In this document: piece by piece, positions 1 to 64,000 of the stretch
Layout: every line of letters starts with the position of its first letter
Position numbering within the stretch: the stretch's first letter is position 1
From: Allacma fusca
Taxonomy: Eukaryota; Arthropoda; Collembola; Symphypleona; Sminthuridae
DNA length: 64,000 bases
Assembly: GCA_947179485.1 (NCBI GenBank)
Contig: OX359248.1
Coordinates: forward strand, 45,580,847 to 45,644,846
Direction of reading: 5' to 3'
Notes under the pieces: model-generated
Seen by the model: the letters and a program-made list of their open reading frames with translations, nothing else
Told to the model about the DNA's origin: nothing
Databases searched by the model: none
Position numbers and translations under genes: made by a program

Positions 1-437
1 GTGTGGTTCTGAAGAGATTTAGAGCTCAAGAATGCTGCCTCACATCCCTCATCTGGGCATTTAAATGGTAGTTCATCTTCAACTTCGACTGTGCTCATGT
101 CCATAATGGTGCTTAGATTCGGGGCGATGGAATGTGTGGCAGGGATTGGGTCCCTTTCTCGCGAATGAGATCTGGTTCGTGTGGCTACTACAGTGCATTT
201 GTGATTTGATGGCTTAATGCTCATGTCCTCGTCACATTTGCTGCATATGTTTATGCTTCCTATAATTGTGATGTTGTGCTGGTTTTGAAAGTGCTTCTCT
301 AGGGACCGGCGTTGTGATGTCCAGGCATTAGTGCTTGTGGTGTAGGCAGCACTGCAATTCCTTTCGGGGCACTTCATAATTTTCGGTGTCGGGTGAAATA
401 GTATTATTTTGTCATCACGCCTCTTTGGTTGGGACAT
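1..437 (-). CDS. Family B Utopia-like ORF, N-terminal part, cut by window edge
   Basis: This is the first 145 codons of a second family-B retrotransposon ORF, starting at the ATG whose complement is at 435-437 and running off the left end. It matches the start of the complete family-B ORF (ATG at 7153) with an offset of 6716. Visible are a CCHH finger (Cys23, Cys28, His49, His54), a CCHC knuckle (Cys65, Cys68, His79, Cys81) and the start of a third Cys-x4-Cys module. By analogy with R2-type proteins these fingers should contact target DNA or element RNA. The catalytic domains lie outside the window, so intactness is unknown. Confidence 0.9.
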   Translation of the reverse strand, partial: MSQPKRRDDKIILFHPTPKIMKCPERNCSAAYTTSTNAWTSQRRSLEKHFQNQHNITIIGSINICSKCDEDMSIKPSNHKCTVVATRTRSHSRERDPIPATHSIAPNLSTIMDMSTVEVEDELPFKCPDEGCEAAFLSSKSLQNH

Positions 438-1203
438 ATTGAATGTTAATGGAGTATTAGGTTGTGATTAAAATGAGCCTTAATTTGGTAAGGGGCCGCA
501 CGTGATTCTTCGATCGGGATTCAGCTCCGATCAGGCGATCCGGTTGTCGGCTGCTATCCTCCGGGTCAGATTGTAGCTCTGATCAGGCATTCGGGTTGGC
601 GGCTGCTACTTCCTTAATTATGTACCTGTCAGATTTCAGCTCTGACGGGCATTCCGGTTGCCGGCTGCTACGCTTCCCTCATGTTTGCCAGTTAAAGAGT
701 CTTGTTTTGAGATTATACTGACAATGAGGCGATGTTTGAGCAAGTTGTGGTGGGAATCGTGTATGTATGTGCATGTGCACTACTAATCTACTCTAGTATA
801 CGTCTAATTTCTAAGCAGTATACTCATACATACTGTCAATAAGTCCCTGGAAGTATTTTCCTCAGCATAATGCCCTAAACCTGTGAGGATGCCCTGCTCT
901 GCACCTCTAACGAGAATGTAGAGCCTCTAATAGAGCGCGTCCCTATCCCACAGGCACGGGAAAGATGGTGCCTGTAGGCTAATATATGTCATGGAAGTGG
1001 CTAGGGTCTTATACAGCACACGACCGGTAAAGGTATTGACACATACGCATAGAAAAGTTATGTCATGCTATTTTAAAGTTCATATATAGTCCAAACAAGG
1101 AATTACATATGCATAAACACTACAGCATAACTAGTAGCATTTATAGCAATACGCCAGCATAAAAGATAGGATAGGTCAATTATAGTGTCCACGTTGTACC
1201 CAT
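438..1203 (-). other. Family B 5' leader and U2 3' spacer, partial unit
   Basis: Non-coding stretch upstream of the family-B ORF, a copy of 7154-7919. The part nearest the ORF (438 to roughly 840) is element leader and holds three stem-loops at 512-532, 564-584 and 628-646. The rest resembles the spacer that follows U2 fragments elsewhere in the array. The boundary between leader and spacer is only approximate because no U2 5' fragment marks it. Confidence 0.7.
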
Positions 1204-2722
1204 GCAGAGGGGTCCAGTAGGCGCCAGTGTTTGTATGTGAGTCTGTCATCTCCTGGAGCTGTGTTCTCACTTTTCTTCAGAATGTCAACCGTTTCTTTGT
1301 CACGGAAGTTGTCCATGTAGACTTCTCTAGTGGCAGGGGTGATATTTTGGAAGTATGAGGGGTCACTATGTTTTCTGGCATTGGTGGATTGAAAGTGCCT
1401 GGTGACTACTTCTATTGGAATTTTGCATCTGTCTCCTTCACCCTCTGTGATTAATCGAACCGCTCTTCTTCTATTTCGATTGTAGAGCTTCTGGAGCTCT
1501 TCGGGATTCTGTATGTTGATTTTTTTGGGGGCAGTGGGACCATTTTGTATAACTTCTGGTAGTTTTACTGCTGTTTGGGCACAGATGGTGATCTCATTGA
1601 TTATGTCTTCAAAGTCAGTCCAGTTCTGCTCCGAGATTTCACTCTCCAGTATATGCTTGATGCGTGGCAAGAAAGCATGAAGGGCAGATTCGTCATTTGC
1701 ATCAATCATTGCTGGCTCGAACGGGGCACGTACGTCAGGATCTTCGAGCAGGTCTGGGAGGGGTTCAAATTCCGTAACGCTGGTAGTGCTACCATCTATT
1801 ATGGTTGAAGAACTGCTAACTGAGAAGGAGTCGTCGTCATTTCCATCATCTATCATGTCTTCCGGTGGGGGAGGAAGAGGAGAAGAAGTCGTTATTGCTG
1901 CGTTAGTGGTGGGTAGTTCAGCCAAAGGGATAATGTTGTTGGTTGGAGGAAGTTGTTCTTCGAGTGGTTGTCTCTCTTCTGCGACCGCGTGAGTCTCCTG
2001 TTGGGTACCCTGTATGCCACTCACATCATTCTGGACATTCATGTCTGTGTTAAGATTAATGACATGGTTAGGGCTCAGATCATTTATATATAACTCGTTA
2101 GGGACCTGACTGTCGATTACCGCCTCCAGGAATTCCTCACTCTCGAGGTTAGCCAGTTGGGAGATATTGTGGTGTGATGATTGTTGAGGCCTTTGCGGGG
2201 GCAAGTGCCTAGTCTCCTACGTAATGATGAGTTTTCTGGTAGTTGGGAGAGCTGGTTTTCCTTGTCCTGTCTCTTTGCTTTGGCGAGAGTATGGTTTTGT
2301 AGAGCTTTCTTCTTCAGGAATGCGGCACCGCATCCCTCGTCTGGGCATTTGAAAGGGAGCTCCTCCGAGTCCATTACGCTTGTGTCTAAGATGGTGCTGA
2401 GATTTGGGGCTGTTGAGGTCGAGTGAGGCAAGGGATCAGGTTCCCGTGACCTAGATCTAGTTCGGGTCGAGATGGCGGTACATCTGTGGTTAGACGGTTT
2501 CATCCCGAGGACCTGTTCACAACGACTGCAGATATTGACGCTGCCATTGATGTTGATGTTGTGGTTGCTCGCATAATGCTTCTCTAGCGAGCGCCGTTGG
2601 GATGTCCATCCTGAGGTACTGGCAGTGTACGATGCAGCGCAACCGTTCTCAGGGCACCGAAATATGGTTGGGACTGGGTGGAAAACCACGATTTTGTCTT
2701 CGCGTCGTTTTGGTTGACTCAT
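1176..2722 (-). pseudogene. Truncated, frameshifted family A ORF (zinc-finger half)
   Basis: Near-identical copy of the truncated family-A ORF at 7892-9439. A run of five G at 2197-2201 replaces six G in the intact copy and splits the reading frame into an N-terminal piece ending at 2117 and a C-terminal piece at 1176-2204. The piece nearest the start keeps the zinc fingers. Reverse transcriptase and endonuclease are absent, as in its sister. A single-base change in a G run could also be a sequencing error, so the break should be confirmed in reads. Confidence 0.8.
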
Positions 2723-2732
2723 TTTGTAGCTA

Positions 2733-3139
2733 TCATTGCTTTGAAGGACTTCGAGTATAAATATCGAAGACTGTTGCACACTGGCTCGCAAATAGTTTTA
2801 ATGAGAGTCGCATATTTCACGTGCTCCGTCAATGCATTGTATAAGTACGGCCGAGAAAAATTGTCAGAGTCTGAAGAAGAGCTACCAAAGCCTGTCTTTA
2901 ACGGCTAGTGGTGGCTATGCTGCTCGTATTTTAATATAGAGCCAACATAAGGAAAATGAATATGCTGCAACGATATAGCATAGCTAATAAGGCTGGCAGC
3001 AATATAGAAGAATAGATAGGGTAGGTAATTATAAATTACCAGGTCGTACCTATGGAGATTTCCTCGTTGGGAGAAATCCAATAGTACAGGGTACGGAGAA
3101 GCTTTTATGCTTTACTTAAGAATCTTTATTTGAATAATA
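2733..3139 (-). other. U2 downstream spacer (between U2 3' fragment and truncated A)
   Basis: About 407 bp separating the U2 3' end from the truncated element; the same spacer recurs after other U2 fragments in the array. An AATAAA on the minus strand lies about 10 nt beyond the U2 end. No ORF with an ATG in frame with the element is present. Confidence 0.8.
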
Positions 3140-3287
3140 GTGGGCCGGTCCTGACTGTACTGCAATGCCAGGTCAACCCGTGTCCCGGCTGGAGCAAGCT
3201 CCAAAACCAGGACTATTTCCAAAAATCAGTTTAATATACTGGGGTCCATTTGGACCCGTATCAGATATTAAGCTGATAAGAACAGAT
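3140..3287 (-). pseudogene. U2 snRNA 3' fragment (nt 39 to end)
   Basis: Minus-strand sequence starts ATCTGTTCTTATCAGCTTAA, the U2 segment right after GUAGU, and continues through stem-loop II, the Sm site GATTTTTGG, stem-loop III with GAGCTTGCTCC, and stem-loop IV with ATTGCAGTAC. The first 38 nt, which pair with U6 and the intron branch site, are missing because a retrotransposon joins at this point. The fragment cannot encode a working U2. It is the downstream target flank of the family-B element. Confidence 0.95.
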
Positions 3288-3352
3288 AGTTATTTATTGC
3301 ATTTTGTACATGTTTCATTGTCATTTGTTATGTTAAATATAAATAATTTTCT

Positions 3353-3390
3353 TGTGCTGTAATATTGGGAAACAGAAAAGAGAAAGCACA
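3353..3390 (-). other. 3' UTR hairpin, family B
   Basis: Arms TGTGCT (3353-3358) and AGCACA (3385-3390) are complementary. The corresponding place in family A has GTGCT and AGCAC arms. 3' UTR structures in R2-type elements are bound by their reverse transcriptase to start target-primed synthesis, so this is a candidate recognition hairpin. Confidence 0.45.
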
Positions 3391-3448
3391 CGTCATTCAT
3401 ACATAAATTGTTCTAATCATTGTCAAATGTTACATTGTATTATATGCA

Positions 3449-6400
3449 TTAGTATTGTCTGTGTCCCGTCAGGAACTCAATGTAAATATCTCTAGACCAC
3501 TTAATTACATCAGAAACTGCAAGTTTCCTCATCATTAATAAATAAGATTTAGCACATAATTTAGATAGGAAGTTGTCATTACTTGGGTCCCAGGATCCAA
3601 GAGATCCTAAGACTATGGGTTCTACGGAGACGTCTGAGTTAGGGTACCGTTGCTGGTATAATTGAATGAGTGGTTGGTATTTGTCAATTTTACGTTGTCG
3701 TGCGTCAGTCAGAGCTTGTGGGCGGTTTTCAAATGGAATTGTGACGTCCACAATGTACACTTTCTTCTTCTGGACAGCGTCTTCAAGTAGTACTAGGTCT
3801 GGTCTTAGTTCTGTTCCCATTGATGCAGTGTTTTCGCTGAGAACCGTCATCTTTCTTCTTCTGTTTCCAAGGGCCATCTTTTTGACCCGGTCTACTATGG
3901 CGTTGTGCCGTCTAGTTTGTCCCTGCAGGTAGGGTTTACAGTGATTGAGGACGTGTGGGAGGGTCTCATTGTCGGCGTTGCATCTACGGCATCGTTTGTC
4001 GCTGTTATTGTCCCACACCTTTGCGCCATTCAGTGGTACTTGGTTGAGGCGTGCACGATGAATGAATCGCCAGTCTGCAAATCGCGTGTGCGATCCCGAT
4101 GCGTAGAAATGTGTACTGGCTTTACTCATTCCGACGCATTCGAGAACTTTCCCTTCGTTGGGTTTGCTGATGAGGATTTGATCTCGAATTTCTCGTTGAT
4201 TCTGGCGTAGTTTGCTCGCTATCATTCTGCTCTGGTGTGACTTAAGTGTAACATTTCCAAAGCGAATACACTTGAAGACACCATTTTCAAATTCCCATTC
4301 AACTCCTAGTTTTGCGGCTGCCATTCGTGCTCTTGTCCATATGTTTTTCCGTGCGTTAGTGTTTCCTCTGAAGGGATTTTCATTAGATCCATTGAGGAAC
4401 AGACAGATTTCGGGCCATGTTGTTTCGCGCCGGATGCGTTTGCTGACCGTCCTACGAAGACTTTGCCCTGCAATTTGACGTAGTGCGCTATCACGTGAGG
4501 TGAGAAGTTTGATTGCACCATCTATTGCGAAGATGTCATTGTCCTCCCATAGTAAGGGTAGTGCCATAGCGCCGCTCTTTCTACTTCCGTATAGGAATTC
4601 AGTTGTGGCACTGTTGGGTAGATTAAGCGTTTTCTTAATTCCTTTCCTCAGCAGTTGGTCAATTGTTTTCCATTCCGCTAAGTTAAATTGGTTGGTGCGG
4701 ATGGCATAGTTGCAAGATGGGTAGAAGAAGGTTTTCAGGGCGTCTAATCTCTGCCATGGTGCTAGCTTGGACTCCAGTATCTTGGTTGCATAGTCTAGGT
4801 GGCTCTGTAGGGATCTTAAGTTGTTGTTGAGGGCGAATCCAATCGGATTGCCCAAGTAGCTCATTGTTTCTCCAGAGTCCATGCATTTTATAAGTTCTCC
4901 GTTGATTCTGAAGTCTGAAGTCCTAGCTCCCGCAGGGGCTTTTCCACTTCTATGTATCGTGGCACATTTTGCGACGTTGAACACAACTCCGATCTTCCGG
5001 ATGTCTTTGACGAGGAAGTCAAGTTTCTCATGAGCTTCATCTACTGATTTGGCAATCGGGATCCAGTCATCAGCAAATGCTAGCATGTGAGGACGGTGGG
5101 ATTCATACATCTCATGTAGTCTAACTAGTGTCGGATTGGTGGTGAGGTTGTATAGGTCTCCACTCAACCGATGTCCTTGTTGGACGCCATTTTCAATGGG
5201 TATAGGTGCCGTAGATTCACTATCTGTGATAACTGAGGTATAAGCATCCGTGTACATATCGCGGATGATTTCAGTGAAGTCGTCACCGGTTCCATACTTT
5301 ACTGTTGCTAATATGATAGCGTCGTGAGGAGCATTTCCGAATGCATTAGTGGCGTCAAGTGGGATGGCAATGGTATCATTCTTCTCATTCAGGGCCTCAT
5401 CAAATACTTCGTTTAGTATGAAGTTGTGCTCGAAGCACCCGTCGTGTGGGGTGAAGCCTTTCTGGGATGGGTGTAGAATTTTTTCTGCACACAGCCAGAC
5501 TCTAAAACGCCGGGCTACAAGACCACAGTAGGTCTTGTATAGTGTCCGGGATATTGCGATGGGTCTCCAGTTAGAGATTGTAGAGGGGTCACCTTTTTTA
5601 TAAATTAGTACCGTCTTGGAAGTTTTCCAGGCAGAGGGAACACGCCGATACTTGCGGCAGATATTAAATATCGGAGTAAGTACTGTGGCTGCTGGATCAA
5701 GAAGCCGCCAGTGTTTGTATGTTAGGCGATCATCTCCGGGGGCGGTATTCTCACTCTTCTTGAGTACATCTATTGTTTCCTTTTCGGAAAAGTGATCCAA
5801 GTTCACCTTCATTCCGGCTGGGGTGATACCATCAAAATAGGAGAGGTCGCTGGGCTTTCTTGCATTGGTCTCAGTGAAGTGTGTGGTGATGTCTTGTATG
5901 GGGATCTTGCATCTGTCTCCTTCACCCTCAGTTATTAGCCTCACCGCTCTTCTCCTGTTCCGGTTGTATAACTTTTGGACTTCCTCAGGGTTATGAATGT
6001 TTATTTTCTTAGGAGCAGTTGATCGGGTAGTTTGGATTTCTGGAAGATTTACTGCTTTTTGGGCACATAACGTTAGGTCTTCAAGAAGGGATTCAAACGT
6101 CAGCCAATTCTCATTACTGGCTTCCTCTTCCAGGAGATGTAGTAGTCGAGGTTTAAAGGGGTGTAGTACCGATTCATCATTCGAGTCAATCATTACTGGT
6201 TCAAATGGTACGCGTAGGTCAGGGATCTCGTGTTGATCTTCGTGCTGAGGGACGCTAACTGGTTCCTCATCCTCGCTTAGTCCGGTTTCTGCCTCCCCAA
6301 TTACAGTAGAGGCGTTGCTCTCTGAGGAAGATGAGCTGTCGCTATCATTCCCTGGGTCGTCCTCTTCAATTTCTATGTTTAGTATAGCAGGACCTTGTGG

Positions 6401-7153
6401 GGTAGGTTCTGGGTTGGTTAGGGCGGTCACAGGTTGGCATTGAAGTGATGATGGTGGTGTTACAGTCGGAGAAGCGTGAGAGGTTATGCCCGGTGCTGGT
6501 TGGCTAGGGGGCGAGTATACGGATAAAGGAGTCTCAACGCTTATGATTTCCTCCAGAAATGCCTCAGTATCAAGTCTGTTAAATTGGGACTCCGTAATTA
6601 TTCGGGGAGATGGTAATATACTCGAGGAGCGGTCTTCAAGGCGAGTCCGTAGAGATGAACTTTGAGGGAGCTGAGATAGCTGTCTCTGTTTTTCTCTCTT
6701 CTTTGATTTGGCGATCGTGTGGTTCTGAAGAGATTTAGAGCTCAAGAATGCTGCCTCACATCCCTCATCTGGGCATTTAAATGGTAGTTCATCTTCAACT
6801 TCGACTGTGCTCATGTCCATAATGGTGCTTAGATTCGGGGCGATGGAATGTGTGGCAGGGATTGGGTCCCTTTCTCGCGAATGAGATCTGGTTCGTGTGG
6901 CTACTACAGTGCATTTGTGATTTGATGGCTTAATGCTCATGTCCTCGTCACATTTGCTGCATATGTTTATGCTTCCTATAATTGTGATGTTGTGCTGGTT
7001 TTGAAAGTGCTTCTCTAGGGACCGGCGTTGTGATGTCCAGGCATTAGTGCTTGTGGTGTAGGCAGCACTGCAATTCCTTTCGGGGCACTTCATAATTTTC
7101 GGTGTCGGGTGAAATAGTATTATTTTGTCATCACGCCTCTTTGGTTGGGACAT
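3449..7153 (-). CDS. Utopia-like retrotransposon polyprotein, family B (1234 aa)
   Basis: Single intact ORF expected to carry out target-primed reverse transcription into U2 genes. In order: CCHH finger (Cys23, Cys28, His49, His54), CCHC knuckle (Cys65-His79-Cys81), and a third module CPDEGC with one visible His. An acidic, Ser-rich linker follows. The reverse transcriptase shows YKKGDPS, motif A Asp600 (IPLDATNAFGN), motif B NGVQQGHRLSG and motif C FADD (Asp695, Asp696). The C-terminal part has a Cys-x2-Cys-x8-His-x4-Cys finger followed by a restriction-like endonuclease, RPDLVLL (Asp1119) and VDVTIPFE (Asp1136). All catalytic residues are present. The start is the ATG of MSQPKRR, shared with family A. 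The Utopia assignment rests on domain order plus the U2 flank. Confidence 0.95.
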   Translation of the reverse strand: MSQPKRRDDKIILFHPTPKIMKCPERNCSAAYTTSTNAWTSQRRSLEKHFQNQHNITIIGSINICSKCDEDMSIKPSNHKCTVVATRTRSHSRERDPIPATHSIAPNLSTIMDMSTVEVEDELPFKCPDEGCEAAFLSSKSLQNHTIAKSKKREKQRQLSQLPQSSSLRTRLEDRSSSILPSPRIITESQFNRLDTEAFLEEIISVETPLSVYSPPSQPAPGITSHASPTVTPPSSLQCQPVTALTNPEPTPQGPAILNIEIEEDDPGNDSDSSSSSESNASTVIGEAETGLSEDEEPVSVPQHEDQHEIPDLRVPFEPVMIDSNDESVLHPFKPRLLHLLEEEASNENWLTFESLLEDLTLCAQKAVNLPEIQTTRSTAPKKINIHNPEEVQKLYNRNRRRAVRLITEGEGDRCKIPIQDITTHFTETNARKPSDLSYFDGITPAGMKVNLDHFSEKETIDVLKKSENTAPGDDRLTYKHWRLLDPAATVLTPIFNICRKYRRVPSAWKTSKTVLIYKKGDPSTISNWRPIAISRTLYKTYCGLVARRFRVWLCAEKILHPSQKGFTPHDGCFEHNFILNEVFDEALNEKNDTIAIPLDATNAFGNAPHDAIILATVKYGTGDDFTEIIRDMYTDAYTSVITDSESTAPIPIENGVQQGHRLSGDLYNLTTNPTLVRLHEMYESHRPHMLAFADDWIPIAKSVDEAHEKLDFLVKDIRKIGVVFNVAKCATIHRSGKAPAGARTSDFRINGELIKCMDSGETMSYLGNPIGFALNNNLRSLQSHLDYATKILESKLAPWQRLDALKTFFYPSCNYAIRTNQFNLAEWKTIDQLLRKGIKKTLNLPNSATTEFLYGSRKSGAMALPLLWEDNDIFAIDGAIKLLTSRDSALRQIAGQSLRRTVSKRIRRETTWPEICLFLNGSNENPFRGNTNARKNIWTRARMAAAKLGVEWEFENGVFKCIRFGNVTLKSHQSRMIASKLRQNQREIRDQILISKPNEGKVLECVGMSKASTHFYASGSHTRFADWRFIHRARLNQVPLNGAKVWDNNSDKRCRRCNADNETLPHVLNHCKPYLQGQTRRHNAIVDRVKKMALGNRRRKMTVLSENTASMGTELRPDLVLLEDAVQKKKVYIVDVTIPFENRPQALTDARQRKIDKYQPLIQLYQQRYPNSDVSVEPIVLGSLGSWDPSNDNFLSKLCAKSYLLMMRKLAVSDVIKWSRDIYIEFLTGHRQY

Positions 7154-7227
7154 ATTGAATGTTAATGGAGTATTAGGTTGTGATTAAAATGAGCCTTAAT
7201 TTGGTAAGGGGCCGCACGTGATTCTTC

Positions 7228-7362
7228 GATCGGGATTCAGCTCCGATCAGGCGATCCGGTTGTCGGCTGCTATCCTCCGGGTCAGATTGTAGCTCTGATC
7301 AGGCATTCGGGTTGGCGGCTGCTACTTCCTTAATTATGTACCTGTCAGATTTCAGCTCTGAC
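7228..7362 (-). other. Leader RNA: three stem-loops, family B
   Basis: Three consecutive hairpins in the leader: 7228-7248 (arms GATCGG/CCGATC), 7280-7300 (GGTCAG/CTGATC, one G-T pair) and 7344-7362 (GTCAG/CTGAC). Each encloses nine bases, read on the plus strand as GATTCAGCT, ATTGTAGCT and ATTTCAGCT. Each hairpin is followed on the plus strand by a block close to GGTTGNCGGCTGCT. The same three-part design with different stem sequences occurs in A1 at 32073-32195. Confidence 0.75.
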
Positions 7363-7476
7363 GGGCATTCCGGTTGCCGGCTGCTACGCTTCCCTCATGT
7401 TTGCCAGTTAAAGAGTCTTGTTTTGAGATTATACTGACAATGAGGCGATGTTTGAGCAAGTTGTGGTGGGAATCGT

Positions 7477-7549
7477 GTATGTATGTGCATGTGCACTACT
7501 AATCTACTCTAGTATACGTCTAATTTCTAAGCAGTATACTCATACATAC
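7477..7549 (-). other. Long-range 9-bp stem in family B leader
   Basis: GTATGTATG (7477-7485) is the exact reverse complement of CATACATAC (7541-7549), enclosing 55 nt. The homologous place in A1 (32408-32476) has a different but equally perfect 9-bp pairing around 51 nt. Confidence 0.55.
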
Positions 7550-7560
7550 TGTCAATAAGT

Positions 7561-7919
7561 CCCTGGAAGTATTTTCCTCAGCATAATGCCCTAAACCTGT
7601 GAGGATGCCCTGCTCTGCACCTCTAACGAGAATGTAGAGCCTCTAATAGAGCGCGTCCCTATCCCACAGGCACGGGAAAGATGGTGCCTGTAGGCTAATA
7701 TATGTCATGGAAGTGGCTAGGGTCTTATACAGCACACGACCGGTAAAGGTATTGACACATACGCATAGAAAAGTTATGTCATGCTATTTTAAAGTTCATA
7801 TATAGTCCAAACAAGGAATTACATATGCATAAACACTACAGCATAACTAGTAGCATTTATAGCAATACGCCAGCATAAAAGATAGGATAGGTCAATTATA
7901 GTGTCCACGTTGTACCCAT
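7561..7919 (-). other. Diverged U2 3' spacer joined to truncated A
   Basis: Reading on the minus strand from the truncated element, this stretch resembles the spacer that follows intact U2 3' fragments (for example GTACAACGTGG versus GTACGACCTGG, then a shared CCTATCC/CCTACCC block). It therefore looks like U2 downstream DNA of another unit type, joined directly to the broken family-A ORF with the U2 3' fragment lost. No coding gene is seen. Confidence 0.6.
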
Positions 7920-9439
7920 GCAGAGGGGTCCAGTAGGCGCCAGTGTTTGTATGTGAGTCTGTCATCTCCTGGAGCTGTGTTCTCACTTTTCTTCAGAATG
8001 TCAACCGTTTCTTTGTCACGGAAGTTGTCCATGTAGACTTCTCTAGTGGCAGGGGTGATATTTTGGAAGTATGAAGGGTCACTATGTTTTCTGGCATTGG
8101 TGGATTGAAAGTGCCTGGTGACTACTTCTATTGGAATTTTGCATCTGTCTCCTTCACCCTCTGTGATTAATCGAACCGCTCTTCTTCTATTTCGATTGTA
8201 GAGCTTCTGGAGCTCTTCGGGATTCTGTATGTTGATTTTTTTGGGGGCAGTGGGACCATTTTGTATAACTTCTGGTAGTTTTACTGCTGTTTGGGCACAG
8301 ATGGTGATCTCATTGATTATGTCTTCAAAGTCAGTCCAGTTCTGCTCCGAGATTTCACTCTCCAGTATATGCTTGATGCGTGGCAAGAAAGCATGAAGGG
8401 CAGATTCGTCATTTGCATCAATCATTGCTGGCTCGAACGGGGCACGTACGTCAGGATCTTCGAGCAGGTCTGGGAGGGGTTCAAATTCCGTAACGCTGGT
8501 AGTGCTACCATCTATTATGGTTGAAGAACTGCTAACTGAGAAGGAGTCGTCGTCATTTCCATCATCTATCATGTCTTCCGGTGGGGGAGGAAGAGGAGAA
8601 GAAGTCGTTATTGCTGCGTTAGTGGTGGGTAGTTCAGCCAAAGGGATAATGTTGTTGGTTGGAGGAAGTTGTTCTTCGAGTGGTTGTCTCTCTTCTGCGA
8701 CCGCGTGAGTCTCCTGTTGGGTACCCTGTATGCCGCTCACATCATTCTGGACATTCATGTCTGTGTTAAGATTAATGACATGGTTAGGGCTCAGATCATT
8801 TATATATAATTCGTTAGGGACCTGACTGTCGATTACCGCCTCCAGGAATTCCTCACTCTCGAGGTTAGCCAGTTGGGAGATATTGTGGTGTGATGATTGT
8901 TGAGGCCTTTGCGGGGGGCAAGTGCCTAGTCTCCTACGTAATGATGAGTTTTCTGGTAGTTGGGAGAGCTGGTTTTCCTTGTCCTGTCTCTTTGCTTTGG
9001 CGAGAGTATGGTTTTGTAGAGCTTTCTTCTTCATGAATGCGGCACCGCATCCCTCGTCTGGGCATTTGAAAGGGAGCTCCTCCGAGTCCATTACGCTTGT
9101 GTCTAAGATGGTGCTGAGATTTGGGGCTGTTGAGGTCGAGTGAGGCAAGGGATCAGGTTCCCGTGACCTAGATCTAGTTCGGGTCGAGATGGCGGTACAT
9201 CTGTGGTTAGACGGTTTCATCCCGAGGACCTGTTCACAACGACTGCAGATATTGACGCTGCCATTGATGTTGATGTTGTGGTTGCTCGCATAATGCTTCT
9301 CTAGCGAGCGCCGTTGGGATGTCCATCCTGAGGTACTGGCAGTGTACGATGCAGCGCAACCGTTCTCAGGGCATCGAAATATGGTTGGGACTGGGTGGAA
9401 AACCACGATTTTGTCTTCGCGTCGTTTTGGTTGACTCAT
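7892..9439 (-). CDS. Truncated family A protein: zinc fingers without RT or endonuclease (515 aa)
   Basis: This open ORF matches the first ~506 residues of the 1252-aa family-A protein, then ends after a few junction-encoded residues. It keeps the CCHH finger (Cys23, Cys28, His49, His54), the CCHC knuckle (Cys65, Cys68, His79, Cys81), the CPDEGC module (here followed by AAFMKKK rather than AAFLKKK), the acidic Ser-rich linker and the NRNRRRAVRLITEGEGDRC block. It stops just before the reverse transcriptase core, at the residues LLDPSA. The junction near 7920-7923 shares GCAG with the intact copies, so microhomology joining is plausible. It could be inert, or a DNA/RNA-binding fragment that competes with full-length protein; the latter is speculation. 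Start is the MSQPKRR ATG. Confidence 0.8.
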   Translation of the reverse strand: MSQPKRREDKIVVFHPVPTIFRCPENGCAASYTASTSGWTSQRRSLEKHYASNHNININGSVNICSRCEQVLGMKPSNHRCTAISTRTRSRSREPDPLPHSTSTAPNLSTILDTSVMDSEELPFKCPDEGCGAAFMKKKALQNHTLAKAKRQDKENQLSQLPENSSLRRRLGTCPPQRPQQSSHHNISQLANLESEEFLEAVIDSQVPNELYINDLSPNHVINLNTDMNVQNDVSGIQGTQQETHAVAEERQPLEEQLPPTNNIIPLAELPTTNAAITTSSPLPPPPEDMIDDGNDDDSFSVSSSSTIIDGSTTSVTEFEPLPDLLEDPDVRAPFEPAMIDANDESALHAFLPRIKHILESEISEQNWTDFEDIINEITICAQTAVKLPEVIQNGPTAPKKINIQNPEELQKLYNRNRRRAVRLITEGEGDRCKIPIEVVTRHFQSTNARKHSDPSYFQNITPATREVYMDNFRDKETVDILKKSENTAPGDDRLTYKHWRLLDPSAWVQRGHYN

Positions 9440-9449
9440 TTTGTAGCTA

Positions 9450-9856
9450 TCATTGCTTTGAAGGACTTCGAGTATAAATATCGAAGACTGTTGCACACTG
9501 GCTCGCAAATAGTTTTAATGAGAGTCGCATATTTCACGTGCTCCGTCAATGCATTGTATAAGTACGGCCGAGAAAAATTGTCAGAGTCTGAAGAAGAGCT
9601 ACCAAAGCCTGTCTTTAACGGCTAGTGGTGGCTATGCTGCTCGTATTTTAATATAGAGCCAACATAAGGAAAATGAATATGCTGCAACGATATAGCATAG
9701 CTAATAAGGCTGGCAGCAATATAGAAGAATAGATAGGGTAGGTAATTATAAATTACCAGGTCGTACCTATGGAGATTTCCTCGTTGGGAGAAATCCAATA
9801 GTACAGGGTACGGAGAAGCTTTTATGCTTTACTTAAGAATCTTTATTTGAATAATA
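9450..9856 (-). other. U2 downstream spacer
   Basis: 407-bp spacer, near-identical to 2733-3139, lying between a U2 3' fragment and the truncated A copy. It abuts the element 10 nt upstream of the ORF ATG, with no leader and no U2 5' fragment in between. Minus-strand AATAAA at 9842-9847. Confidence 0.8.
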
Positions 9857-10004
9857 GTGGGCCGGTCCTGACTGTACTGCAATGCCAGGTCAACCCGTGT
9901 CCCGGCTGGAGCAAGCTCCAAAACCAGGACTATTTCCAAAAATCAGTTTAATATACTGGGGTCCATTTGGACCCGTATCAGATATTAAGCTGATAAGAAC
10001 AGAT
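9857..10004 (-). pseudogene. U2 snRNA 3' fragment
   Basis: Same U2 nt 39-to-end fragment as at 3140-3287, downstream of element A5. Sm site and stem-loop III/IV sequence are intact; nt 1-38 are absent. Confidence 0.95.
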
Positions 10005-10082
10005 ATTTATTCGTCAATCTTTACATGTGATACATTCATTCAACCATTGGTATTAGTTACGTCATATGCATTCATCTGTCTT

Positions 10083-10119
10083 GTGCTGTATAGTAATAGG
10101 ATAGGAACATAAGAAGCAC
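10083..10119 (-). other. 3' UTR hairpin, family A
   Basis: Arms GTGCT (10083-10087) and AGCAC (10115-10119) sit at the position equivalent to the family-B hairpin at 3353-3390. It is repeated in every A copy at intervals of 4510. Confidence 0.45.
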
Positions 10120-10190
10120 TCATTATCATTTCTCCTGTCATTGTATACATTATTGTCATATATAGTAAGTTAATTTTGGGTAAAATAATT

Positions 10191-13100
10191 TCAATATTGT
10201 CTGTGTCCAGTTAGGAACTCCACATAAATGTCTCGAGACCACTTTATTACTTCGGAGACAGCGAGTTTTCTCATCAGTATGAGGTATGATTTCGCAGCAA
10301 GCTTTGATAGGAACTCGTCATTGCCAGGGTCCCAAGATCCTAACGATCCTATCACCACTGGTTCCACTGTTACCTCCGCTTCTGGATATCGCTGCTTGTA
10401 CCTGGCAATCAGTGGCTGGTATTTGTCTATCTTTCGTTGGCGGGCATCTGCTAGGGCCTGGGACCGGTTCTCGAATGGGATGGTGACGTCAATGATGAAT
10501 ACTCTTGATTTTGAAGTCATCTCCTCTAATAGTACGAGGTCAGGTCGTAGTTCAGTTCCGATTGAAGCGGTGTTTTCACTTAGTATTCGCATCTTCTTCC
10601 TCCGGTTCCCGAGGGCAGCTTTCTTTACGCGTTCGAGTACTGCATTGTGTCGTAAGGTCTGGGCCTGTAGATATGGAGGGCAGTGATTGAGTACGTGGGG
10701 TAGTGTTTCATTTTCAGCTCCACATCGTCTACATTTTTTGTCGCAGTTATGGTCCCATATTTTGGCACCGTTGAGGGGAACCTGGTTGAGTCTCGCTCTA
10801 TGTATGAAGCGCCAGTCCGCGAATCTCGTGTGCGCGCCAGAGTTGTAGAAGTGAGTGCTGGACTTCGCCATTCCTACACATTCCAGGACTTTCCCTTGGT
10901 TGGGTTTGGAGAGTAGAATTTGGTCCCGTTGCTCACGTTGGTGTGTGCGTATTTTCCGAGCGACTAGTTTGCTCTGGTGAGACTTGACTGTAGTATTTCC
11001 AAATTTTATGGTTTTGAAGGACCCGTTTTCAAAGTCCCAATTGATTCCGAATCTCGTTGACGCTGCACGGGCTCTAGTCCATATGTTGCTTCTGGCGTTG
11101 GTATTTCCTCTGAAGGGTACATTATTTGACCCGTTGAGGAATTCACAGATTTCTGGCCAAGTGGTTTCTCTTCGAATTCGTAGTCTAACTGTTCTTCGTA
11201 GGCTCCGAGCAGCTGCTTCTTTGACAACTCTGTCACGGGAGGTAAGGAGTTTAATTGCTCCGTCGATGGCGAAGATGTCGTTGTCTTCAGCGAGTAAAGG
11301 GAGGGACATTGCTCCAGATTTTCTACTCCCGTACAAGAATTCTGTGCAAGCACTATTGGGGAGGTTGAGGGTCTTTTTTATTCCTTTCCTTAGGAGGTCG
11401 TCAATCGCCTTCCATTCAGTTTTATTAAACTGGTTGGTCCTGATGGCATAGTTGCAGGAGGGGAAGAAAAAGGTTTTGAGTGCGTCAATTCTTTGCCACG
11501 GGGCTAGTTTGGCTTCCAGGATTTTTGAGGCATAGTTGAGGTGGTTCTGAAGGGTGCCCAGGTTGTTGTTGAGGGAGAAACCAATAGGGTTTCCAAGGTA
11601 TAGCATGGTGTCGCCTTCCCCAAGGCATTTGATTGATTCTTCATTGATGGTGAAATGGGAGGTTCTTGAGCCGGCGGGGGTTTTGCCACTGCGGTGTATT
11701 GTGGCACATTTTGTGACATTGAATTCTACCCCTATTTTTCGGATGTCTTGTACAAGGTAGTCCAGTTTCTCTTGGGCTTCTGGGATAGACTTTGCAAGGG
11801 GGATCCAATCATCCGCAAACGCCAGCATATGCAGACAGTGTGACTCATATCCTTCATGGAGTCTTTGTATGGATGGGTTAGTCATGAGGTTATACAGGTC
11901 CCCGCTTAGACGGTGGCCTTGTTGGACTCCGTTTTGAATCAGTATTGGATCAGAGGATGCGGAGTCAGTGATGATAGTAGTGGTGGCGTCAGTGTACATG
12001 TCTTGGACAATCTTAGTGAAAGTGGTACCTGTTCCATATTTGATGGTGGCAAGTATTATGGCGTCGTGAGGGGCATTCCCAAATGCATTTTTGGCGTCGA
12101 GGGGTATCGCAATGTACTCACTCTTCTCGTTGAGGGCTTCCTCAAATATTTCATTGAGCATGAAATTGTGCTCGAAGCACCCGTCATGTGGCGTAAAACC
12201 TTTTTGTGCTGGATGGAGGATGTCCTCTGTCATTAGCCAAACTCTGAATCGCCTCGCTACAAGTCCGCAGTATGTTTTGTATATGGTCCTGGATATAGCA
12301 ATCGGTCTCCAGTTGGTAATGATGCTGGGGTCCCCTTTCTTATAAATTAGAACCGTCTTTGAGGTCTTCCATATTGATGGGACACGGCAGTACTTGAGAC
12401 ATGTGTTGTATATGGGGGTTAGGACTGTGGAAGAGGGGTCCAGTAGGCGCCAGTGTTTGTATGTGAGTCTGTCATCTCCTGGAGCTGTGTTCTCACTTTT
12501 CTTCAGAATGTCAACCGTTTCTTTGTCACGGAAGTTGTCCATGTAGACTTCTCTAGTAGCAGGGGTGATATTTTGGAAGTATGAGGGGTCACTATGTTTT
12601 CTGGCATTGGTGGATTGAAAGTGCCTGGTGACTACTTCTATTGGAATTTTGCATCTGTCTCCTTCACCCTCTGTGATTAATCGAACCGCTCTTCTTCTAT
12701 TTCGATTGTAGAGCTTCTGGAGCTCTTCGGGATTCTGTATGTTGATTTTTTTGGGGGCTGTGGGACCATTTTGTATAACTTCTGGTAGTTTTACTGCTGT
12801 TTGGGCACAGATGGTGATCTCATTGATTATGTCTTCAAAGTCAGTCCAGTTCTGCTCCGAGATTTCACTCTCCAGTATATGCTTGATGCGTGGCAAGAAA
12901 GCATGAAGGGCAGATTCGTCATTTGCATCAATCATTGCTGGCTCGAACGGGGCACGTACGTCAGGATCTTCGGGCAGGTCTGGGAGGGGTTCAAATTCCG
13001 TAACGCTGGTAGTGCTACCATCTATTATGGTTGAAGAACTGCTAACTGAGAAGGAGTCGTCGTCATTTCCATCATCTATCATGTCTTCCGGTGGGGGAGG

Positions 13101-13949
13101 AAGAGGAGAAGAAGTCGTTATTGCTGCGTTAGTGGTGGGTAGTTCAGCCAAAGGGATAATGTTGTTGGTTGGAGGAAGTTGTTCTTCGAGTGGTTGTCTC
13201 TCTTCTGCGACCGCGTGAGTCTCCTGTTGGGTACCCTGTATGCCGCTCACATCATTCTGGACATTCATGTCTGTGTTAAGATTAATGACATGGTTAGGGC
13301 TCAGATCATTTATATATAATTCGTTAGGGACCTGACTGTCGATTACCGCCTCCAGGAATTCCTCACTCTCGAGGTTAGCCAGTTGGGAGATATTGTGGTG
13401 TGATGATTGTTGAGGCCTTTGCGGGGGGCAAGTGCCTAGTCTCCTACGTAATGATGAGTTTTCTGGTAGTTGGGAGAGCTGGTTTTCCTTGTCCTGTCTC
13501 TTTGCTTTGGCGAGAGTATGGTTTTGTAGAGCTTTCTTCTTCATGAATGCGGCACCGCATCCCTCGTCTGGGCATTTGAAAGGGAGCTCCTCCGAGTCCA
13601 TTACGCTTGTGTCTAAGATGGTGCTGAGATTTGGGGCTGTTGAGGTCGAGTGAGGCAAGGGATCAGGTTCCCGTGACCTAGATCTAGTTCGGGTCGAGAT
13701 GGCGGTACATCTGTGGTTAGACGGTTTCATCCCGAGGACCTGTTCACAACGACTGCAGATATTGACGCTGCCATTGATGTTGATGTTGTGGTTGCTCGCA
13801 TAATGCTTCTCTAGCGAGCGCCGTTGGGATGTCCATCCTGAGGTACTGGCAGTGTACGATGCAGCGCAACCGTTCTCAGGGCATCGAAATATGGTTGGGA
13901 CTGGGTGGAAAACCACGATTTTGTCTTCGCGTCGTTTTGGTTGACTCAT
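10191..13949 (-). CDS. Utopia-like polyprotein, copy A5 (1252 aa)
   Basis: Intact ORF with every catalytic motif: reverse transcriptase motif A Asp618 (IPLDAKNAFGN), motif B NGVQQGHRLSG, motif C FADD Asp713-Asp714; C-terminal finger Cys1073, Cys1076, His1085, Cys1090; endonuclease RPDLVLL Asp1137 and IIDVTIPFE Asp1154. It differs from A2-A4 by LLDPSS for LLDPSA and by WDHNCDK for WDQNCDK. Reading open upstream of the MSQPKRR ATG extends 23 codons into U2 spacer to a TTG with a TAA three codons further up and no ATG, so the MSQ start is chosen. Without the native leader, expression would need a promoter in the spacer. Confidence 0.95.
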   Translation of the reverse strand: MSQPKRREDKIVVFHPVPTIFRCPENGCAASYTASTSGWTSQRRSLEKHYASNHNININGSVNICSRCEQVLGMKPSNHRCTAISTRTRSRSREPDPLPHSTSTAPNLSTILDTSVMDSEELPFKCPDEGCGAAFMKKKALQNHTLAKAKRQDKENQLSQLPENSSLRRRLGTCPPQRPQQSSHHNISQLANLESEEFLEAVIDSQVPNELYINDLSPNHVINLNTDMNVQNDVSGIQGTQQETHAVAEERQPLEEQLPPTNNIIPLAELPTTNAAITTSSPLPPPPEDMIDDGNDDDSFSVSSSSTIIDGSTTSVTEFEPLPDLPEDPDVRAPFEPAMIDANDESALHAFLPRIKHILESEISEQNWTDFEDIINEITICAQTAVKLPEVIQNGPTAPKKINIQNPEELQKLYNRNRRRAVRLITEGEGDRCKIPIEVVTRHFQSTNARKHSDPSYFQNITPATREVYMDNFRDKETVDILKKSENTAPGDDRLTYKHWRLLDPSSTVLTPIYNTCLKYCRVPSIWKTSKTVLIYKKGDPSIITNWRPIAISRTIYKTYCGLVARRFRVWLMTEDILHPAQKGFTPHDGCFEHNFMLNEIFEEALNEKSEYIAIPLDAKNAFGNAPHDAIILATIKYGTGTTFTKIVQDMYTDATTTIITDSASSDPILIQNGVQQGHRLSGDLYNLMTNPSIQRLHEGYESHCLHMLAFADDWIPLAKSIPEAQEKLDYLVQDIRKIGVEFNVTKCATIHRSGKTPAGSRTSHFTINEESIKCLGEGDTMLYLGNPIGFSLNNNLGTLQNHLNYASKILEAKLAPWQRIDALKTFFFPSCNYAIRTNQFNKTEWKAIDDLLRKGIKKTLNLPNSACTEFLYGSRKSGAMSLPLLAEDNDIFAIDGAIKLLTSRDRVVKEAAARSLRRTVRLRIRRETTWPEICEFLNGSNNVPFRGNTNARSNIWTRARAASTRFGINWDFENGSFKTIKFGNTTVKSHQSKLVARKIRTHQREQRDQILLSKPNQGKVLECVGMAKSSTHFYNSGAHTRFADWRFIHRARLNQVPLNGAKIWDHNCDKKCRRCGAENETLPHVLNHCPPYLQAQTLRHNAVLERVKKAALGNRRKKMRILSENTASIGTELRPDLVLLEEMTSKSRVFIIDVTIPFENRSQALADARQRKIDKYQPLIARYKQRYPEAEVTVEPVVIGSLGSWDPGNDEFLSKLAAKSYLILMRKLAVSEVIKWSRDIYVEFLTGHRQY

Positions 13950-13959
13950 TTTGTAGCTA

Positions 13960-14366
13960 TCATTGCTTTGAAGGACTTCGAGTATAAATATCGAAGACTG
14001 TTGCACACTGGCTCGCAAATAGTTTTAATGAGAGTCGCATATTTCACGTGCTCCGTCAATGCATTGTATAAGTACGGCCGAGAAAAATTGTCAGAGTCTG
14101 AAGAAGAGCTACCAAAGCCTGTCTTTAACGGCTAGTGGTGGCTATGCTGCTCGTATTTTAATATAGAGCCAACATAAGGAAAATGAATATGCTGCAACGA
14201 TATAGCATAGCTAATAAGGCTGGCAGCAATATAGAAGAATAGATAGGGTAGGTAATTATAAATTACCAGGTCGTACCTATGGAGATTTCCTCGTTGGGAG
14301 AAATCCAATAGTACAGGGTACGGAGAAGCTTTTATGCTTTACTTAAGAATCTTTATTTGAATAATA
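13960..14366 (-). other. U2 downstream spacer
   Basis: Spacer between the U2 3' fragment of A4 and the truncated start of A5, the same sequence as 9450-9856. No gene seen. Confidence 0.8.
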
Positions 14367-14514
14367 GTGGGCCGGTCCTGACTGTACTGCAATGCCAGGT
14401 CAACCCGTGTCCCGGCTGGAGCAAGCTCCAAAACCAGGACTATTTCCAAAAATCAGTTTAATATACTGGGGTCCATTTGGACCCGTATCAGATATTAAGC
14501 TGATAAGAACAGAT
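14367..14514 (-). pseudogene. U2 snRNA 3' fragment
   Basis: U2 nt 39-to-end, downstream flank of element A4; same sequence as at 9857-10004. Confidence 0.95.
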
Positions 14515-17500
14515 ATTTATTCGTCAATCTTTACATGTGATACATTCATTCAACCATTGGTATTAGTTACGTCATATGCATTCATCTGTCTTGTGCTGTA
14601 TAGTAATAGGATAGGAACATAAGAAGCACTCATTATCATTTCTCCTGTCATTGTATACATTATTGTCATATATAGTAAGTTAATTTTGGGTAAAATAATT
14701 TCAATATTGTCTGTGTCCAGTTAGGAACTCCACATAAATGTCTCGAGACCACTTTATTACTTCGGAGACAGCGAGTTTTCTCATCAGTATGAGGTATGAT
14801 TTCGCAGCAAGCTTTGATAGGAACTCGTCATTGCCAGGGTCCCAAGATCCTAACGATCCTATCACCACTGGTTCCACTGTTACCTCCGCTTCTGGATATC
14901 GCTGCTTGTACCTGGCAATCAGTGGCTGGTATTTGTCTATCTTTCGTTGGCGGGCATCTGCTAGGGCCTGGGACCGGTTCTCGAATGGGATGGTGACGTC
15001 AATGATGAATACTCTTGATTTTGAAGTCATCTCCTCTAATAGTACGAGGTCAGGTCGTAGTTCAGTTCCGATTGAAGCGGTGTTTTCACTTAGTATTCGC
15101 ATCTTCTTCCTCCGGTTCCCGAGGGCAGCTTTCTTTACGCGTTCGAGTACTGCATTGTGTCGTAAGGTCTGGGCCTGTAGATATGGAGGGCAGTGATTGA
15201 GTACGTGGGGTAGTGTTTCATTTTCAGCTCCACATCGTCTACATTTTTTGTCGCAGTTTTGGTCCCATATTTTGGCACCGTTGAGGGGAACCTGGTTGAG
15301 TCTCGCTCTATGTATGAAGCGCCAGTCCGCGAATCTCGTGTGCGCGCCAGAGTTGTAGAAGTGAGTGCTGGACTTCGCCATTCCTACACATTCCAGGACT
15401 TTCCCTTGGTTGGGTTTGGAGAGTAGAATTTGGTCCCGTTGCTCACGTTGGTGTGTGCGTATTTTCCGAGCGACTAGTTTGCTCTGGTGAGACTTGACTG
15501 TAGTATTTCCAAATTTTATGGTTTTGAAGGACCCGTTTTCAAAGTCCCAATTGATTCCGAATCTCGTTGACGCTGCACGGGCTCTAGTCCATATGTTGCT
15601 TCTGGCGTTGGTATTTCCTCTGAAGGGTACATTATTTGACCCGTTGAGGAATTCACAGATTTCTGGCCAAGTGGTTTCTCTTCGAATTCGTAGTCTAACT
15701 GTTCTTCGTAGGCTCCGAGCAGCTGCTTCTTTGACAACTCTGTCACGGGAGGTAAGGAGTTTAATTGCTCCGTCGATGGCGAAGATGTCGTTGTCTTCAG
15801 CGAGTAAAGGGAGGGACATTGCTCCAGATTTTCTACTCCCGTACAAGAATTCTGTGCAAGCACTATTGGGGAGGTTGAGGGTCTTTTTTATTCCTTTCCT
15901 TAGGAGGTCGTCAATCGCCTTCCATTCAGTTTTATTAAACTGGTTGGTCCTGATGGCATAGTTGCAGGAGGGGAAGAAAAAGGTTTTGAGTGCGTCAATT
16001 CTTTGCCACGGGGCTAGTTTGGCTTCCAGGATTTTTGAGGCATAGTTGAGGTGGTTCTGAAGGGTGCCCAGGTTGTTGTTGAGGGAGAAACCAATAGGGT
16101 TTCCAAGGTATAGCATGGTGTCGCCTTCCCCAAGGCATTTGATTGATTCTTCATTGATGGTGAAATGGGAGGTTCTTGAGCCGGCGGGGGTTTTGCCACT
16201 GCGGTGTATTGTGGCACATTTTGTGACATTGAATTCTACCCCTATTTTTCGGATGTCTTGTACAAGGTAGTCCAGTTTCTCTTGGGCTTCTGGGATAGAC
16301 TTTGCAAGGGGGATCCAATCATCCGCAAACGCCAGCATATGCAGACAGTGTGACTCATATCCTTCATGGAGTCTTTGTATGGATGGGTTAGTCATGAGGT
16401 TATACAGGTCCCCGCTTAGACGGTGGCCTTGTTGGACTCCGTTTTGAATCAGTATTGGATCAGAGGATGCGGAGTCAGTGATGATAGTAGTGGTGGCGTC
16501 AGTGTACATGTCTTGGACAATCTTAGTGAAAGTGGTACCTGTTCCATATTTGATGGTGGCAAGTATTATGGCGTCGTGAGGGGCATTCCCAAATGCATTT
16601 TTGGCGTCGAGGGGTATCGCAATGTACTCACTCTTCTCGTTGAGGGCTTCCTCAAATATTTCATTGAGCATGAAATTGTGCTCGAAGCACCCGTCATGTG
16701 GCGTAAAACCTTTTTGTGCTGGATGGAGGATGTCCTCTGTCATTAGCCAAACTCTGAATCGCCTCGCTACAAGTCCGCAGTATGTTTTGTATATGGTCCT
16801 GGATATAGCAATCGGTCTCCAGTTGGTAATGATGCTGGGGTCCCCTTTCTTATAAATTAGAACCGTCTTTGAGGTCTTCCATATTGATGGGACACGGCAG
16901 TACTTGAGACATGTGTTGTATATGGGGGTTAGGACTGTGGCAGAGGGGTCCAGTAGGCGCCAGTGTTTGTATGTGAGTCTGTCATCTCCTGGAGCTGTGT
17001 TCTCACTTTTCTTCAGAATGTCAACCGTTTCTTTGTCACGGAAGTTGTCCATGTAGACTTCTCTAGTAGCAGGGGTGATATTTTGGAAGTATGAGGGGTC
17101 ACTATGTTTTCTGGCATTGGTGGATTGAAAGTGCCTGGTGACTACTTCTATTGGAATTTTGCATCTGTCTCCTTCACCCTCTGTGATTAATCGAACCGCT
17201 CTTCTTCTATTTCGATTGTAGAGCTTCTGGAGCTCTTCGGGATTCTGTATGTTGATTTTTTTGGGGGCTGTGGGACCATTTTGTATAACTTCTGGTAGTT
17301 TTACTGCTGTTTGGGCACAGATGGTGATCTCATTGATTATGTCTTCAAAGTCAGTCCAGTTCTGCTCCGAGATTTCACTCTCCAGTATATGCTTGATGCG
17401 TGGCAAGAAAGCATGAAGGGCAGATTCGTCATTTGCATCAATCATTGCTGGCTCGAACGGGGCACGTACGTCAGGATCTTCGGGCAGGTCTGGGAGGGGT

Positions 17501-18469
17501 TCAAATTCCGTAACGCTGGTAGTGCTACCATCTATTATGGTTGAAGAACTGCTAACTGAGAAGGAGTCGTCGTCATTTCCATCATCTATCATGTCTTCCG
17601 GTGGGGGAGGAAGAGGAGAAGAAGTCGTTATTGCTGCGTTAGTGGTGGGTAGTTCAGCCAAAGGGATAATGTTGTTGGTTGGAGGAAGTTGTTCTTCGAG
17701 TGGTTGTCTCTCTTCTGCGACCGCGTGAGTCTCCTGTTGGGTACCCTGTATGCCGCTCACATCATTCTGGACATTCATGTCTGTGTTAAGATTAATGACA
17801 TGGTTAGGGCTCAGATCATTTATATATAATTCGTTAGGGACCTGACTGTCGATTACCGCCTCCAGGAATTCCTCACTCTCGAGGTTAGCCAGTTGGGAGA
17901 TATTGTGGTGTGATGATTGTTGAGGCCTTTGCGGGGGGCAAGTGCCTAGTCTCCTACGTAATGATGAGTTTTCTGGTAGTTGGGAGAGCTGGTTTTCCTT
18001 GTCCTGTCTCTTTGCTTTGGCGAGAGTATGGTTTTGTAGAGCTTTCTTCTTCATGAATGCGGCACCGCATCCCTCGTCTGGGCATTTGAAAGGGAGCTCC
18101 TCCGAGTCCATTACGCTTGTGTCTAAGATGGTGCTGAGATTTGGGGCTGTTGAGGTCGAGTGAGGCAAGGGATCAGGTTCCCGTGACCTAGATCTAGTTC
18201 GGGTCGAGATGGCGGTACATCTGTGGTTAGACGGTTTCATCCCGAGGACCTGTTCACAACGACTGCAGATATTGACGCTGCCATTGATGTTGATGTTGTG
18301 GTTGCTCGCATAATGCTTCTCTAGCGAGCGCCGTTGGGATGTCCATCCTGAGGTACTGGCAGTGTACGATGCAGCGCAACCGTTCTCAGGGCACCGAAAT
18401 ATGGTTGGGACTGGGTGGAAAACCACGATTTTGTCTTCGCGTCGTTTTGGTTGACTCATTTTGTAGCTA
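14515..18469 (-). mobile_element. Utopia-like element A4 (5'-truncated, ORF intact)
   Basis: Same boundaries as A5: 5' junction with U2 spacer 10 nt before the ATG, 3' junction at U2 nt 38/39. The identical 5' breakpoint in all four units shows they descend from one truncated founder. Confidence 0.9.
14701..18459 (-). CDS. Utopia-like polyprotein, copy A4 (1252 aa)
   Basis: Intact ORF. Protein appears identical to copies A2 and A3. Zinc fingers at 23-54 and 65-81, a third Cys-x4-Cys module at 126-131 with AAFMKKK, reverse transcriptase FADD at 712-714 and endonuclease RPDL around 1136 are all present. Lacking a leader, it may be silent despite an intact frame. Confidence 0.95.
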   Translation of the reverse strand: MSQPKRREDKIVVFHPVPTIFRCPENGCAASYTASTSGWTSQRRSLEKHYASNHNININGSVNICSRCEQVLGMKPSNHRCTAISTRTRSRSREPDPLPHSTSTAPNLSTILDTSVMDSEELPFKCPDEGCGAAFMKKKALQNHTLAKAKRQDKENQLSQLPENSSLRRRLGTCPPQRPQQSSHHNISQLANLESEEFLEAVIDSQVPNELYINDLSPNHVINLNTDMNVQNDVSGIQGTQQETHAVAEERQPLEEQLPPTNNIIPLAELPTTNAAITTSSPLPPPPEDMIDDGNDDDSFSVSSSSTIIDGSTTSVTEFEPLPDLPEDPDVRAPFEPAMIDANDESALHAFLPRIKHILESEISEQNWTDFEDIINEITICAQTAVKLPEVIQNGPTAPKKINIQNPEELQKLYNRNRRRAVRLITEGEGDRCKIPIEVVTRHFQSTNARKHSDPSYFQNITPATREVYMDNFRDKETVDILKKSENTAPGDDRLTYKHWRLLDPSATVLTPIYNTCLKYCRVPSIWKTSKTVLIYKKGDPSIITNWRPIAISRTIYKTYCGLVARRFRVWLMTEDILHPAQKGFTPHDGCFEHNFMLNEIFEEALNEKSEYIAIPLDAKNAFGNAPHDAIILATIKYGTGTTFTKIVQDMYTDATTTIITDSASSDPILIQNGVQQGHRLSGDLYNLMTNPSIQRLHEGYESHCLHMLAFADDWIPLAKSIPEAQEKLDYLVQDIRKIGVEFNVTKCATIHRSGKTPAGSRTSHFTINEESIKCLGEGDTMLYLGNPIGFSLNNNLGTLQNHLNYASKILEAKLAPWQRIDALKTFFFPSCNYAIRTNQFNKTEWKAIDDLLRKGIKKTLNLPNSACTEFLYGSRKSGAMSLPLLAEDNDIFAIDGAIKLLTSRDRVVKEAAARSLRRTVRLRIRRETTWPEICEFLNGSNNVPFRGNTNARSNIWTRARAASTRFGINWDFENGSFKTIKFGNTTVKSHQSKLVARKIRTHQREQRDQILLSKPNQGKVLECVGMAKSSTHFYNSGAHTRFADWRFIHRARLNQVPLNGAKIWDQNCDKKCRRCGAENETLPHVLNHCPPYLQAQTLRHNAVLERVKKAALGNRRKKMRILSENTASIGTELRPDLVLLEEMTSKSRVFIIDVTIPFENRSQALADARQRKIDKYQPLIARYKQRYPEAEVTVEPVVIGSLGSWDPGNDEFLSKLAAKSYLILMRKLAVSEVIKWSRDIYVEFLTGHRQY

Positions 18470-18876
18470 TCATTGCTTTGAAGGACTTCGAGTATAAATA
18501 TCGAAGACTGTTGCACACTGGCTCGCAAATAGTTTTAATGAGAGTCGCATATTTCACGTGCTCCGTCAATGCATTGTATAAGTACGGCCGAGAAAAATTG
18601 TCAGAGTCTGAAGAAGAGCTACCAAAGCCTGTCTTTAACGGCTAGTGGTGGCTATGCTGCTCGTATTTTAATATAGAGCCAACATAAGGAAAATGAATAT
18701 GCTGCAACGATATAGCATAGCTAATAAGGCTGGCAGCAATATAGAAGAATAGATAGGGTAGGTAATTATAAATTACCAGGTCGTACCTATGGAGATTTCC
18801 TCGTTGGGAGAAATCCAATAGTACAGGGTACGGAGAAGCTTTTATGCTTTACTTAAGAATCTTTATTTGAATAATA
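18470..18876 (-). other. U2 downstream spacer
   Basis: Third copy of the 407-bp spacer, between the U2 3' fragment of A3 and A4. No gene seen. Confidence 0.8.
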
Positions 18877-19024
18877 GTGGGCCGGTCCTGACTGTACTGC
18901 AATGCCAGGTCAACCCGTGTCCCGGCTGGAGCAAGCTCCAAAACCAGGACTATTTCCAAAAATCAGTTTAATATACTGGGGTCCATTTGGACCCGTATCA
19001 GATATTAAGCTGATAAGAACAGAT
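18877..19024 (-). pseudogene. U2 snRNA 3' fragment
   Basis: U2 nt 39-to-end, downstream flank of element A3. Confidence 0.95.
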
Positions 19025-22000
19025 ATTTATTCGTCAATCTTTACATGTGATACATTCATTCAACCATTGGTATTAGTTACGTCATATGCATTCATCTGTC
19101 TTGTGCTGTATAGTAATAGGATAGGAACATAAGAAGCACTCATTATCATTTCTCCTGTCATTGTATACATTATTGTCATATATAGTAAGTTAATTTTGGG
19201 TAAAATAATTTCAATATTGTCTGTGTCCAGTTAGGAACTCCACATAAATGTCTCGAGACCACTTTATTACTTCGGAGACAGCGAGTTTTCTCATCAGTAT
19301 GAGGTATGATTTCGCAGCAAGCTTTGATAGGAACTCGTCATTGCCAGGGTCCCAAGATCCTAACGATCCTATCACCACTGGTTCCACTGTTACCTCCGCT
19401 TCTGGATATCGCTGCTTGTACCTGGCAATCAGTGGCTGGTATTTGTCTATCTTTCGTTGGCGGGCATCTGCTAGGGCCTGGGACCGGTTCTCGAATGGGA
19501 TGGTGACGTCAATGATGAATACTCTTGATTTTGAAGTCATCTCCTCTAATAGTACGAGGTCAGGTCGTAGTTCAGTTCCGATTGAAGCGGTGTTTTCACT
19601 TAGTATTCGCATCTTCTTCCTCCGGTTCCCGAGGGCAGCTTTCTTTACGCGTTCGAGTACTGCATTGTGTCGTAAGGTCTGGGCCTGTAGATATGGAGGG
19701 CAGTGATTGAGTACGTGGGGTAGTGTTTCATTTTCAGCTCCACATCGTCTACATTTTTTGTCGCAGTTTTGGTCCCATATTTTGGCACCGTTGAGGGGAA
19801 CCTGGTTGAGTCTCGCTCTATGTATGAAGCGCCAGTCCGCGAATCTCGTGTGCGCGCCAGAGTTGTAGAAGTGAGTGCTGGACTTCGCCATTCCTACACA
19901 TTCCAGGACTTTCCCTTGGTTGGGTTTGGAGAGTAGAATTTGGTCCCGTTGCTCACGTTGGTGTGTGCGTATTTTCCGAGCGACTAGTTTGCTCTGGTGA
20001 GACTTGACTGTAGTATTTCCAAATTTTATGGTTTTGAAGGACCCGTTTTCAAAGTCCCAATTGATTCCGAATCTCGTTGACGCTGCACGGGCTCTAGTCC
20101 ATATGTTGCTTCTGGCGTTGGTATTTCCTCTGAAGGGTACATTATTTGACCCGTTGAGGAATTCACAGATTTCTGGCCAAGTGGTTTCTCTTCGAATTCG
20201 TAGTCTAACTGTTCTTCGTAGGCTCCGAGCAGCTGCTTCTTTGACAACTCTGTCACGGGAGGTAAGGAGTTTAATTGCTCCGTCGATGGCGAAGATGTCG
20301 TTGTCTTCAGCGAGTAAAGGGAGGGACATTGCTCCAGATTTTCTACTCCCGTACAAGAATTCTGTGCAAGCACTATTGGGGAGGTTGAGGGTCTTTTTTA
20401 TTCCTTTCCTTAGGAGGTCGTCAATCGCCTTCCATTCAGTTTTATTAAACTGGTTGGTCCTGATGGCATAGTTGCAGGAGGGGAAGAAAAAGGTTTTGAG
20501 TGCGTCAATTCTTTGCCACGGGGCTAGTTTGGCTTCCAGGATTTTTGAGGCATAGTTGAGGTGGTTCTGAAGGGTGCCCAGGTTGTTGTTGAGGGAGAAA
20601 CCAATAGGGTTTCCAAGGTATAGCATGGTGTCGCCTTCCCCAAGGCATTTGATTGATTCTTCATTGATGGTGAAATGGGAGGTTCTTGAGCCGGCGGGGG
20701 TTTTGCCACTGCGGTGTATTGTGGCACATTTTGTGACATTGAATTCTACCCCTATTTTTCGGATGTCTTGTACAAGGTAGTCCAGTTTCTCTTGGGCTTC
20801 TGGGATAGACTTTGCAAGGGGGATCCAATCATCCGCAAACGCCAGCATATGCAGACAGTGTGACTCATATCCTTCATGGAGTCTTTGTATGGATGGGTTA
20901 GTCATGAGGTTATACAGGTCCCCGCTTAGACGGTGGCCTTGTTGGACTCCGTTTTGAATCAGTATTGGATCAGAGGATGCGGAGTCAGTGATGATAGTAG
21001 TGGTGGCGTCAGTGTACATGTCTTGGACAATCTTAGTGAAAGTGGTACCTGTTCCATATTTGATGGTGGCAAGTATTATGGCGTCGTGAGGGGCATTCCC
21101 AAATGCATTTTTGGCGTCGAGGGGTATCGCAATGTACTCACTCTTCTCGTTGAGGGCTTCCTCAAATATTTCATTGAGCATGAAATTGTGCTCGAAGCAC
21201 CCGTCATGTGGCGTAAAACCTTTTTGTGCTGGATGGAGGATGTCCTCTGTCATTAGCCAAACTCTGAATCGCCTCGCTACAAGTCCGCAGTATGTTTTGT
21301 ATATGGTCCTGGATATAGCAATCGGTCTCCAGTTGGTAATGATGCTGGGGTCCCCTTTCTTATAAATTAGAACCGTCTTTGAGGTCTTCCATATTGATGG
21401 GACACGGCAGTACTTGAGACATGTGTTGTATATGGGGGTTAGGACTGTGGCAGAGGGGTCCAGTAGGCGCCAGTGTTTGTATGTGAGTCTGTCATCTCCT
21501 GGAGCTGTGTTCTCACTTTTCTTCAGAATGTCAACCGTTTCTTTGTCACGGAAGTTGTCCATGTAGACTTCTCTAGTAGCAGGGGTGATATTTTGGAAGT
21601 ATGAGGGGTCACTATGTTTTCTGGCATTGGTGGATTGAAAGTGCCTGGTGACTACTTCTATTGGAATTTTGCATCTGTCTCCTTCACCCTCTGTGATTAA
21701 TCGAACCGCTCTTCTTCTATTTCGATTGTAGAGCTTCTGGAGCTCTTCGGGATTCTGTATGTTGATTTTTTTGGGGGCTGTGGGACCATTTTGTATAACT
21801 TCTGGTAGTTTTACTGCTGTTTGGGCACAGATGGTGATCTCATTGATTATGTCTTCAAAGTCAGTCCAGTTCTGCTCCGAGATTTCACTCTCCAGTATAT
21901 GCTTGATGCGTGGCAAGAAAGCATGAAGGGCAGATTCGTCATTTGCATCAATCATTGCTGGCTCGAACGGGGCACGTACGTCAGGATCTTCGGGCAGGTC

Positions 22001-22979
22001 TGGGAGGGGTTCAAATTCCGTAACGCTGGTAGTGCTACCATCTATTATGGTTGAAGAACTGCTAACTGAGAAGGAGTCGTCGTCATTTCCATCATCTATC
22101 ATGTCTTCCGGTGGGGGAGGAAGAGGAGAAGAAGTCGTTATTGCTGCGTTAGTGGTGGGTAGTTCAGCCAAAGGGATAATGTTGTTGGTTGGAGGAAGTT
22201 GTTCTTCGAGTGGTTGTCTCTCTTCTGCGACCGCGTGAGTCTCCTGTTGGGTACCCTGTATGCCGCTCACATCATTCTGGACATTCATGTCTGTGTTAAG
22301 ATTAATGACATGGTTAGGGCTCAGATCATTTATATATAATTCGTTAGGGACCTGACTGTCGATTACCGCCTCCAGGAATTCCTCACTCTCGAGGTTAGCC
22401 AGTTGGGAGATATTGTGGTGTGATGATTGTTGAGGCCTTTGCGGGGGGCAAGTGCCTAGTCTCCTACGTAATGATGAGTTTTCTGGTAGTTGGGAGAGCT
22501 GGTTTTCCTTGTCCTGTCTCTTTGCTTTGGCGAGAGTATGGTTTTGTAGAGCTTTCTTCTTCATGAATGCGGCACCGCATCCCTCGTCTGGGCATTTGAA
22601 AGGGAGCTCCTCCGAGTCCATTACGCTTGTGTCTAAGATGGTGCTGAGATTTGGGGCTGTTGAGGTCGAGTGAGGCAAGGGATCAGGTTCCCGTGACCTA
22701 GATCTAGTTCGGGTCGAGATGGCGGTACATCTGTGGTTAGACGGTTTCATCCCGAGGACCTGTTCACAACGACTGCAGATATTGACGCTGCCATTGATGT
22801 TGATGTTGTGGTTGCTCGCATAATGCTTCTCTAGCGAGCGCCGTTGGGATGTCCATCCTGAGGTACTGGCAGTGTACGATGCAGCGCAACCGTTCTCAGG
22901 GCACCGAAATATGGTTGGGACTGGGTGGAAAACCACGATTTTGTCTTCGCGTCGTTTTGGTTGACTCATTTTGTAGCTA
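19025..22979 (-). mobile_element. Utopia-like element A3 (5'-truncated, ORF intact)
   Basis: Third member of the 4.51-kb tandem, with the same truncation point and the same U2 junction as A4. Confidence 0.9.
19211..22969 (-). CDS. Utopia-like polyprotein, copy A3 (1252 aa)
   Basis: Intact ORF, protein indistinguishable from A4. All reverse transcriptase, finger and endonuclease motifs are retained. Identity among neighbouring copies points to homogenisation rather than independent insertion. Confidence 0.95.
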   Translation of the reverse strand: MSQPKRREDKIVVFHPVPTIFRCPENGCAASYTASTSGWTSQRRSLEKHYASNHNININGSVNICSRCEQVLGMKPSNHRCTAISTRTRSRSREPDPLPHSTSTAPNLSTILDTSVMDSEELPFKCPDEGCGAAFMKKKALQNHTLAKAKRQDKENQLSQLPENSSLRRRLGTCPPQRPQQSSHHNISQLANLESEEFLEAVIDSQVPNELYINDLSPNHVINLNTDMNVQNDVSGIQGTQQETHAVAEERQPLEEQLPPTNNIIPLAELPTTNAAITTSSPLPPPPEDMIDDGNDDDSFSVSSSSTIIDGSTTSVTEFEPLPDLPEDPDVRAPFEPAMIDANDESALHAFLPRIKHILESEISEQNWTDFEDIINEITICAQTAVKLPEVIQNGPTAPKKINIQNPEELQKLYNRNRRRAVRLITEGEGDRCKIPIEVVTRHFQSTNARKHSDPSYFQNITPATREVYMDNFRDKETVDILKKSENTAPGDDRLTYKHWRLLDPSATVLTPIYNTCLKYCRVPSIWKTSKTVLIYKKGDPSIITNWRPIAISRTIYKTYCGLVARRFRVWLMTEDILHPAQKGFTPHDGCFEHNFMLNEIFEEALNEKSEYIAIPLDAKNAFGNAPHDAIILATIKYGTGTTFTKIVQDMYTDATTTIITDSASSDPILIQNGVQQGHRLSGDLYNLMTNPSIQRLHEGYESHCLHMLAFADDWIPLAKSIPEAQEKLDYLVQDIRKIGVEFNVTKCATIHRSGKTPAGSRTSHFTINEESIKCLGEGDTMLYLGNPIGFSLNNNLGTLQNHLNYASKILEAKLAPWQRIDALKTFFFPSCNYAIRTNQFNKTEWKAIDDLLRKGIKKTLNLPNSACTEFLYGSRKSGAMSLPLLAEDNDIFAIDGAIKLLTSRDRVVKEAAARSLRRTVRLRIRRETTWPEICEFLNGSNNVPFRGNTNARSNIWTRARAASTRFGINWDFENGSFKTIKFGNTTVKSHQSKLVARKIRTHQREQRDQILLSKPNQGKVLECVGMAKSSTHFYNSGAHTRFADWRFIHRARLNQVPLNGAKIWDQNCDKKCRRCGAENETLPHVLNHCPPYLQAQTLRHNAVLERVKKAALGNRRKKMRILSENTASIGTELRPDLVLLEEMTSKSRVFIIDVTIPFENRSQALADARQRKIDKYQPLIARYKQRYPEAEVTVEPVVIGSLGSWDPGNDEFLSKLAAKSYLILMRKLAVSEVIKWSRDIYVEFLTGHRQY

Positions 22980-23386
22980 TCATTGCTTTGAAGGACTTCG
23001 AGTATAAATATCGAAGACTGTTGCACACTGGCTCGCAAATAGTTTTAATGAGAGTCGCATATTTCACGTGCTCCGTCAATGCATTGTATAAGTACGGCCG
23101 AGAAAAATTGTCAGAGTCTGAAGAAGAGCTACCAAAGCCTGTCTTTAACGGCTAGTGGTGGCTATGCTGCTCGTATTTTAATATAGAGCCAACATAAGGA
23201 AAATGAATATGCTGCAACGATATAGCATAGCTAATAAGGCTGGCAGCAATATAGAAGAATAGATAGGGTAGGTAATTATAAATTACCAGGTCGTACCTAT
23301 GGAGATTTCCTCGTTGGGAGAAATCCAATAGTACAGGGTACGGAGAAGCTTTTATGCTTTACTTAAGAATCTTTATTTGAATAATA
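22980..23386 (-). other. U2 downstream spacer
   Basis: Fourth copy of the 407-bp spacer, between the U2 3' fragment of A2 and A3. No gene seen. Confidence 0.8.
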
Positions 23387-23534
23387 GTGGGCCGGTCCTG
23401 ACTGTACTGCAATGCCAGGTCAACCCGTGTCCCGGCTGGAGCAAGCTCCAAAACCAGGACTATTTCCAAAAATCAGTTTAATATACTGGGGTCCATTTGG
23501 ACCCGTATCAGATATTAAGCTGATAAGAACAGAT
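23387..23534 (-). pseudogene. U2 snRNA 3' fragment
   Basis: U2 nt 39-to-end, downstream flank of element A2. Confidence 0.95.
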
Positions 23535-26500
23535 ATTTATTCGTCAATCTTTACATGTGATACATTCATTCAACCATTGGTATTAGTTACGTCATATGCA
23601 TTCATCTGTCTTGTGCTGTATAGTAATAGGATAGGAACATAAGAAGCACTCATTATCATTTCTCCTGTCATTGTATACATTATTGTCATATATAGTAAGT
23701 TAATTTTGGGTAAAATAATTTCAATATTGTCTGTGTCCAGTTAGGAACTCCACATAAATGTCTCGAGACCACTTTATTACTTCGGAGACAGCGAGTTTTC
23801 TCATCAGTATGAGGTATGATTTCGCAGCAAGCTTTGATAGGAACTCGTCATTGCCAGGGTCCCAAGATCCTAACGATCCTATCACCACTGGTTCCACTGT
23901 TACCTCCGCTTCTGGATATCGCTGCTTGTACCTGGCAATCAGTGGCTGGTATTTGTCTATCTTTCGTTGGCGGGCATCTGCTAGGGCCTGGGACCGGTTC
24001 TCGAATGGGATGGTGACGTCAATGATGAATACTCTTGATTTTGAAGTCATCTCCTCTAATAGTACGAGGTCAGGTCGTAGTTCAGTTCCGATTGAAGCGG
24101 TGTTTTCACTTAGTATTCGCATCTTCTTCCTCCGGTTCCCGAGGGCAGCTTTCTTTACGCGTTCGAGTACTGCATTGTGTCGTAAGGTCTGGGCCTGTAG
24201 ATATGGAGGGCAGTGATTGAGTACGTGGGGTAGTGTTTCATTTTCAGCTCCACATCGTCTACATTTTTTGTCGCAGTTTTGGTCCCATATTTTGGCACCG
24301 TTGAGGGGAACCTGGTTGAGTCTCGCTCTATGTATGAAGCGCCAGTCCGCGAATCTCGTGTGCGCGCCAGAGTTGTAGAAGTGAGTGCTGGACTTCGCCA
24401 TTCCTACACATTCCAGGACTTTCCCTTGGTTGGGTTTGGAGAGTAGAATTTGGTCCCGTTGCTCACGTTGGTGTGTGCGTATTTTCCGAGCGACTAGTTT
24501 GCTCTGGTGAGACTTGACTGTAGTATTTCCAAATTTTATGGTTTTGAAGGACCCGTTTTCAAAGTCCCAATTGATTCCGAATCTCGTTGACGCTGCACGG
24601 GCTCTAGTCCATATGTTGCTTCTGGCGTTGGTATTTCCTCTGAAGGGTACATTATTTGACCCGTTGAGGAATTCACAGATTTCTGGCCAAGTGGTTTCTC
24701 TTCGAATTCGTAGTCTAACTGTTCTTCGTAGGCTCCGAGCAGCTGCTTCTTTGACAACTCTGTCACGGGAGGTAAGGAGTTTAATTGCTCCGTCGATGGC
24801 GAAGATGTCGTTGTCTTCAGCGAGTAAAGGGAGGGACATTGCTCCAGATTTTCTACTCCCGTACAAGAATTCTGTGCAAGCACTATTGGGGAGGTTGAGG
24901 GTCTTTTTTATTCCTTTCCTTAGGAGGTCGTCAATCGCCTTCCATTCAGTTTTATTAAACTGGTTGGTCCTGATGGCATAGTTGCAGGAGGGGAAGAAAA
25001 AGGTTTTGAGTGCGTCAATTCTTTGCCACGGGGCTAGTTTGGCTTCCAGGATTTTTGAGGCATAGTTGAGGTGGTTCTGAAGGGTGCCCAGGTTGTTGTT
25101 GAGGGAGAAACCAATAGGGTTTCCAAGGTATAGCATGGTGTCGCCTTCCCCAAGGCATTTGATTGATTCTTCATTGATGGTGAAATGGGAGGTTCTTGAG
25201 CCGGCGGGGGTTTTGCCACTGCGGTGTATTGTGGCACATTTTGTGACATTGAATTCTACCCCTATTTTTCGGATGTCTTGTACAAGGTAGTCCAGTTTCT
25301 CTTGGGCTTCTGGGATAGACTTTGCAAGGGGGATCCAATCATCCGCAAACGCCAGCATATGCAGACAGTGTGACTCATATCCTTCATGGAGTCTTTGTAT
25401 GGATGGGTTAGTCATGAGGTTATACAGGTCCCCGCTTAGACGGTGGCCTTGTTGGACTCCGTTTTGAATCAGTATTGGATCAGAGGATGCGGAGTCAGTG
25501 ATGATAGTAGTGGTGGCGTCAGTGTACATGTCTTGGACAATCTTAGTGAAAGTGGTACCTGTTCCATATTTGATGGTGGCAAGTATTATGGCGTCGTGAG
25601 GGGCATTCCCAAATGCATTTTTGGCGTCGAGGGGTATCGCAATGTACTCACTCTTCTCGTTGAGGGCTTCCTCAAATATTTCATTGAGCATGAAATTGTG
25701 CTCGAAGCACCCGTCATGTGGCGTAAAACCTTTTTGTGCTGGATGGAGGATGTCCTCTGTCATTAGCCAAACTCTGAATCGCCTCGCTACAAGTCCGCAG
25801 TATGTTTTGTATATGGTCCTGGATATAGCAATCGGTCTCCAGTTGGTAATGATGCTGGGGTCCCCTTTCTTATAAATTAGAACCGTCTTTGAGGTCTTCC
25901 ATATTGATGGGACACGGCAGTACTTGAGACATGTGTTGTATATGGGGGTTAGGACTGTGGCAGAGGGGTCCAGTAGGCGCCAGTGTTTGTATGTGAGTCT
26001 GTCATCTCCTGGAGCTGTGTTCTCACTTTTCTTCAGAATGTCAACCGTTTCTTTGTCACGGAAGTTGTCCATGTAGACTTCTCTAGTAGCAGGGGTGATA
26101 TTTTGGAAGTATGAGGGGTCACTATGTTTTCTGGCATTGGTGGATTGAAAGTGCCTGGTGACTACTTCTATTGGAATTTTGCATCTGTCTCCTTCACCCT
26201 CTGTGATTAATCGAACCGCTCTTCTTCTATTTCGATTGTAGAGCTTCTGGAGCTCTTCGGGATTCTGTATGTTGATTTTTTTGGGGGCTGTGGGACCATT
26301 TTGTATAACTTCTGGTAGTTTTACTGCTGTTTGGGCACAGATGGTGATCTCATTGATTATGTCTTCAAAGTCAGTCCAGTTCTGCTCCGAGATTTCACTC
26401 TCCAGTATATGCTTGATGCGTGGCAAGAAAGCATGAAGGGCAGATTCGTCATTTGCATCAATCATTGCTGGCTCGAACGGGGCACGTACGTCAGGATCTT

Positions 26501-27489
26501 CGGGCAGGTCTGGGAGGGGTTCAAATTCCGTAACGCTGGTAGTGCTACCATCTATTATGGTTGAAGAACTGCTAACTGAGAAGGAGTCGTCGTCATTTCC
26601 ATCATCTATCATGTCTTCCGGTGGGGGAGGAAGAGGAGAAGAAGTCGTTATTGCTGCGTTAGTGGTGGGTAGTTCAGCCAAAGGGATAATGTTGTTGGTT
26701 GGAGGAAGTTGTTCTTCGAGTGGTTGTCTCTCTTCTGCGACCGCGTGAGTCTCCTGTTGGGTACCCTGTATGCCGCTCACATCATTCTGGACATTCATGT
26801 CTGTGTTAAGATTAATGACATGGTTAGGGCTCAGATCATTTATATATAATTCGTTAGGGACCTGACTGTCGATTACCGCCTCCAGGAATTCCTCACTCTC
26901 GAGGTTAGCCAGTTGGGAGATATTGTGGTGTGATGATTGTTGAGGCCTTTGCGGGGGGCAAGTGCCTAGTCTCCTACGTAATGATGAGTTTTCTGGTAGT
27001 TGGGAGAGCTGGTTTTCCTTGTCCTGTCTCTTTGCTTTGGCGAGAGTATGGTTTTGTAGAGCTTTCTTCTTCATGAATGCGGCACCGCATCCCTCGTCTG
27101 GGCATTTGAAAGGGAGCTCCTCCGAGTCCATTACGCTTGTGTCTAAGATGGTGCTGAGATTTGGGGCTGTTGAGGTCGAGTGAGGCAAGGGATCAGGTTC
27201 CCGTGACCTAGATCTAGTTCGGGTCGAGATGGCGGTACATCTGTGGTTAGACGGTTTCATCCCGAGGACCTGTTCACAACGACTGCAGATATTGACGCTG
27301 CCATTGATGTTGATGTTGTGGTTGCTCGCATAATGCTTCTCTAGCGAGCGCCGTTGGGATGTCCATCCTGAGGTACTGGCAGTGTACGATGCAGCGCAAC
27401 CGTTCTCAGGGCACCGAAATATGGTTGGGACTGGGTGGAAAACCACGATTTTGTCTTCGCGTCGTTTTGGTTGACTCATTTTGTAGCTA
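23535..27489 (-). mobile_element. Utopia-like element A2 (5'-truncated, ORF intact)
   Basis: Member of the tandem nearest to complete copy A1. It has the same 5' breakpoint as A3-A5, while the spacer upstream of it carries a 3-bp deletion and other small differences. Confidence 0.9.
23721..27479 (-). CDS. Utopia-like polyprotein, copy A2 (1252 aa)
   Basis: Intact ORF with the same protein as A3 and A4. It differs from A1 at scattered positions, for example AAFMKKK versus AAFLKKK in the third finger module, DLPEDPDV versus DLLEDPDI in the linker, and GVEFNVTK versus GVVFNVTK after the FADD motif. None of these touches a catalytic residue. Confidence 0.95.
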   Translation of the reverse strand: MSQPKRREDKIVVFHPVPTIFRCPENGCAASYTASTSGWTSQRRSLEKHYASNHNININGSVNICSRCEQVLGMKPSNHRCTAISTRTRSRSREPDPLPHSTSTAPNLSTILDTSVMDSEELPFKCPDEGCGAAFMKKKALQNHTLAKAKRQDKENQLSQLPENSSLRRRLGTCPPQRPQQSSHHNISQLANLESEEFLEAVIDSQVPNELYINDLSPNHVINLNTDMNVQNDVSGIQGTQQETHAVAEERQPLEEQLPPTNNIIPLAELPTTNAAITTSSPLPPPPEDMIDDGNDDDSFSVSSSSTIIDGSTTSVTEFEPLPDLPEDPDVRAPFEPAMIDANDESALHAFLPRIKHILESEISEQNWTDFEDIINEITICAQTAVKLPEVIQNGPTAPKKINIQNPEELQKLYNRNRRRAVRLITEGEGDRCKIPIEVVTRHFQSTNARKHSDPSYFQNITPATREVYMDNFRDKETVDILKKSENTAPGDDRLTYKHWRLLDPSATVLTPIYNTCLKYCRVPSIWKTSKTVLIYKKGDPSIITNWRPIAISRTIYKTYCGLVARRFRVWLMTEDILHPAQKGFTPHDGCFEHNFMLNEIFEEALNEKSEYIAIPLDAKNAFGNAPHDAIILATIKYGTGTTFTKIVQDMYTDATTTIITDSASSDPILIQNGVQQGHRLSGDLYNLMTNPSIQRLHEGYESHCLHMLAFADDWIPLAKSIPEAQEKLDYLVQDIRKIGVEFNVTKCATIHRSGKTPAGSRTSHFTINEESIKCLGEGDTMLYLGNPIGFSLNNNLGTLQNHLNYASKILEAKLAPWQRIDALKTFFFPSCNYAIRTNQFNKTEWKAIDDLLRKGIKKTLNLPNSACTEFLYGSRKSGAMSLPLLAEDNDIFAIDGAIKLLTSRDRVVKEAAARSLRRTVRLRIRRETTWPEICEFLNGSNNVPFRGNTNARSNIWTRARAASTRFGINWDFENGSFKTIKFGNTTVKSHQSKLVARKIRTHQREQRDQILLSKPNQGKVLECVGMAKSSTHFYNSGAHTRFADWRFIHRARLNQVPLNGAKIWDQNCDKKCRRCGAENETLPHVLNHCPPYLQAQTLRHNAVLERVKKAALGNRRKKMRILSENTASIGTELRPDLVLLEEMTSKSRVFIIDVTIPFENRSQALADARQRKIDKYQPLIARYKQRYPEAEVTVEPVVIGSLGSWDPGNDEFLSKLAAKSYLILMRKLAVSEVIKWSRDIYVEFLTGHRQY

Positions 27490-27894
27490 TCATTGCTTTG
27501 AAGGACTTCGAGTATAAATATCGAAGACTGTTGCACACTGGCTCGCAAATAGTTTTAATGAGAGTCGCATATTTCACGTGCTCCGTCAATGCATTGTATA
27601 AGTACGGCCGAGAAAAATTGTCAGTCTGAAGAAGAGCTACCAAAGCCTGTCTTTAACGGCTAGTGGTGGCTATGCTGCTCGTATTTTAATATAGAGCCAA
27701 CATAAGGAAAATGAATATGCTGCAACGATATAGCATAGCTAATAAGGCTGGCAGCAATATAGAAGAATAGATAGGGTAGGTAATTATAAATTACCAGGTC
27801 GTACCTATGGAGATTTCCTCGATGGGAGAAATCCAATAGTACAGGGTACGGAGAAGCTTTTATGCTTTACTTAAGAATCTTTATTTGAATAATA
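27490..27894 (-). other. U2 downstream spacer (variant)
   Basis: 405-bp spacer after the U2 3' fragment of A1, with the missing GAG noted for this unit and a few substitutions. It runs straight into element A2. Confidence 0.8.
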
Positions 27895-28042
27895 ATGGGC
27901 CGGTCCTGACTGTACTGCAATGCCAGGTCAACCCGTGTCCCGGCTGGAGCAAGCTCCAAAACCAGGACTATTTCCAAAAATCAGTTTAATATACTGGGGT
28001 CCATTTGGACCCGTATCAGATATTAAGCTGATAAGAACAGAT
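27895..28042 (-). pseudogene. U2 snRNA 3' fragment of the split gene holding A1
   Basis: U2 nt 39-to-end, matching the 5' fragment at 33118-33155 to make one gene interrupted by A1. Together the halves total 186 nt, close to the usual insect U2 length. The last base differs from the other copies (plus-strand AATAATGGGCC here, AATAGTGGGCC elsewhere). Confidence 0.95.
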
Positions 28043-28228
28043 ATTTATTCGTCAATCTTTACATGTGATACATTCATTCAACCATTGGTATTAGTTACGT
28101 CATACGCATTCATCTGTCTTGTGCTGTATAGTAATAGGATAGGAACATAAGAAGCACTCATTATCATTTCTCCTGTCATTGTATACATTATTGTCATATA
28201 TAGTAAGTTAATTTTGGGTAAAATAATT

Positions 28229-31200
28229 TCAATATTGTCTGTGTCCAGTTAGGAACTCCACATAAATGTCTCGAGACCACTTTATTACTTCGGAGACAGC
28301 GAGTTTTCTCATCAGTATGAGGTATGATTTCGCAGCAAGCTTTGATAGGAACTCGTCATTGCCAGGGTCCCAAGATCCTAACGATCCTATCACCACTGGT
28401 TCCACTGTTACCTCCGCTTCTGGATATCGCTGCTTGTACCTGGCAATCAGTGGTTGGTATTTGTCTATCTTTCGTTGGCGGGCATCTGCTAGGGCCTGGG
28501 ACCGGTTCTCGAATGGGATGGTGACGTCAATGATGAATACTCTTGATTTTGAAGTCATCTCCTCTAATAGTACGAGGTCAGGTCGTAGTTCAGTTCCGAT
28601 TGCAGCGGTGTTTTCACTTAGTATTCGCATCTTCTTCCTCCGGTTCCCGAGGGCAGCTTTCTTTACGCGTTCGAGTACTGCATTGTGTCGTAAGGTCTGG
28701 GCCTGTAGATATGGAGGGCAGTGATTGAGTACGTGGGGTAGTGTTTCATTTTCAGCTCCACATCGTCTACATTTTTTGTCGCAGTTATGGTCCCATACTT
28801 TGGCACCGTTGAGGGGAACCTGGTTGAGTCTTGCTCTATGTATGAAGCGCCAGTCCGCGAATCTCGTGTGCGCGCCAGAGTTGTAGAAGTGAGTGCTGGA
28901 CTTCGCCATTCCCACACATTCCAGGACTTTCCCTTGGTTGGGTTTGGAGAGTAGAATTTGGTCCCGTTGCTCACGTTGGTGTGTGCGTATTTTCCGAGCG
29001 ACTAGTTTGCTCTGGTGAGACTTGACTGTAGTATTTCCAAATTTTATGGTTTTGAAGGACCCGTTTTCAAAGTCCCAATTGATTCCGAATCTCGTTGACG
29101 CTGCACGGGCTCTAGTCCATATGTTGCTTCTGGCGTTGGTATTTCCTCTGAAAGGTGCATTATTTGACCCGTTGAGGAATTCACAGATTTCTGGCCAAGT
29201 GGTTTCTCTTCGAATTCGTAGTCTAACTGTTCTTCGTAGGCTCCGAGCAGCTGCTTCTTTGACAACTCTGTCACGGGAGGTAAGGAGTTTAATTGCTCCG
29301 TCGATGGCGAAGATGTCGTTGTCTTCAGCGAGTAAAGGGAGGGACATTGCTCCAGATTTTCTACTCCCGTACAAGAATTCTGTGCAAGCACTATTGGGGA
29401 GGTTGAGGGTCTTTTTTATTCCTTTCCTTAGGAGGTCGTCAATCGCCTTCCATTCAGTTTTATTAAACTGGTTGGTCCTGATGGCATAGTTGCAGGAGGG
29501 GAAGAAAAAGGTTTTGAGTGCGTCAATTCTTTGCCACGGGGCTAGTTTGGCTTCCAGGATTTTTGAGGCATAGTTGAGGTGGTTCTGAAGGGTGCCCAGG
29601 TTGTTGTTGAGGGAGAAACCAATAGGGTTTCCAAGGTATAGCATGGTGTCGCCTTCCCCAAGGCATTTGATTGATTCTTCATTGATGGTGAAATGGGAGG
29701 TTCTTGAGCCGGCGGGGGTTTTGCCACTGCGGTGTATTGTGGCACATTTTGTGACATTGAATACTACCCCTATTTTTCGGATGTCTTGTACAAGGTAGTC
29801 CAGTTTCTCTTGGGCTTCTGGGATTGACTTTGCAAGGGGGATCCAATCATCCGCAAACGCCAGCATATGCAGACAGTGTGACTCATATCCTTCATGGAGT
29901 CTTTGTATGGATGGGTTAGTCATGAGGTTATACAGGTCCCCGCTTAGTCGGTGGCCTTGTTGGACTCCGTTTTGAATCAGTATTGGATCAGAGGATGCGG
30001 AGTCAGTGATGATAGTAGTGGTGGCGTCAGTGTACATGTCTTGGACAATCTTAGTGAAAGTGGTACCTGTTCCATATTTGATGGTGGCAAGTATGATGGC
30101 GTCGTGAGGGGCATTCCCAAATGCATTTTTGGCGTCGAGGGGTATCGCAATGTACTCACTCTTCTCGTTGAGGGCTTCCTCAAATATTTCATTGAGCATG
30201 AAATTGTGCTCGAAGCACCCGTCATGTGGCGTAAAACCTTTTTGTGCTGGATGGAGGATGTCCTCTGTCATTAGCCAAACTCTGAATCGCCTCGCTACAA
30301 GTCCGCAGTATGTTTTGTATATGGTCCTGGATATAGCAATCGGTCTCCAGTTGGTAATGATGCTGGGGTCCCCTTTCTTATAAATTAGAACCGTCTTCGA
30401 GGTCTTCCATATTGATGGGACACGGCAGTACTTGAGACATGTGTTGTATATGGGGGTTAGGACTGTGGCAGAGGGGTCCAGTAGGCGCCAGTGTTTGTAT
30501 GTGAGTCTGTCATCTCCTGGAGCTGTGTTCTCACTTTTCTTCAGAATGTCAACCGTTTCTTTGTCACGGAAGTTGTCCATGTAGACTTCTCTAGTAGCAG
30601 GGGTGATATTTTGGAAGTATGAGGGGTCACTATGTTTTCTGGCATTGGTGGATTGAAAGTGCCTGGTGACTACTTCTATTGGAATTTTGCATCTGTCTCC
30701 TTCACCCTCTGTGATTAATCGAACCGCTCTTCTTCTATTTCGATTGTATAGCTTCTGGAGCTCTTCGGGATTCTGTATGTTGATTTTTTTGGGGGCTGTG
30801 GGACCATTTTGTATAACTTCTGGTAGTTTTACTGCTGTTTGGGCACAGATGGTGATCTCATTGATTATGTCTTCAAAGTCAGTCCAGTTCTGCTCCGAGA
30901 TTTCACTCTCCAGTATATGCTTGATGCGTGGCAAGAAAGCATGAAGGGCAGATTCGTCATTTGCATCAATCATTGCTGGCTCGAACGGGGCACGTATGTC
31001 AGGATCTTCGAGCAGGTCTGGGAGGGGTTCAAATTCCGTAACGCTGGTAGTGCTACCATCTATTATGGTTGAAGAACTGCTAACTGAGAAGGATTCGTCG
31101 TCATTTTCATCATCTATCATGTCTTCCGGTGGGGGAGGAAGAGGAGAAGAAGTCGTTATTGCTGCGTTAGTGGTGGGTAGTTCAGCCAAAGGGATAATGT

Positions 31201-31987
31201 TGTTGGTTGGAGGAAGTTGTTCTTCGAGTGGTTGTCTCTCTTCTGCAACCGCGTGAGTCTCCTGTTGGGTACCCTGTATGCCGCTCACATCATTCTGGAC
31301 ATTCATGTCTGTGTTAAGATTAATGACATGGTTAGGGCTCAGATCATTTATATATAATTCGTTAGGGACCTGACTGTCGATTACCGCCTCCAGGAATTCC
31401 TCACTCTCGAGGTTAGCCAGTTGGGAGATATTGTGGTGTGATGATTGTTGAGGCCTTTGCGGGGGGCAAGTGCCTAGTCTCCTACGTAATGATGAGTTTT
31501 CTGGTAGTTGGGAGAGCTGGTTTTCCTTGTCCTGTCTCTTTGCTTTGGCGAGAGTATGGTTTTGTAGAGCTTTCTTCTTCAGGAATGCGGCACCGCATCC
31601 CTCGTCTGGGCATTTGAAAGGTAGCTCCTCCGAGTCCATTACGCTTGTGTCTAAGATGGTGCTGAGATTTGGGGCTGTTGAGGTCGAGTGAGGCAAGGGA
31701 TCAGGTTCCCGTGACCTAGATCTAGTTCGGGTCGAGATGGCGGTACATCTGTGGTTAGACGGTTTCATCCCGAGGACCTGTTCACAACGACTGCAGATAT
31801 TGACGCTGCCATTGATGTTGATGTTGTGGTTGCTCGCATAATGCTTCTCTAGCGAGCGCCGTTGGGATGTCCATCCTGAGGTACTGGCAGTGTACGATGC
31901 AGCGCAACCGTTCTCAGGGCACCGAAATATGGTTGGGACTGGGTGGAAGACCACGATTTTGTCTTCGCGTCGTTTTGGTTGACTCAT
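28229..31987 (-). CDS. Utopia-like polyprotein, complete element A1 (1252 aa)
   Basis: Intact ORF whose product should nick U2 DNA and copy the element RNA at the nick. Domains: CCHH finger Cys23, Cys28, His49, His54; CCHC knuckle Cys65, Cys68, His79, Cys81; third module Cys126, Cys131, His144; acidic Ser-rich region near residues 290-350; a basic NRNRRRAVRLI block; reverse transcriptase with Asp618, NGVQQGHRLSG and FADD 713-714; Cys-x2-Cys-x8-His-x4-Cys at 1073-1090; endonuclease Asp1137 and Asp1154. This is the only family-A copy with its native leader and a U2 promoter-proximal fragment upstream, so it is the best candidate for an expressed copy. Confidence 0.96.
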   Translation of the reverse strand: MSQPKRREDKIVVFHPVPTIFRCPENGCAASYTASTSGWTSQRRSLEKHYASNHNININGSVNICSRCEQVLGMKPSNHRCTAISTRTRSRSREPDPLPHSTSTAPNLSTILDTSVMDSEELPFKCPDEGCGAAFLKKKALQNHTLAKAKRQDKENQLSQLPENSSLRRRLGTCPPQRPQQSSHHNISQLANLESEEFLEAVIDSQVPNELYINDLSPNHVINLNTDMNVQNDVSGIQGTQQETHAVAEERQPLEEQLPPTNNIIPLAELPTTNAAITTSSPLPPPPEDMIDDENDDESFSVSSSSTIIDGSTTSVTEFEPLPDLLEDPDIRAPFEPAMIDANDESALHAFLPRIKHILESEISEQNWTDFEDIINEITICAQTAVKLPEVIQNGPTAPKKINIQNPEELQKLYNRNRRRAVRLITEGEGDRCKIPIEVVTRHFQSTNARKHSDPSYFQNITPATREVYMDNFRDKETVDILKKSENTAPGDDRLTYKHWRLLDPSATVLTPIYNTCLKYCRVPSIWKTSKTVLIYKKGDPSIITNWRPIAISRTIYKTYCGLVARRFRVWLMTEDILHPAQKGFTPHDGCFEHNFMLNEIFEEALNEKSEYIAIPLDAKNAFGNAPHDAIILATIKYGTGTTFTKIVQDMYTDATTTIITDSASSDPILIQNGVQQGHRLSGDLYNLMTNPSIQRLHEGYESHCLHMLAFADDWIPLAKSIPEAQEKLDYLVQDIRKIGVVFNVTKCATIHRSGKTPAGSRTSHFTINEESIKCLGEGDTMLYLGNPIGFSLNNNLGTLQNHLNYASKILEAKLAPWQRIDALKTFFFPSCNYAIRTNQFNKTEWKAIDDLLRKGIKKTLNLPNSACTEFLYGSRKSGAMSLPLLAEDNDIFAIDGAIKLLTSRDRVVKEAAARSLRRTVRLRIRRETTWPEICEFLNGSNNAPFRGNTNARSNIWTRARAASTRFGINWDFENGSFKTIKFGNTTVKSHQSKLVARKIRTHQREQRDQILLSKPNQGKVLECVGMAKSSTHFYNSGAHTRFADWRFIHRARLNQVPLNGAKVWDHNCDKKCRRCGAENETLPHVLNHCPPYLQAQTLRHNAVLERVKKAALGNRRKKMRILSENTAAIGTELRPDLVLLEEMTSKSRVFIIDVTIPFENRSQALADARQRKIDKYQPLIARYKQRYPEAEVTVEPVVIGSLGSWDPGNDEFLSKLAAKSYLILMRKLAVSEVIKWSRDIYVEFLTGHRQY

Positions 31988-32072
31988 TTTGTAGCTAAAA
32001 ACATAAAATTAAATAGCTTATTTGTTTATTGTGGCCATTCTTGTTGGGGGGTCAGGTTATGCGGGATACTTC

Positions 32073-32195
32073 GATTGGGTTTCAGCTCCAATCAAGCGGT
32101 CGGGTTGTCGGCTGCTCCTTCGTGATACAGATTTCAGCCCTGTTCAGGCGTTCTGGTTGACAGCTGCTCCTCCGTGAGACAGATTTCAGCCCTGT
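32073..32195 (-). other. Leader RNA: three stem-loops, family A
   Basis: Hairpins at 32073-32093 (GATTGG/CCAATC, loop GTTTCAGCT), 32127-32143 (ACAG/CTGT, loop ATTTCAGCC) and 32179-32195 (ACAG/CTGT, loop ATTTCAGCC), given on the plus strand. Each is followed by a block near GGTTGNCGGCTGCT. The first stem differs from family B (GATCGG/CCGATC) by a compensated base pair, and the others also keep pairing with different bases. Confidence 0.75.
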
Positions 32196-32407
32196 TACGG
32201 CGTTCAGGTTGACGGCTGCTACTTCATAACCTCTCCGTCTGGTTGATTTTGATGAGATGGGCCAGCAATTAATCATGCCCAGGAAGGGGGTTTCTTCCCC
32301 AATTTTGCGTAGTACCCAAACTCACTACAGTGATGCCTTGAGACACCGCCTGGGCAAGCTGGGCTTGGGGATTCTGGGTCACTTTCGGCTTTTGGAAAGA
32401 GTGTGTT

Positions 32408-32476
32408 TGTGTGTGTGCACTGTTTAACTACACTATGCGAGTGCGAGTACTACTATCTACGCAGCATACACACACA
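32408..32476 (-). other. Long-range 9-bp stem in A1 leader
   Basis: TGTGTGTGT (32408-32416) pairs exactly with ACACACACA (32468-32476) around 51 nt. It is simple-repeat sequence, but the homologous family-B arms are non-identical and also pair perfectly. Confidence 0.5.
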
Positions 32477-33117
32477 TAGATGATTTTAGGGTGAGGAAGT
32501 ATGTGAGCTGTCAATCGGTACAGTAAGTTAGGTTCGTTTCGTAAATGGAAATCATTTTCGTAGTCAGTAATGGCAATTGTGAAAGCTGTCCTGTGTGATT
32601 TTATCTCTCATACGTGGTGTGTTTGGATGAGTTATTTTTACTTTAGTTGTTGCGAGTGCCACTCGAATTCGAGTAGTGTTGAATGATTCAAAGAGCGATA
32701 TTGTGGACGGGATATCATAATATATGTGCGCACATTAATCATAATTGAGCCTATGGCAAGTCACAGATATTGTCACATTTATATATACGTTGAACATTAA
32801 TGCAATGTGTTCGAATTCGAGATTGTTTGGCACAGATGATGATGAGAGGCAGCAGAAAGGTGTACGAGAAAATGGCTGCACTCGGAGAAGCGTGGGTTCA
32901 ATAGAGTTTACGATAGGAACAGCTATAGGCTTGTGTGTAGGTCATGTCATTTTGTAATATAATAGTTATGCTTTGCATAGGCACTGTAATGATATTGGCA
33001 CGTTTAGGTTGGATTGCTGTTGTCACTTTGTATGTTTAGATGAACTTATGCTTTTCTTAATTTTCTCTATTTAGTTTACTGGTTTTCACTCAATCGACTT
33101 TCACTTTACTTTCCCTC

Positions 33118-33155
33118 ACTACACTTTGATCTTAGCCAAAAGGCCGAGAAGCGAT
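33118..33155 (-). pseudogene. U2 snRNA 5' fragment (nt 1-38)
   Basis: The minus strand begins ATCGCTTCTCGGCCTTTTGG and continues to GTGTAGT, the invariant 5' end of U2, with nt 1 at 33155. It ends inside the branch-site recognition sequence where A1 begins. It is the only U2 5' end in the window. The U2 promoter should lie just upstream (33156 to about 33230, where the insect proximal sequence element would be), but I could not match a consensus there. The promoter may now transcribe A1. Confidence 0.95.
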
Positions 33156-36054
33156 GCCATTTGCTAATTCGATCGAAGTCTCTAACTTCTATTTGAGTAA
33201 AGCAGGCAAACGGCTCCAAAAAGAGATGGAAATTCGGCGAAATTTGATTAAAATTCAAGATTTTTAGTCTGAACTATCATAAGCTCAGTAATCTCACAAT
33301 TGTATTCCTTTTCTTAAAATCTTACTAAAAGTTAATCTTGCGAATCTAGAATGTTATTTAGTAAGTTGGAGATGTAAAGGGGAAATGGAAGGAAGAGGAA
33401 AGATATGTTAAAGTATAGGGCATACATTTACTATGGCGAATACATATGTGAACTGCACTGCGGAACGCTCATTCCTTCAGACTTCTGATTGACACACTGG
33501 GTGTCTCTGGTCACTCTAAACTTGTACTCCTACGAGTTTATAATCCTCTTTCTCCACTATTAATGCTAATTTAAGATTTTTCCCTCGTTGTTATTGAACA
33601 ATTTTACTGTGAAATGCGAAGAACAGCACTATGAAAACAGAAACCAGTACTAATTACGCGATTATACCTTTGCCGTTATATGCACTTCATCCCGCTGATT
33701 CTCATTCACTATAATAAGACGTATTTAAATTTTTAAGGTGCAGAGAAATGTCTTTCATTTGCGAGAAATGGGAAGTGAGCATTATGGGCTGTGGACTCTA
33801 CTCTACAGCACTTCCGTATAATTTCTTTTAATTGTACAATACTCTACACTTCATTTCTCACTTTCAGTGAGACCAGTCTGAAGGTCCGTTTTAGTAGATT
33901 TTAAGTACTCTGTCGGGCTTTTTGCTAAAAATGTTAATTAACAGTAATGTATGTATTACATATATATGTACGTAGAACTTGGCGTATAAACGTGTTCTTG
34001 TGCACACCTATAATTACTTATATTCCTTAAAAAACACATGCATTGACCCAAGAACTTACTACACATATAACTTACCTACTATATGTACTTAAGGGCTTAT
34101 ATTATTTTATTACCAGTTCATGTTCCGGATTTCTCTCTCGCAGCTCTTACAAACTATGTCAACATATACATATACATTGAAGCTTGGAAAGGATATCAGG
34201 AATTATCGACAATAATGATTCCTATTCAATTTGTACTGCTTCTGCATGACTTATTCTCACAGGTAAAACTAATGTGAGACTAGTAAAATATTACTTTTTA
34301 TATTTTTCTAGAAATCGTAAAAATAACAAATGTTGTCAATTATTTTGTGGCGAAAGGTTACAAGTTGCAAAATGAAGCACATTCAAATAACAACAAAATT
34401 TTCAGCCAAACTGTATATGAGGGAGTTTGTGATGTTTTCTTTAGGATGCCATTCAATCTCAATCAGTCTGATGCAGAACTAATGACAATTAATGAATCCC
34501 CAATCCCGTGTCCATGTAAGTAATTGTAAGCTTCGAAATCATTCAAAAATAAACTACGTCTTTTATCATCTTTAATTTTTTATCCGGTCTAACTAATCAA
34601 ATCAAATTTTTGTCTTCAATAATACATTTCAACAACAAAATAATGTGGAAGCGAATACGTTATACGGTATTACGGTTACCCAATCAGTGATCTAATGAGT
34701 TATGGTGAGGAGACCTGATTGACATTGTTGAAAATATTTTAACGAGAACGGTTACTTTGCATAGGTAAACCAACATTGCGGCTGAAACCTAAAAATAGGC
34801 AGGGTTATTTATTGATTCAAAACACTTTCTTCAGAAATAATCATTTTCTCTGTATTTAAAGCTTGCATCACATTTTTTGTCCTCCAGCCTCATCGTCTTA
34901 TTTGGAATGTTCATATTAGACTCCCAATGAAATCGTTTAAACACTGTGTTTCGAAATATTTTTACAACGGCTGGATCTGCCACAAAAAAATGGTGCTATC
35001 ACAAATTCTGTCTTCTTCGGGTCATCCTCAGCTTCGCTCTTGAAACGGATTTTCCTCCAACAGTGCTGATTTTGCTTAAGGCTCATATCCACAATTCTCA
35101 ACGCAGAGACCTATCAGACAGCTCCTTGAAAAGCCCATAAAATTTGCTGAAAATATATTCAAAACTATGAGGCCAATAGTTCGGGTTAACGGTACTACAA
35201 AATGGCAGTTTCAAGCATGAAAACCGATATTTTATATTTTTCTCCTTGAGATACAGTTAATATAATGAATAAAAATGATAATTATGACCACACAAGGGAA
35301 ATTATCCTTTCGAAAAGCAAATTATATTGGGGCAAGATTGGTGTTAACCCCGGTCGATATATTTTGAATACGCCAAAATTTCAAAGTTGATCAAAACTCC
35401 AGACGACTTCAGCCTCCTCGAATAGAGGAAATTGCATAACTTCATAATTGCTGGTCCAATTTTTTCAGCTGAATGATGTACGCGGGTTCTTACAGACTAA
35501 TCTAATACTGGTTAATTCTCATAGCTCGCTGTAATATTCTTTGCATAGAAAACTCCAGCATTTTCGGATCTTCCAAGTCCCCGGCATAGATATGTCCCAT
35601 GTCCCATAACGGTCAAATTACGTAATTGTGCTCTAGAACGAGTGCACCGTATTGTAGAGTACAGGCGCAGGTTTGAGCTATCAGCTATCACTGTTAAAAG
35701 TATAAATGCATGAATCCGCAAATAATTATGCACGACTGAATACTTTTAAATATTTTATTCGTCAAATAAATTACAGATTGTTAGAATCGACCAGATATTT
35801 AAGTAGTTATTGTAGGCATTTCTTGTTTGCGGGAGTAAATTAATTACAATAATGTTCATATAAATTCTGCATGCAAGTGTCCCTCACGTAGTTCAACTTT
35901 TTGTATATTGTAGAACCTGAATGTAAAAACCTGTAAAATGCAATCCGATGGTGTTATATAATCTAGCAAAATAAGCCAAATTCAGGGAACATTCCATCTA
36001 TCGGGAAGTATACAGTGACGTTGATTCGCCAATAGATTATATGACATTAAAAAC
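33156..36054. other. Intergenic region between the U2 array and talin
   Basis: AT-rich sequence. Its left edge should contain the U2 promoter; its right edge is talin 3' flanking DNA. Open frames are short and unlike known proteins. I see no tRNA, other snRNA or mobile element. Confidence 0.6.
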
Positions 36055-36060
36055 TTTATT
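36055..36060 (-). promoter_or_regulatory. Talin polyadenylation signal AATAAA
   Basis: Minus-strand AATAAA about 134 nt beyond the talin stop codon, the first canonical signal downstream. The AT-rich surroundings lower certainty. Confidence 0.55.
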
Positions 36061-36193
36061 ATTATTAAAGCAGGAAGACTAATGATTGGAAGGAATAAGC
36101 AAATACTCACGAAATCGCACCAGTGAATAATAATGAGAACTATTGTATGTGATCCATGTTTATTGCAGAACTGAATTGCAGAATTCACTATTT

Positions 36194-36905
36194 TTAACCT
36201 TCTCGCTTTTGAATTACTCTTCTAGAAGAGCTAACCACGTTACGGGTAGTGGACGATTGCTTCTGAGTTATAACTTTTTTCAAGGACACCAATCCTTCCA
36301 GATTAGCAGTTTCATAAACTTCTTCTGAAGAAACCGGTCCAGAATCATAATGGGAATATTCTTCACGGTAATCTTCTTGTTGCTGATTGTCTCCAGACGA
36401 TGTAGCCACACGACGCTGTTCCTGTAAAGGCTGTCCGGGCCCGATCTGTTTTCCGAATGAACTCTTAGAGTACACATTTTTTGTCAGCAAGGCACTTGAG
36501 GGTTTGTCAGAATAAAATTCGGATGGCTTCATAAAAGATATTTTGGACGGCACCGGTGATGCATTTTGGCCAGATTCGCGAGATCTATCATAAATGTCTT
36601 CATGTAAAACGGTACCCTTGTTACTACCAAAATGCATTGATCTTTGTGGTGGCGGTGTGACAATGGAACCGGGAAGTTGGTAACTGATGGAAGATTCGTT
36701 TGAAACAGTGCTGTAAGCGGGCGAGGAGTTCTTACGATCTCGATCAATAGATCCGGGCTTGGGAGACAACGATGGTTTCATTCCACTTGCAGACGGGCCT
36801 TGAGACAAGCCATATTGATGGATCTGATTTTGCTGACGCATTAAGTTAATTGAATTAGTCGTGTTACTGATCCTCTGGGCTGAAGCCTCCAGAAGATTAT
36901 CAAGC
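36194..36905 (-). CDS. rhea: Talin exon 26: long C-terminal tail
   Basis: Residues 2564-2800 plus TAA. Rich in Ser, Pro, Gln, Asn and Tyr, with no recognised domain, and absent from vertebrate talin. Drosophila talin also has an extended C terminus, so a tail of this kind is expected in insects. The acceptor CAG at 36906-36908 gives matching phase. Confidence 0.92.
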
Positions 36906-39900
36906 CTGTAGAAAGCGATAATTTTAATCATATATTCCAATTCCAAAAACTTAACTAACTTCACGTCTCCATGGAATATACCTAGATGTTTCATGCCCTG
37001 TATCAATGTCAATGTCTGATTCATCAGTAAACCCAGCAAGGCCGCCTACTTTTTCCTGGTACTTGGCTTTCCGTATGGCAGCTAATTTTGACCGCGCTTC
37101 TTCTAATTCCCGTTCAATACGAAGCACATCAGTCCTAGCATCAAGTTCCTGAGCGATCCCACCAACCATCCTACGATTGAGAACCAAGTGTCGTTCTTCC
37201 TCTTGGGCTAGGGCTTGCTGAGCAGCCCTGACAAGATTATCGGTGGCTCTTTTCACAGCATTTCCAGCAGCCTGTAAGTTTTCAACATTGTATGTTTAGT
37301 ATTTAATAGTAATGCATACGCATGATAGCAAGGATTTTCCATTTTGGGTGTAGGGTTTCCGGTGTAGGGCTGTGTATTTTACGTTGCACCTACAACTAGT
37401 GTACTATGTACCACGACTTTGTCCGCCATATGACTAGAGATAACCCTAAATAGTTCCTGTAGCTGTATCTGAAAATGTGACATTGAAAACAGCAACTGAA
37501 GTGAAACAACAGACGGAATGAAATTATACACATCAAAAATAAGATCATTCTTTTACCCCATCGATTTTTTTACGATTTGGCTCCCTTTTCCCCTGTCAAA
37601 AGTCACACAGCTTCCTCTATCCATATTAAGTAAATATTCATCAACATCGACGCTTCGAATTCAGGCTGATTTTAATTAGTCAATTCAGCGAAATCTCTCT
37701 TCATCCTACCTGTACCCTATCTATAAACCGTAATTTCTTTGCAACCCACCTCTTATATAGTGATCCCTAATGAAAAAGCGTCTGAACGTAAGTATGTGAT
37801 TGTATAAACAAACAGCAAATTAAGTAAGGTGTGTGGTGTATTACTTCACGTCACATTGCTCGCAACCGATTGTCAATAGTAAAATACTGTGGATAGTTTC
37901 AGTTTGTATTTGTAAATCCGTATGAAAAATAAGAAAAGCTACCTGAAGTCTTCGGGTAGAGTCGCTTTCTGGGGATGCTTTCACTTTACATGCTACAAGT
38001 AACTGTGCTGTCGATGACGCTACTTGCTTGGCCGCAGATATCAGTTTTTCTTCGGTGGCATGCCCCTGAACTAGTGAGTTAGCGGCTTCGACGAGGCTGT
38101 GTGTTGCTGCAGCCACTAACTGTGCTGCAGACACAAGACCATCAGACCACTGACCGTCATCCGATTCAGATGCAGCTTTCCGACTTACTCTCCCACTATC
38201 AATTAGCTCTCGTTGAGCAGCTGAGGCAGCTTTAACAAGTGCAGATGTAGCTGCAGCTATTGATTTGGCAGCTTCCAAGATCATTTCGTCAAAGTTTAAT
38301 GACTCATCAGCCTCCTAAATTAATCCGGAAACATTCATATCTGCATTGTAATTTTTAAGAAGAATGCTTTAACAATTTTATACGAAAGGAAACAACTCCG
38401 CAGGGTACTGATGACTTAGGGCAATGCCGCTATCAAAATATGTTTGAAATCCGGTTGAATTCAAAAGTACAACCAAGAATATCAAACATATCTCACAGAG
38501 ACACCCAAACAGATCTACGTAAGTAGGAAAGTCCAAGCCGATCGCTTAGTTCGCTAGAAGACCGCAGAACCACGACTACTTGACTAAGAACATGTGAATA
38601 TTTTTGAATTTACTTGTATAGATCGTCGTGGACGTAACTTCTCAAGCTTTTTTGCAGCTGCATCAATAGAATTGGCAGCACCAAGTAATTCATTTTCAGC
38701 AATAACTGTTGGGTCATCCGGGTCTTCGAAAGCTGAACCTACAAACCCAGAAAATAAAATTTTCAGAAACTTCATAGTTTATACTATTCTCTGTACTACA
38801 CCCAGAGAAAATCGCAAAAAGACTGGAAAATAAGCAAAAGCAATTGTTATAAAAAATGTTGCAAACATCCAAAACCTACACTAACAATACATTGTGACAA
38901 ACGTGTAAGCAGTCCCACTGAAAACCTCAAGCAACAAAAAACAATAATAAATGAGCTACGCTGACAAACGAAATAATAGCATAGTAAGTAGCATGCCAGA
39001 GCAAAAACTTTTGTTCATTTTAGGAAGTAAATATTACGTTCCACGTTCAAACCTACAACTTGTTTTATTTCCCAAGTTTAAAATGCTAAGGAACACTGAC
39101 GCTGACACTTAATTTTAAAACGCACCACTTTTTTCACAAGCATCAAGCGAATACGGCATTCACTACCATGTAGATACTATTTAACCAGAATAAATTAACT
39201 ATAGCAGACTGACACCTTATCGAATAAAATGAAATCACGAGTGGTACGTTTTATTAAATGCAAGTGAATGGATACTTGAACAAACCTTGATTGTGTGTAC
39301 ACGATTGTAGGGTATGACCAAGCAGTGGATTCGCAGGGAGCTGGTTCACAATGACTACGGAGGTGAATTATTAGCACATCCAATGTATTGACAAAACATA
39401 TTGAACACACGAAATAACATTTAGGTAAGTACAACAATCATAATTTAAATCAATCATCCAAACTTGTATGTTGGATTAGTTATTCGTGGTCTTATATCCT
39501 ACGATTGATTATTATTGTCTCTCCACACTCGTCAAAACGTGAAACATTCAATTAAAGTACAAAAACGAGCGGTATTACTGGTTGGCAGACAAAAATATAA
39601 CAGGATTAAACAATAATTTAACTTAAATGACTTTCAAAGACCGTATGTACCTTTCATTAGTTGACCCACAGCCCCTAATTCGGTTACAGAACTAGCAATT
39701 TCTCGAGAAGATTGTGTCAACTGTGCCTTCACATCAGTACCAGGATGAAGGACAGCATGAAGGACGAATTGAAGCAGGTCTCTGTAGTGAACAGCAATTT
39801 GGCGGGCGGCAGCTAACAGTCTTTCCCTTAAATCCCCTTCTATGCTAAACGCTGCAGATTTGCAAGATGTGAGCAGGTCCGACACAGCTTTACGACCAAC

Positions 39901-42900
39901 ATTAGCCGCAACAATAACATCGTCTTGTCTACAGCTGGCCCCAGCAGCAACAGCTTTAGCCGTCGCAGTTGTAACTGGTCTGGTGGCACGAACCAACTCC
40001 TCTGGAGTGACGAGCTTTCCTCTGGGTATTTCAGGAGAGTCCAATGCCTGAGTAGTCAGTGTTGATTGTCAAATATTTTAATTAACTTCAAGGCTTTAAT
40101 TAACTACATATAACTTAGTCAACGTGAAAGGAGCACTCACTCTGATTTCCTGCGCTATCGCTTCTATGGTAGCCTCCAATGCTCTTGTACCTCTGGTGTG
40201 CTCATCTTCTACTGCTTTCACAGTTTTTAACAGGGATGTCACATTTGTCACCATTATCTAAGAAAATCGAAACATGGAAAACCCAGGATAAACACGTTAC
40301 ACCATAATCTACTTCAAGCGTAAACATTGCAGTTATTAGTTTCGTTTAGCAGATAGGTAAATAGAAGTGCACACATAACAGCAAACAGATATGTATGTAC
40401 ACAAGCAATCTTAAGAGTACCAGATCTGCGCATACAACCATTTTGGTAGTAAAGTAAATGTCATTCATAAAGTTCTTAAAAAATTATTCAAAAGGTTTAA
40501 GGCAAGAAAAGGGTGTAGTCTGGAGTTATTGCAAAGGATGCCACGGACTTGACGACATTAAAGAGCTGACACAATTGCTACAACTACAAGTTGTCTATAT
40601 AATGGATATTACATATGGAAATCCTATGCCAAACCAAACGAAATTGACACACCGTAAAACTCTCAATATCATTAAATTACCACCATAGGTAGGTGGTAGG
40701 TACGCAGTCTAAAAACAGGTCAGAATATGATTTTGAGACATCGAGAATTTTCTTGCCGTTTTTCTTAAACGGTATTTATTAAAAGTTTTACGGCACAGAC
40801 AATTTTGACCTTAGATCTTACCTCTGAACCGCCTTTCCGCTTGTAATAATGAAAATATTTGCGCATCGCGAATACTTCGATGTTGAACAAATTTATTAGG
40901 GAATCAAGAAATAAAATTAACGCATGGACAGCAGCTAAACCTCTTTTAACACTAGCAAGATAATTATTCACATATGAACATTGAAAGAAATAAGGTCTAT
41001 TAGAAATGTAAAGCGCAATGCTGAGACAAAGGTGAACACACGATAAAGTACTAGCAGCCAGAGTCCGTGGCATCAATCGCGCAAAGCAGCTGGATCAGCT
41101 GATCTTCATCTTGATCAGAGGTCAACCAACACTCATCATCCTCTATTCTGTCCAACAGCAACATTTCATCTACTTCCATCGCCTCGTCCTCCTCACACAC
41201 AACAGAAAATTTTTACCAGGTGTACGTTACTGCACTGCAACCTTATTTCCCAAACATCCCCTTACGTACAACTGTACATTTTATCATTTGTTTTCGAACT
41301 AATATGTACACAGACTGCTTGCTATGAATGACACTTACAAAAATTCCTGACAATCAATATCTGCTAATAATTATATTAGAATCCAACCCACAAAAGTTTC
41401 AAGTGACAATGTAATACCTTTGCTGACTCTTTCAGTGTGATCATAGATGCATCGTTAGGACCTTTTCCAGCAGCTGATTTAGTTGCGTGAATCAGGTCAA
41501 ATAAGGCACCGGCAACATCCCTCACCGCATTAATAAGCATCACCTGAGATTCAGGATTATTTGATCCTAAGCTAGCGGCTCCAAATTTTACGGCTTCAGC
41601 TAACTGAACAATTGTGGCAACCGCATTTTGGGCAGCTACAGCGAGTTGTTCCTGAGTAGATGCAGCGCCTACAATTTAAACAATTTTAAAAATGAACGCT
41701 GAAACAAACATAAACGCATTTAAACGCATCAAACATAAAAGAAGAAGAAATACCTGCCACTAAGGTTTTTGTATCCTCAACCAAGGCTTTTGCCGTTTTT
41801 AAAATATTTTCTCGGTGGTCTCCGAATGTTTCATCGCCATCGCCAAGCAGAGTCCCAGCTGTGGCAAACATTATGGTAGTGTCCAAATCTCCAATGATTC
41901 CCGACACAGTGGATGCAGCATTGATACATGCTTGGGTTCCTCTTGATCCGGCCTGAAGAGCGGCCAAAATATCCGATACTTTCTCACACACAACCCTGTT
42001 GGCGTCAGACAGATCCCTCTGAGTAAATGCATCCGCAGAGAATTGAACTGCGGCTCCAAACTTAATCAAGTCAATGCAAGCTCTGCCTAATTCTTGAACT
42101 CCACATCTTATTCTAATTCCGACATCTTGTGAAGCAATAGAAGCAATGGCACCCTTGGCATCATTGGCTAATTGGCTATACAACTGACTGATTTCCGAAG
42201 AAATTATAGGTATCTGTGACTGATTAGTTGCAAACTTAGATGTAACTTCCTGCGATAAACGAGCAATTTCTTTTGCGAGTTGGACCATTCTTGACTGGTA
42301 ATCAACGAAACTTTCTGACACCGACGGTGAAGAATACGTTTGCTGATTCAGTTTAACCATTGCGGAGCTGATTGATTCACTGATTGAAGCAACTAGCCCT
42401 CCAACTCCCGAAGAGATCTCTTGAAGTGATATTTTCAAATCGTCCAAGCCTTCTTGGAAACACTAGAATATGGAACATTACTTATTAACGCAAAGAATAA
42501 AAATGGAAGATTTTTACAGTGTTAAAATACAGTAGTCAGCACACCTGGCTGCTTAAATCTAGTTCAGGATGTAGATTGACAGCTTTAGGATTCCCGCCCG
42601 AGTCTTTTGCTGCACACACGAACTGAATCCCACTTTCCAGAACAGTTCGAGTGCGTTCCAATAAGTTAACCTGATCCTTGGAATCCACCATATTTGAAGC
42701 CACTCCCACGATATTGTCTACAAGCGATTCAATAATGGTCACAAGAGACGCCACCTGATGCCCAACATTTTCCGCCTCGGCTCTTCCAGCATTACGAACT
42801 GGCTCGACATGCTCTTCAGCAATACGTAGCGAGTTCTCAGCGTTTTGAACAAAACTTTGCAGAGTATTCTCTTTCCGTGGGTGCAAACTTTGAGAAACAG

Positions 42901-45900
42901 CTGACAAAGACGCCTGGTTAAGGTCTCGGAGACAATCATTGAGCTTATGAACAGCAGTTTCACATTCTTTTTGCCCTGGCGCCTTTTCTCTGAAACAAAA
43001 GGTACCCTTGGCCATTATCTAGTTTATATTTTAATTTAGTAATAGCACGCAAATAGTAATACCATTAAATTGGAAACTTTACCACAGAGCTGTTTTTATA
43101 AATAATTACCTGAGTGCGGTTACCAATTTCTTGATAGAATCAGAAACATGTTTACTATGCTGCGCTAGTTGCTGCCACGTAGGAGGATCTTTGGGATTGA
43201 TTGCTAAAGACTTGGCTGACTGCAGCATGTTACAAGAACCCTCGATGACGTTTCTTCCCGACGCTAAAACAGGTTCCTGAATAATCCGACCTTGCGAACT
43301 GATTTTGGCCGGTTGGGAAACAAACTCTGGCTGGGAAGCATATTGTACTAATAAATTCACCGACTTTACTAATGTACTCGTAGCTTTGTTGCATTTTTCC
43401 CACTTCTCGGTTGAACGGTCATGATCCAAGGCTATATTAGCATTTTATTATTACGAATTAATTTACAGGTCCGCTATAAGGTAATATAAAGTGTTTGTAT
43501 CTCCTTACCTTTAATTTCTTTTACGAGAGATGCTGTAGAATTGGCTACATCTTTGGCCATTTGTACGAACTGACGACGAGTAGAGGGATCATTGGTTCTT
43601 TCAGAAGCAACCCTGCATGAAGTGCAGAGCGATGATGTATGTTTTGCTATAGTTGTTGCTGCGCTTAACAACTGCTGTTGGGTTACTTTAGAACTAGTAA
43701 TGACTTGACAGGCAGATTTTATGTTTTGGGTTGACGAGTTAATGGAGGTCATATCTACAAGTCCCGGTTTCCCTGCCACAGAAGTTGGTTCCGCAGCTGC
43801 AAGCAAGTAAGCAGCTTGTGCGGAGCTCTCCACTAATCCACATATTGCCTCAGCAGCAGAGTTTACGGATTCCCCAAACAAATCCAGTCGACCCTCTTTG
43901 GCATAGTTAGCTATTCCTGTCATACTATCTCCTGCATAATAAACATAAAAAGCATGAGTACATATTATACAGTAAAATCATATAATAAAGTATCTAATTT
44001 ATTAGTAAAAAAGAGACCTAGAAGTTTCGAGTTTTCAACAACAATTTGCTGACAGTCAAAATAAGATGAAGCATTTACTGGCTCTTTCGGATTGTTCAGA
44101 AGAGGTTTCAAAGCCTGAATCTTCCTTACAGCATTGTCGCATTCCTTTTGACCAGGTGCTGCTGAGGAGCAAGCGTCAATTAGCTGATTAAGGCAGTCGC
44201 TAACAGCTCTACCGAATTCAAAACATTTAACAATGTCTTAATTATTCCTTTAATTGGACTGCTTAAAAAGTAGCCATTGTATTCGTAGTGTGCAATAATT
44301 CAAAAAATTCATGGAACTACATAATTTTATATAAAGTAATTGAAGTCTGTATAATCAGAGTAGTTTTGTAGTACACATAGTATCATATCTACGACCCTTG
44401 GCGTTGGTTAGTTTAATACCTTGCTGCAGCAGTTAGTTGGCTCCTAGTCCCTGGTGTATCAGGGTTCGTCGAAGCAGATTTAGCTACAACAAGAAGATTT
44501 GTTGAAACTATCGATACATTTCTTAAGCCGATAAAAATGTCTTCTCGTACTTGCACATCTTCGTGCAAACGCGCTAAGTTTGAGCTGGCGTCAATTATTC
44601 GTCCAGTTTTGGAACTAAAGTACTTGGCTTCTGCCCCCAACTTGGTAAGATTACTGGAAACATTGACTATTTCTGTAGCCGAATCTGCAACATCCGATGC
44701 GAGTTGCTGTAGTTCCGCTTGCAATTGTCTACATTCAATAGTTCAAAACTTCATCAGTCAACATAATTTTAGGCACTTACACACGCTGAAACTAAAAGTA
44801 ACCATACATTTATGAAACCTATTGCTAGCCGATTCCCTGTAAATATCTTATCACTGTTAACACGAATTTTTGCTGGTATCATTTAAAATTCAACAGATTT
44901 AAACAAGCATAGATTTTATCTGTAAACGTTAGCTTGTGATTTAGATTTAACCAATGCTTAGTTGCATATAAATGCACTATGTACCCCCTTCGTCTAACAT
45001 AAGAAGGTAATTACTGGCGATTTGAGCATTTGAAAAGCCTCCTTTTTTTCCTTTGAAGACTACTTTACAAAAACCTTAATGGCTTATGAACAGCGTGGAA
45101 CAAAAATACTTCTCCCCCCCCCACAAGTTCTCAAAATCGAGTAACTCATAAAATATATAATAGTCCCCCATTTTGTTGCAAATTTCTCAGATTTTTTAAA
45201 ATGTGCTTCATTGATAATTTGTTTACGGATACAATAACTGTTTATTTCAATTCCAAAAATTTGTTTCAATATGTATTGATGCTCATCTGTAGAAAATTCG
45301 ATGGGCTTTCCAGGGAAATATCTAGTAAGTCTGTATGTTGAGAAGAAAGAAAGCCTCGTCTCAGAAAGAAACTGAGGAAGATCAGAAGAAAGAAGATTTT
45401 CTGATCTATAATTCTTTCTGGGATTGTAAAAATATTTTAAATCGATGTGCTTGTAACAAATGTGAAGGGATTCATTTAAAGTTAAGTGTTTTGAAATACT
45501 AATTGTGGTAATTACAAATTCTTTAGATTACTTCAGCCAAAATTACCCTCCACCTCCACAGCCTGTTTGTTATTTTATTACTGTATAAGATTTAACGTAA
45601 ATACTGGGAATCTAAATCCCCGAATCTATCTTTCAGAATAAACAGGGAGGCCAGAAAATATGGTCCTCAGAGTTACAGTTACGAATACTTTTATTTGGGC
45701 TAAATTAAAAACCGTTGTTATCAAAACTTGAAATATACTATTATTTACATTTAAAATGACCCCGGCAGAAGCTACGTTACTACAGGAGGTACATTTTTTA
45801 CCATCAGATATTTTTGCTGTAAATCATGTTTCAAAACAGGATGCATTTATGGGGTATTGTGAATATATACACCCATAATAATCATAAATATATACTTACC

Positions 45901-48900
45901 CATATGTTTTTCCGGATTGGGGCTTGTCTTGCTTTTCTGCAGCTAATGTGGTAGACGCGATTCCATCGATTGCATCGTCAATATCTTGCTGGCCAGGTAG
46001 CGATGCAGTGATTCTTTCCAATGCAATGTGAATTCCTTTCACAATCGGACTCAGATGCATTTGCAGTTGCTCAGGAGTTTCGTTGGTACCAATTAATCCA
46101 TGGCTTTCTTTAATCAGCGTCCAGCTTCTATCTAAAACTAGTTCTGTGCTGTTTAGTATTCCGGTACTATCAGAAGTTGCAGCAACAGCTCTAGCAGCAA
46201 CTACCAAATCTGTCAACCCCGATGATAGCCCTTGAGCTGACAAAGCAGCTGCAGGAAAATCGGAGGCAATTACAGAATTTGCGAGTTGATCGGTACATGG
46301 CGAAACGCGTCTAACACTTGCATTTAAACGCTGAATGGCATTATGAACGTCATCTCCAGGGAGCGGCCGAAGCTCTTTTCCGGCAGCAGCAATTTTACAC
46401 GCAACTAATTCGTCTTTGGCATCATGAACTTTATCTGCTGCGGCTTCAAGTTGTTTTCTGGAATGGCTGGGAACTGCCATACCAATGTCCGCCTTCATAC
46501 GGTCTAGAGCCGTTCTTAATTCCACAAGCTCAACGGCAAGCTTTTGAGAGCACTGAGTTAAATGCCGAGACGAAGAAGAATCATCGATGAAGTTCGACGC
46601 CTTTTTCGTGGTAGCAACTAACGAATCGCACGGTTTGATGAAACGACTGGTTGCTTCAATTAGATTGTCTTGAACGTCTTCATTCGAACTCTGCATGGAT
46701 GCTTTCACTGTGCTAACCACTTGCGGAATAGTATCTGCAACGGCTCTGCAAGAATACAAAATCACATAATCAATATTTCTTCCTAGTTTCACTACACAAA
46801 AAAATTATTTTCCAACCTACGCCCGCATCAATTACCAGCGCACCTAATCGAATAATGTTAAAAGCAAAACACCTGCAGTCTGAAGACATTGCATCACGTG
46901 TTGTAGAGTTAAAGCAATGTGGTGAAGCGCTCTGAGATGCAGCAATAGTTTGCGCGGCAGCTGAGGCTGCATTTTTGGCGGCAGCTTCGAGGCGCTTGAC
47001 TCCTTTCCGTTGAACAGCACCTCCAGCAGCAATATTCGTAGCTTCTCGTAGGTCTTGTGCAGCTTGACGTAGCAAGTTCTGCGACGTGGGTGCATTTGGA
47101 TTAGATGCGCAAGCTTTTGCAGCTTCAACAAGACGAGACGTGGCTTCAGCTAGTACTTTGGCAGCTGCTATTAGCTTACGCTGCAGATCTGAGTCAGGGG
47201 TTTTTTCCGCCTCCCCTTTAATAGACTGAATCAAATGCGCAGTGGCCTGCGCTAATACCCTTGCTTGTCGTACCATATCAGATGAGTCCTCGCTGGTGAT
47301 AATTTTGTCCGTAGCAATTAAAATTGTATCCACTGTGCCTTCAGTCGGAACTTGGTCGTCAATGGATGCCCGTTGTTGGGGTCTAAAACAAAAATGTATA
47401 CGTGCATACACATACATTCACACATTTCATGAAGAATACTATCACAAGCAATACCTGATGTGATCCAAAAGTCGGTTCAGTGCGGTAGAAACGTCTCTGG
47501 CAGCCGTCTCCAAGTCGCTTCTTAGATTTGTATCTTGGCAACACTGATTGGAAGTTACTAGAACACTCTCTACTGATTGTGCCACGCGCCTTGAAGCCCT
47601 CGTGAGTTCGTCCCGACATTTATCGTTACTTATCTGCAATAACCAGGTTTTATTACCCAACCCATGTTTTCATAATTGAATAACTGCTTTCATAGTTAAA
47701 ATATTACCGTTGGGGCGACGACCTTAGCACAGGCGACGAGCTCAGAAGCAGACAAAGCTGTATGCGCAGCAGCTGAGATAATTTCTTCTCGTTCTTGGGG
47801 GTTTTCAGAAGAGGCAGCACACTTTCTGGCTTGCACAACGAGAGCAGCCGATGTATTGGCCACAGCTTTCGCAAAACCCAGAAGAACATCTTGGGTTTCA
47901 TCACCCTCTCCAATAGTGTTCAAAAGTGCCCTTGACGCATCTCCAACTCGACCAGCCGCACTTAAAAGATTTTGTCGAGGCTAAGCAGCAACGTAACAAT
48001 AATTAATATTAATTCTCCAGAAGTAATGAATGAGATTTGAAGACAAATGTCAAGACTAAAATTGAGGCAACGTAAAATGATATTACTTCTTTCCCTTCAG
48101 GCTCTGCCGCTGTCAACATGTCAGAGAAAGCGTTGCATAATTTTCGGGTTGCATCGATTAGTTTTTCGCCACTGTCGTCCATTAACGCTGCTATCATTCG
48201 AACATCTTTAGCAACATCTGGTAAGCCAGATGTTATAACTGATACGGCTTCTCCAACAGCACCTGAGTCAACAACGTCAGTGGATGTCAGCGTTACAACA
48301 TGCGCCGTAGCAGCACTCATAGCAGCAATTTGTGTGTGTATATTTTGCTTTTTTGAGTCCAGCGTTGTCTCCTTCCATTTCCGTGATGCCTAAAATATTT
48401 GCACATGTGAAAAGACGTCGAAAATAATATTAAAACGGGAAAGTAATAGTTGCGAAATACTCACGATTGCGAAAAAAAAAAGCTAGAAGCTTTAGTACCT
48501 ATATGAAGCAACGGGACATTTCATTTTAAAGGCCATGTAGGAAGATGACAAAGAAAGCGCTAATCACGTGACACGTTTACTTAAATTGTGCAAAAAGTAA
48601 AATGAGAAATGCAAACAAACAGATGAACTTGCAGGAATTACAAAAAAAAGCGGTTCGATTGGGATTTTATTCATTTCAGGGTATAAATTGGGTGAGTATT
48701 AACTACAAAATTATTACTAACAAAAAATAAACCATGGACGGACTGCTTATAGCACTAATACAATCACTATTCACAGTATTCACTGCTCACTACAAAAACT
48801 AGCTACTACGACAGCCATATATCGAGCTTTTGATTAAAACGTGCCATTGTTTGCTTTCAATAAAATTATAAAATATTTTTTAGTGACGGACAAACTTAAT

Positions 48901-51900
48901 ATGGTTAGCATGTTCACAGCTTTGCTATGTTCGGTGCGATTTATGTTAACAAGAACAAGTTTTTCTATTATAAAGGCAGCAGAGATTATTTAATGGAGCG
49001 ACGTAGGCTCGAACGAATACTTGAAACAGAGGTAACAAATTTGTCGGAACGTAGACGCTTCTCAGGAAAAATTTGTTACACGTGTGTAACGTAGACGATA
49101 ATGACTCACCGGGTCTGTTCCCAAAGGAGGAAGATTTAAAGGCTGATCCAAGTACTCCTTTGATTTGTTCACGGCATCCCTTCCACTCATAATTGCTTTA
49201 TGTGCTCCTGACATCGCTTCCGTAATCTGCATCTGCTGAACCTAGTTGTAAAGCACTGGTGAGCATTAATGATATCTCAGTAATTCGAAATGTCTAAACA
49301 AGCTCAGAGATTTTTGTTCTTGTTAGGGAGCAAGAATAATCTATCGCGACTTTAATTATTTGATTTCATTTCACAAAATATAACAACCGCATTGTTTTGG
49401 TACAATGAATTGGAACTAAGCATCGTAATCTAAATTGAAATTACCGTCGATTGTGAAGTGTGGCCGACATCCAACTGTGTCTGGTATGTAATATTCTGTG
49501 CTCCTACTATATGACCGGTGTGAAACGTGTTCAGACCTAAGAGAACGATAAGTAAATGTAATTTGTATTTCAAATAATAATGCATTTGCGTAAAACGTGA
49601 ACCATTATGCTGCATAATTTACCATCTGGACCTGCATGCATAATAGCAGGTTTGGCCACTGAGTCAGTTGTGATCGGGGTAGGTTTGGCGGGGGGCTGTC
49701 GTTGAACTATAGTCGCCCTGAAAGGGCTGATATTGTCCTCTACCAATGTGGACCCCTCATCGCCCTCGATACCTAAATGATCTTTGGCTTGCTTCTGCAG
49801 AAATTGATAAAATGATTGTTGTAAAGTCGTAAGGTCAACAAATGCATCAATAGAAAAACACAAATTTCAGAAAAAAAAACATTTCAGGGGCAAGGAGCTA
49901 TTAATTCATAAGGTTCAAAAGCCTTCGTCGAAACCGTAAATTTTGATAAGAACTGGCCAAAGTCCAAGGAAGCTTCTTGTAGAGACGCAACCACTCGCTC
50001 GATCTTGATGAACTAGAAAATCTCTTTAGATTTGGTGACATTTCAGCCACATTTGGTCAAAATACTGAGTTCCTTAGAACATAAAATGTCTTATGACGCG
50101 GATGAAAACAAACTTTGGCCAGACCAATTCCTTTTAAGTAGAATCAAGAAGAAATATAGATAATTTCTTCAAAACAAATATGTTTTTAACCGTTCTTATC
50201 GGATTTTGGGGTTCGATGACGCTAATTTGTGACTACTATAAGGAAACTTATGGCAAAGAGTAAGAAAAATTGGATAGCCTGCCTTCTTCAAAATGATATC
50301 GATGTAGCCAGCAATGAGCTGTGCAATTTGCTCTCCTTCCGGGGTTTGTACACTATAATACTGATCCGAGTAGTCTCCAAAGTCAAGAGTAAAAGTGTTT
50401 GGAGAAGCAGCCCATCGTCGTACAGTTGTCAGAGGCCACACTTTGAGAATATCTTTGGTACGTTCATCTAGACGCAGGACTGAGTCCTTCGTGACCCCTA
50501 ACAACCTGGGCACTAGTTTGTTTTTGCTCTGCATCTTTTCCTTGACTAAGAAAAACGTTACACCATACGTCTCCAATCCTCGAGCTGTTTTAGTGTACAG
50601 TGCTTTGGCATCTAACTCGCTAAATCCCATATGCTTCCGGTGCTCTCCAAATACTTTCTTCTCAATTCCTTTTACTTTTGAATAAGAATTCGGCAAGAAG
50701 TCTTTAAGGCTATAATCACATTATATATATTATTACTTACAAGAAAGTACAAACGACATATTCCCAAATTAATTCCTATATAGTGACTCGATAACTGGAA
50801 GTTTATGCGTAATTAGACGAGTGCGTAAAATCTGTTGACACTGCGTTAGGATTACTCATTACAAGGACATCGAAGACACAATTGCTACAGAGTATATTCA
50901 TGTATCTAGATTGGTTTCCTCAAAAAGTTTAACATGTAATATGGAATTGATCTAGCTAAAATATAGATCGTAGTGATTGCAAACAATAGTTTAAAACAAG
51001 GAAAACCACACAATTATTTGCATCTGAGAAACCTTTTGCGCTCACCATGGGAGTTAACAAGTCATTCGATGATTCGTGCCATTCAAATCTGTAGAAAGTA
51101 AAAATGTCAAAAAAAGCAAGCCCGATATACGCAAATATAGAATTTAAAACCTATAGGTTTTAAGTGGTCCTAGCTGCCTGCATTACAAGATTTTCCTATT
51201 ACAAGGTGCAATTCCAGGAAAACTATGTAAATGCTGTACTTTAAAATGTAACAATGCATTTTAATGAATAAAGAAAATTACTCCAAAAATCCACTCCGGT
51301 GCTTCTGGGGATTATGATCTCCAAACTGTATTTGACACTGAATACCAGCAAATTCGCAAGCTTTTTCCTGGGTCACAGGGTGTGTACCATCTAAAATAGC
51401 ATCTCTGGCTTGAACGTACAGTAAATTAAGTTGAACCGGGTCGTGGGAATCAATGTTTTGGTCTGAAAAAAAGTATTTTCTGCGAAGAAGCAGAACCTCT
51501 GACTCTTCGATTCCTTGCTCCCTTAACGTTTTCGTGTGGTCGACCCAGTTTACTGCAAACATCATTCGAACCGTTTAGTACCAACAGATACCAATGACAA
51601 AAACTGGAACAGTTTTAAATTGAAAGTGACTAAACAACAATATTCACATGAAATTTACCTTCATCGTCCGTTTTTAGCTTCTTCCGGAGTTGTTCCATTT
51701 TAGCGTCGCGCTCTTTGTCTTCTCGTTTACGTCGGAGCGTTAAAGTACCGTAATTTTCGGTCCGATTCAGACCATCAATCTCTTCAGGTAAATCCCGTAC
51801 CAAACTGTACTCGTCATGATTTGTAATTCCTTATAGGAGGTACAAGAAGAATTTTTAAGGCAAACTTAATCCTCACTTACTATCTCCAGGTTCACCTAAC

Positions 51901-54900
51901 GCACCCCAAACTGAAGAAAGGTGCAGAGCCCAACTTACCCATTTTTGTGCATATCACGACCATAAGGTTGGCCACGTTTTGGCTGTCATCCACCATCATA
52001 GTTTTGTTGGTCCCATCTAAAGTTCGTACTTTAAGTGTTCGTATCTTTCGGCGATATTCAATCAAATCTCCGTTCCGTAATAAGTAATAATCCAGGGTTT
52101 TGGCGGGTTCTAACCAAGCTCCACTTCCATACGCCTCACCAGGCAAAAATAGGCCATAATCTTTGGCTGAGTGAACAGATAAATACATTCATATGATCAG
52201 TAATATTCAGATTTTTGTATTCAAAATAATGGTCGAATCAAAAAGACGCAAAACATGAATTTCTGTCACACTTATGGGGTAAGGGGTACGGACGGATCGG
52301 AACCATATTTTGTCACAATGTTTGTTCGACTGTTTTACTGAAATTCTATTGTAAATGTTTTGGAAAAAATGTGCAGGGTGGCGGGTGGCACAACACGATT
52401 GCCCCACTCCTACCAGAAATGTGTAACTCCTGGAAGGTTATCCATTAATGATGTTCCGCAAGAAGGTAAACATATATAAAGGGGCTATTTTGGTAAATTC
52501 GATGATTACAGCCTACACGATGACTTTAATTAGGTCCATAGGATAACAGAAGCTTGATTAAATTTTTAGACTGGCCCCCCTGTAGTGGAGCGGCTATGGT
52601 CTCAGGGGGGTGTCAAATCAGAGGTGTCATAGTATACTAGCAAGAAGGTCCCGCTTTGCTGATCGGCGGGAATGCTTATCCCTTTAATCACCCTTATTGT
52701 GTTTATTGAATTATTACAAATATGAGGGTTTACGTGCGAATGATCGTGCAATGAAATCTCGGTAAGCCGATTAGCTCGATAAAATGTTTTAAAACAATTT
52801 AATGCAAGCTTGAATCAAATATGGGCTTCAAAATTTGATATCAAAGAGATCTCTGTTTTGAGCAATCTGAACTCATAGAAGCGGCAGGGTTGCAGGAAAT
52901 GATTTGTGAAAAGGATACGAACAAGTCCGAAATAGGCTGGGAAACTGGAACACTGGCAATATTTAATTTCTTTCAGAGGGTTTAGTGAGATTTTTGCTTG
53001 CCAGGTCGTCGGGCAGCTTAGTTCGGTTGGACAACAGGAGGATGAATATTTGCAAAGTGTCAGGATTCTGGAAATGTTTTTAAAAATTCGGACATCTGAT
53101 ATGATTTCGAGCAAGTCTGTAAACGTATTTGATGCATCAGACGTAAAATAAATCTCGCACATGAATATTTAATCAAATAAATCTTTTAAAAGCATTAAAT
53201 ATGACTCTGCTTGAGGCACATTAAAAACAAAATTCGAAACCGCACAACATGAGACCAGTTTCAAATCTTGAAGGCTAGGTTGGATTAATCAACTTTAGAA
53301 AAATTTGAAAAATCTGAAAGATTACTAGAATATACGGAGGACTTTACTCATAACGCTGTTACATTACATTATGGGGGAGTTGAATATTTTTTACTATTGA
53401 CCCCTGGGATGGTAAAATACCTTGTTCTCTCCGCTAGCTTATATAAGGGATAACGGTAAAAAAAATATTCAATTCCCCAATTTTGATCGAATTTTCTTTC
53501 AGAATTTGCCCCATACACTTCCCCGCACCCTCAGATACAGTGGTCAACCAGATGGGACAAATACTGTAATGACAGGAGTTTTGTTTTCGCAAAACAATAT
53601 TTCAATTATTTAATTGCTTACCTGAGTTTTAAAAATAACAGAAAATAGTTAATCATTTCAATTATTCAATTTTTATTGAAAATTTGTTGCTTTATAGAGC
53701 TGATTTTTCATGAAGTCAAAAGTTGACCAAATATTTTAAAAGGAAACAAGCCTTGAACTGGTATGATCTTTCTGAATTCTTTTAATTTTCGGATTTAAGA
53801 AGCTGATTTATCATTTTGTGGATAAACCTTACTTCACACGTTTGTCTCCTGTGTGGGGGTCTCTTAACCTGACTGTGCTGTGCTGAACCACTTGTTTGAA
53901 ATTGTGCTGTAAACGAGCACGACAATGTTTTAATTTTAAAATATGAGCAAATTTTTTAAACCTTACAAAACCTCAGTTTTTTTAATTCTAACTCTGCCCC
54001 AGTTTTTGAGCTTGTGACTGACTAATCGTGTCCTCTGACTGAGACGGCTGTCCGTGAGAGAAATTACTTGTCTCAAAACTCGCTGGTCGCAACATGGGAC
54101 GATTGAGAACCCATCCGAAATGAATGGTGTCAGAATCACTTGGAGCGTCAGGCTGACAGAGACCAGAACAACAGCACAAGGTCAACACAGGTCTGAAGTC
54201 TCAATCTCCTCTCGTCCTCTTGCCCCTTTAAGGAATAAGAACAGTGGTGTCTGCCAGAGAGACACAGCGACTTTAACAATATTAAGGAGAGCGTCTGTCT
54301 CACTGACACTGCCCTCATTACAACAAGGGTTTCCATGAAAGATGGGGGTGAGACTTAAAGCCTTGCTGACAGTAGTCTCATTCTCGTAGTCTCAGATTTT
54401 CCCGTAATGACGCTTAAATATTTATTGCAACACGGGGGAAAATATGCAGAGATACTATGCAAACCAATCTCATCAATTGCTCTTTAATTCTCAAAATAGG
54501 TCTGAGATTTACAATCTTGATGCGAGCATTGAGACCGCTAAGAATTGTGTTAACTTCGAGGGTCGAAATCAGTCAGACCCCTTTTGAGGAACGATACAGT
54601 AGTTGTCACGTCGACACTACATACTTCGGAGTCTCCATAGAAGTGGTTGAGACCCGTACTGATAGCTCGTTGCTCGTTCGTACTGATATCCTTCAGGAAC
54701 GCCGGTGTGAAACTAGGACGATGGTACCACTCAGCGAACCCCAAATTGAGCGGCTGGCTAGGGATCTCATATCATATGTAAACGCTTTTTGGACTAATCG
54801 GACCGCTTCAAAACACCGTAATTACTCTCAATAAATTCAGCGCTTTTGGAATTTTAGTCCAAATACATATGTCAGGTTTAGTCAAATGAGATCAGATAAA

Positions 54901-56357
54901 TGTTCCATTATTACTCATGCTAATTTAGTTTGTAATTTCATAATAAGAAACAAATATTATTCGTTATTACTTGCACACGTAGGCAAAAATATTTTTTTAG
55001 TAAGAAACTCTAGCAATAATAATAACATCGTTATGGGAAATATAGGAGCTAGATTATTTTACGCTTATTGCGATTTGTTTTTGTTTCTTTAAAATCATGA
55101 ATTATTTTATTCCTTCATGTAATTATTATCAGTACTATTTTGAGAATCCACACAATGTTGCGAAGGAGACTGTGAATTAGTGTAGAGGAAACTCTAGCTA
55201 TAAGTGATGCTCTAGAGACCGGAAAGTGCTGTCCCTTAAGAAAATATTAATCCCTTACGCATATAAGAATAAAATTAAGCATTATGTACACCCGAATTGG
55301 GATCGCAAATCCCGCTCCCATATAGCAAGATTTTACTGTATTCATGGATGAGAGGCCATATATTGGTAGTATGGCTGGCGGGATTATGTCTACTGTCATA
55401 CCCGGCGGGATTATGTCTTGACTCCTTATTTTCTTTTCAATTTCTCTCAAAACAGTATTCATTTTCTTAAAACTCACATTTAATCAAATTGCGTGTTAAT
55501 GCTATGTCGTTCAGATCTGTAGATCAGGAGTTCTCCACTGATTTTTAAGAAAATGAATACTGTTTTAAAATAAATTGGAAAACATACGCGAAGCGCACAA
55601 TGCGCTGCCCAAATCACATACACCCACATTCTGGTGGGGGAGATAAATCGCGGCAATTATTGAAGATTCATATAGGTTGACTGTTATACTTTTCCAAAAT
55701 TAGACACGGGGGTAGTTGACTAATTGGATCAGCACCTAAACAAAATGTCCCATAACCTCGCGCCGCGCGGAAAAAATGTGAGAATTTCTCCCCCCCCCCC
55801 CGTTGTGAATGGCTTTTACTCCTGCCATCTATCTCTGAATCTTTTCCTGAAACATCTAGTAAATGCGCGCTAAAGGGATTTCATAGTATATCTATTTCAC
55901 CTGCATGCAAGATGACCGTACATAAATGTCGGCGCAAAAACCCAGAATACAAATATACATAAGTAAGTGTGAATTTTTGAATGCTATTGTAATAATTGTA
56001 AATCGAGGTTAGTATTAAGTATGAAGATCGACTGTGTGTACCCGGATGAAGACGCAATTCTAATGCTACAAAGTATTTACTTACATATGTATGTAGGTGT
56101 GTAAAAACGGGAAAATATGACATTTTGGAAATTGGCACACTTGAAAAATAAAACTACAGATGAGCATTTACGATCAGTGTCGTAGGAGGAATTTGAGAGA
56201 AGGGCAAAAAGTAAGAATTACCTTGGGCTAAATCAGGCAGCTCAGCACATTTGTCTCTAATAATCTTGCATGCATCAAAGATGCAAGTAGATGGGTCGAA
56301 CTGGAGAGTCTTGGTCACACTCTTCTCCACAATGTGGATGCGTAATGAGAGAGTCAT
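36194..56357 (-). CDS. rhea: Talin (26 coding exons, 2800 aa), whole gene span
   Basis: Cytoskeletal adaptor that binds integrin beta tails through its head and actin and vinculin through its rod at cell-matrix adhesions. Coding exons joined in order give 8403 nt with every intron phase consistent and one terminal TAA, close to Drosophila talin in length. The head has F0, F1, F2 and F3 domains (residues 1 to ~405; F3 carries RRWAASP and the LDFGDYSDQYYSVQT strand). An unstructured linker reaches ~residue 500. Helical rod bundles follow, then the I/LWEQ actin-binding domain and dimerisation helix (~2340-2540) and a tail of about 240 residues. Start is the ATG at 56357, preceded in frame by TAA six bases upstream. 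An acceptor-like TATAG at 56400-56404 suggests the leader continues in an upstream exon. The gene symbol is the Drosophila name. Confidence 0.97.
36982..37271 (-). CDS. rhea: Talin exon 25: end of actin-binding domain and dimerisation helix
   Basis: Residues 2468-2563, with VGGIAQELDA and a Lys/Glu/Arg-rich helix RIERELEEARSKLAAIRKAK that matches the dimer coiled coil, then an acidic DESDIDIDTG stretch where vertebrate talin ends. Confidence 0.95.
37272..37942 (-). other. Talin intron 24
   Basis: 671 bp, GT-AG, AT-rich; no other feature seen. Confidence 0.8.
37943..38314 (-). CDS. rhea: Talin exon 24: I/LWEQ actin-binding domain
   Basis: Residues 2344-2467, ADESLNFDEMILEAAKSIAA, then WSDGLVSAAQLVAAATHSLV and KQVASSTAQLLVACKVKA, all diagnostic of the talin/HIP1R actin-binding module. 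Confidence 0.95.
38614..38738 (-). CDS. rhea: Talin exon 23: start of the actin-binding domain
   Basis: Residues 2302-2343, DPDDPTVIAENELLGAANSI followed by AAKKLEKLRPR, the opening of the I/LWEQ domain. Confidence 0.93.
38739..39650 (-). other. Talin intron 22
   Basis: 912 bp, GT-AG (donor G|GTACAT); no other feature seen. Confidence 0.8.
39651..40047 (-). CDS. rhea: Talin exon 22: rod R12
   Basis: Residues 2170-2301, with ATAKAVAAGASCRQDDVIVA and SSVTELGAVGQLMKG. Confidence 0.94.
40141..40257 (-). CDS. rhea: Talin exon 21: R11/R12 boundary
   Basis: Residues 2131-2169, VTNVTSLLKTVKAVEDEHTR then GTRALEAT, near-identical to vertebrate talin. Exactly 39 codons, phase 0 at both ends. Confidence 0.92.
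40258..41417 (-). other. Talin intron 20
   Basis: 1160 bp, GT-AG; only short unsupported frames on either strand. Confidence 0.8.
41418..41668 (-). CDS. rhea: Talin exon 20: rod R11
   Basis: Residues 2047-2130, including VKFGAASLGSNNPESQVMLI. No usable ATG frame; found by homology and phase. Confidence 0.92.
41754..42462 (-). CDS. rhea: Talin exon 19: rod R9-R11 with vinculin-binding helix
   Basis: Residues 1811-2046. The helix around VCEKVSDILAALQAGSRGTQ matches the third vinculin-binding site of vertebrate talin. DLDTTIMFATAGTL is invariant. Confidence 0.94.
42545..42989 (-). CDS. rhea: Talin exon 18: rod R9
   Basis: Residues 1662-1810, starting with APGQKECETAVHKLNDCLRD, the equivalent of APGQLECETAIAALNSCLRD. 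Confidence 0.94.
43110..43431 (-). CDS. rhea: Talin exon 17: rod R7 end
   Basis: Residues 1555-1661, ending in the conserved NPKDPPTWQQLAQHSKHVSD and IKKLVTALR. Confidence 0.94.
43509..43931 (-). CDS. rhea: Talin exon 16: rod R7-R8
   Basis: Residues 1414-1554, with IAKHTSSLCTSCRVAS and RRQFVQMAKDVANSTASLVK, very similar to vertebrate R8, the bundle inserted in R7. Confidence 0.94.
44018..44208 (-). CDS. rhea: Talin exon 15: rod R7
   Basis: Residues 1350-1413, including APGQKECDNAVRKI and SSYFDCQQIVVENSKLL. It has no internal ATG-initiated frame and was found by reading between neighbouring exons. The donor GTCTCT is weak. Confidence 0.9.
44420..44728 (-). CDS. rhea: Talin exon 14: rod R6-R7
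   Basis: Residues 1247-1349, ending TPGTRSQLTAAAR, matching APNLKSQLAAAAR in vertebrate talin. Confidence 0.93.
44729..45899 (-). other. Talin intron 13
   Basis: 1171 bp, GT-AG. It contains a C run at about 45113-45122 and a short AGAAAGAA/TTCTTTCT inverted pair near 45366-45418; nothing else recognised. Confidence 0.8.
45900..46745 (-). CDS. rhea: Talin exon 13: rod R4-R6
   Basis: Residues 965-1246, the longest coding exon. It contains LKPLPG-like ELRPLPGDD and SLPGQQDIDDAI motifs conserved across talins. Confidence 0.94.
46873..47382 (-). CDS. rhea: Talin exon 12: rod R3-R4
   Basis: Residues 795-964, with TDKIITSEDSSDMVRQARVL, the equivalent of the TENIFSSMGDAGEMVRQARIL region, and an Ala-rich helix KRLEAAAKNAASAAAQTIAA. 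Confidence 0.94.
47455..47633 (-). CDS. rhea: Talin exon 11: rod R2/R3
   Basis: Residues 736-794. The helical LLDHIR end corresponds to the LLQHVK helix of vertebrate R2. Phase 2 donor G|GTATTG. Confidence 0.92.
47708..47980 (-). CDS. rhea: Talin exon 10: rod R2
   Basis: Residues 645-735, ending LVACAKVVAPT, a segment conserved with vertebrate talin. Confidence 0.93.
48087..48389 (-). CDS. rhea: Talin exon 9: rod R1 with first vinculin-binding helix
   Basis: Residues 544-644. The helix beginning GEKLIDATRKLCNAFSDML aligns with the first vinculin-binding site of vertebrate talin. Confidence 0.93.
48390..49109 (-). other. Talin intron 8
   Basis: 720 bp, donor GTGAGT, acceptor TTAG; no other feature seen. 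Confidence 0.8.
49110..49241 (-). CDS. rhea: Talin exon 8: start of rod bundle R1
   Basis: Residues 500-543, helical, with LPPLGTDP near the end, matching the LPPLG motif at the start of the rod in vertebrate talin. Confidence 0.9.
49445..49536 (-). CDS. rhea: Talin exon 7: linker, second part
   Basis: Residues 469-499, low-complexity linker (Gly, Thr, Gln, His). A short exon supported by phase continuity and good splice sites. Confidence 0.85.
49623..49794 (-). CDS. rhea: Talin exon 6: head-rod linker, first part
   Basis: Residues 412-468: the conserved KDHLGIEGDEGSTLVEDN then a Pro- and Thr-rich variable stretch. Confidence 0.9.
49795..50282 (-). other. Talin intron 5, GC-AG type
   Basis: 488 bp between exons 5 and 6. 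The donor reads AAG|GCAGGC and the acceptor CTGCAG. No GT donor nearby keeps both the frame and the conserved ILKKK sequence. Confidence 0.7.
50283..50709 (-). CDS. rhea: Talin exon 5: end of F2 and F3 (integrin-binding PTB-like)
   Basis: Residues 269-411. Contains FFLVKEKM, KNKLVPRLLG, and the F3 core with the Arg-Trp pair of RRWAASP that contacts the integrin tail in known talins. The reading ends ILKK directly at a non-canonical AAG|GCAGGC donor; the next exon begins with Lys, keeping the conserved ILKKK. Confidence 0.88.
50710..51281 (-). other. Talin intron 4, with a possible 43-nt cassette exon
   Basis: 572 bp. Inside, 51046-51088 is bordered by a good acceptor (pyrimidine tract then ACAG) and a strong donor GTGAGC. 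Splicing it in would shift the frame and meet TAA at the start of exon 5. Confidence 0.65.
51282..51552 (-). CDS. rhea: Talin exon 4: F2
   Basis: Residues 179-268, with TLREQG, LLLRRKYFFSDQN and DPVQLNLLYVQARD. It ends in the second base of the Asp codon of GFLDLKDF. Confidence 0.93.
51659..51829 (-). CDS. rhea: Talin exon 3: F1, charged loop
   Basis: Residues 122-178, starting ITNHDEYSLVRD and ending in a strongly charged Lys/Arg/Glu/Asp stretch. Acceptor TAAG; donor G|GTAAAT. Confidence 0.9.
51939..52166 (-). CDS. rhea: Talin exon 2: end of F0, start of F1
   Basis: Residues 46-121 with the conserved DYGLFLPG and LDYYLLRNGD segments. Acceptor TCAG, donor G|GTAAG, phase 1 at both ends. Confidence 0.93.
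52167..56221 (-). other. Talin intron 1
   Basis: About 4.05 kb between the F0 exons, as is common for a regulatory first coding intron. It contains a tRNA-like A-box stretch near 52580, a patch dense in GTCTC/GAGAC from 53844 to 54653, and a 24-bp inverted repeat at 55449-55566. No other gene is supported. Confidence 0.8.
55449..55566. repeat. Perfect 24-bp inverted repeat, 70-nt loop
   Basis: Arms 55449-55472 and 55543-55566 are exact reverse complements, containing CAGTATTCATTTTC and GAAAATGAATACTG. It could be a small foldback element or its relic. Just left of it, GGCGGGATTATGTCT occurs twice near 55376 and 55401. Confidence 0.85.
56222..56357 (-). CDS. rhea: Talin exon 1: F0 domain start
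   Basis: Residues 1-45, including the conserved start MTLSLRIHIVEKSVTKT. Donor G|GTAATT; the exon ends after one base of codon 46 (an Ala completed by exon 2). Confidence 0.93.
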
Positions 56358-57035
56358 CGTTTACACCGGAACCCCTTGACCTTCCAAGGATCCCAAGACC
56401 TATAGAAGTAAATAATGGAAATACACGAATTAATTAATTAATTAAATCAATAATTAAGAGTTAAATAATTACAAAAGCGAGCAAATATTGAAGAGGTAAT
56501 TGTAACAATGATTCACAGGTCGATAAGGTAGAGCCTTACTACATGAGTAAATTTGGATATAGTAATGAACAGAGACAGCCCGAGGGCAACAAATTCTAAA
56601 AAAAAATTAAAAATTTACGAGTCTGGGAAGAAAAAATATAGTTACGTGGTGGCTCTCATGAGTAATATCAAGAGAGACGGCACAGACAAGACTGACGAAG
56701 AAAAACTACGAATGCCAATTGAGCAACCCACATCCTGAGCTCTTTGTACAAAAATGGCAATCGGCCGTGAAGACTGAAAGAAGTGACGGAGCAAGTGATA
56801 TTGAATTGAGAGTAATGGGTGGGCGACAGGGCAGGTGGAATAAGGTTATGGCGTGGAAAAGTGAAAGGTAGAAACGCGTGCCAGCAACAATGCGTCATTG
56901 TTGAAGGAGGTACGGAGGATGAGAGACGAGGATGATGGGCTGGAGACCGGAGTCCTGCCAGGGAGAGCTGGAACCAAGCTGGTGTCCATACAGGGAATCG
57001 GGAGTGCAGTGAGATGAACAGCTAGATAAAAGAGT

Positions 57036-57088
57036 GAGGAGAGAGAGAGAGAGAGGGAGAGAGAGAGAGAGAGACAGAGGGAGAGAGG
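57036..57088. repeat. GA microsatellite
   Basis: Imperfect (GA)n run. GA tracts near promoters bind GAGA factor in insects; here it lies about 0.7 kb upstream of the talin ATG. Confidence 0.85.
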
Positions 57089-58312
57089 ATGTCGAGAACG
57101 AGAGTGAATATGAAGATGATACTCGTTCCAGAGCAGAGCACTGACTGTGAGAAGAAAAAAGATTGAGTGTGTAGACGGTAGGAAGGAGGCGGGTGAAAGG
57201 AGAGAAGAAGAGCCAATGGGAAGTGATAGACTTGTAGGCGCCGAAGAGAAAGTTTGTTCGTAGAAATTCCCTGACGTTCACTGTATTCTCGCATAAAATC
57301 AAGAAGAGCGGAAAAAATCCAGACTGGAAATTTCTCGCCGACTTGTTGGCGCCGGGAAATGTCCACTTTTTTATAATCAATCGGCGGAGTAAAAAGAAAG
57401 TTTTGACAAATTTCCTACTCGAAGCTTTTCTTTTGATTCACCCTCACTCGTCTGAGCTCTAGTCCTTTTTCAGTTTTGAATGGCCCGTCTCCCTCCACTA
57501 CTATAGGGAGTATGTAGGAATGTGGTGGTTGGAGAGATAGAGATGAGATGTATCTGAGGATGAGAATGGTTGGATGGGCTGCGAGGAAGAGATGGGGAAA
57601 ACAGGAGAAAGGACTATGGATGAGCTAGTGAGGAGTAATAAACCTTCTTTAGCCAAAATACGCCATCACCATTAGAGCTGCATGCGGGGCCAACTCCGTT
57701 TGCTCTATCTATGCACGGACTGTATGGAGATAGCTGATCCATAGATCACACAACTCTCCACTTCGCATCAGATCACATTCGGAGAGAAAAGTTTCAGAGA
57801 TAGCGATGGAAAGGAACTGAAGAAGGTTGAACGCACCCCACAGGAAAACTCCGACATATATATTCATGATTGTACTAAAAGTCCCTCAGTCATTCATTCC
57901 CCAAACATGTACACACATGCTTTTATTATCCCGTCCCCTACATTCAATACAGAATAATACTTTTCCATTAGGAACACAAAGTGGAGTACATGTACTCACC
58001 CTCTTATAGTCAAATGTGTATGCGAGTCTCAGAACGTTAAGTCAACTTGTACAACTCCGCAACGCATCACATCACATGTCTTGATCGTCCATAAATTTTC
58101 CCGTGAATTGCTCTTCCCTCAGTTTCTCCCTATCTAACTTGTCGGTGAGTACATGACATTATTCCATTCCGACTAAAATCATTTTCCACGGAAGCCTGCC
58201 TTGTCCTCCAGCCACACATCACACAATCTTTATGTCTAATCGCCAAGTAAACCCAACTATCATATCTAAGCACAACCACTCCAACTCCCGTCCTAAGCCC
58301 AACTTCTCACAA

Positions 58313-58316
<4 letters not shown>

Positions 58317-58347
<31 letters not shown>
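58317..58347. repeat. CT microsatellite
   Basis: About 15 uninterrupted CT dinucleotides. Confidence 0.9.
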
Positions 58348-58349
<2 letters not shown>

Positions 58350-61191
58350 CTACACACTATCTCTCTACGAATTTAAACCTATCCTCTATCTTGTCTCACG
58401 TATTTCTTTCCTCTCTACCCCACACTCTTAGGTAGTCACTAGTTCGGAGTGGACTCCCTTTTTAACCGTGTGTCCACCTCCCAATTAGCATCCACAATTT
58501 TTCATACATTCTGTGTAGGGGTTTACAGGTCGCATCAACAAACTGGACCCCAGTGGTCACTTCATAAGGTTCCTTTCCTTAATTCCTTACACCATACCAT
58601 AACCATCAATTAACTACAGCAACAGCAACTATCATCCAGTCTGTGTGTACTGTCCAGCGTCCAGTACCACTAAATCCTACTAAAGCTCACATATGTATGT
58701 TGTTTACATTTGCATCATTGATAATTATTAGTAAATATTATTCACGTATTTTCCGAGCAAACATGTCTAAGGGTATTGTTTATGGTACCAGAACAGGGCC
58801 GCTCCGGAGAGTAAAAAGTACAAACGCATCCCTACTTTTCTGTTTAAAAATGTACCCTCACATGGTCACAAAGACTGCGACAATCGGGAAGAGGGTTGGA
58901 TACGAGCAATGCCCTTTCTCATATGTATGTAGGAATTATTACTTGCTTTTAAACTATGTGAGTACATATATAAACTCCAGCGGGAACAAAGTGACAAGTG
59001 GTATACATATAATAAAGCCCAGGCCAGTGAAAGAGATAAATTACTTCTTTCAAGTGAGCTCGCGTTTTGCTTCCTCTACTACGGAAGTAAAGATTCGTAT
59101 TGATAAAACCGAAACTAAAATTGACATCTTAATTTCATAGCAGTAACAATTATTATTGTTTCTGATTAGGTACGTATAGTAAGGATTATAATCTTTGACC
59201 ATAAGAATGCTACACCGCCACTCTGTTTCTTGGGGACAACTTTGACAACGGGATCAACCGATTTACTTATTTCGTGTGCAGACTTTCATAGGATTTGACC
59301 CTTGATTTTCACGATATCGTTGGCAAATCTCTAGAAAGTACCTCGCAGCCAGCCCATTTAAACCGCAATGCAAGTGGTTCTTTTTGGATTTTGTCACCGA
59401 GCCTACGAAATTCTTCTCCTTTGTAGAGATTCTTCTCCTTGTTTCCTCAACAGATATACAGTGAGGGAGCTAAAAAGTTAAAGCCTTCAGTAACTTCGAA
59501 TATTACTGTAATGAAAAATTGTTGAGTTTCCTTTCCACAAAAAGACCTTGAATCCTTCCTTTTAAGAGTTTCCACATGAAATTTCACCAAAATCCGCTAA
59601 CATTCATTTGTTGGCTGGCTGTAATGACTGTGAAACTAGTATCCTTTTCAAAGTCTGAACGTCTGAAGCCCTACAAATGGGGCGAGGGACCTTTCTGATG
59701 GTCAGAAAATGTAAACAAACTTTATATAATTATTTCGTATGCTTAAGGCATCCACGGATTTACTATTAGCTCTGCTCTGAAGTAAACTCTCGGGAGAATT
59801 TCAGTTGGAGTTATTCCCGCGAGGTAACAAGCCCTGCAGACCAGTCCTAATCCATTTCACGTTTTGATGTAGATAACAGTATCGAAAATAATACGTCTCC
59901 GACACTGAGAACCCTTAATTACATACAAACATTTACCTATAGCTTCCAGTTTTCGACTGATATATGAATGAATAGATCGTTTCAAACTTTTGATTGAATT
60001 ATTAGGTTAAATATGCTGAACAACTTGCTCCCGCAAACACTTGCTCATTCAATAACTTACAATTAGCCGATGTTCCCGGTTAAACTCAACCCTTTTCTTT
60101 TTCTAATCTTGGTTAAGTTAGGTTAAAAATTATGAAATAGTTTTAAGCCCATTTACTTAATCCCATATATAGTATTGACTAACTCAATTAAATCAATTTC
60201 GAGTTTTTCTAACTTGGGTGGGTTCATTAGGGAGGGATAATGCCCGGAGTCGTAGGGATTATCCCCGTGTATGGAGGGATACTGCTCGGTGAGATAATCT
60301 AATCAGAAGGAGTAATCTTTTGGGGTATTATCTCCTAGGAATTGCATCGGATCTCTACTGTGCTAACAGCCTCGGTCTGCTTACAAGAAGTGTTGGCTTG
60401 CCAAGGTTATTTAAGCGTATTGAGCGGTTGTCACGAGTACATGTTACACCCTAACACTTCAGAACAGGTATGGGAATACAATGTTTGTTCCGAAACATTT
60501 AGGACCGGGAAGAGAAACCTTCCCTAACGGACCTGGCCATTGTGAACGAGAATCTGTGGGCACAATGGGTCCAGGAATGAAGAATTTCATCCTGTTAACG
60601 TTCCCGACAGGAGTCCAGACTACAAGATGACCGGTTCCTTCTTCCCACACCCAATGTTCGCAAGATTCAGTGGCTACTGTAGTGTTTCCTTTCCATCCCG
60701 GTATCAGGATAAGCTTATTCATAAAAGTGCGTGACAAAAATTATAAGCGAGAGACCAAAGCAGATTGTTTGTCTTCTTTATTACATTTCAGTTTAGAATC
60801 TAGGTCTTAAAGCTTGAACACTCCAAACAGACTGTTATCTTATAATTATTATATAGTTACGAAGGAAACTTTAGTCGAACTGACAATTAGTATAACAATT
60901 TAATTTATCCCACAACAAGAGTAGAATACGGTATTAGCGTTGTTTATGCTATAAAGCACTTACATAATTACTTCCAACTTCATTTTATGATATTCTTATC
61001 TCACAGTAATCAGGCCATCTGATATAAAATTGCACCTGTACGATCGGGACTCGGGACTACATTCAACATGAGTTTGATATGTGACCGGTGTTGTTACTTC
61101 AACATATGTAATTATCTTGTTTACTGGGTAGAAGCGTAGCTGAAAACCCCTATTGTGAATGTCTAGATGTCTGATTGTGTATCGTAGATAT

Positions 61192-62163
61192 CAGTGCTCG
61201 GCACGGGTACGAAAAATCGGTACCCGTACCCGTATCCGTACCCGAAGTGCGGGTATTGCAATATCTGGTATCTATACCCGTACCCATACCCGAGTATCCG
61301 GGTAAAAATTTTTCATACCCGTACCCGCAATGTAATCTCAAACCATGTACCTGTACCCGCATTGTACCCGTACCCGAAAAATACTCGAAAATTGTACCCA
61401 TACTCGGGTATCTCAGTGTCGTACCCGTACTCGTACCCGGGTACTTTATATCCAGATTTATCTAAATGAAGTACATAGTACGTTGTGTATAATAATGTAT
61501 GACAGCTTAGTGTGTAATTTTGACTAGCTAGAGCGGTATTTGATATTGTATGTTTTCATTAAAGAGTACAAAAACTAGAAGCGTTTTTGATTAGAAATAA
61601 AATTAACTTGCATATTCATTGAAATATTACCAATCGTACAAAATTTAGCTGAATCATATTCTCCATTTCTTCTATTTTGTTATTATTCCTCGTTTGTGTT
61701 TATTTATTTACACTTCCTAAAACCTGTTTCCCTAAAAGCATATATTTTAGCTACACAGTCTAGAATACATTTACTTTATGTTTTAAGGTTAAGAATATTA
61801 ACACTAAGCTATATGCACTTTAGAAACACTAAATATACTGACAGAAGTTTCCAACGTATGGGCATGATGGTATACAATTCATCAAAATGTCTCAATTCTC
61901 AACGTATCCAAATACTCGGGTACAATGGTCGTGGGTACGAGTAAATTACCCCATTATACCCGTACCCGGTGGGTATATACCCATTTTGAAATCCTTGTAC
62001 CCGTACCCATACCCGTATCCGTACCCGAAATTTCGAGCCGACCAAAGTGTACCCGGGTAGTACCCGAAATTGGTCGGGTACACAAAATCGGTACCCGGGT
62101 AGTACCCATACCCGTACCCGTACCCGTTTACCCGAGTATTACCCATACCCGTGCCGAGCACTG
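61192..62163. mobile_element. Non-autonomous hAT-type element with hexamer-rich ends
   Basis: 972 bp, beginning CAGTGCTCGGCACGGGTA and ending with its exact reverse complement (18-bp terminal inverted repeat). It is flanked by the perfect 8-bp direct repeat GTAGATAT at 61184-61191 and 62164-62171. CAGTG ends and 8-bp duplications are typical of the hAT superfamily. No transposase frame is present. Both sub-terminal regions (about 61200-61445 and 61915-62150) consist of degenerate repeats of the hexamer TACCCG, a plausible array of transposase-binding sites. Confidence 0.92.
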
Positions 62164-62171
62164 GTAGATAT

Positions 62172-64000
62172 CTGACAAAAACCAATGACACCAGGCAAAA
62201 TTCAATGATCATGGGTCATCCGTTTACCCTCAGAAAATTAAATTTAAAATTTGGATGTATACATACATATAATAGATACTTATTACATGAGTGAAATTTA
62301 TTAAATCTTTCGATCGAATACACAGGGGTGCACAACATAGTAATAGATGTACTTTTTGACCCCAGTTATTATTGCTGCAGGTTTCGTTTTGTACAATGTA
62401 ACTTCTGAAGAATAATAATTATAAGGTATCTCTTAACGTCTGTGCAAATTGTCTAATTTTCTGGATACGTGTACAGTTCCAAAATGTGGAACTTGTCAAA
62501 AAAAAAACTTTTCCAGAGAGATATAATGAAGTTGTGTCTAGTTGACAAAAATGAAAAATGAAAATACATTGCAATAGATTTCATTTTTTTGGTTTACGTG
62601 GCTAGCTTTATTAAACAAGCGAAATTAAATGAAAGCTTCCTCAATAAATACATTGATTTCTGAAGCCCTGGTATGTGAGCTAAATAATTTCGTTGAAAAA
62701 GTTGACCATCTCTTATCAGGGTCCTACATGACCTTGAATTGACTGCGAGGTTGAAAATCCAAATCCGGGTAGGGATACAAGATGGGACCAATTTCCGGTA
62801 ATCTCGTCCCAACATATGTATATTTTCAAGATTTCTGTGGCTGTAGGTGTACGTACTGTTTATATTCAGAAAAAAAACTGGAACAAATACTTGTACTAGC
62901 TGACTGTATCTGCGATATATATCTGTATATGGTATATATGTACACGGAACTGAAACTTTCTTTCAGACCCGGCGCAAATTACCCGGGATTTTTCTGCGAC
63001 ACTACATGGAAGAGTCACAATGCCTAGCATACGGGTAGTCAACATCCCAAGGAAGTGCCCACAAATATTATCTTCTGAATTTGTGGTTCTATATTTTTGG
63101 AGCAGACACTTTTCTATTTCAGGGCTCCTGGAAAAAATATCATTTTGGAAAAGCTTACGGTGGAGGTGGAACGAAGACACCCCTGCCATGTGCTCAAAGG
63201 TCACGAAAACTTCAAAACGAAGATTCTATGAGTTTGACAACATGTTGTAGTAGACGTTAAAATTAATGAACGAATTTTCCAATTTTGTTATCCACATTAA
63301 ATATATTCTCCAAAACCGCTCCAATAATAACCATAACCGTTACAGGTACACACACCCCTGTAATACCTACAGAGCAAAAACCCAACTTGTTTTTATGCTT
63401 AAATTTGTTCACCTAGGCACTATTATTACAATACACATCTCTGGAATGTTGTACTTTTTTACAATTTTCTGCTTTAACTTGTCATGACGCAAAACCTTGC
63501 ATCACACGGTTTCCTGCCTACAATTAAAGTCTTCGCTACGGCGGTCGCATGTTGCAAGTTTTCCAAAACAAAAACATTTAAATTTACTGTAAATAACATG
63601 AAACATAATTTTTTTTCAATGTCAATTTGAATTCAAAATTCATGAATGGCAAAATTAAATTTTAAACGTTTAAAAATCCTGATTTTACCCTACTACCTTA
63701 CTCCAGGTCTAGGTGGATTAAACAAATTTTGAAAAAACTGGAAGAAAAGGGAATGTGTGTGGTTGATGCCTTTTTCCATGAAAAATTAACGGTCAGAAAC
63801 GAAATGACGTCCACACTTTTTTAGGAAGGTATAAGTAAAGGTAAACGCAAAACGTACCAAGTTTCAGATAAAATAGTGGGAACGATTGAAAAAAATGGCC
63901 CCATTTTCTTGGGCTTCCATAAGAATTACAGTCGGTGTAACAGTCATCATAACTGGAATCAGTTTATTAATTGTGCCAATTAATTCACAATTAGTATGCA
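62172..64000. other. Right-hand intergenic sequence
   Basis: AT-rich; only short frames without recognisable similarity. I see no RNA gene or mobile element here. Confidence 0.5.

Follow-up and report, generated by a model that had tools for sequence, protein, structure and literature searches.

A repeated block-and-hairpin unit in the leaders of Utopia and of a second class of LINEs in Allacma fusca

What might a row of small hairpins do in the leader RNA of a retrotransposon, directly upstream of its reading frame? The question arises from a stretch of 64,000 nucleotides of the Allacma fusca genome (contig OX359248.1, positions 45,580,847 to 45,644,846 of the forward strand; hereafter the window), for which a preliminary description had pointed to three hairpins in series in each of two Utopia families, A1 and B. 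The left half of the window is a minus-strand array of U2 fragments and Utopia elements, and the right half contains, also on the minus strand, what we take, from its reading frames, to be a talin gene, with a mir-190 precursor. Both A1 and B possess a single long ORF with a central reverse transcriptase (RT); a C..C..H..H pattern is seen at the N-terminus, and a zf-RVT match in A1 stays below the cut-off. U2 sequence from about nt 37 onward follows the elements at six places, in agreement with the Rfam U2 matches, and these six 3' parts together with nt 1-37 in front of A1 support insertion near nt 38/39 of U2. Since U2 nt 1-37 lie at 33118-33155, the A1 leader can be placed at 33117-31988. 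The 5' end of the B leader abuts a truncated A copy on its 7890 side, and its true 5' end is uncertain. Utopia is a LINE of the NeSL clade with a restriction-like endonuclease (RLE) that targets U2 snRNA genes, and the elements studied here resemble it in the U2 insertion site, the single long ORF with RT and the arrays formed with U2 (PMC4640811).

Several features of the array were observed alongside. Positions 1-33155 of the window hold no intact U2 gene, only six fragments starting at about nt 37 and the 5' half once. Two adjoining types of tandem array extend over G000:C12:45521000-45613000, which includes positions 1-33000 of the window; one is built of a 4510-bp U2-Utopia A unit and the other of a composite, mostly 6713 bp long, of Utopia B, truncated A and U2. 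The tandem A copies (period 4510) are leaderless, and all six joins seen in the window share one junction, some 10 nt before the ATG. Eleven B copies in the arrays have open ORFs, which suggests that the array was probably amplified recently. In two copies nearby (L052 and L053, at C12:45508000 and 45515000) the leader of a related family, A', is fused inside the third hairpin to the apparent reverse-transcriptase coding sequence of another copy.

Table 1. Positions of the elements, leaders and hairpin units in the window, and of further hairpin modules in other LINE leaders.
Feature	Position	Strand	Details
Three units, Utopia A1 leader	32065..32222	-	hairpins 32073-32093 (u1), 32125-32145 (u2), 32177-32197 (u3)
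Three units, Utopia B leader	7220..7387	-	hairpins 7228-7248 (u1), 7280-7300 (u2), 7343-7363 (u3)
Three units, second identical B leader	504..671	-	hairpins 512-532, 564-584, 627-647
Utopia A1 ORF	28229..31987	-	1252 aa, reverse transcriptase
Utopia B ORF	3449..7153	-	1234 aa, reverse transcriptase
Utopia A1 leader, U2 5' half to ORF	31988..33117	-	1130 nt, 16 AUGs, 14 upstream of units
U2 snRNA gene 5' part (nt 1-37), marker of A1 5' end	33118..33155	-	sequence match
U2 3' part after A1 3' end	27890..28043	-	one of six such fragments in the window
B leader upstream of units	7388..7890	-	503 nt, 15 AUGs; not alignable with A leader
Module Y, two copies per leader	L098 343-405, 437-500; L099 503-572, 594-665; L100 293-360, 382-450		L098 numbered on its minus strand
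Modules Z and W	L102 545-640, L103 615-715; L066-L070, L072, L073		L102 and L103 in minus-strand numbering

The three serial hairpins are indeed present in B (7228-7363) and in A1 (32073-32197), in RNA sense on the minus strand, and the second, identical B leader raises the number of units in the window from the six described earlier to nine. Read as RNA, the unit consists of a block of about 22 nt, AGCNGCYGNCAACCNGANNRCY, followed after a few nucleotides by a stem of up to 6 bp with a 9-nt loop of the form RGNNGAAAN or close to it; loop variants include AGCUACAAU, AGCUAAAAU, AGCUGAAUC and GGUUUAAAA. A GAAG follows 3' of the stem in most of the ORF-proximal units and in some others. That each hairpin adjoins a conserved block was borne out, as GGTTGNCRGCTGC occurs on the plus strand of the window nine times with at most one mismatch, compared to 0.31 occurrences expected. 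The description of a nearly constant loop on stems that differ yet remain paired stands overall and needs amending in its details: the middle B unit has one A.C mismatch in its stem (GAUCAG/CUGACC) and AGCUACAAU as its loop, and in the two distal A hairpins no more than four inner pairs are firm. The covariance models list u1 and u3 of A1, whereas u2, which overlaps u1 by 2 nt, has no listing of its own. Utopia units are spaced by 52 or 62 nt, end 77 nt (A) or 66 nt (B) before the ATG, and in elements with a known U2 junction lie about 560 nt (B') or 895 nt (A) from the 5' end; every unit examined, in Utopia or elsewhere, has the same sense as the ORF. The units are not a coding repeat: neither 52 nor 62 is divisible by 3, and in A and B alike every reading frame is interrupted somewhere within the three units, one frame of A staying open across two of them. 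Single-sequence folding energies of the leaders are ordinary (z -0.20 and 0.28), and the case for the unit hence rests on conservation and covariation.

How widely the unit occurs among the Utopia copies of this genome was assessed by searching its 393 Mb. A query with the B leader, units included, matched at least 21 places, which are assigned to families A, A', B, B' and C and to one copy, D, that resembles C. Each has two or three units, the third being cut in A', and L051 is a degenerate copy. No related leader without the motif, which would speak against it, was encountered: every untruncated Utopia leader examined in this genome carries the unit, and the ORF copies examined that lack it are truncated near the ATG, one of them (C10:40342600) being broken at the start. 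A protein search, suited to close relatives only, found no Utopia copies in viral contigs, and a protein search of plasmids likewise found none. Nine matches to the block pattern in viral contigs, selected through the block itself, reach at most 22.4 bits and are taken as chance.

The conservation of the unit can be judged against the divergence of the two families. The A and B proteins are identical at 861 of 1219 amino acids (70.6%), and only 98 of 362 four-fold sites agree (27%), about as many as between unrelated bases. The unit blocks nevertheless agree at 18-19 of 22 positions, and the leaders upstream of the units give no BLAST alignment between A and B. Since synonymous sites are saturated and the blocks are kept, their conservation lies far beyond neutral expectation.

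We then analysed the stem for covariation in an alignment (A1) of 24 of the 26 distinct units, without the loop variant of L017 and the cut-off row of L018. Paired bases fill 91.7% of the 144 stem cells, compared to 76.7% in shuffles and 10.4-50.0% in slid pairings, 29 cells are changed on both sides (9.8 in shuffles), and the covariation score is 0.560 versus 0.265, a value that none of 500 shuffles attained. Two measures do not stand out, namely the number of pairs changed on both sides (5; 32/500) and the number of pair types (8; 495/500). The 13 Utopia units alone behave similarly, with 86.7% of 75 cells paired (slid pairings at most 56.0%) and 11 cells changed on both sides compared to 3.8 in shuffles, the same two measures again being ordinary (87/500 and 477/500). 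Because the rows are related and some are near-identical, we employed a tree-based null, home-made in the spirit of R-scape, in which the observed changes were placed at random on a FastTree tree to give 120 null alignments. Among 1275 column pairs, the two best are the stem pairs 31-43 (E 0.025) and 29-45 (E 0.15), so that covariation exceeds the phylogenetic expectation; a pair that does not belong to the stem ranks third (E 0.25). Of the remaining stem pairs, 27-47, 28-46 and 30-44 do not reach significance under this null and 32-42 is invariant, and each column of the two best pairs underwent about two changes on the tree. In the 24 rows, pair 29-45 reads U-A 11 times, C-G 10 times and A-U three times, and is never broken. 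For the inner four pairs, 95 of the 96 cells are complementary, all of them Watson-Crick and none G.U, and these pairs are also kept in the units that the search pattern missed (L051 u2 and u3, L071 u2) and in the L017 variant. The covariation is thus real but modest, two of the six pairs carrying statistical weight. The compensated stems had been read as the signature of a functional RNA. A selected, structured element is what they support, and covariation alone cannot separate RNA from DNA; likewise, G.U cells are as frequent as A.C cells (eight each), which leaves the pairing strand undecided by those cells.

A search of the genome with the block pattern gave 545 matches, compared to 294 for the reversed pattern, and among the matches listed, about the first 100, are leaders of three further, mutually related LINE families with an apurinic-type endonuclease (APE) and two ORFs, E, F and G, with 14 units at eight places on four contigs. 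ORF2 of F and G encodes an endonuclease/exonuclease/phosphatase domain and an RT, with E resembling F, and the separate ORF1 of F and G gives only Pfam matches of coiled-coil type below the cut-off. The ORF2 of F shares 75-77% identity with that of E and 55% with that of G, a further leader, E3, is 77.5% like E over 734 nt, and the proteins of these LINEs have little in common with those of Utopia beyond the RT domain. A covariance model built from the 13 Utopia units alone retrieved all 14 LINE units at 24.9-48.0 bits (its E-values being rough), and the other block-matched places fetched from the genome scored 18.0 bits at most. The LINE version of the block, with up to two mismatches, matches 62 places in the 393 Mb (13 LINE, 47 Utopia and two other), its reversed control 13. 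The block served to find the LINE loci, and independent evidence there comes from the hairpin alone. Of the 13 LINE blocks with no or one mismatch, 11 are followed by a stem of 6 bp or more, compared to none of 21 other genome places, three of which have 5 bp; in the background such a stem follows one of 37 block-like viral matches and is found in 2.9% of random 40-mers. Two LINE rows with four mismatches inside ORF1 were excluded from the unit count, and two damaged units (L070 u2, L071 u1) have fewer pairs.

Within this second class, the unit is again conserved beyond neutral expectation between F and G. Four-fold sites agree at 44 of 168 positions between F and G (26%), 41 of 131 between E and G and 102 of 178 between E and F. 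F_u1 and G_u1 are 92% identical over 49 nt, unit-sized BLAST matches to the locus L072 range from 82 to 92%, and between the G leader and those of E and F the BLAST matches are confined to the unit and to a second island, W, some 90-100 nt long. The units lie 124, 133, 171 or 178 nt apart and, judged by eye, about 35 (G), 240 (E) or 670 nt (F) before the ATG. For LINEs H, I, J, K, M and O, six 801-nt segments taken from 0.9-1.7 kb ahead of the ORF2 match contain no unit, the highest score being 6.6 bits; as the F units lie 1.7-1.9 kb upstream, these segments are compatible with units further out. A common U2 target was considered as the reason for sharing and rejected, since four E/F/G 3' ends run into microsatellites and give no Rfam hit. 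These 3' ends (L105-L108) share the sequence GACUGUANGRGCUUCUGYCAWAUCGGUCAAUAAA in front of short microsatellites, which is perhaps the RT recognition site. The unit is thus a selected, structured module common to two retrotransposon classes.

Who reads this module? The zinc fingers or the reverse transcriptase of Utopia, which the preliminary description had suggested, appear less likely as partners because the unit also occurs in LINEs sharing little protein with Utopia beyond RT; a host partner would be likelier. We therefore favour, tentatively and with somewhat less than even confidence, a cis-acting structured RNA module that would be read by the host and whose likeliest outcome would be a non-scanning start of translation. 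The sense transcript would expose a single-stranded block of about 22 nt next to a hairpin, with one, two or three such units preceding the first long ORF, and a host component would recognise this arrangement; a host initiation factor or the ribosome may then be recruited and begin downstream without scanning. Leaders swapped between retrotransposon RNAs by template switching could account for the common ancestry of the units. The leaders contain 16 AUGs in 1130 nt (A) and 17 in 737 nt (B, with its uncertain 5' end). In leaders so rich in AUGs, ribosomes that scan from the 5' end would rarely arrive at the ORF, and entry downstream would serve both classes. Against a role in translation count two upstream AUGs in the spacer that follows the units in A (none in B) and two within the B units, and the variable distance of the units to the ATG counts against this best explanation as well. 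Seven units compared to 18S rRNA, part of which was masked, showed no common site of complementarity, the best case being a 10-nt run in A_u1 (2/60 shuffles). Translation from long, AUG-rich leaders remains our best guess for the function.

Other explanations deserve to be weighed against a host-read RNA module. By analogy with R2, the units could bind the element's own protein and steer its integration. The RNA of the R2 5' protein-binding region (PBM) sets the role of the downstream subunit, which acts in the second half of integration (PMC6895275), R2 and Utopia are both RLE-type LINEs (PMC4640811), and the position just 5' of the ORF fits. The unit is, however, also present in LINEs that have an endonuclease/exonuclease/phosphatase domain, possess a separate ORF1 and share only RT with Utopia, and A copies that retain the entire ORF but lack the leader have multiplied in the array, albeit probably through DNA duplication; we regard this possibility as unlikely. 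An equally unlikely alternative places the units in DNA, as modules of an internal promoter or enhancer in which the inverted repeat would be the dimer site of a host transcription factor. Such a factor would explain the sharing, leader modules do act as promoters in other LINEs, such as the TRE5-A A-module (PMC4559204) and Pr77 (PMC4035085), the Utopia spacings of 52 and 62 nt approximate five and six helical turns, and the inner pairs are of the Watson-Crick type only. Yet the degenerate halves of a dimer site need no complementarity, whereas the inner four pairs match almost without exception, and the LINE spacings are mostly out of helical phase. Moreover, transcription of A and B', which lie behind U2 nt 1-38, could start from the U2 promoter.

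The many invariant unpaired positions, the single short stem, the several copies and the presence in two LINE classes are reminiscent of HDV-like ribozymes, and both an A copy (L050) and the similarity of A and B end at most about 15 nt upstream of the first unit. A small self-cleaving ribozyme trimming the transcript near the ORF is nevertheless improbable in our view, more so than either binding to the element's own protein or a promoter role: the A and B leaders and four LINE loci yielded no Rfam ribozyme match at E up to 10, and the units lie about 560 (B') or 895 nt (A) inside the elements. Furthermore, only one helix is supported; a pseudoknot between loop and block, drawn by eye on the alignment, is possible in many Utopia units and broken in several rows. 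Least of all do we expect the likeness to be a functionless leftover of a recent common ancestor or of tandem duplication, a view that the data already contradict. In its favour, the units of one leader are duplicates in tandem, two of the pairs could owe their changes to CpG decay in both arms, and the comparison of F and E is unsaturated (102 of 178 four-fold sites). Synonymous sites are saturated between A and B and between F and G, though, the A and B leaders cannot be aligned upstream of the units, and pair 29-45 changes by transversion, which CpG decay cannot explain, without a mismatch in 24 rows.

Searches for known RNA families gave no Rfam match overlapping the units in the window, the A and B leaders or four LINE loci. 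Mimicry of U2 stem-loop IIa was rejected, as local alignment of six units to U2 was no better than that of shuffles, except for B_u3 (16/500).

The unit belongs with the structured 5' modules of LINEs. To our knowledge, the R2 5' PBM has neither short repeated units nor a counterpart shared with APE LINEs, and we know of no covarying stem in the promoter modules of LINE leaders, which include the tandemly ordered modules of TRE5-A and the monomers of mouse L1. Like the R2 5' PBM, the unit is a structured RNA from the 5' region of an RLE LINE, but that RNA binds R2's own protein (PMC6895275). HDV-like ribozymes are found at the 5' ends of LINEs including R2 and Pr77, the latter being promoter and ribozyme at once and tandem in some elements (PMC4035085). 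They likewise represent a 5' RNA module of several LINEs (PMC4035085), from which the units differ in sequence, fold, the lack of an Rfam match and the distance from the element's 5' end. Repeated units in a 5' leader are also known from the LINE promoter modules (TRE5-A A-module, PMC4559204), which act as DNA, unlike the RNA unit proposed here. The terms hairpin, stem-loop, secondary structure and ribozyme are absent from the main text of the Utopia paper (PMC4640811), and the passages on Utopia in another article deal with proteins, flanks and phylogeny (PMC13188248). No such unit appeared in the titles and opening lines of abstracts of the literature searched, a scope without subscription papers and Repbase.

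Translation and packaging of LINE RNAs with long leaders are poorly understood, and the unit provides a defined element on which they can be tested. Its alignment and covariance model can be used to search any animal genome. A selected unit in two element classes suggests that 5' leaders may pass between unrelated LINEs. A bolder version, which we consider a rather doubtful though serious possibility, would see in the unit a parasitic RNA module, possibly ribosome-recruiting or catalytic, that moves by template switching between retrotransposon classes having no common protein beyond RT and no evident target, the leaders of LINEs forming an exchangeable set of functional RNAs. Such a set would be what LINE leaders with the modules X, Y, Z and W described below amount to.

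The leaders of other LINE families in this genome contain repeated hairpin modules of different kinds, named X, Y, Z and W (Table 1). Module X, found in the leaders L098-L101 of related LINE families, comprises GUGUACGGGUCGCGCUGUAACCAGGAAUUUGGACCCCGUACACC and relatives and is mostly a long stem with a conserved apical part; two copies were seen by eye in L098 and L101. Module Y has an outer stem GCYCGGG...CCCGWGGC and an inner one CCUCU...AGAGG, in which bases change together by eye. Its loop GYAACNNGRANGCU recalls the CAACCNGAANGCY of the unit, and the module is perhaps a permuted relative. In modules Z and W, a splice-donor-like GCGUAAGUA or CAGAUAAG comes after a long stem with the sequence GCCYUGG...CCAGGGC or one like it, and W is the second conserved island, besides the unit, in the E, F and G leaders.
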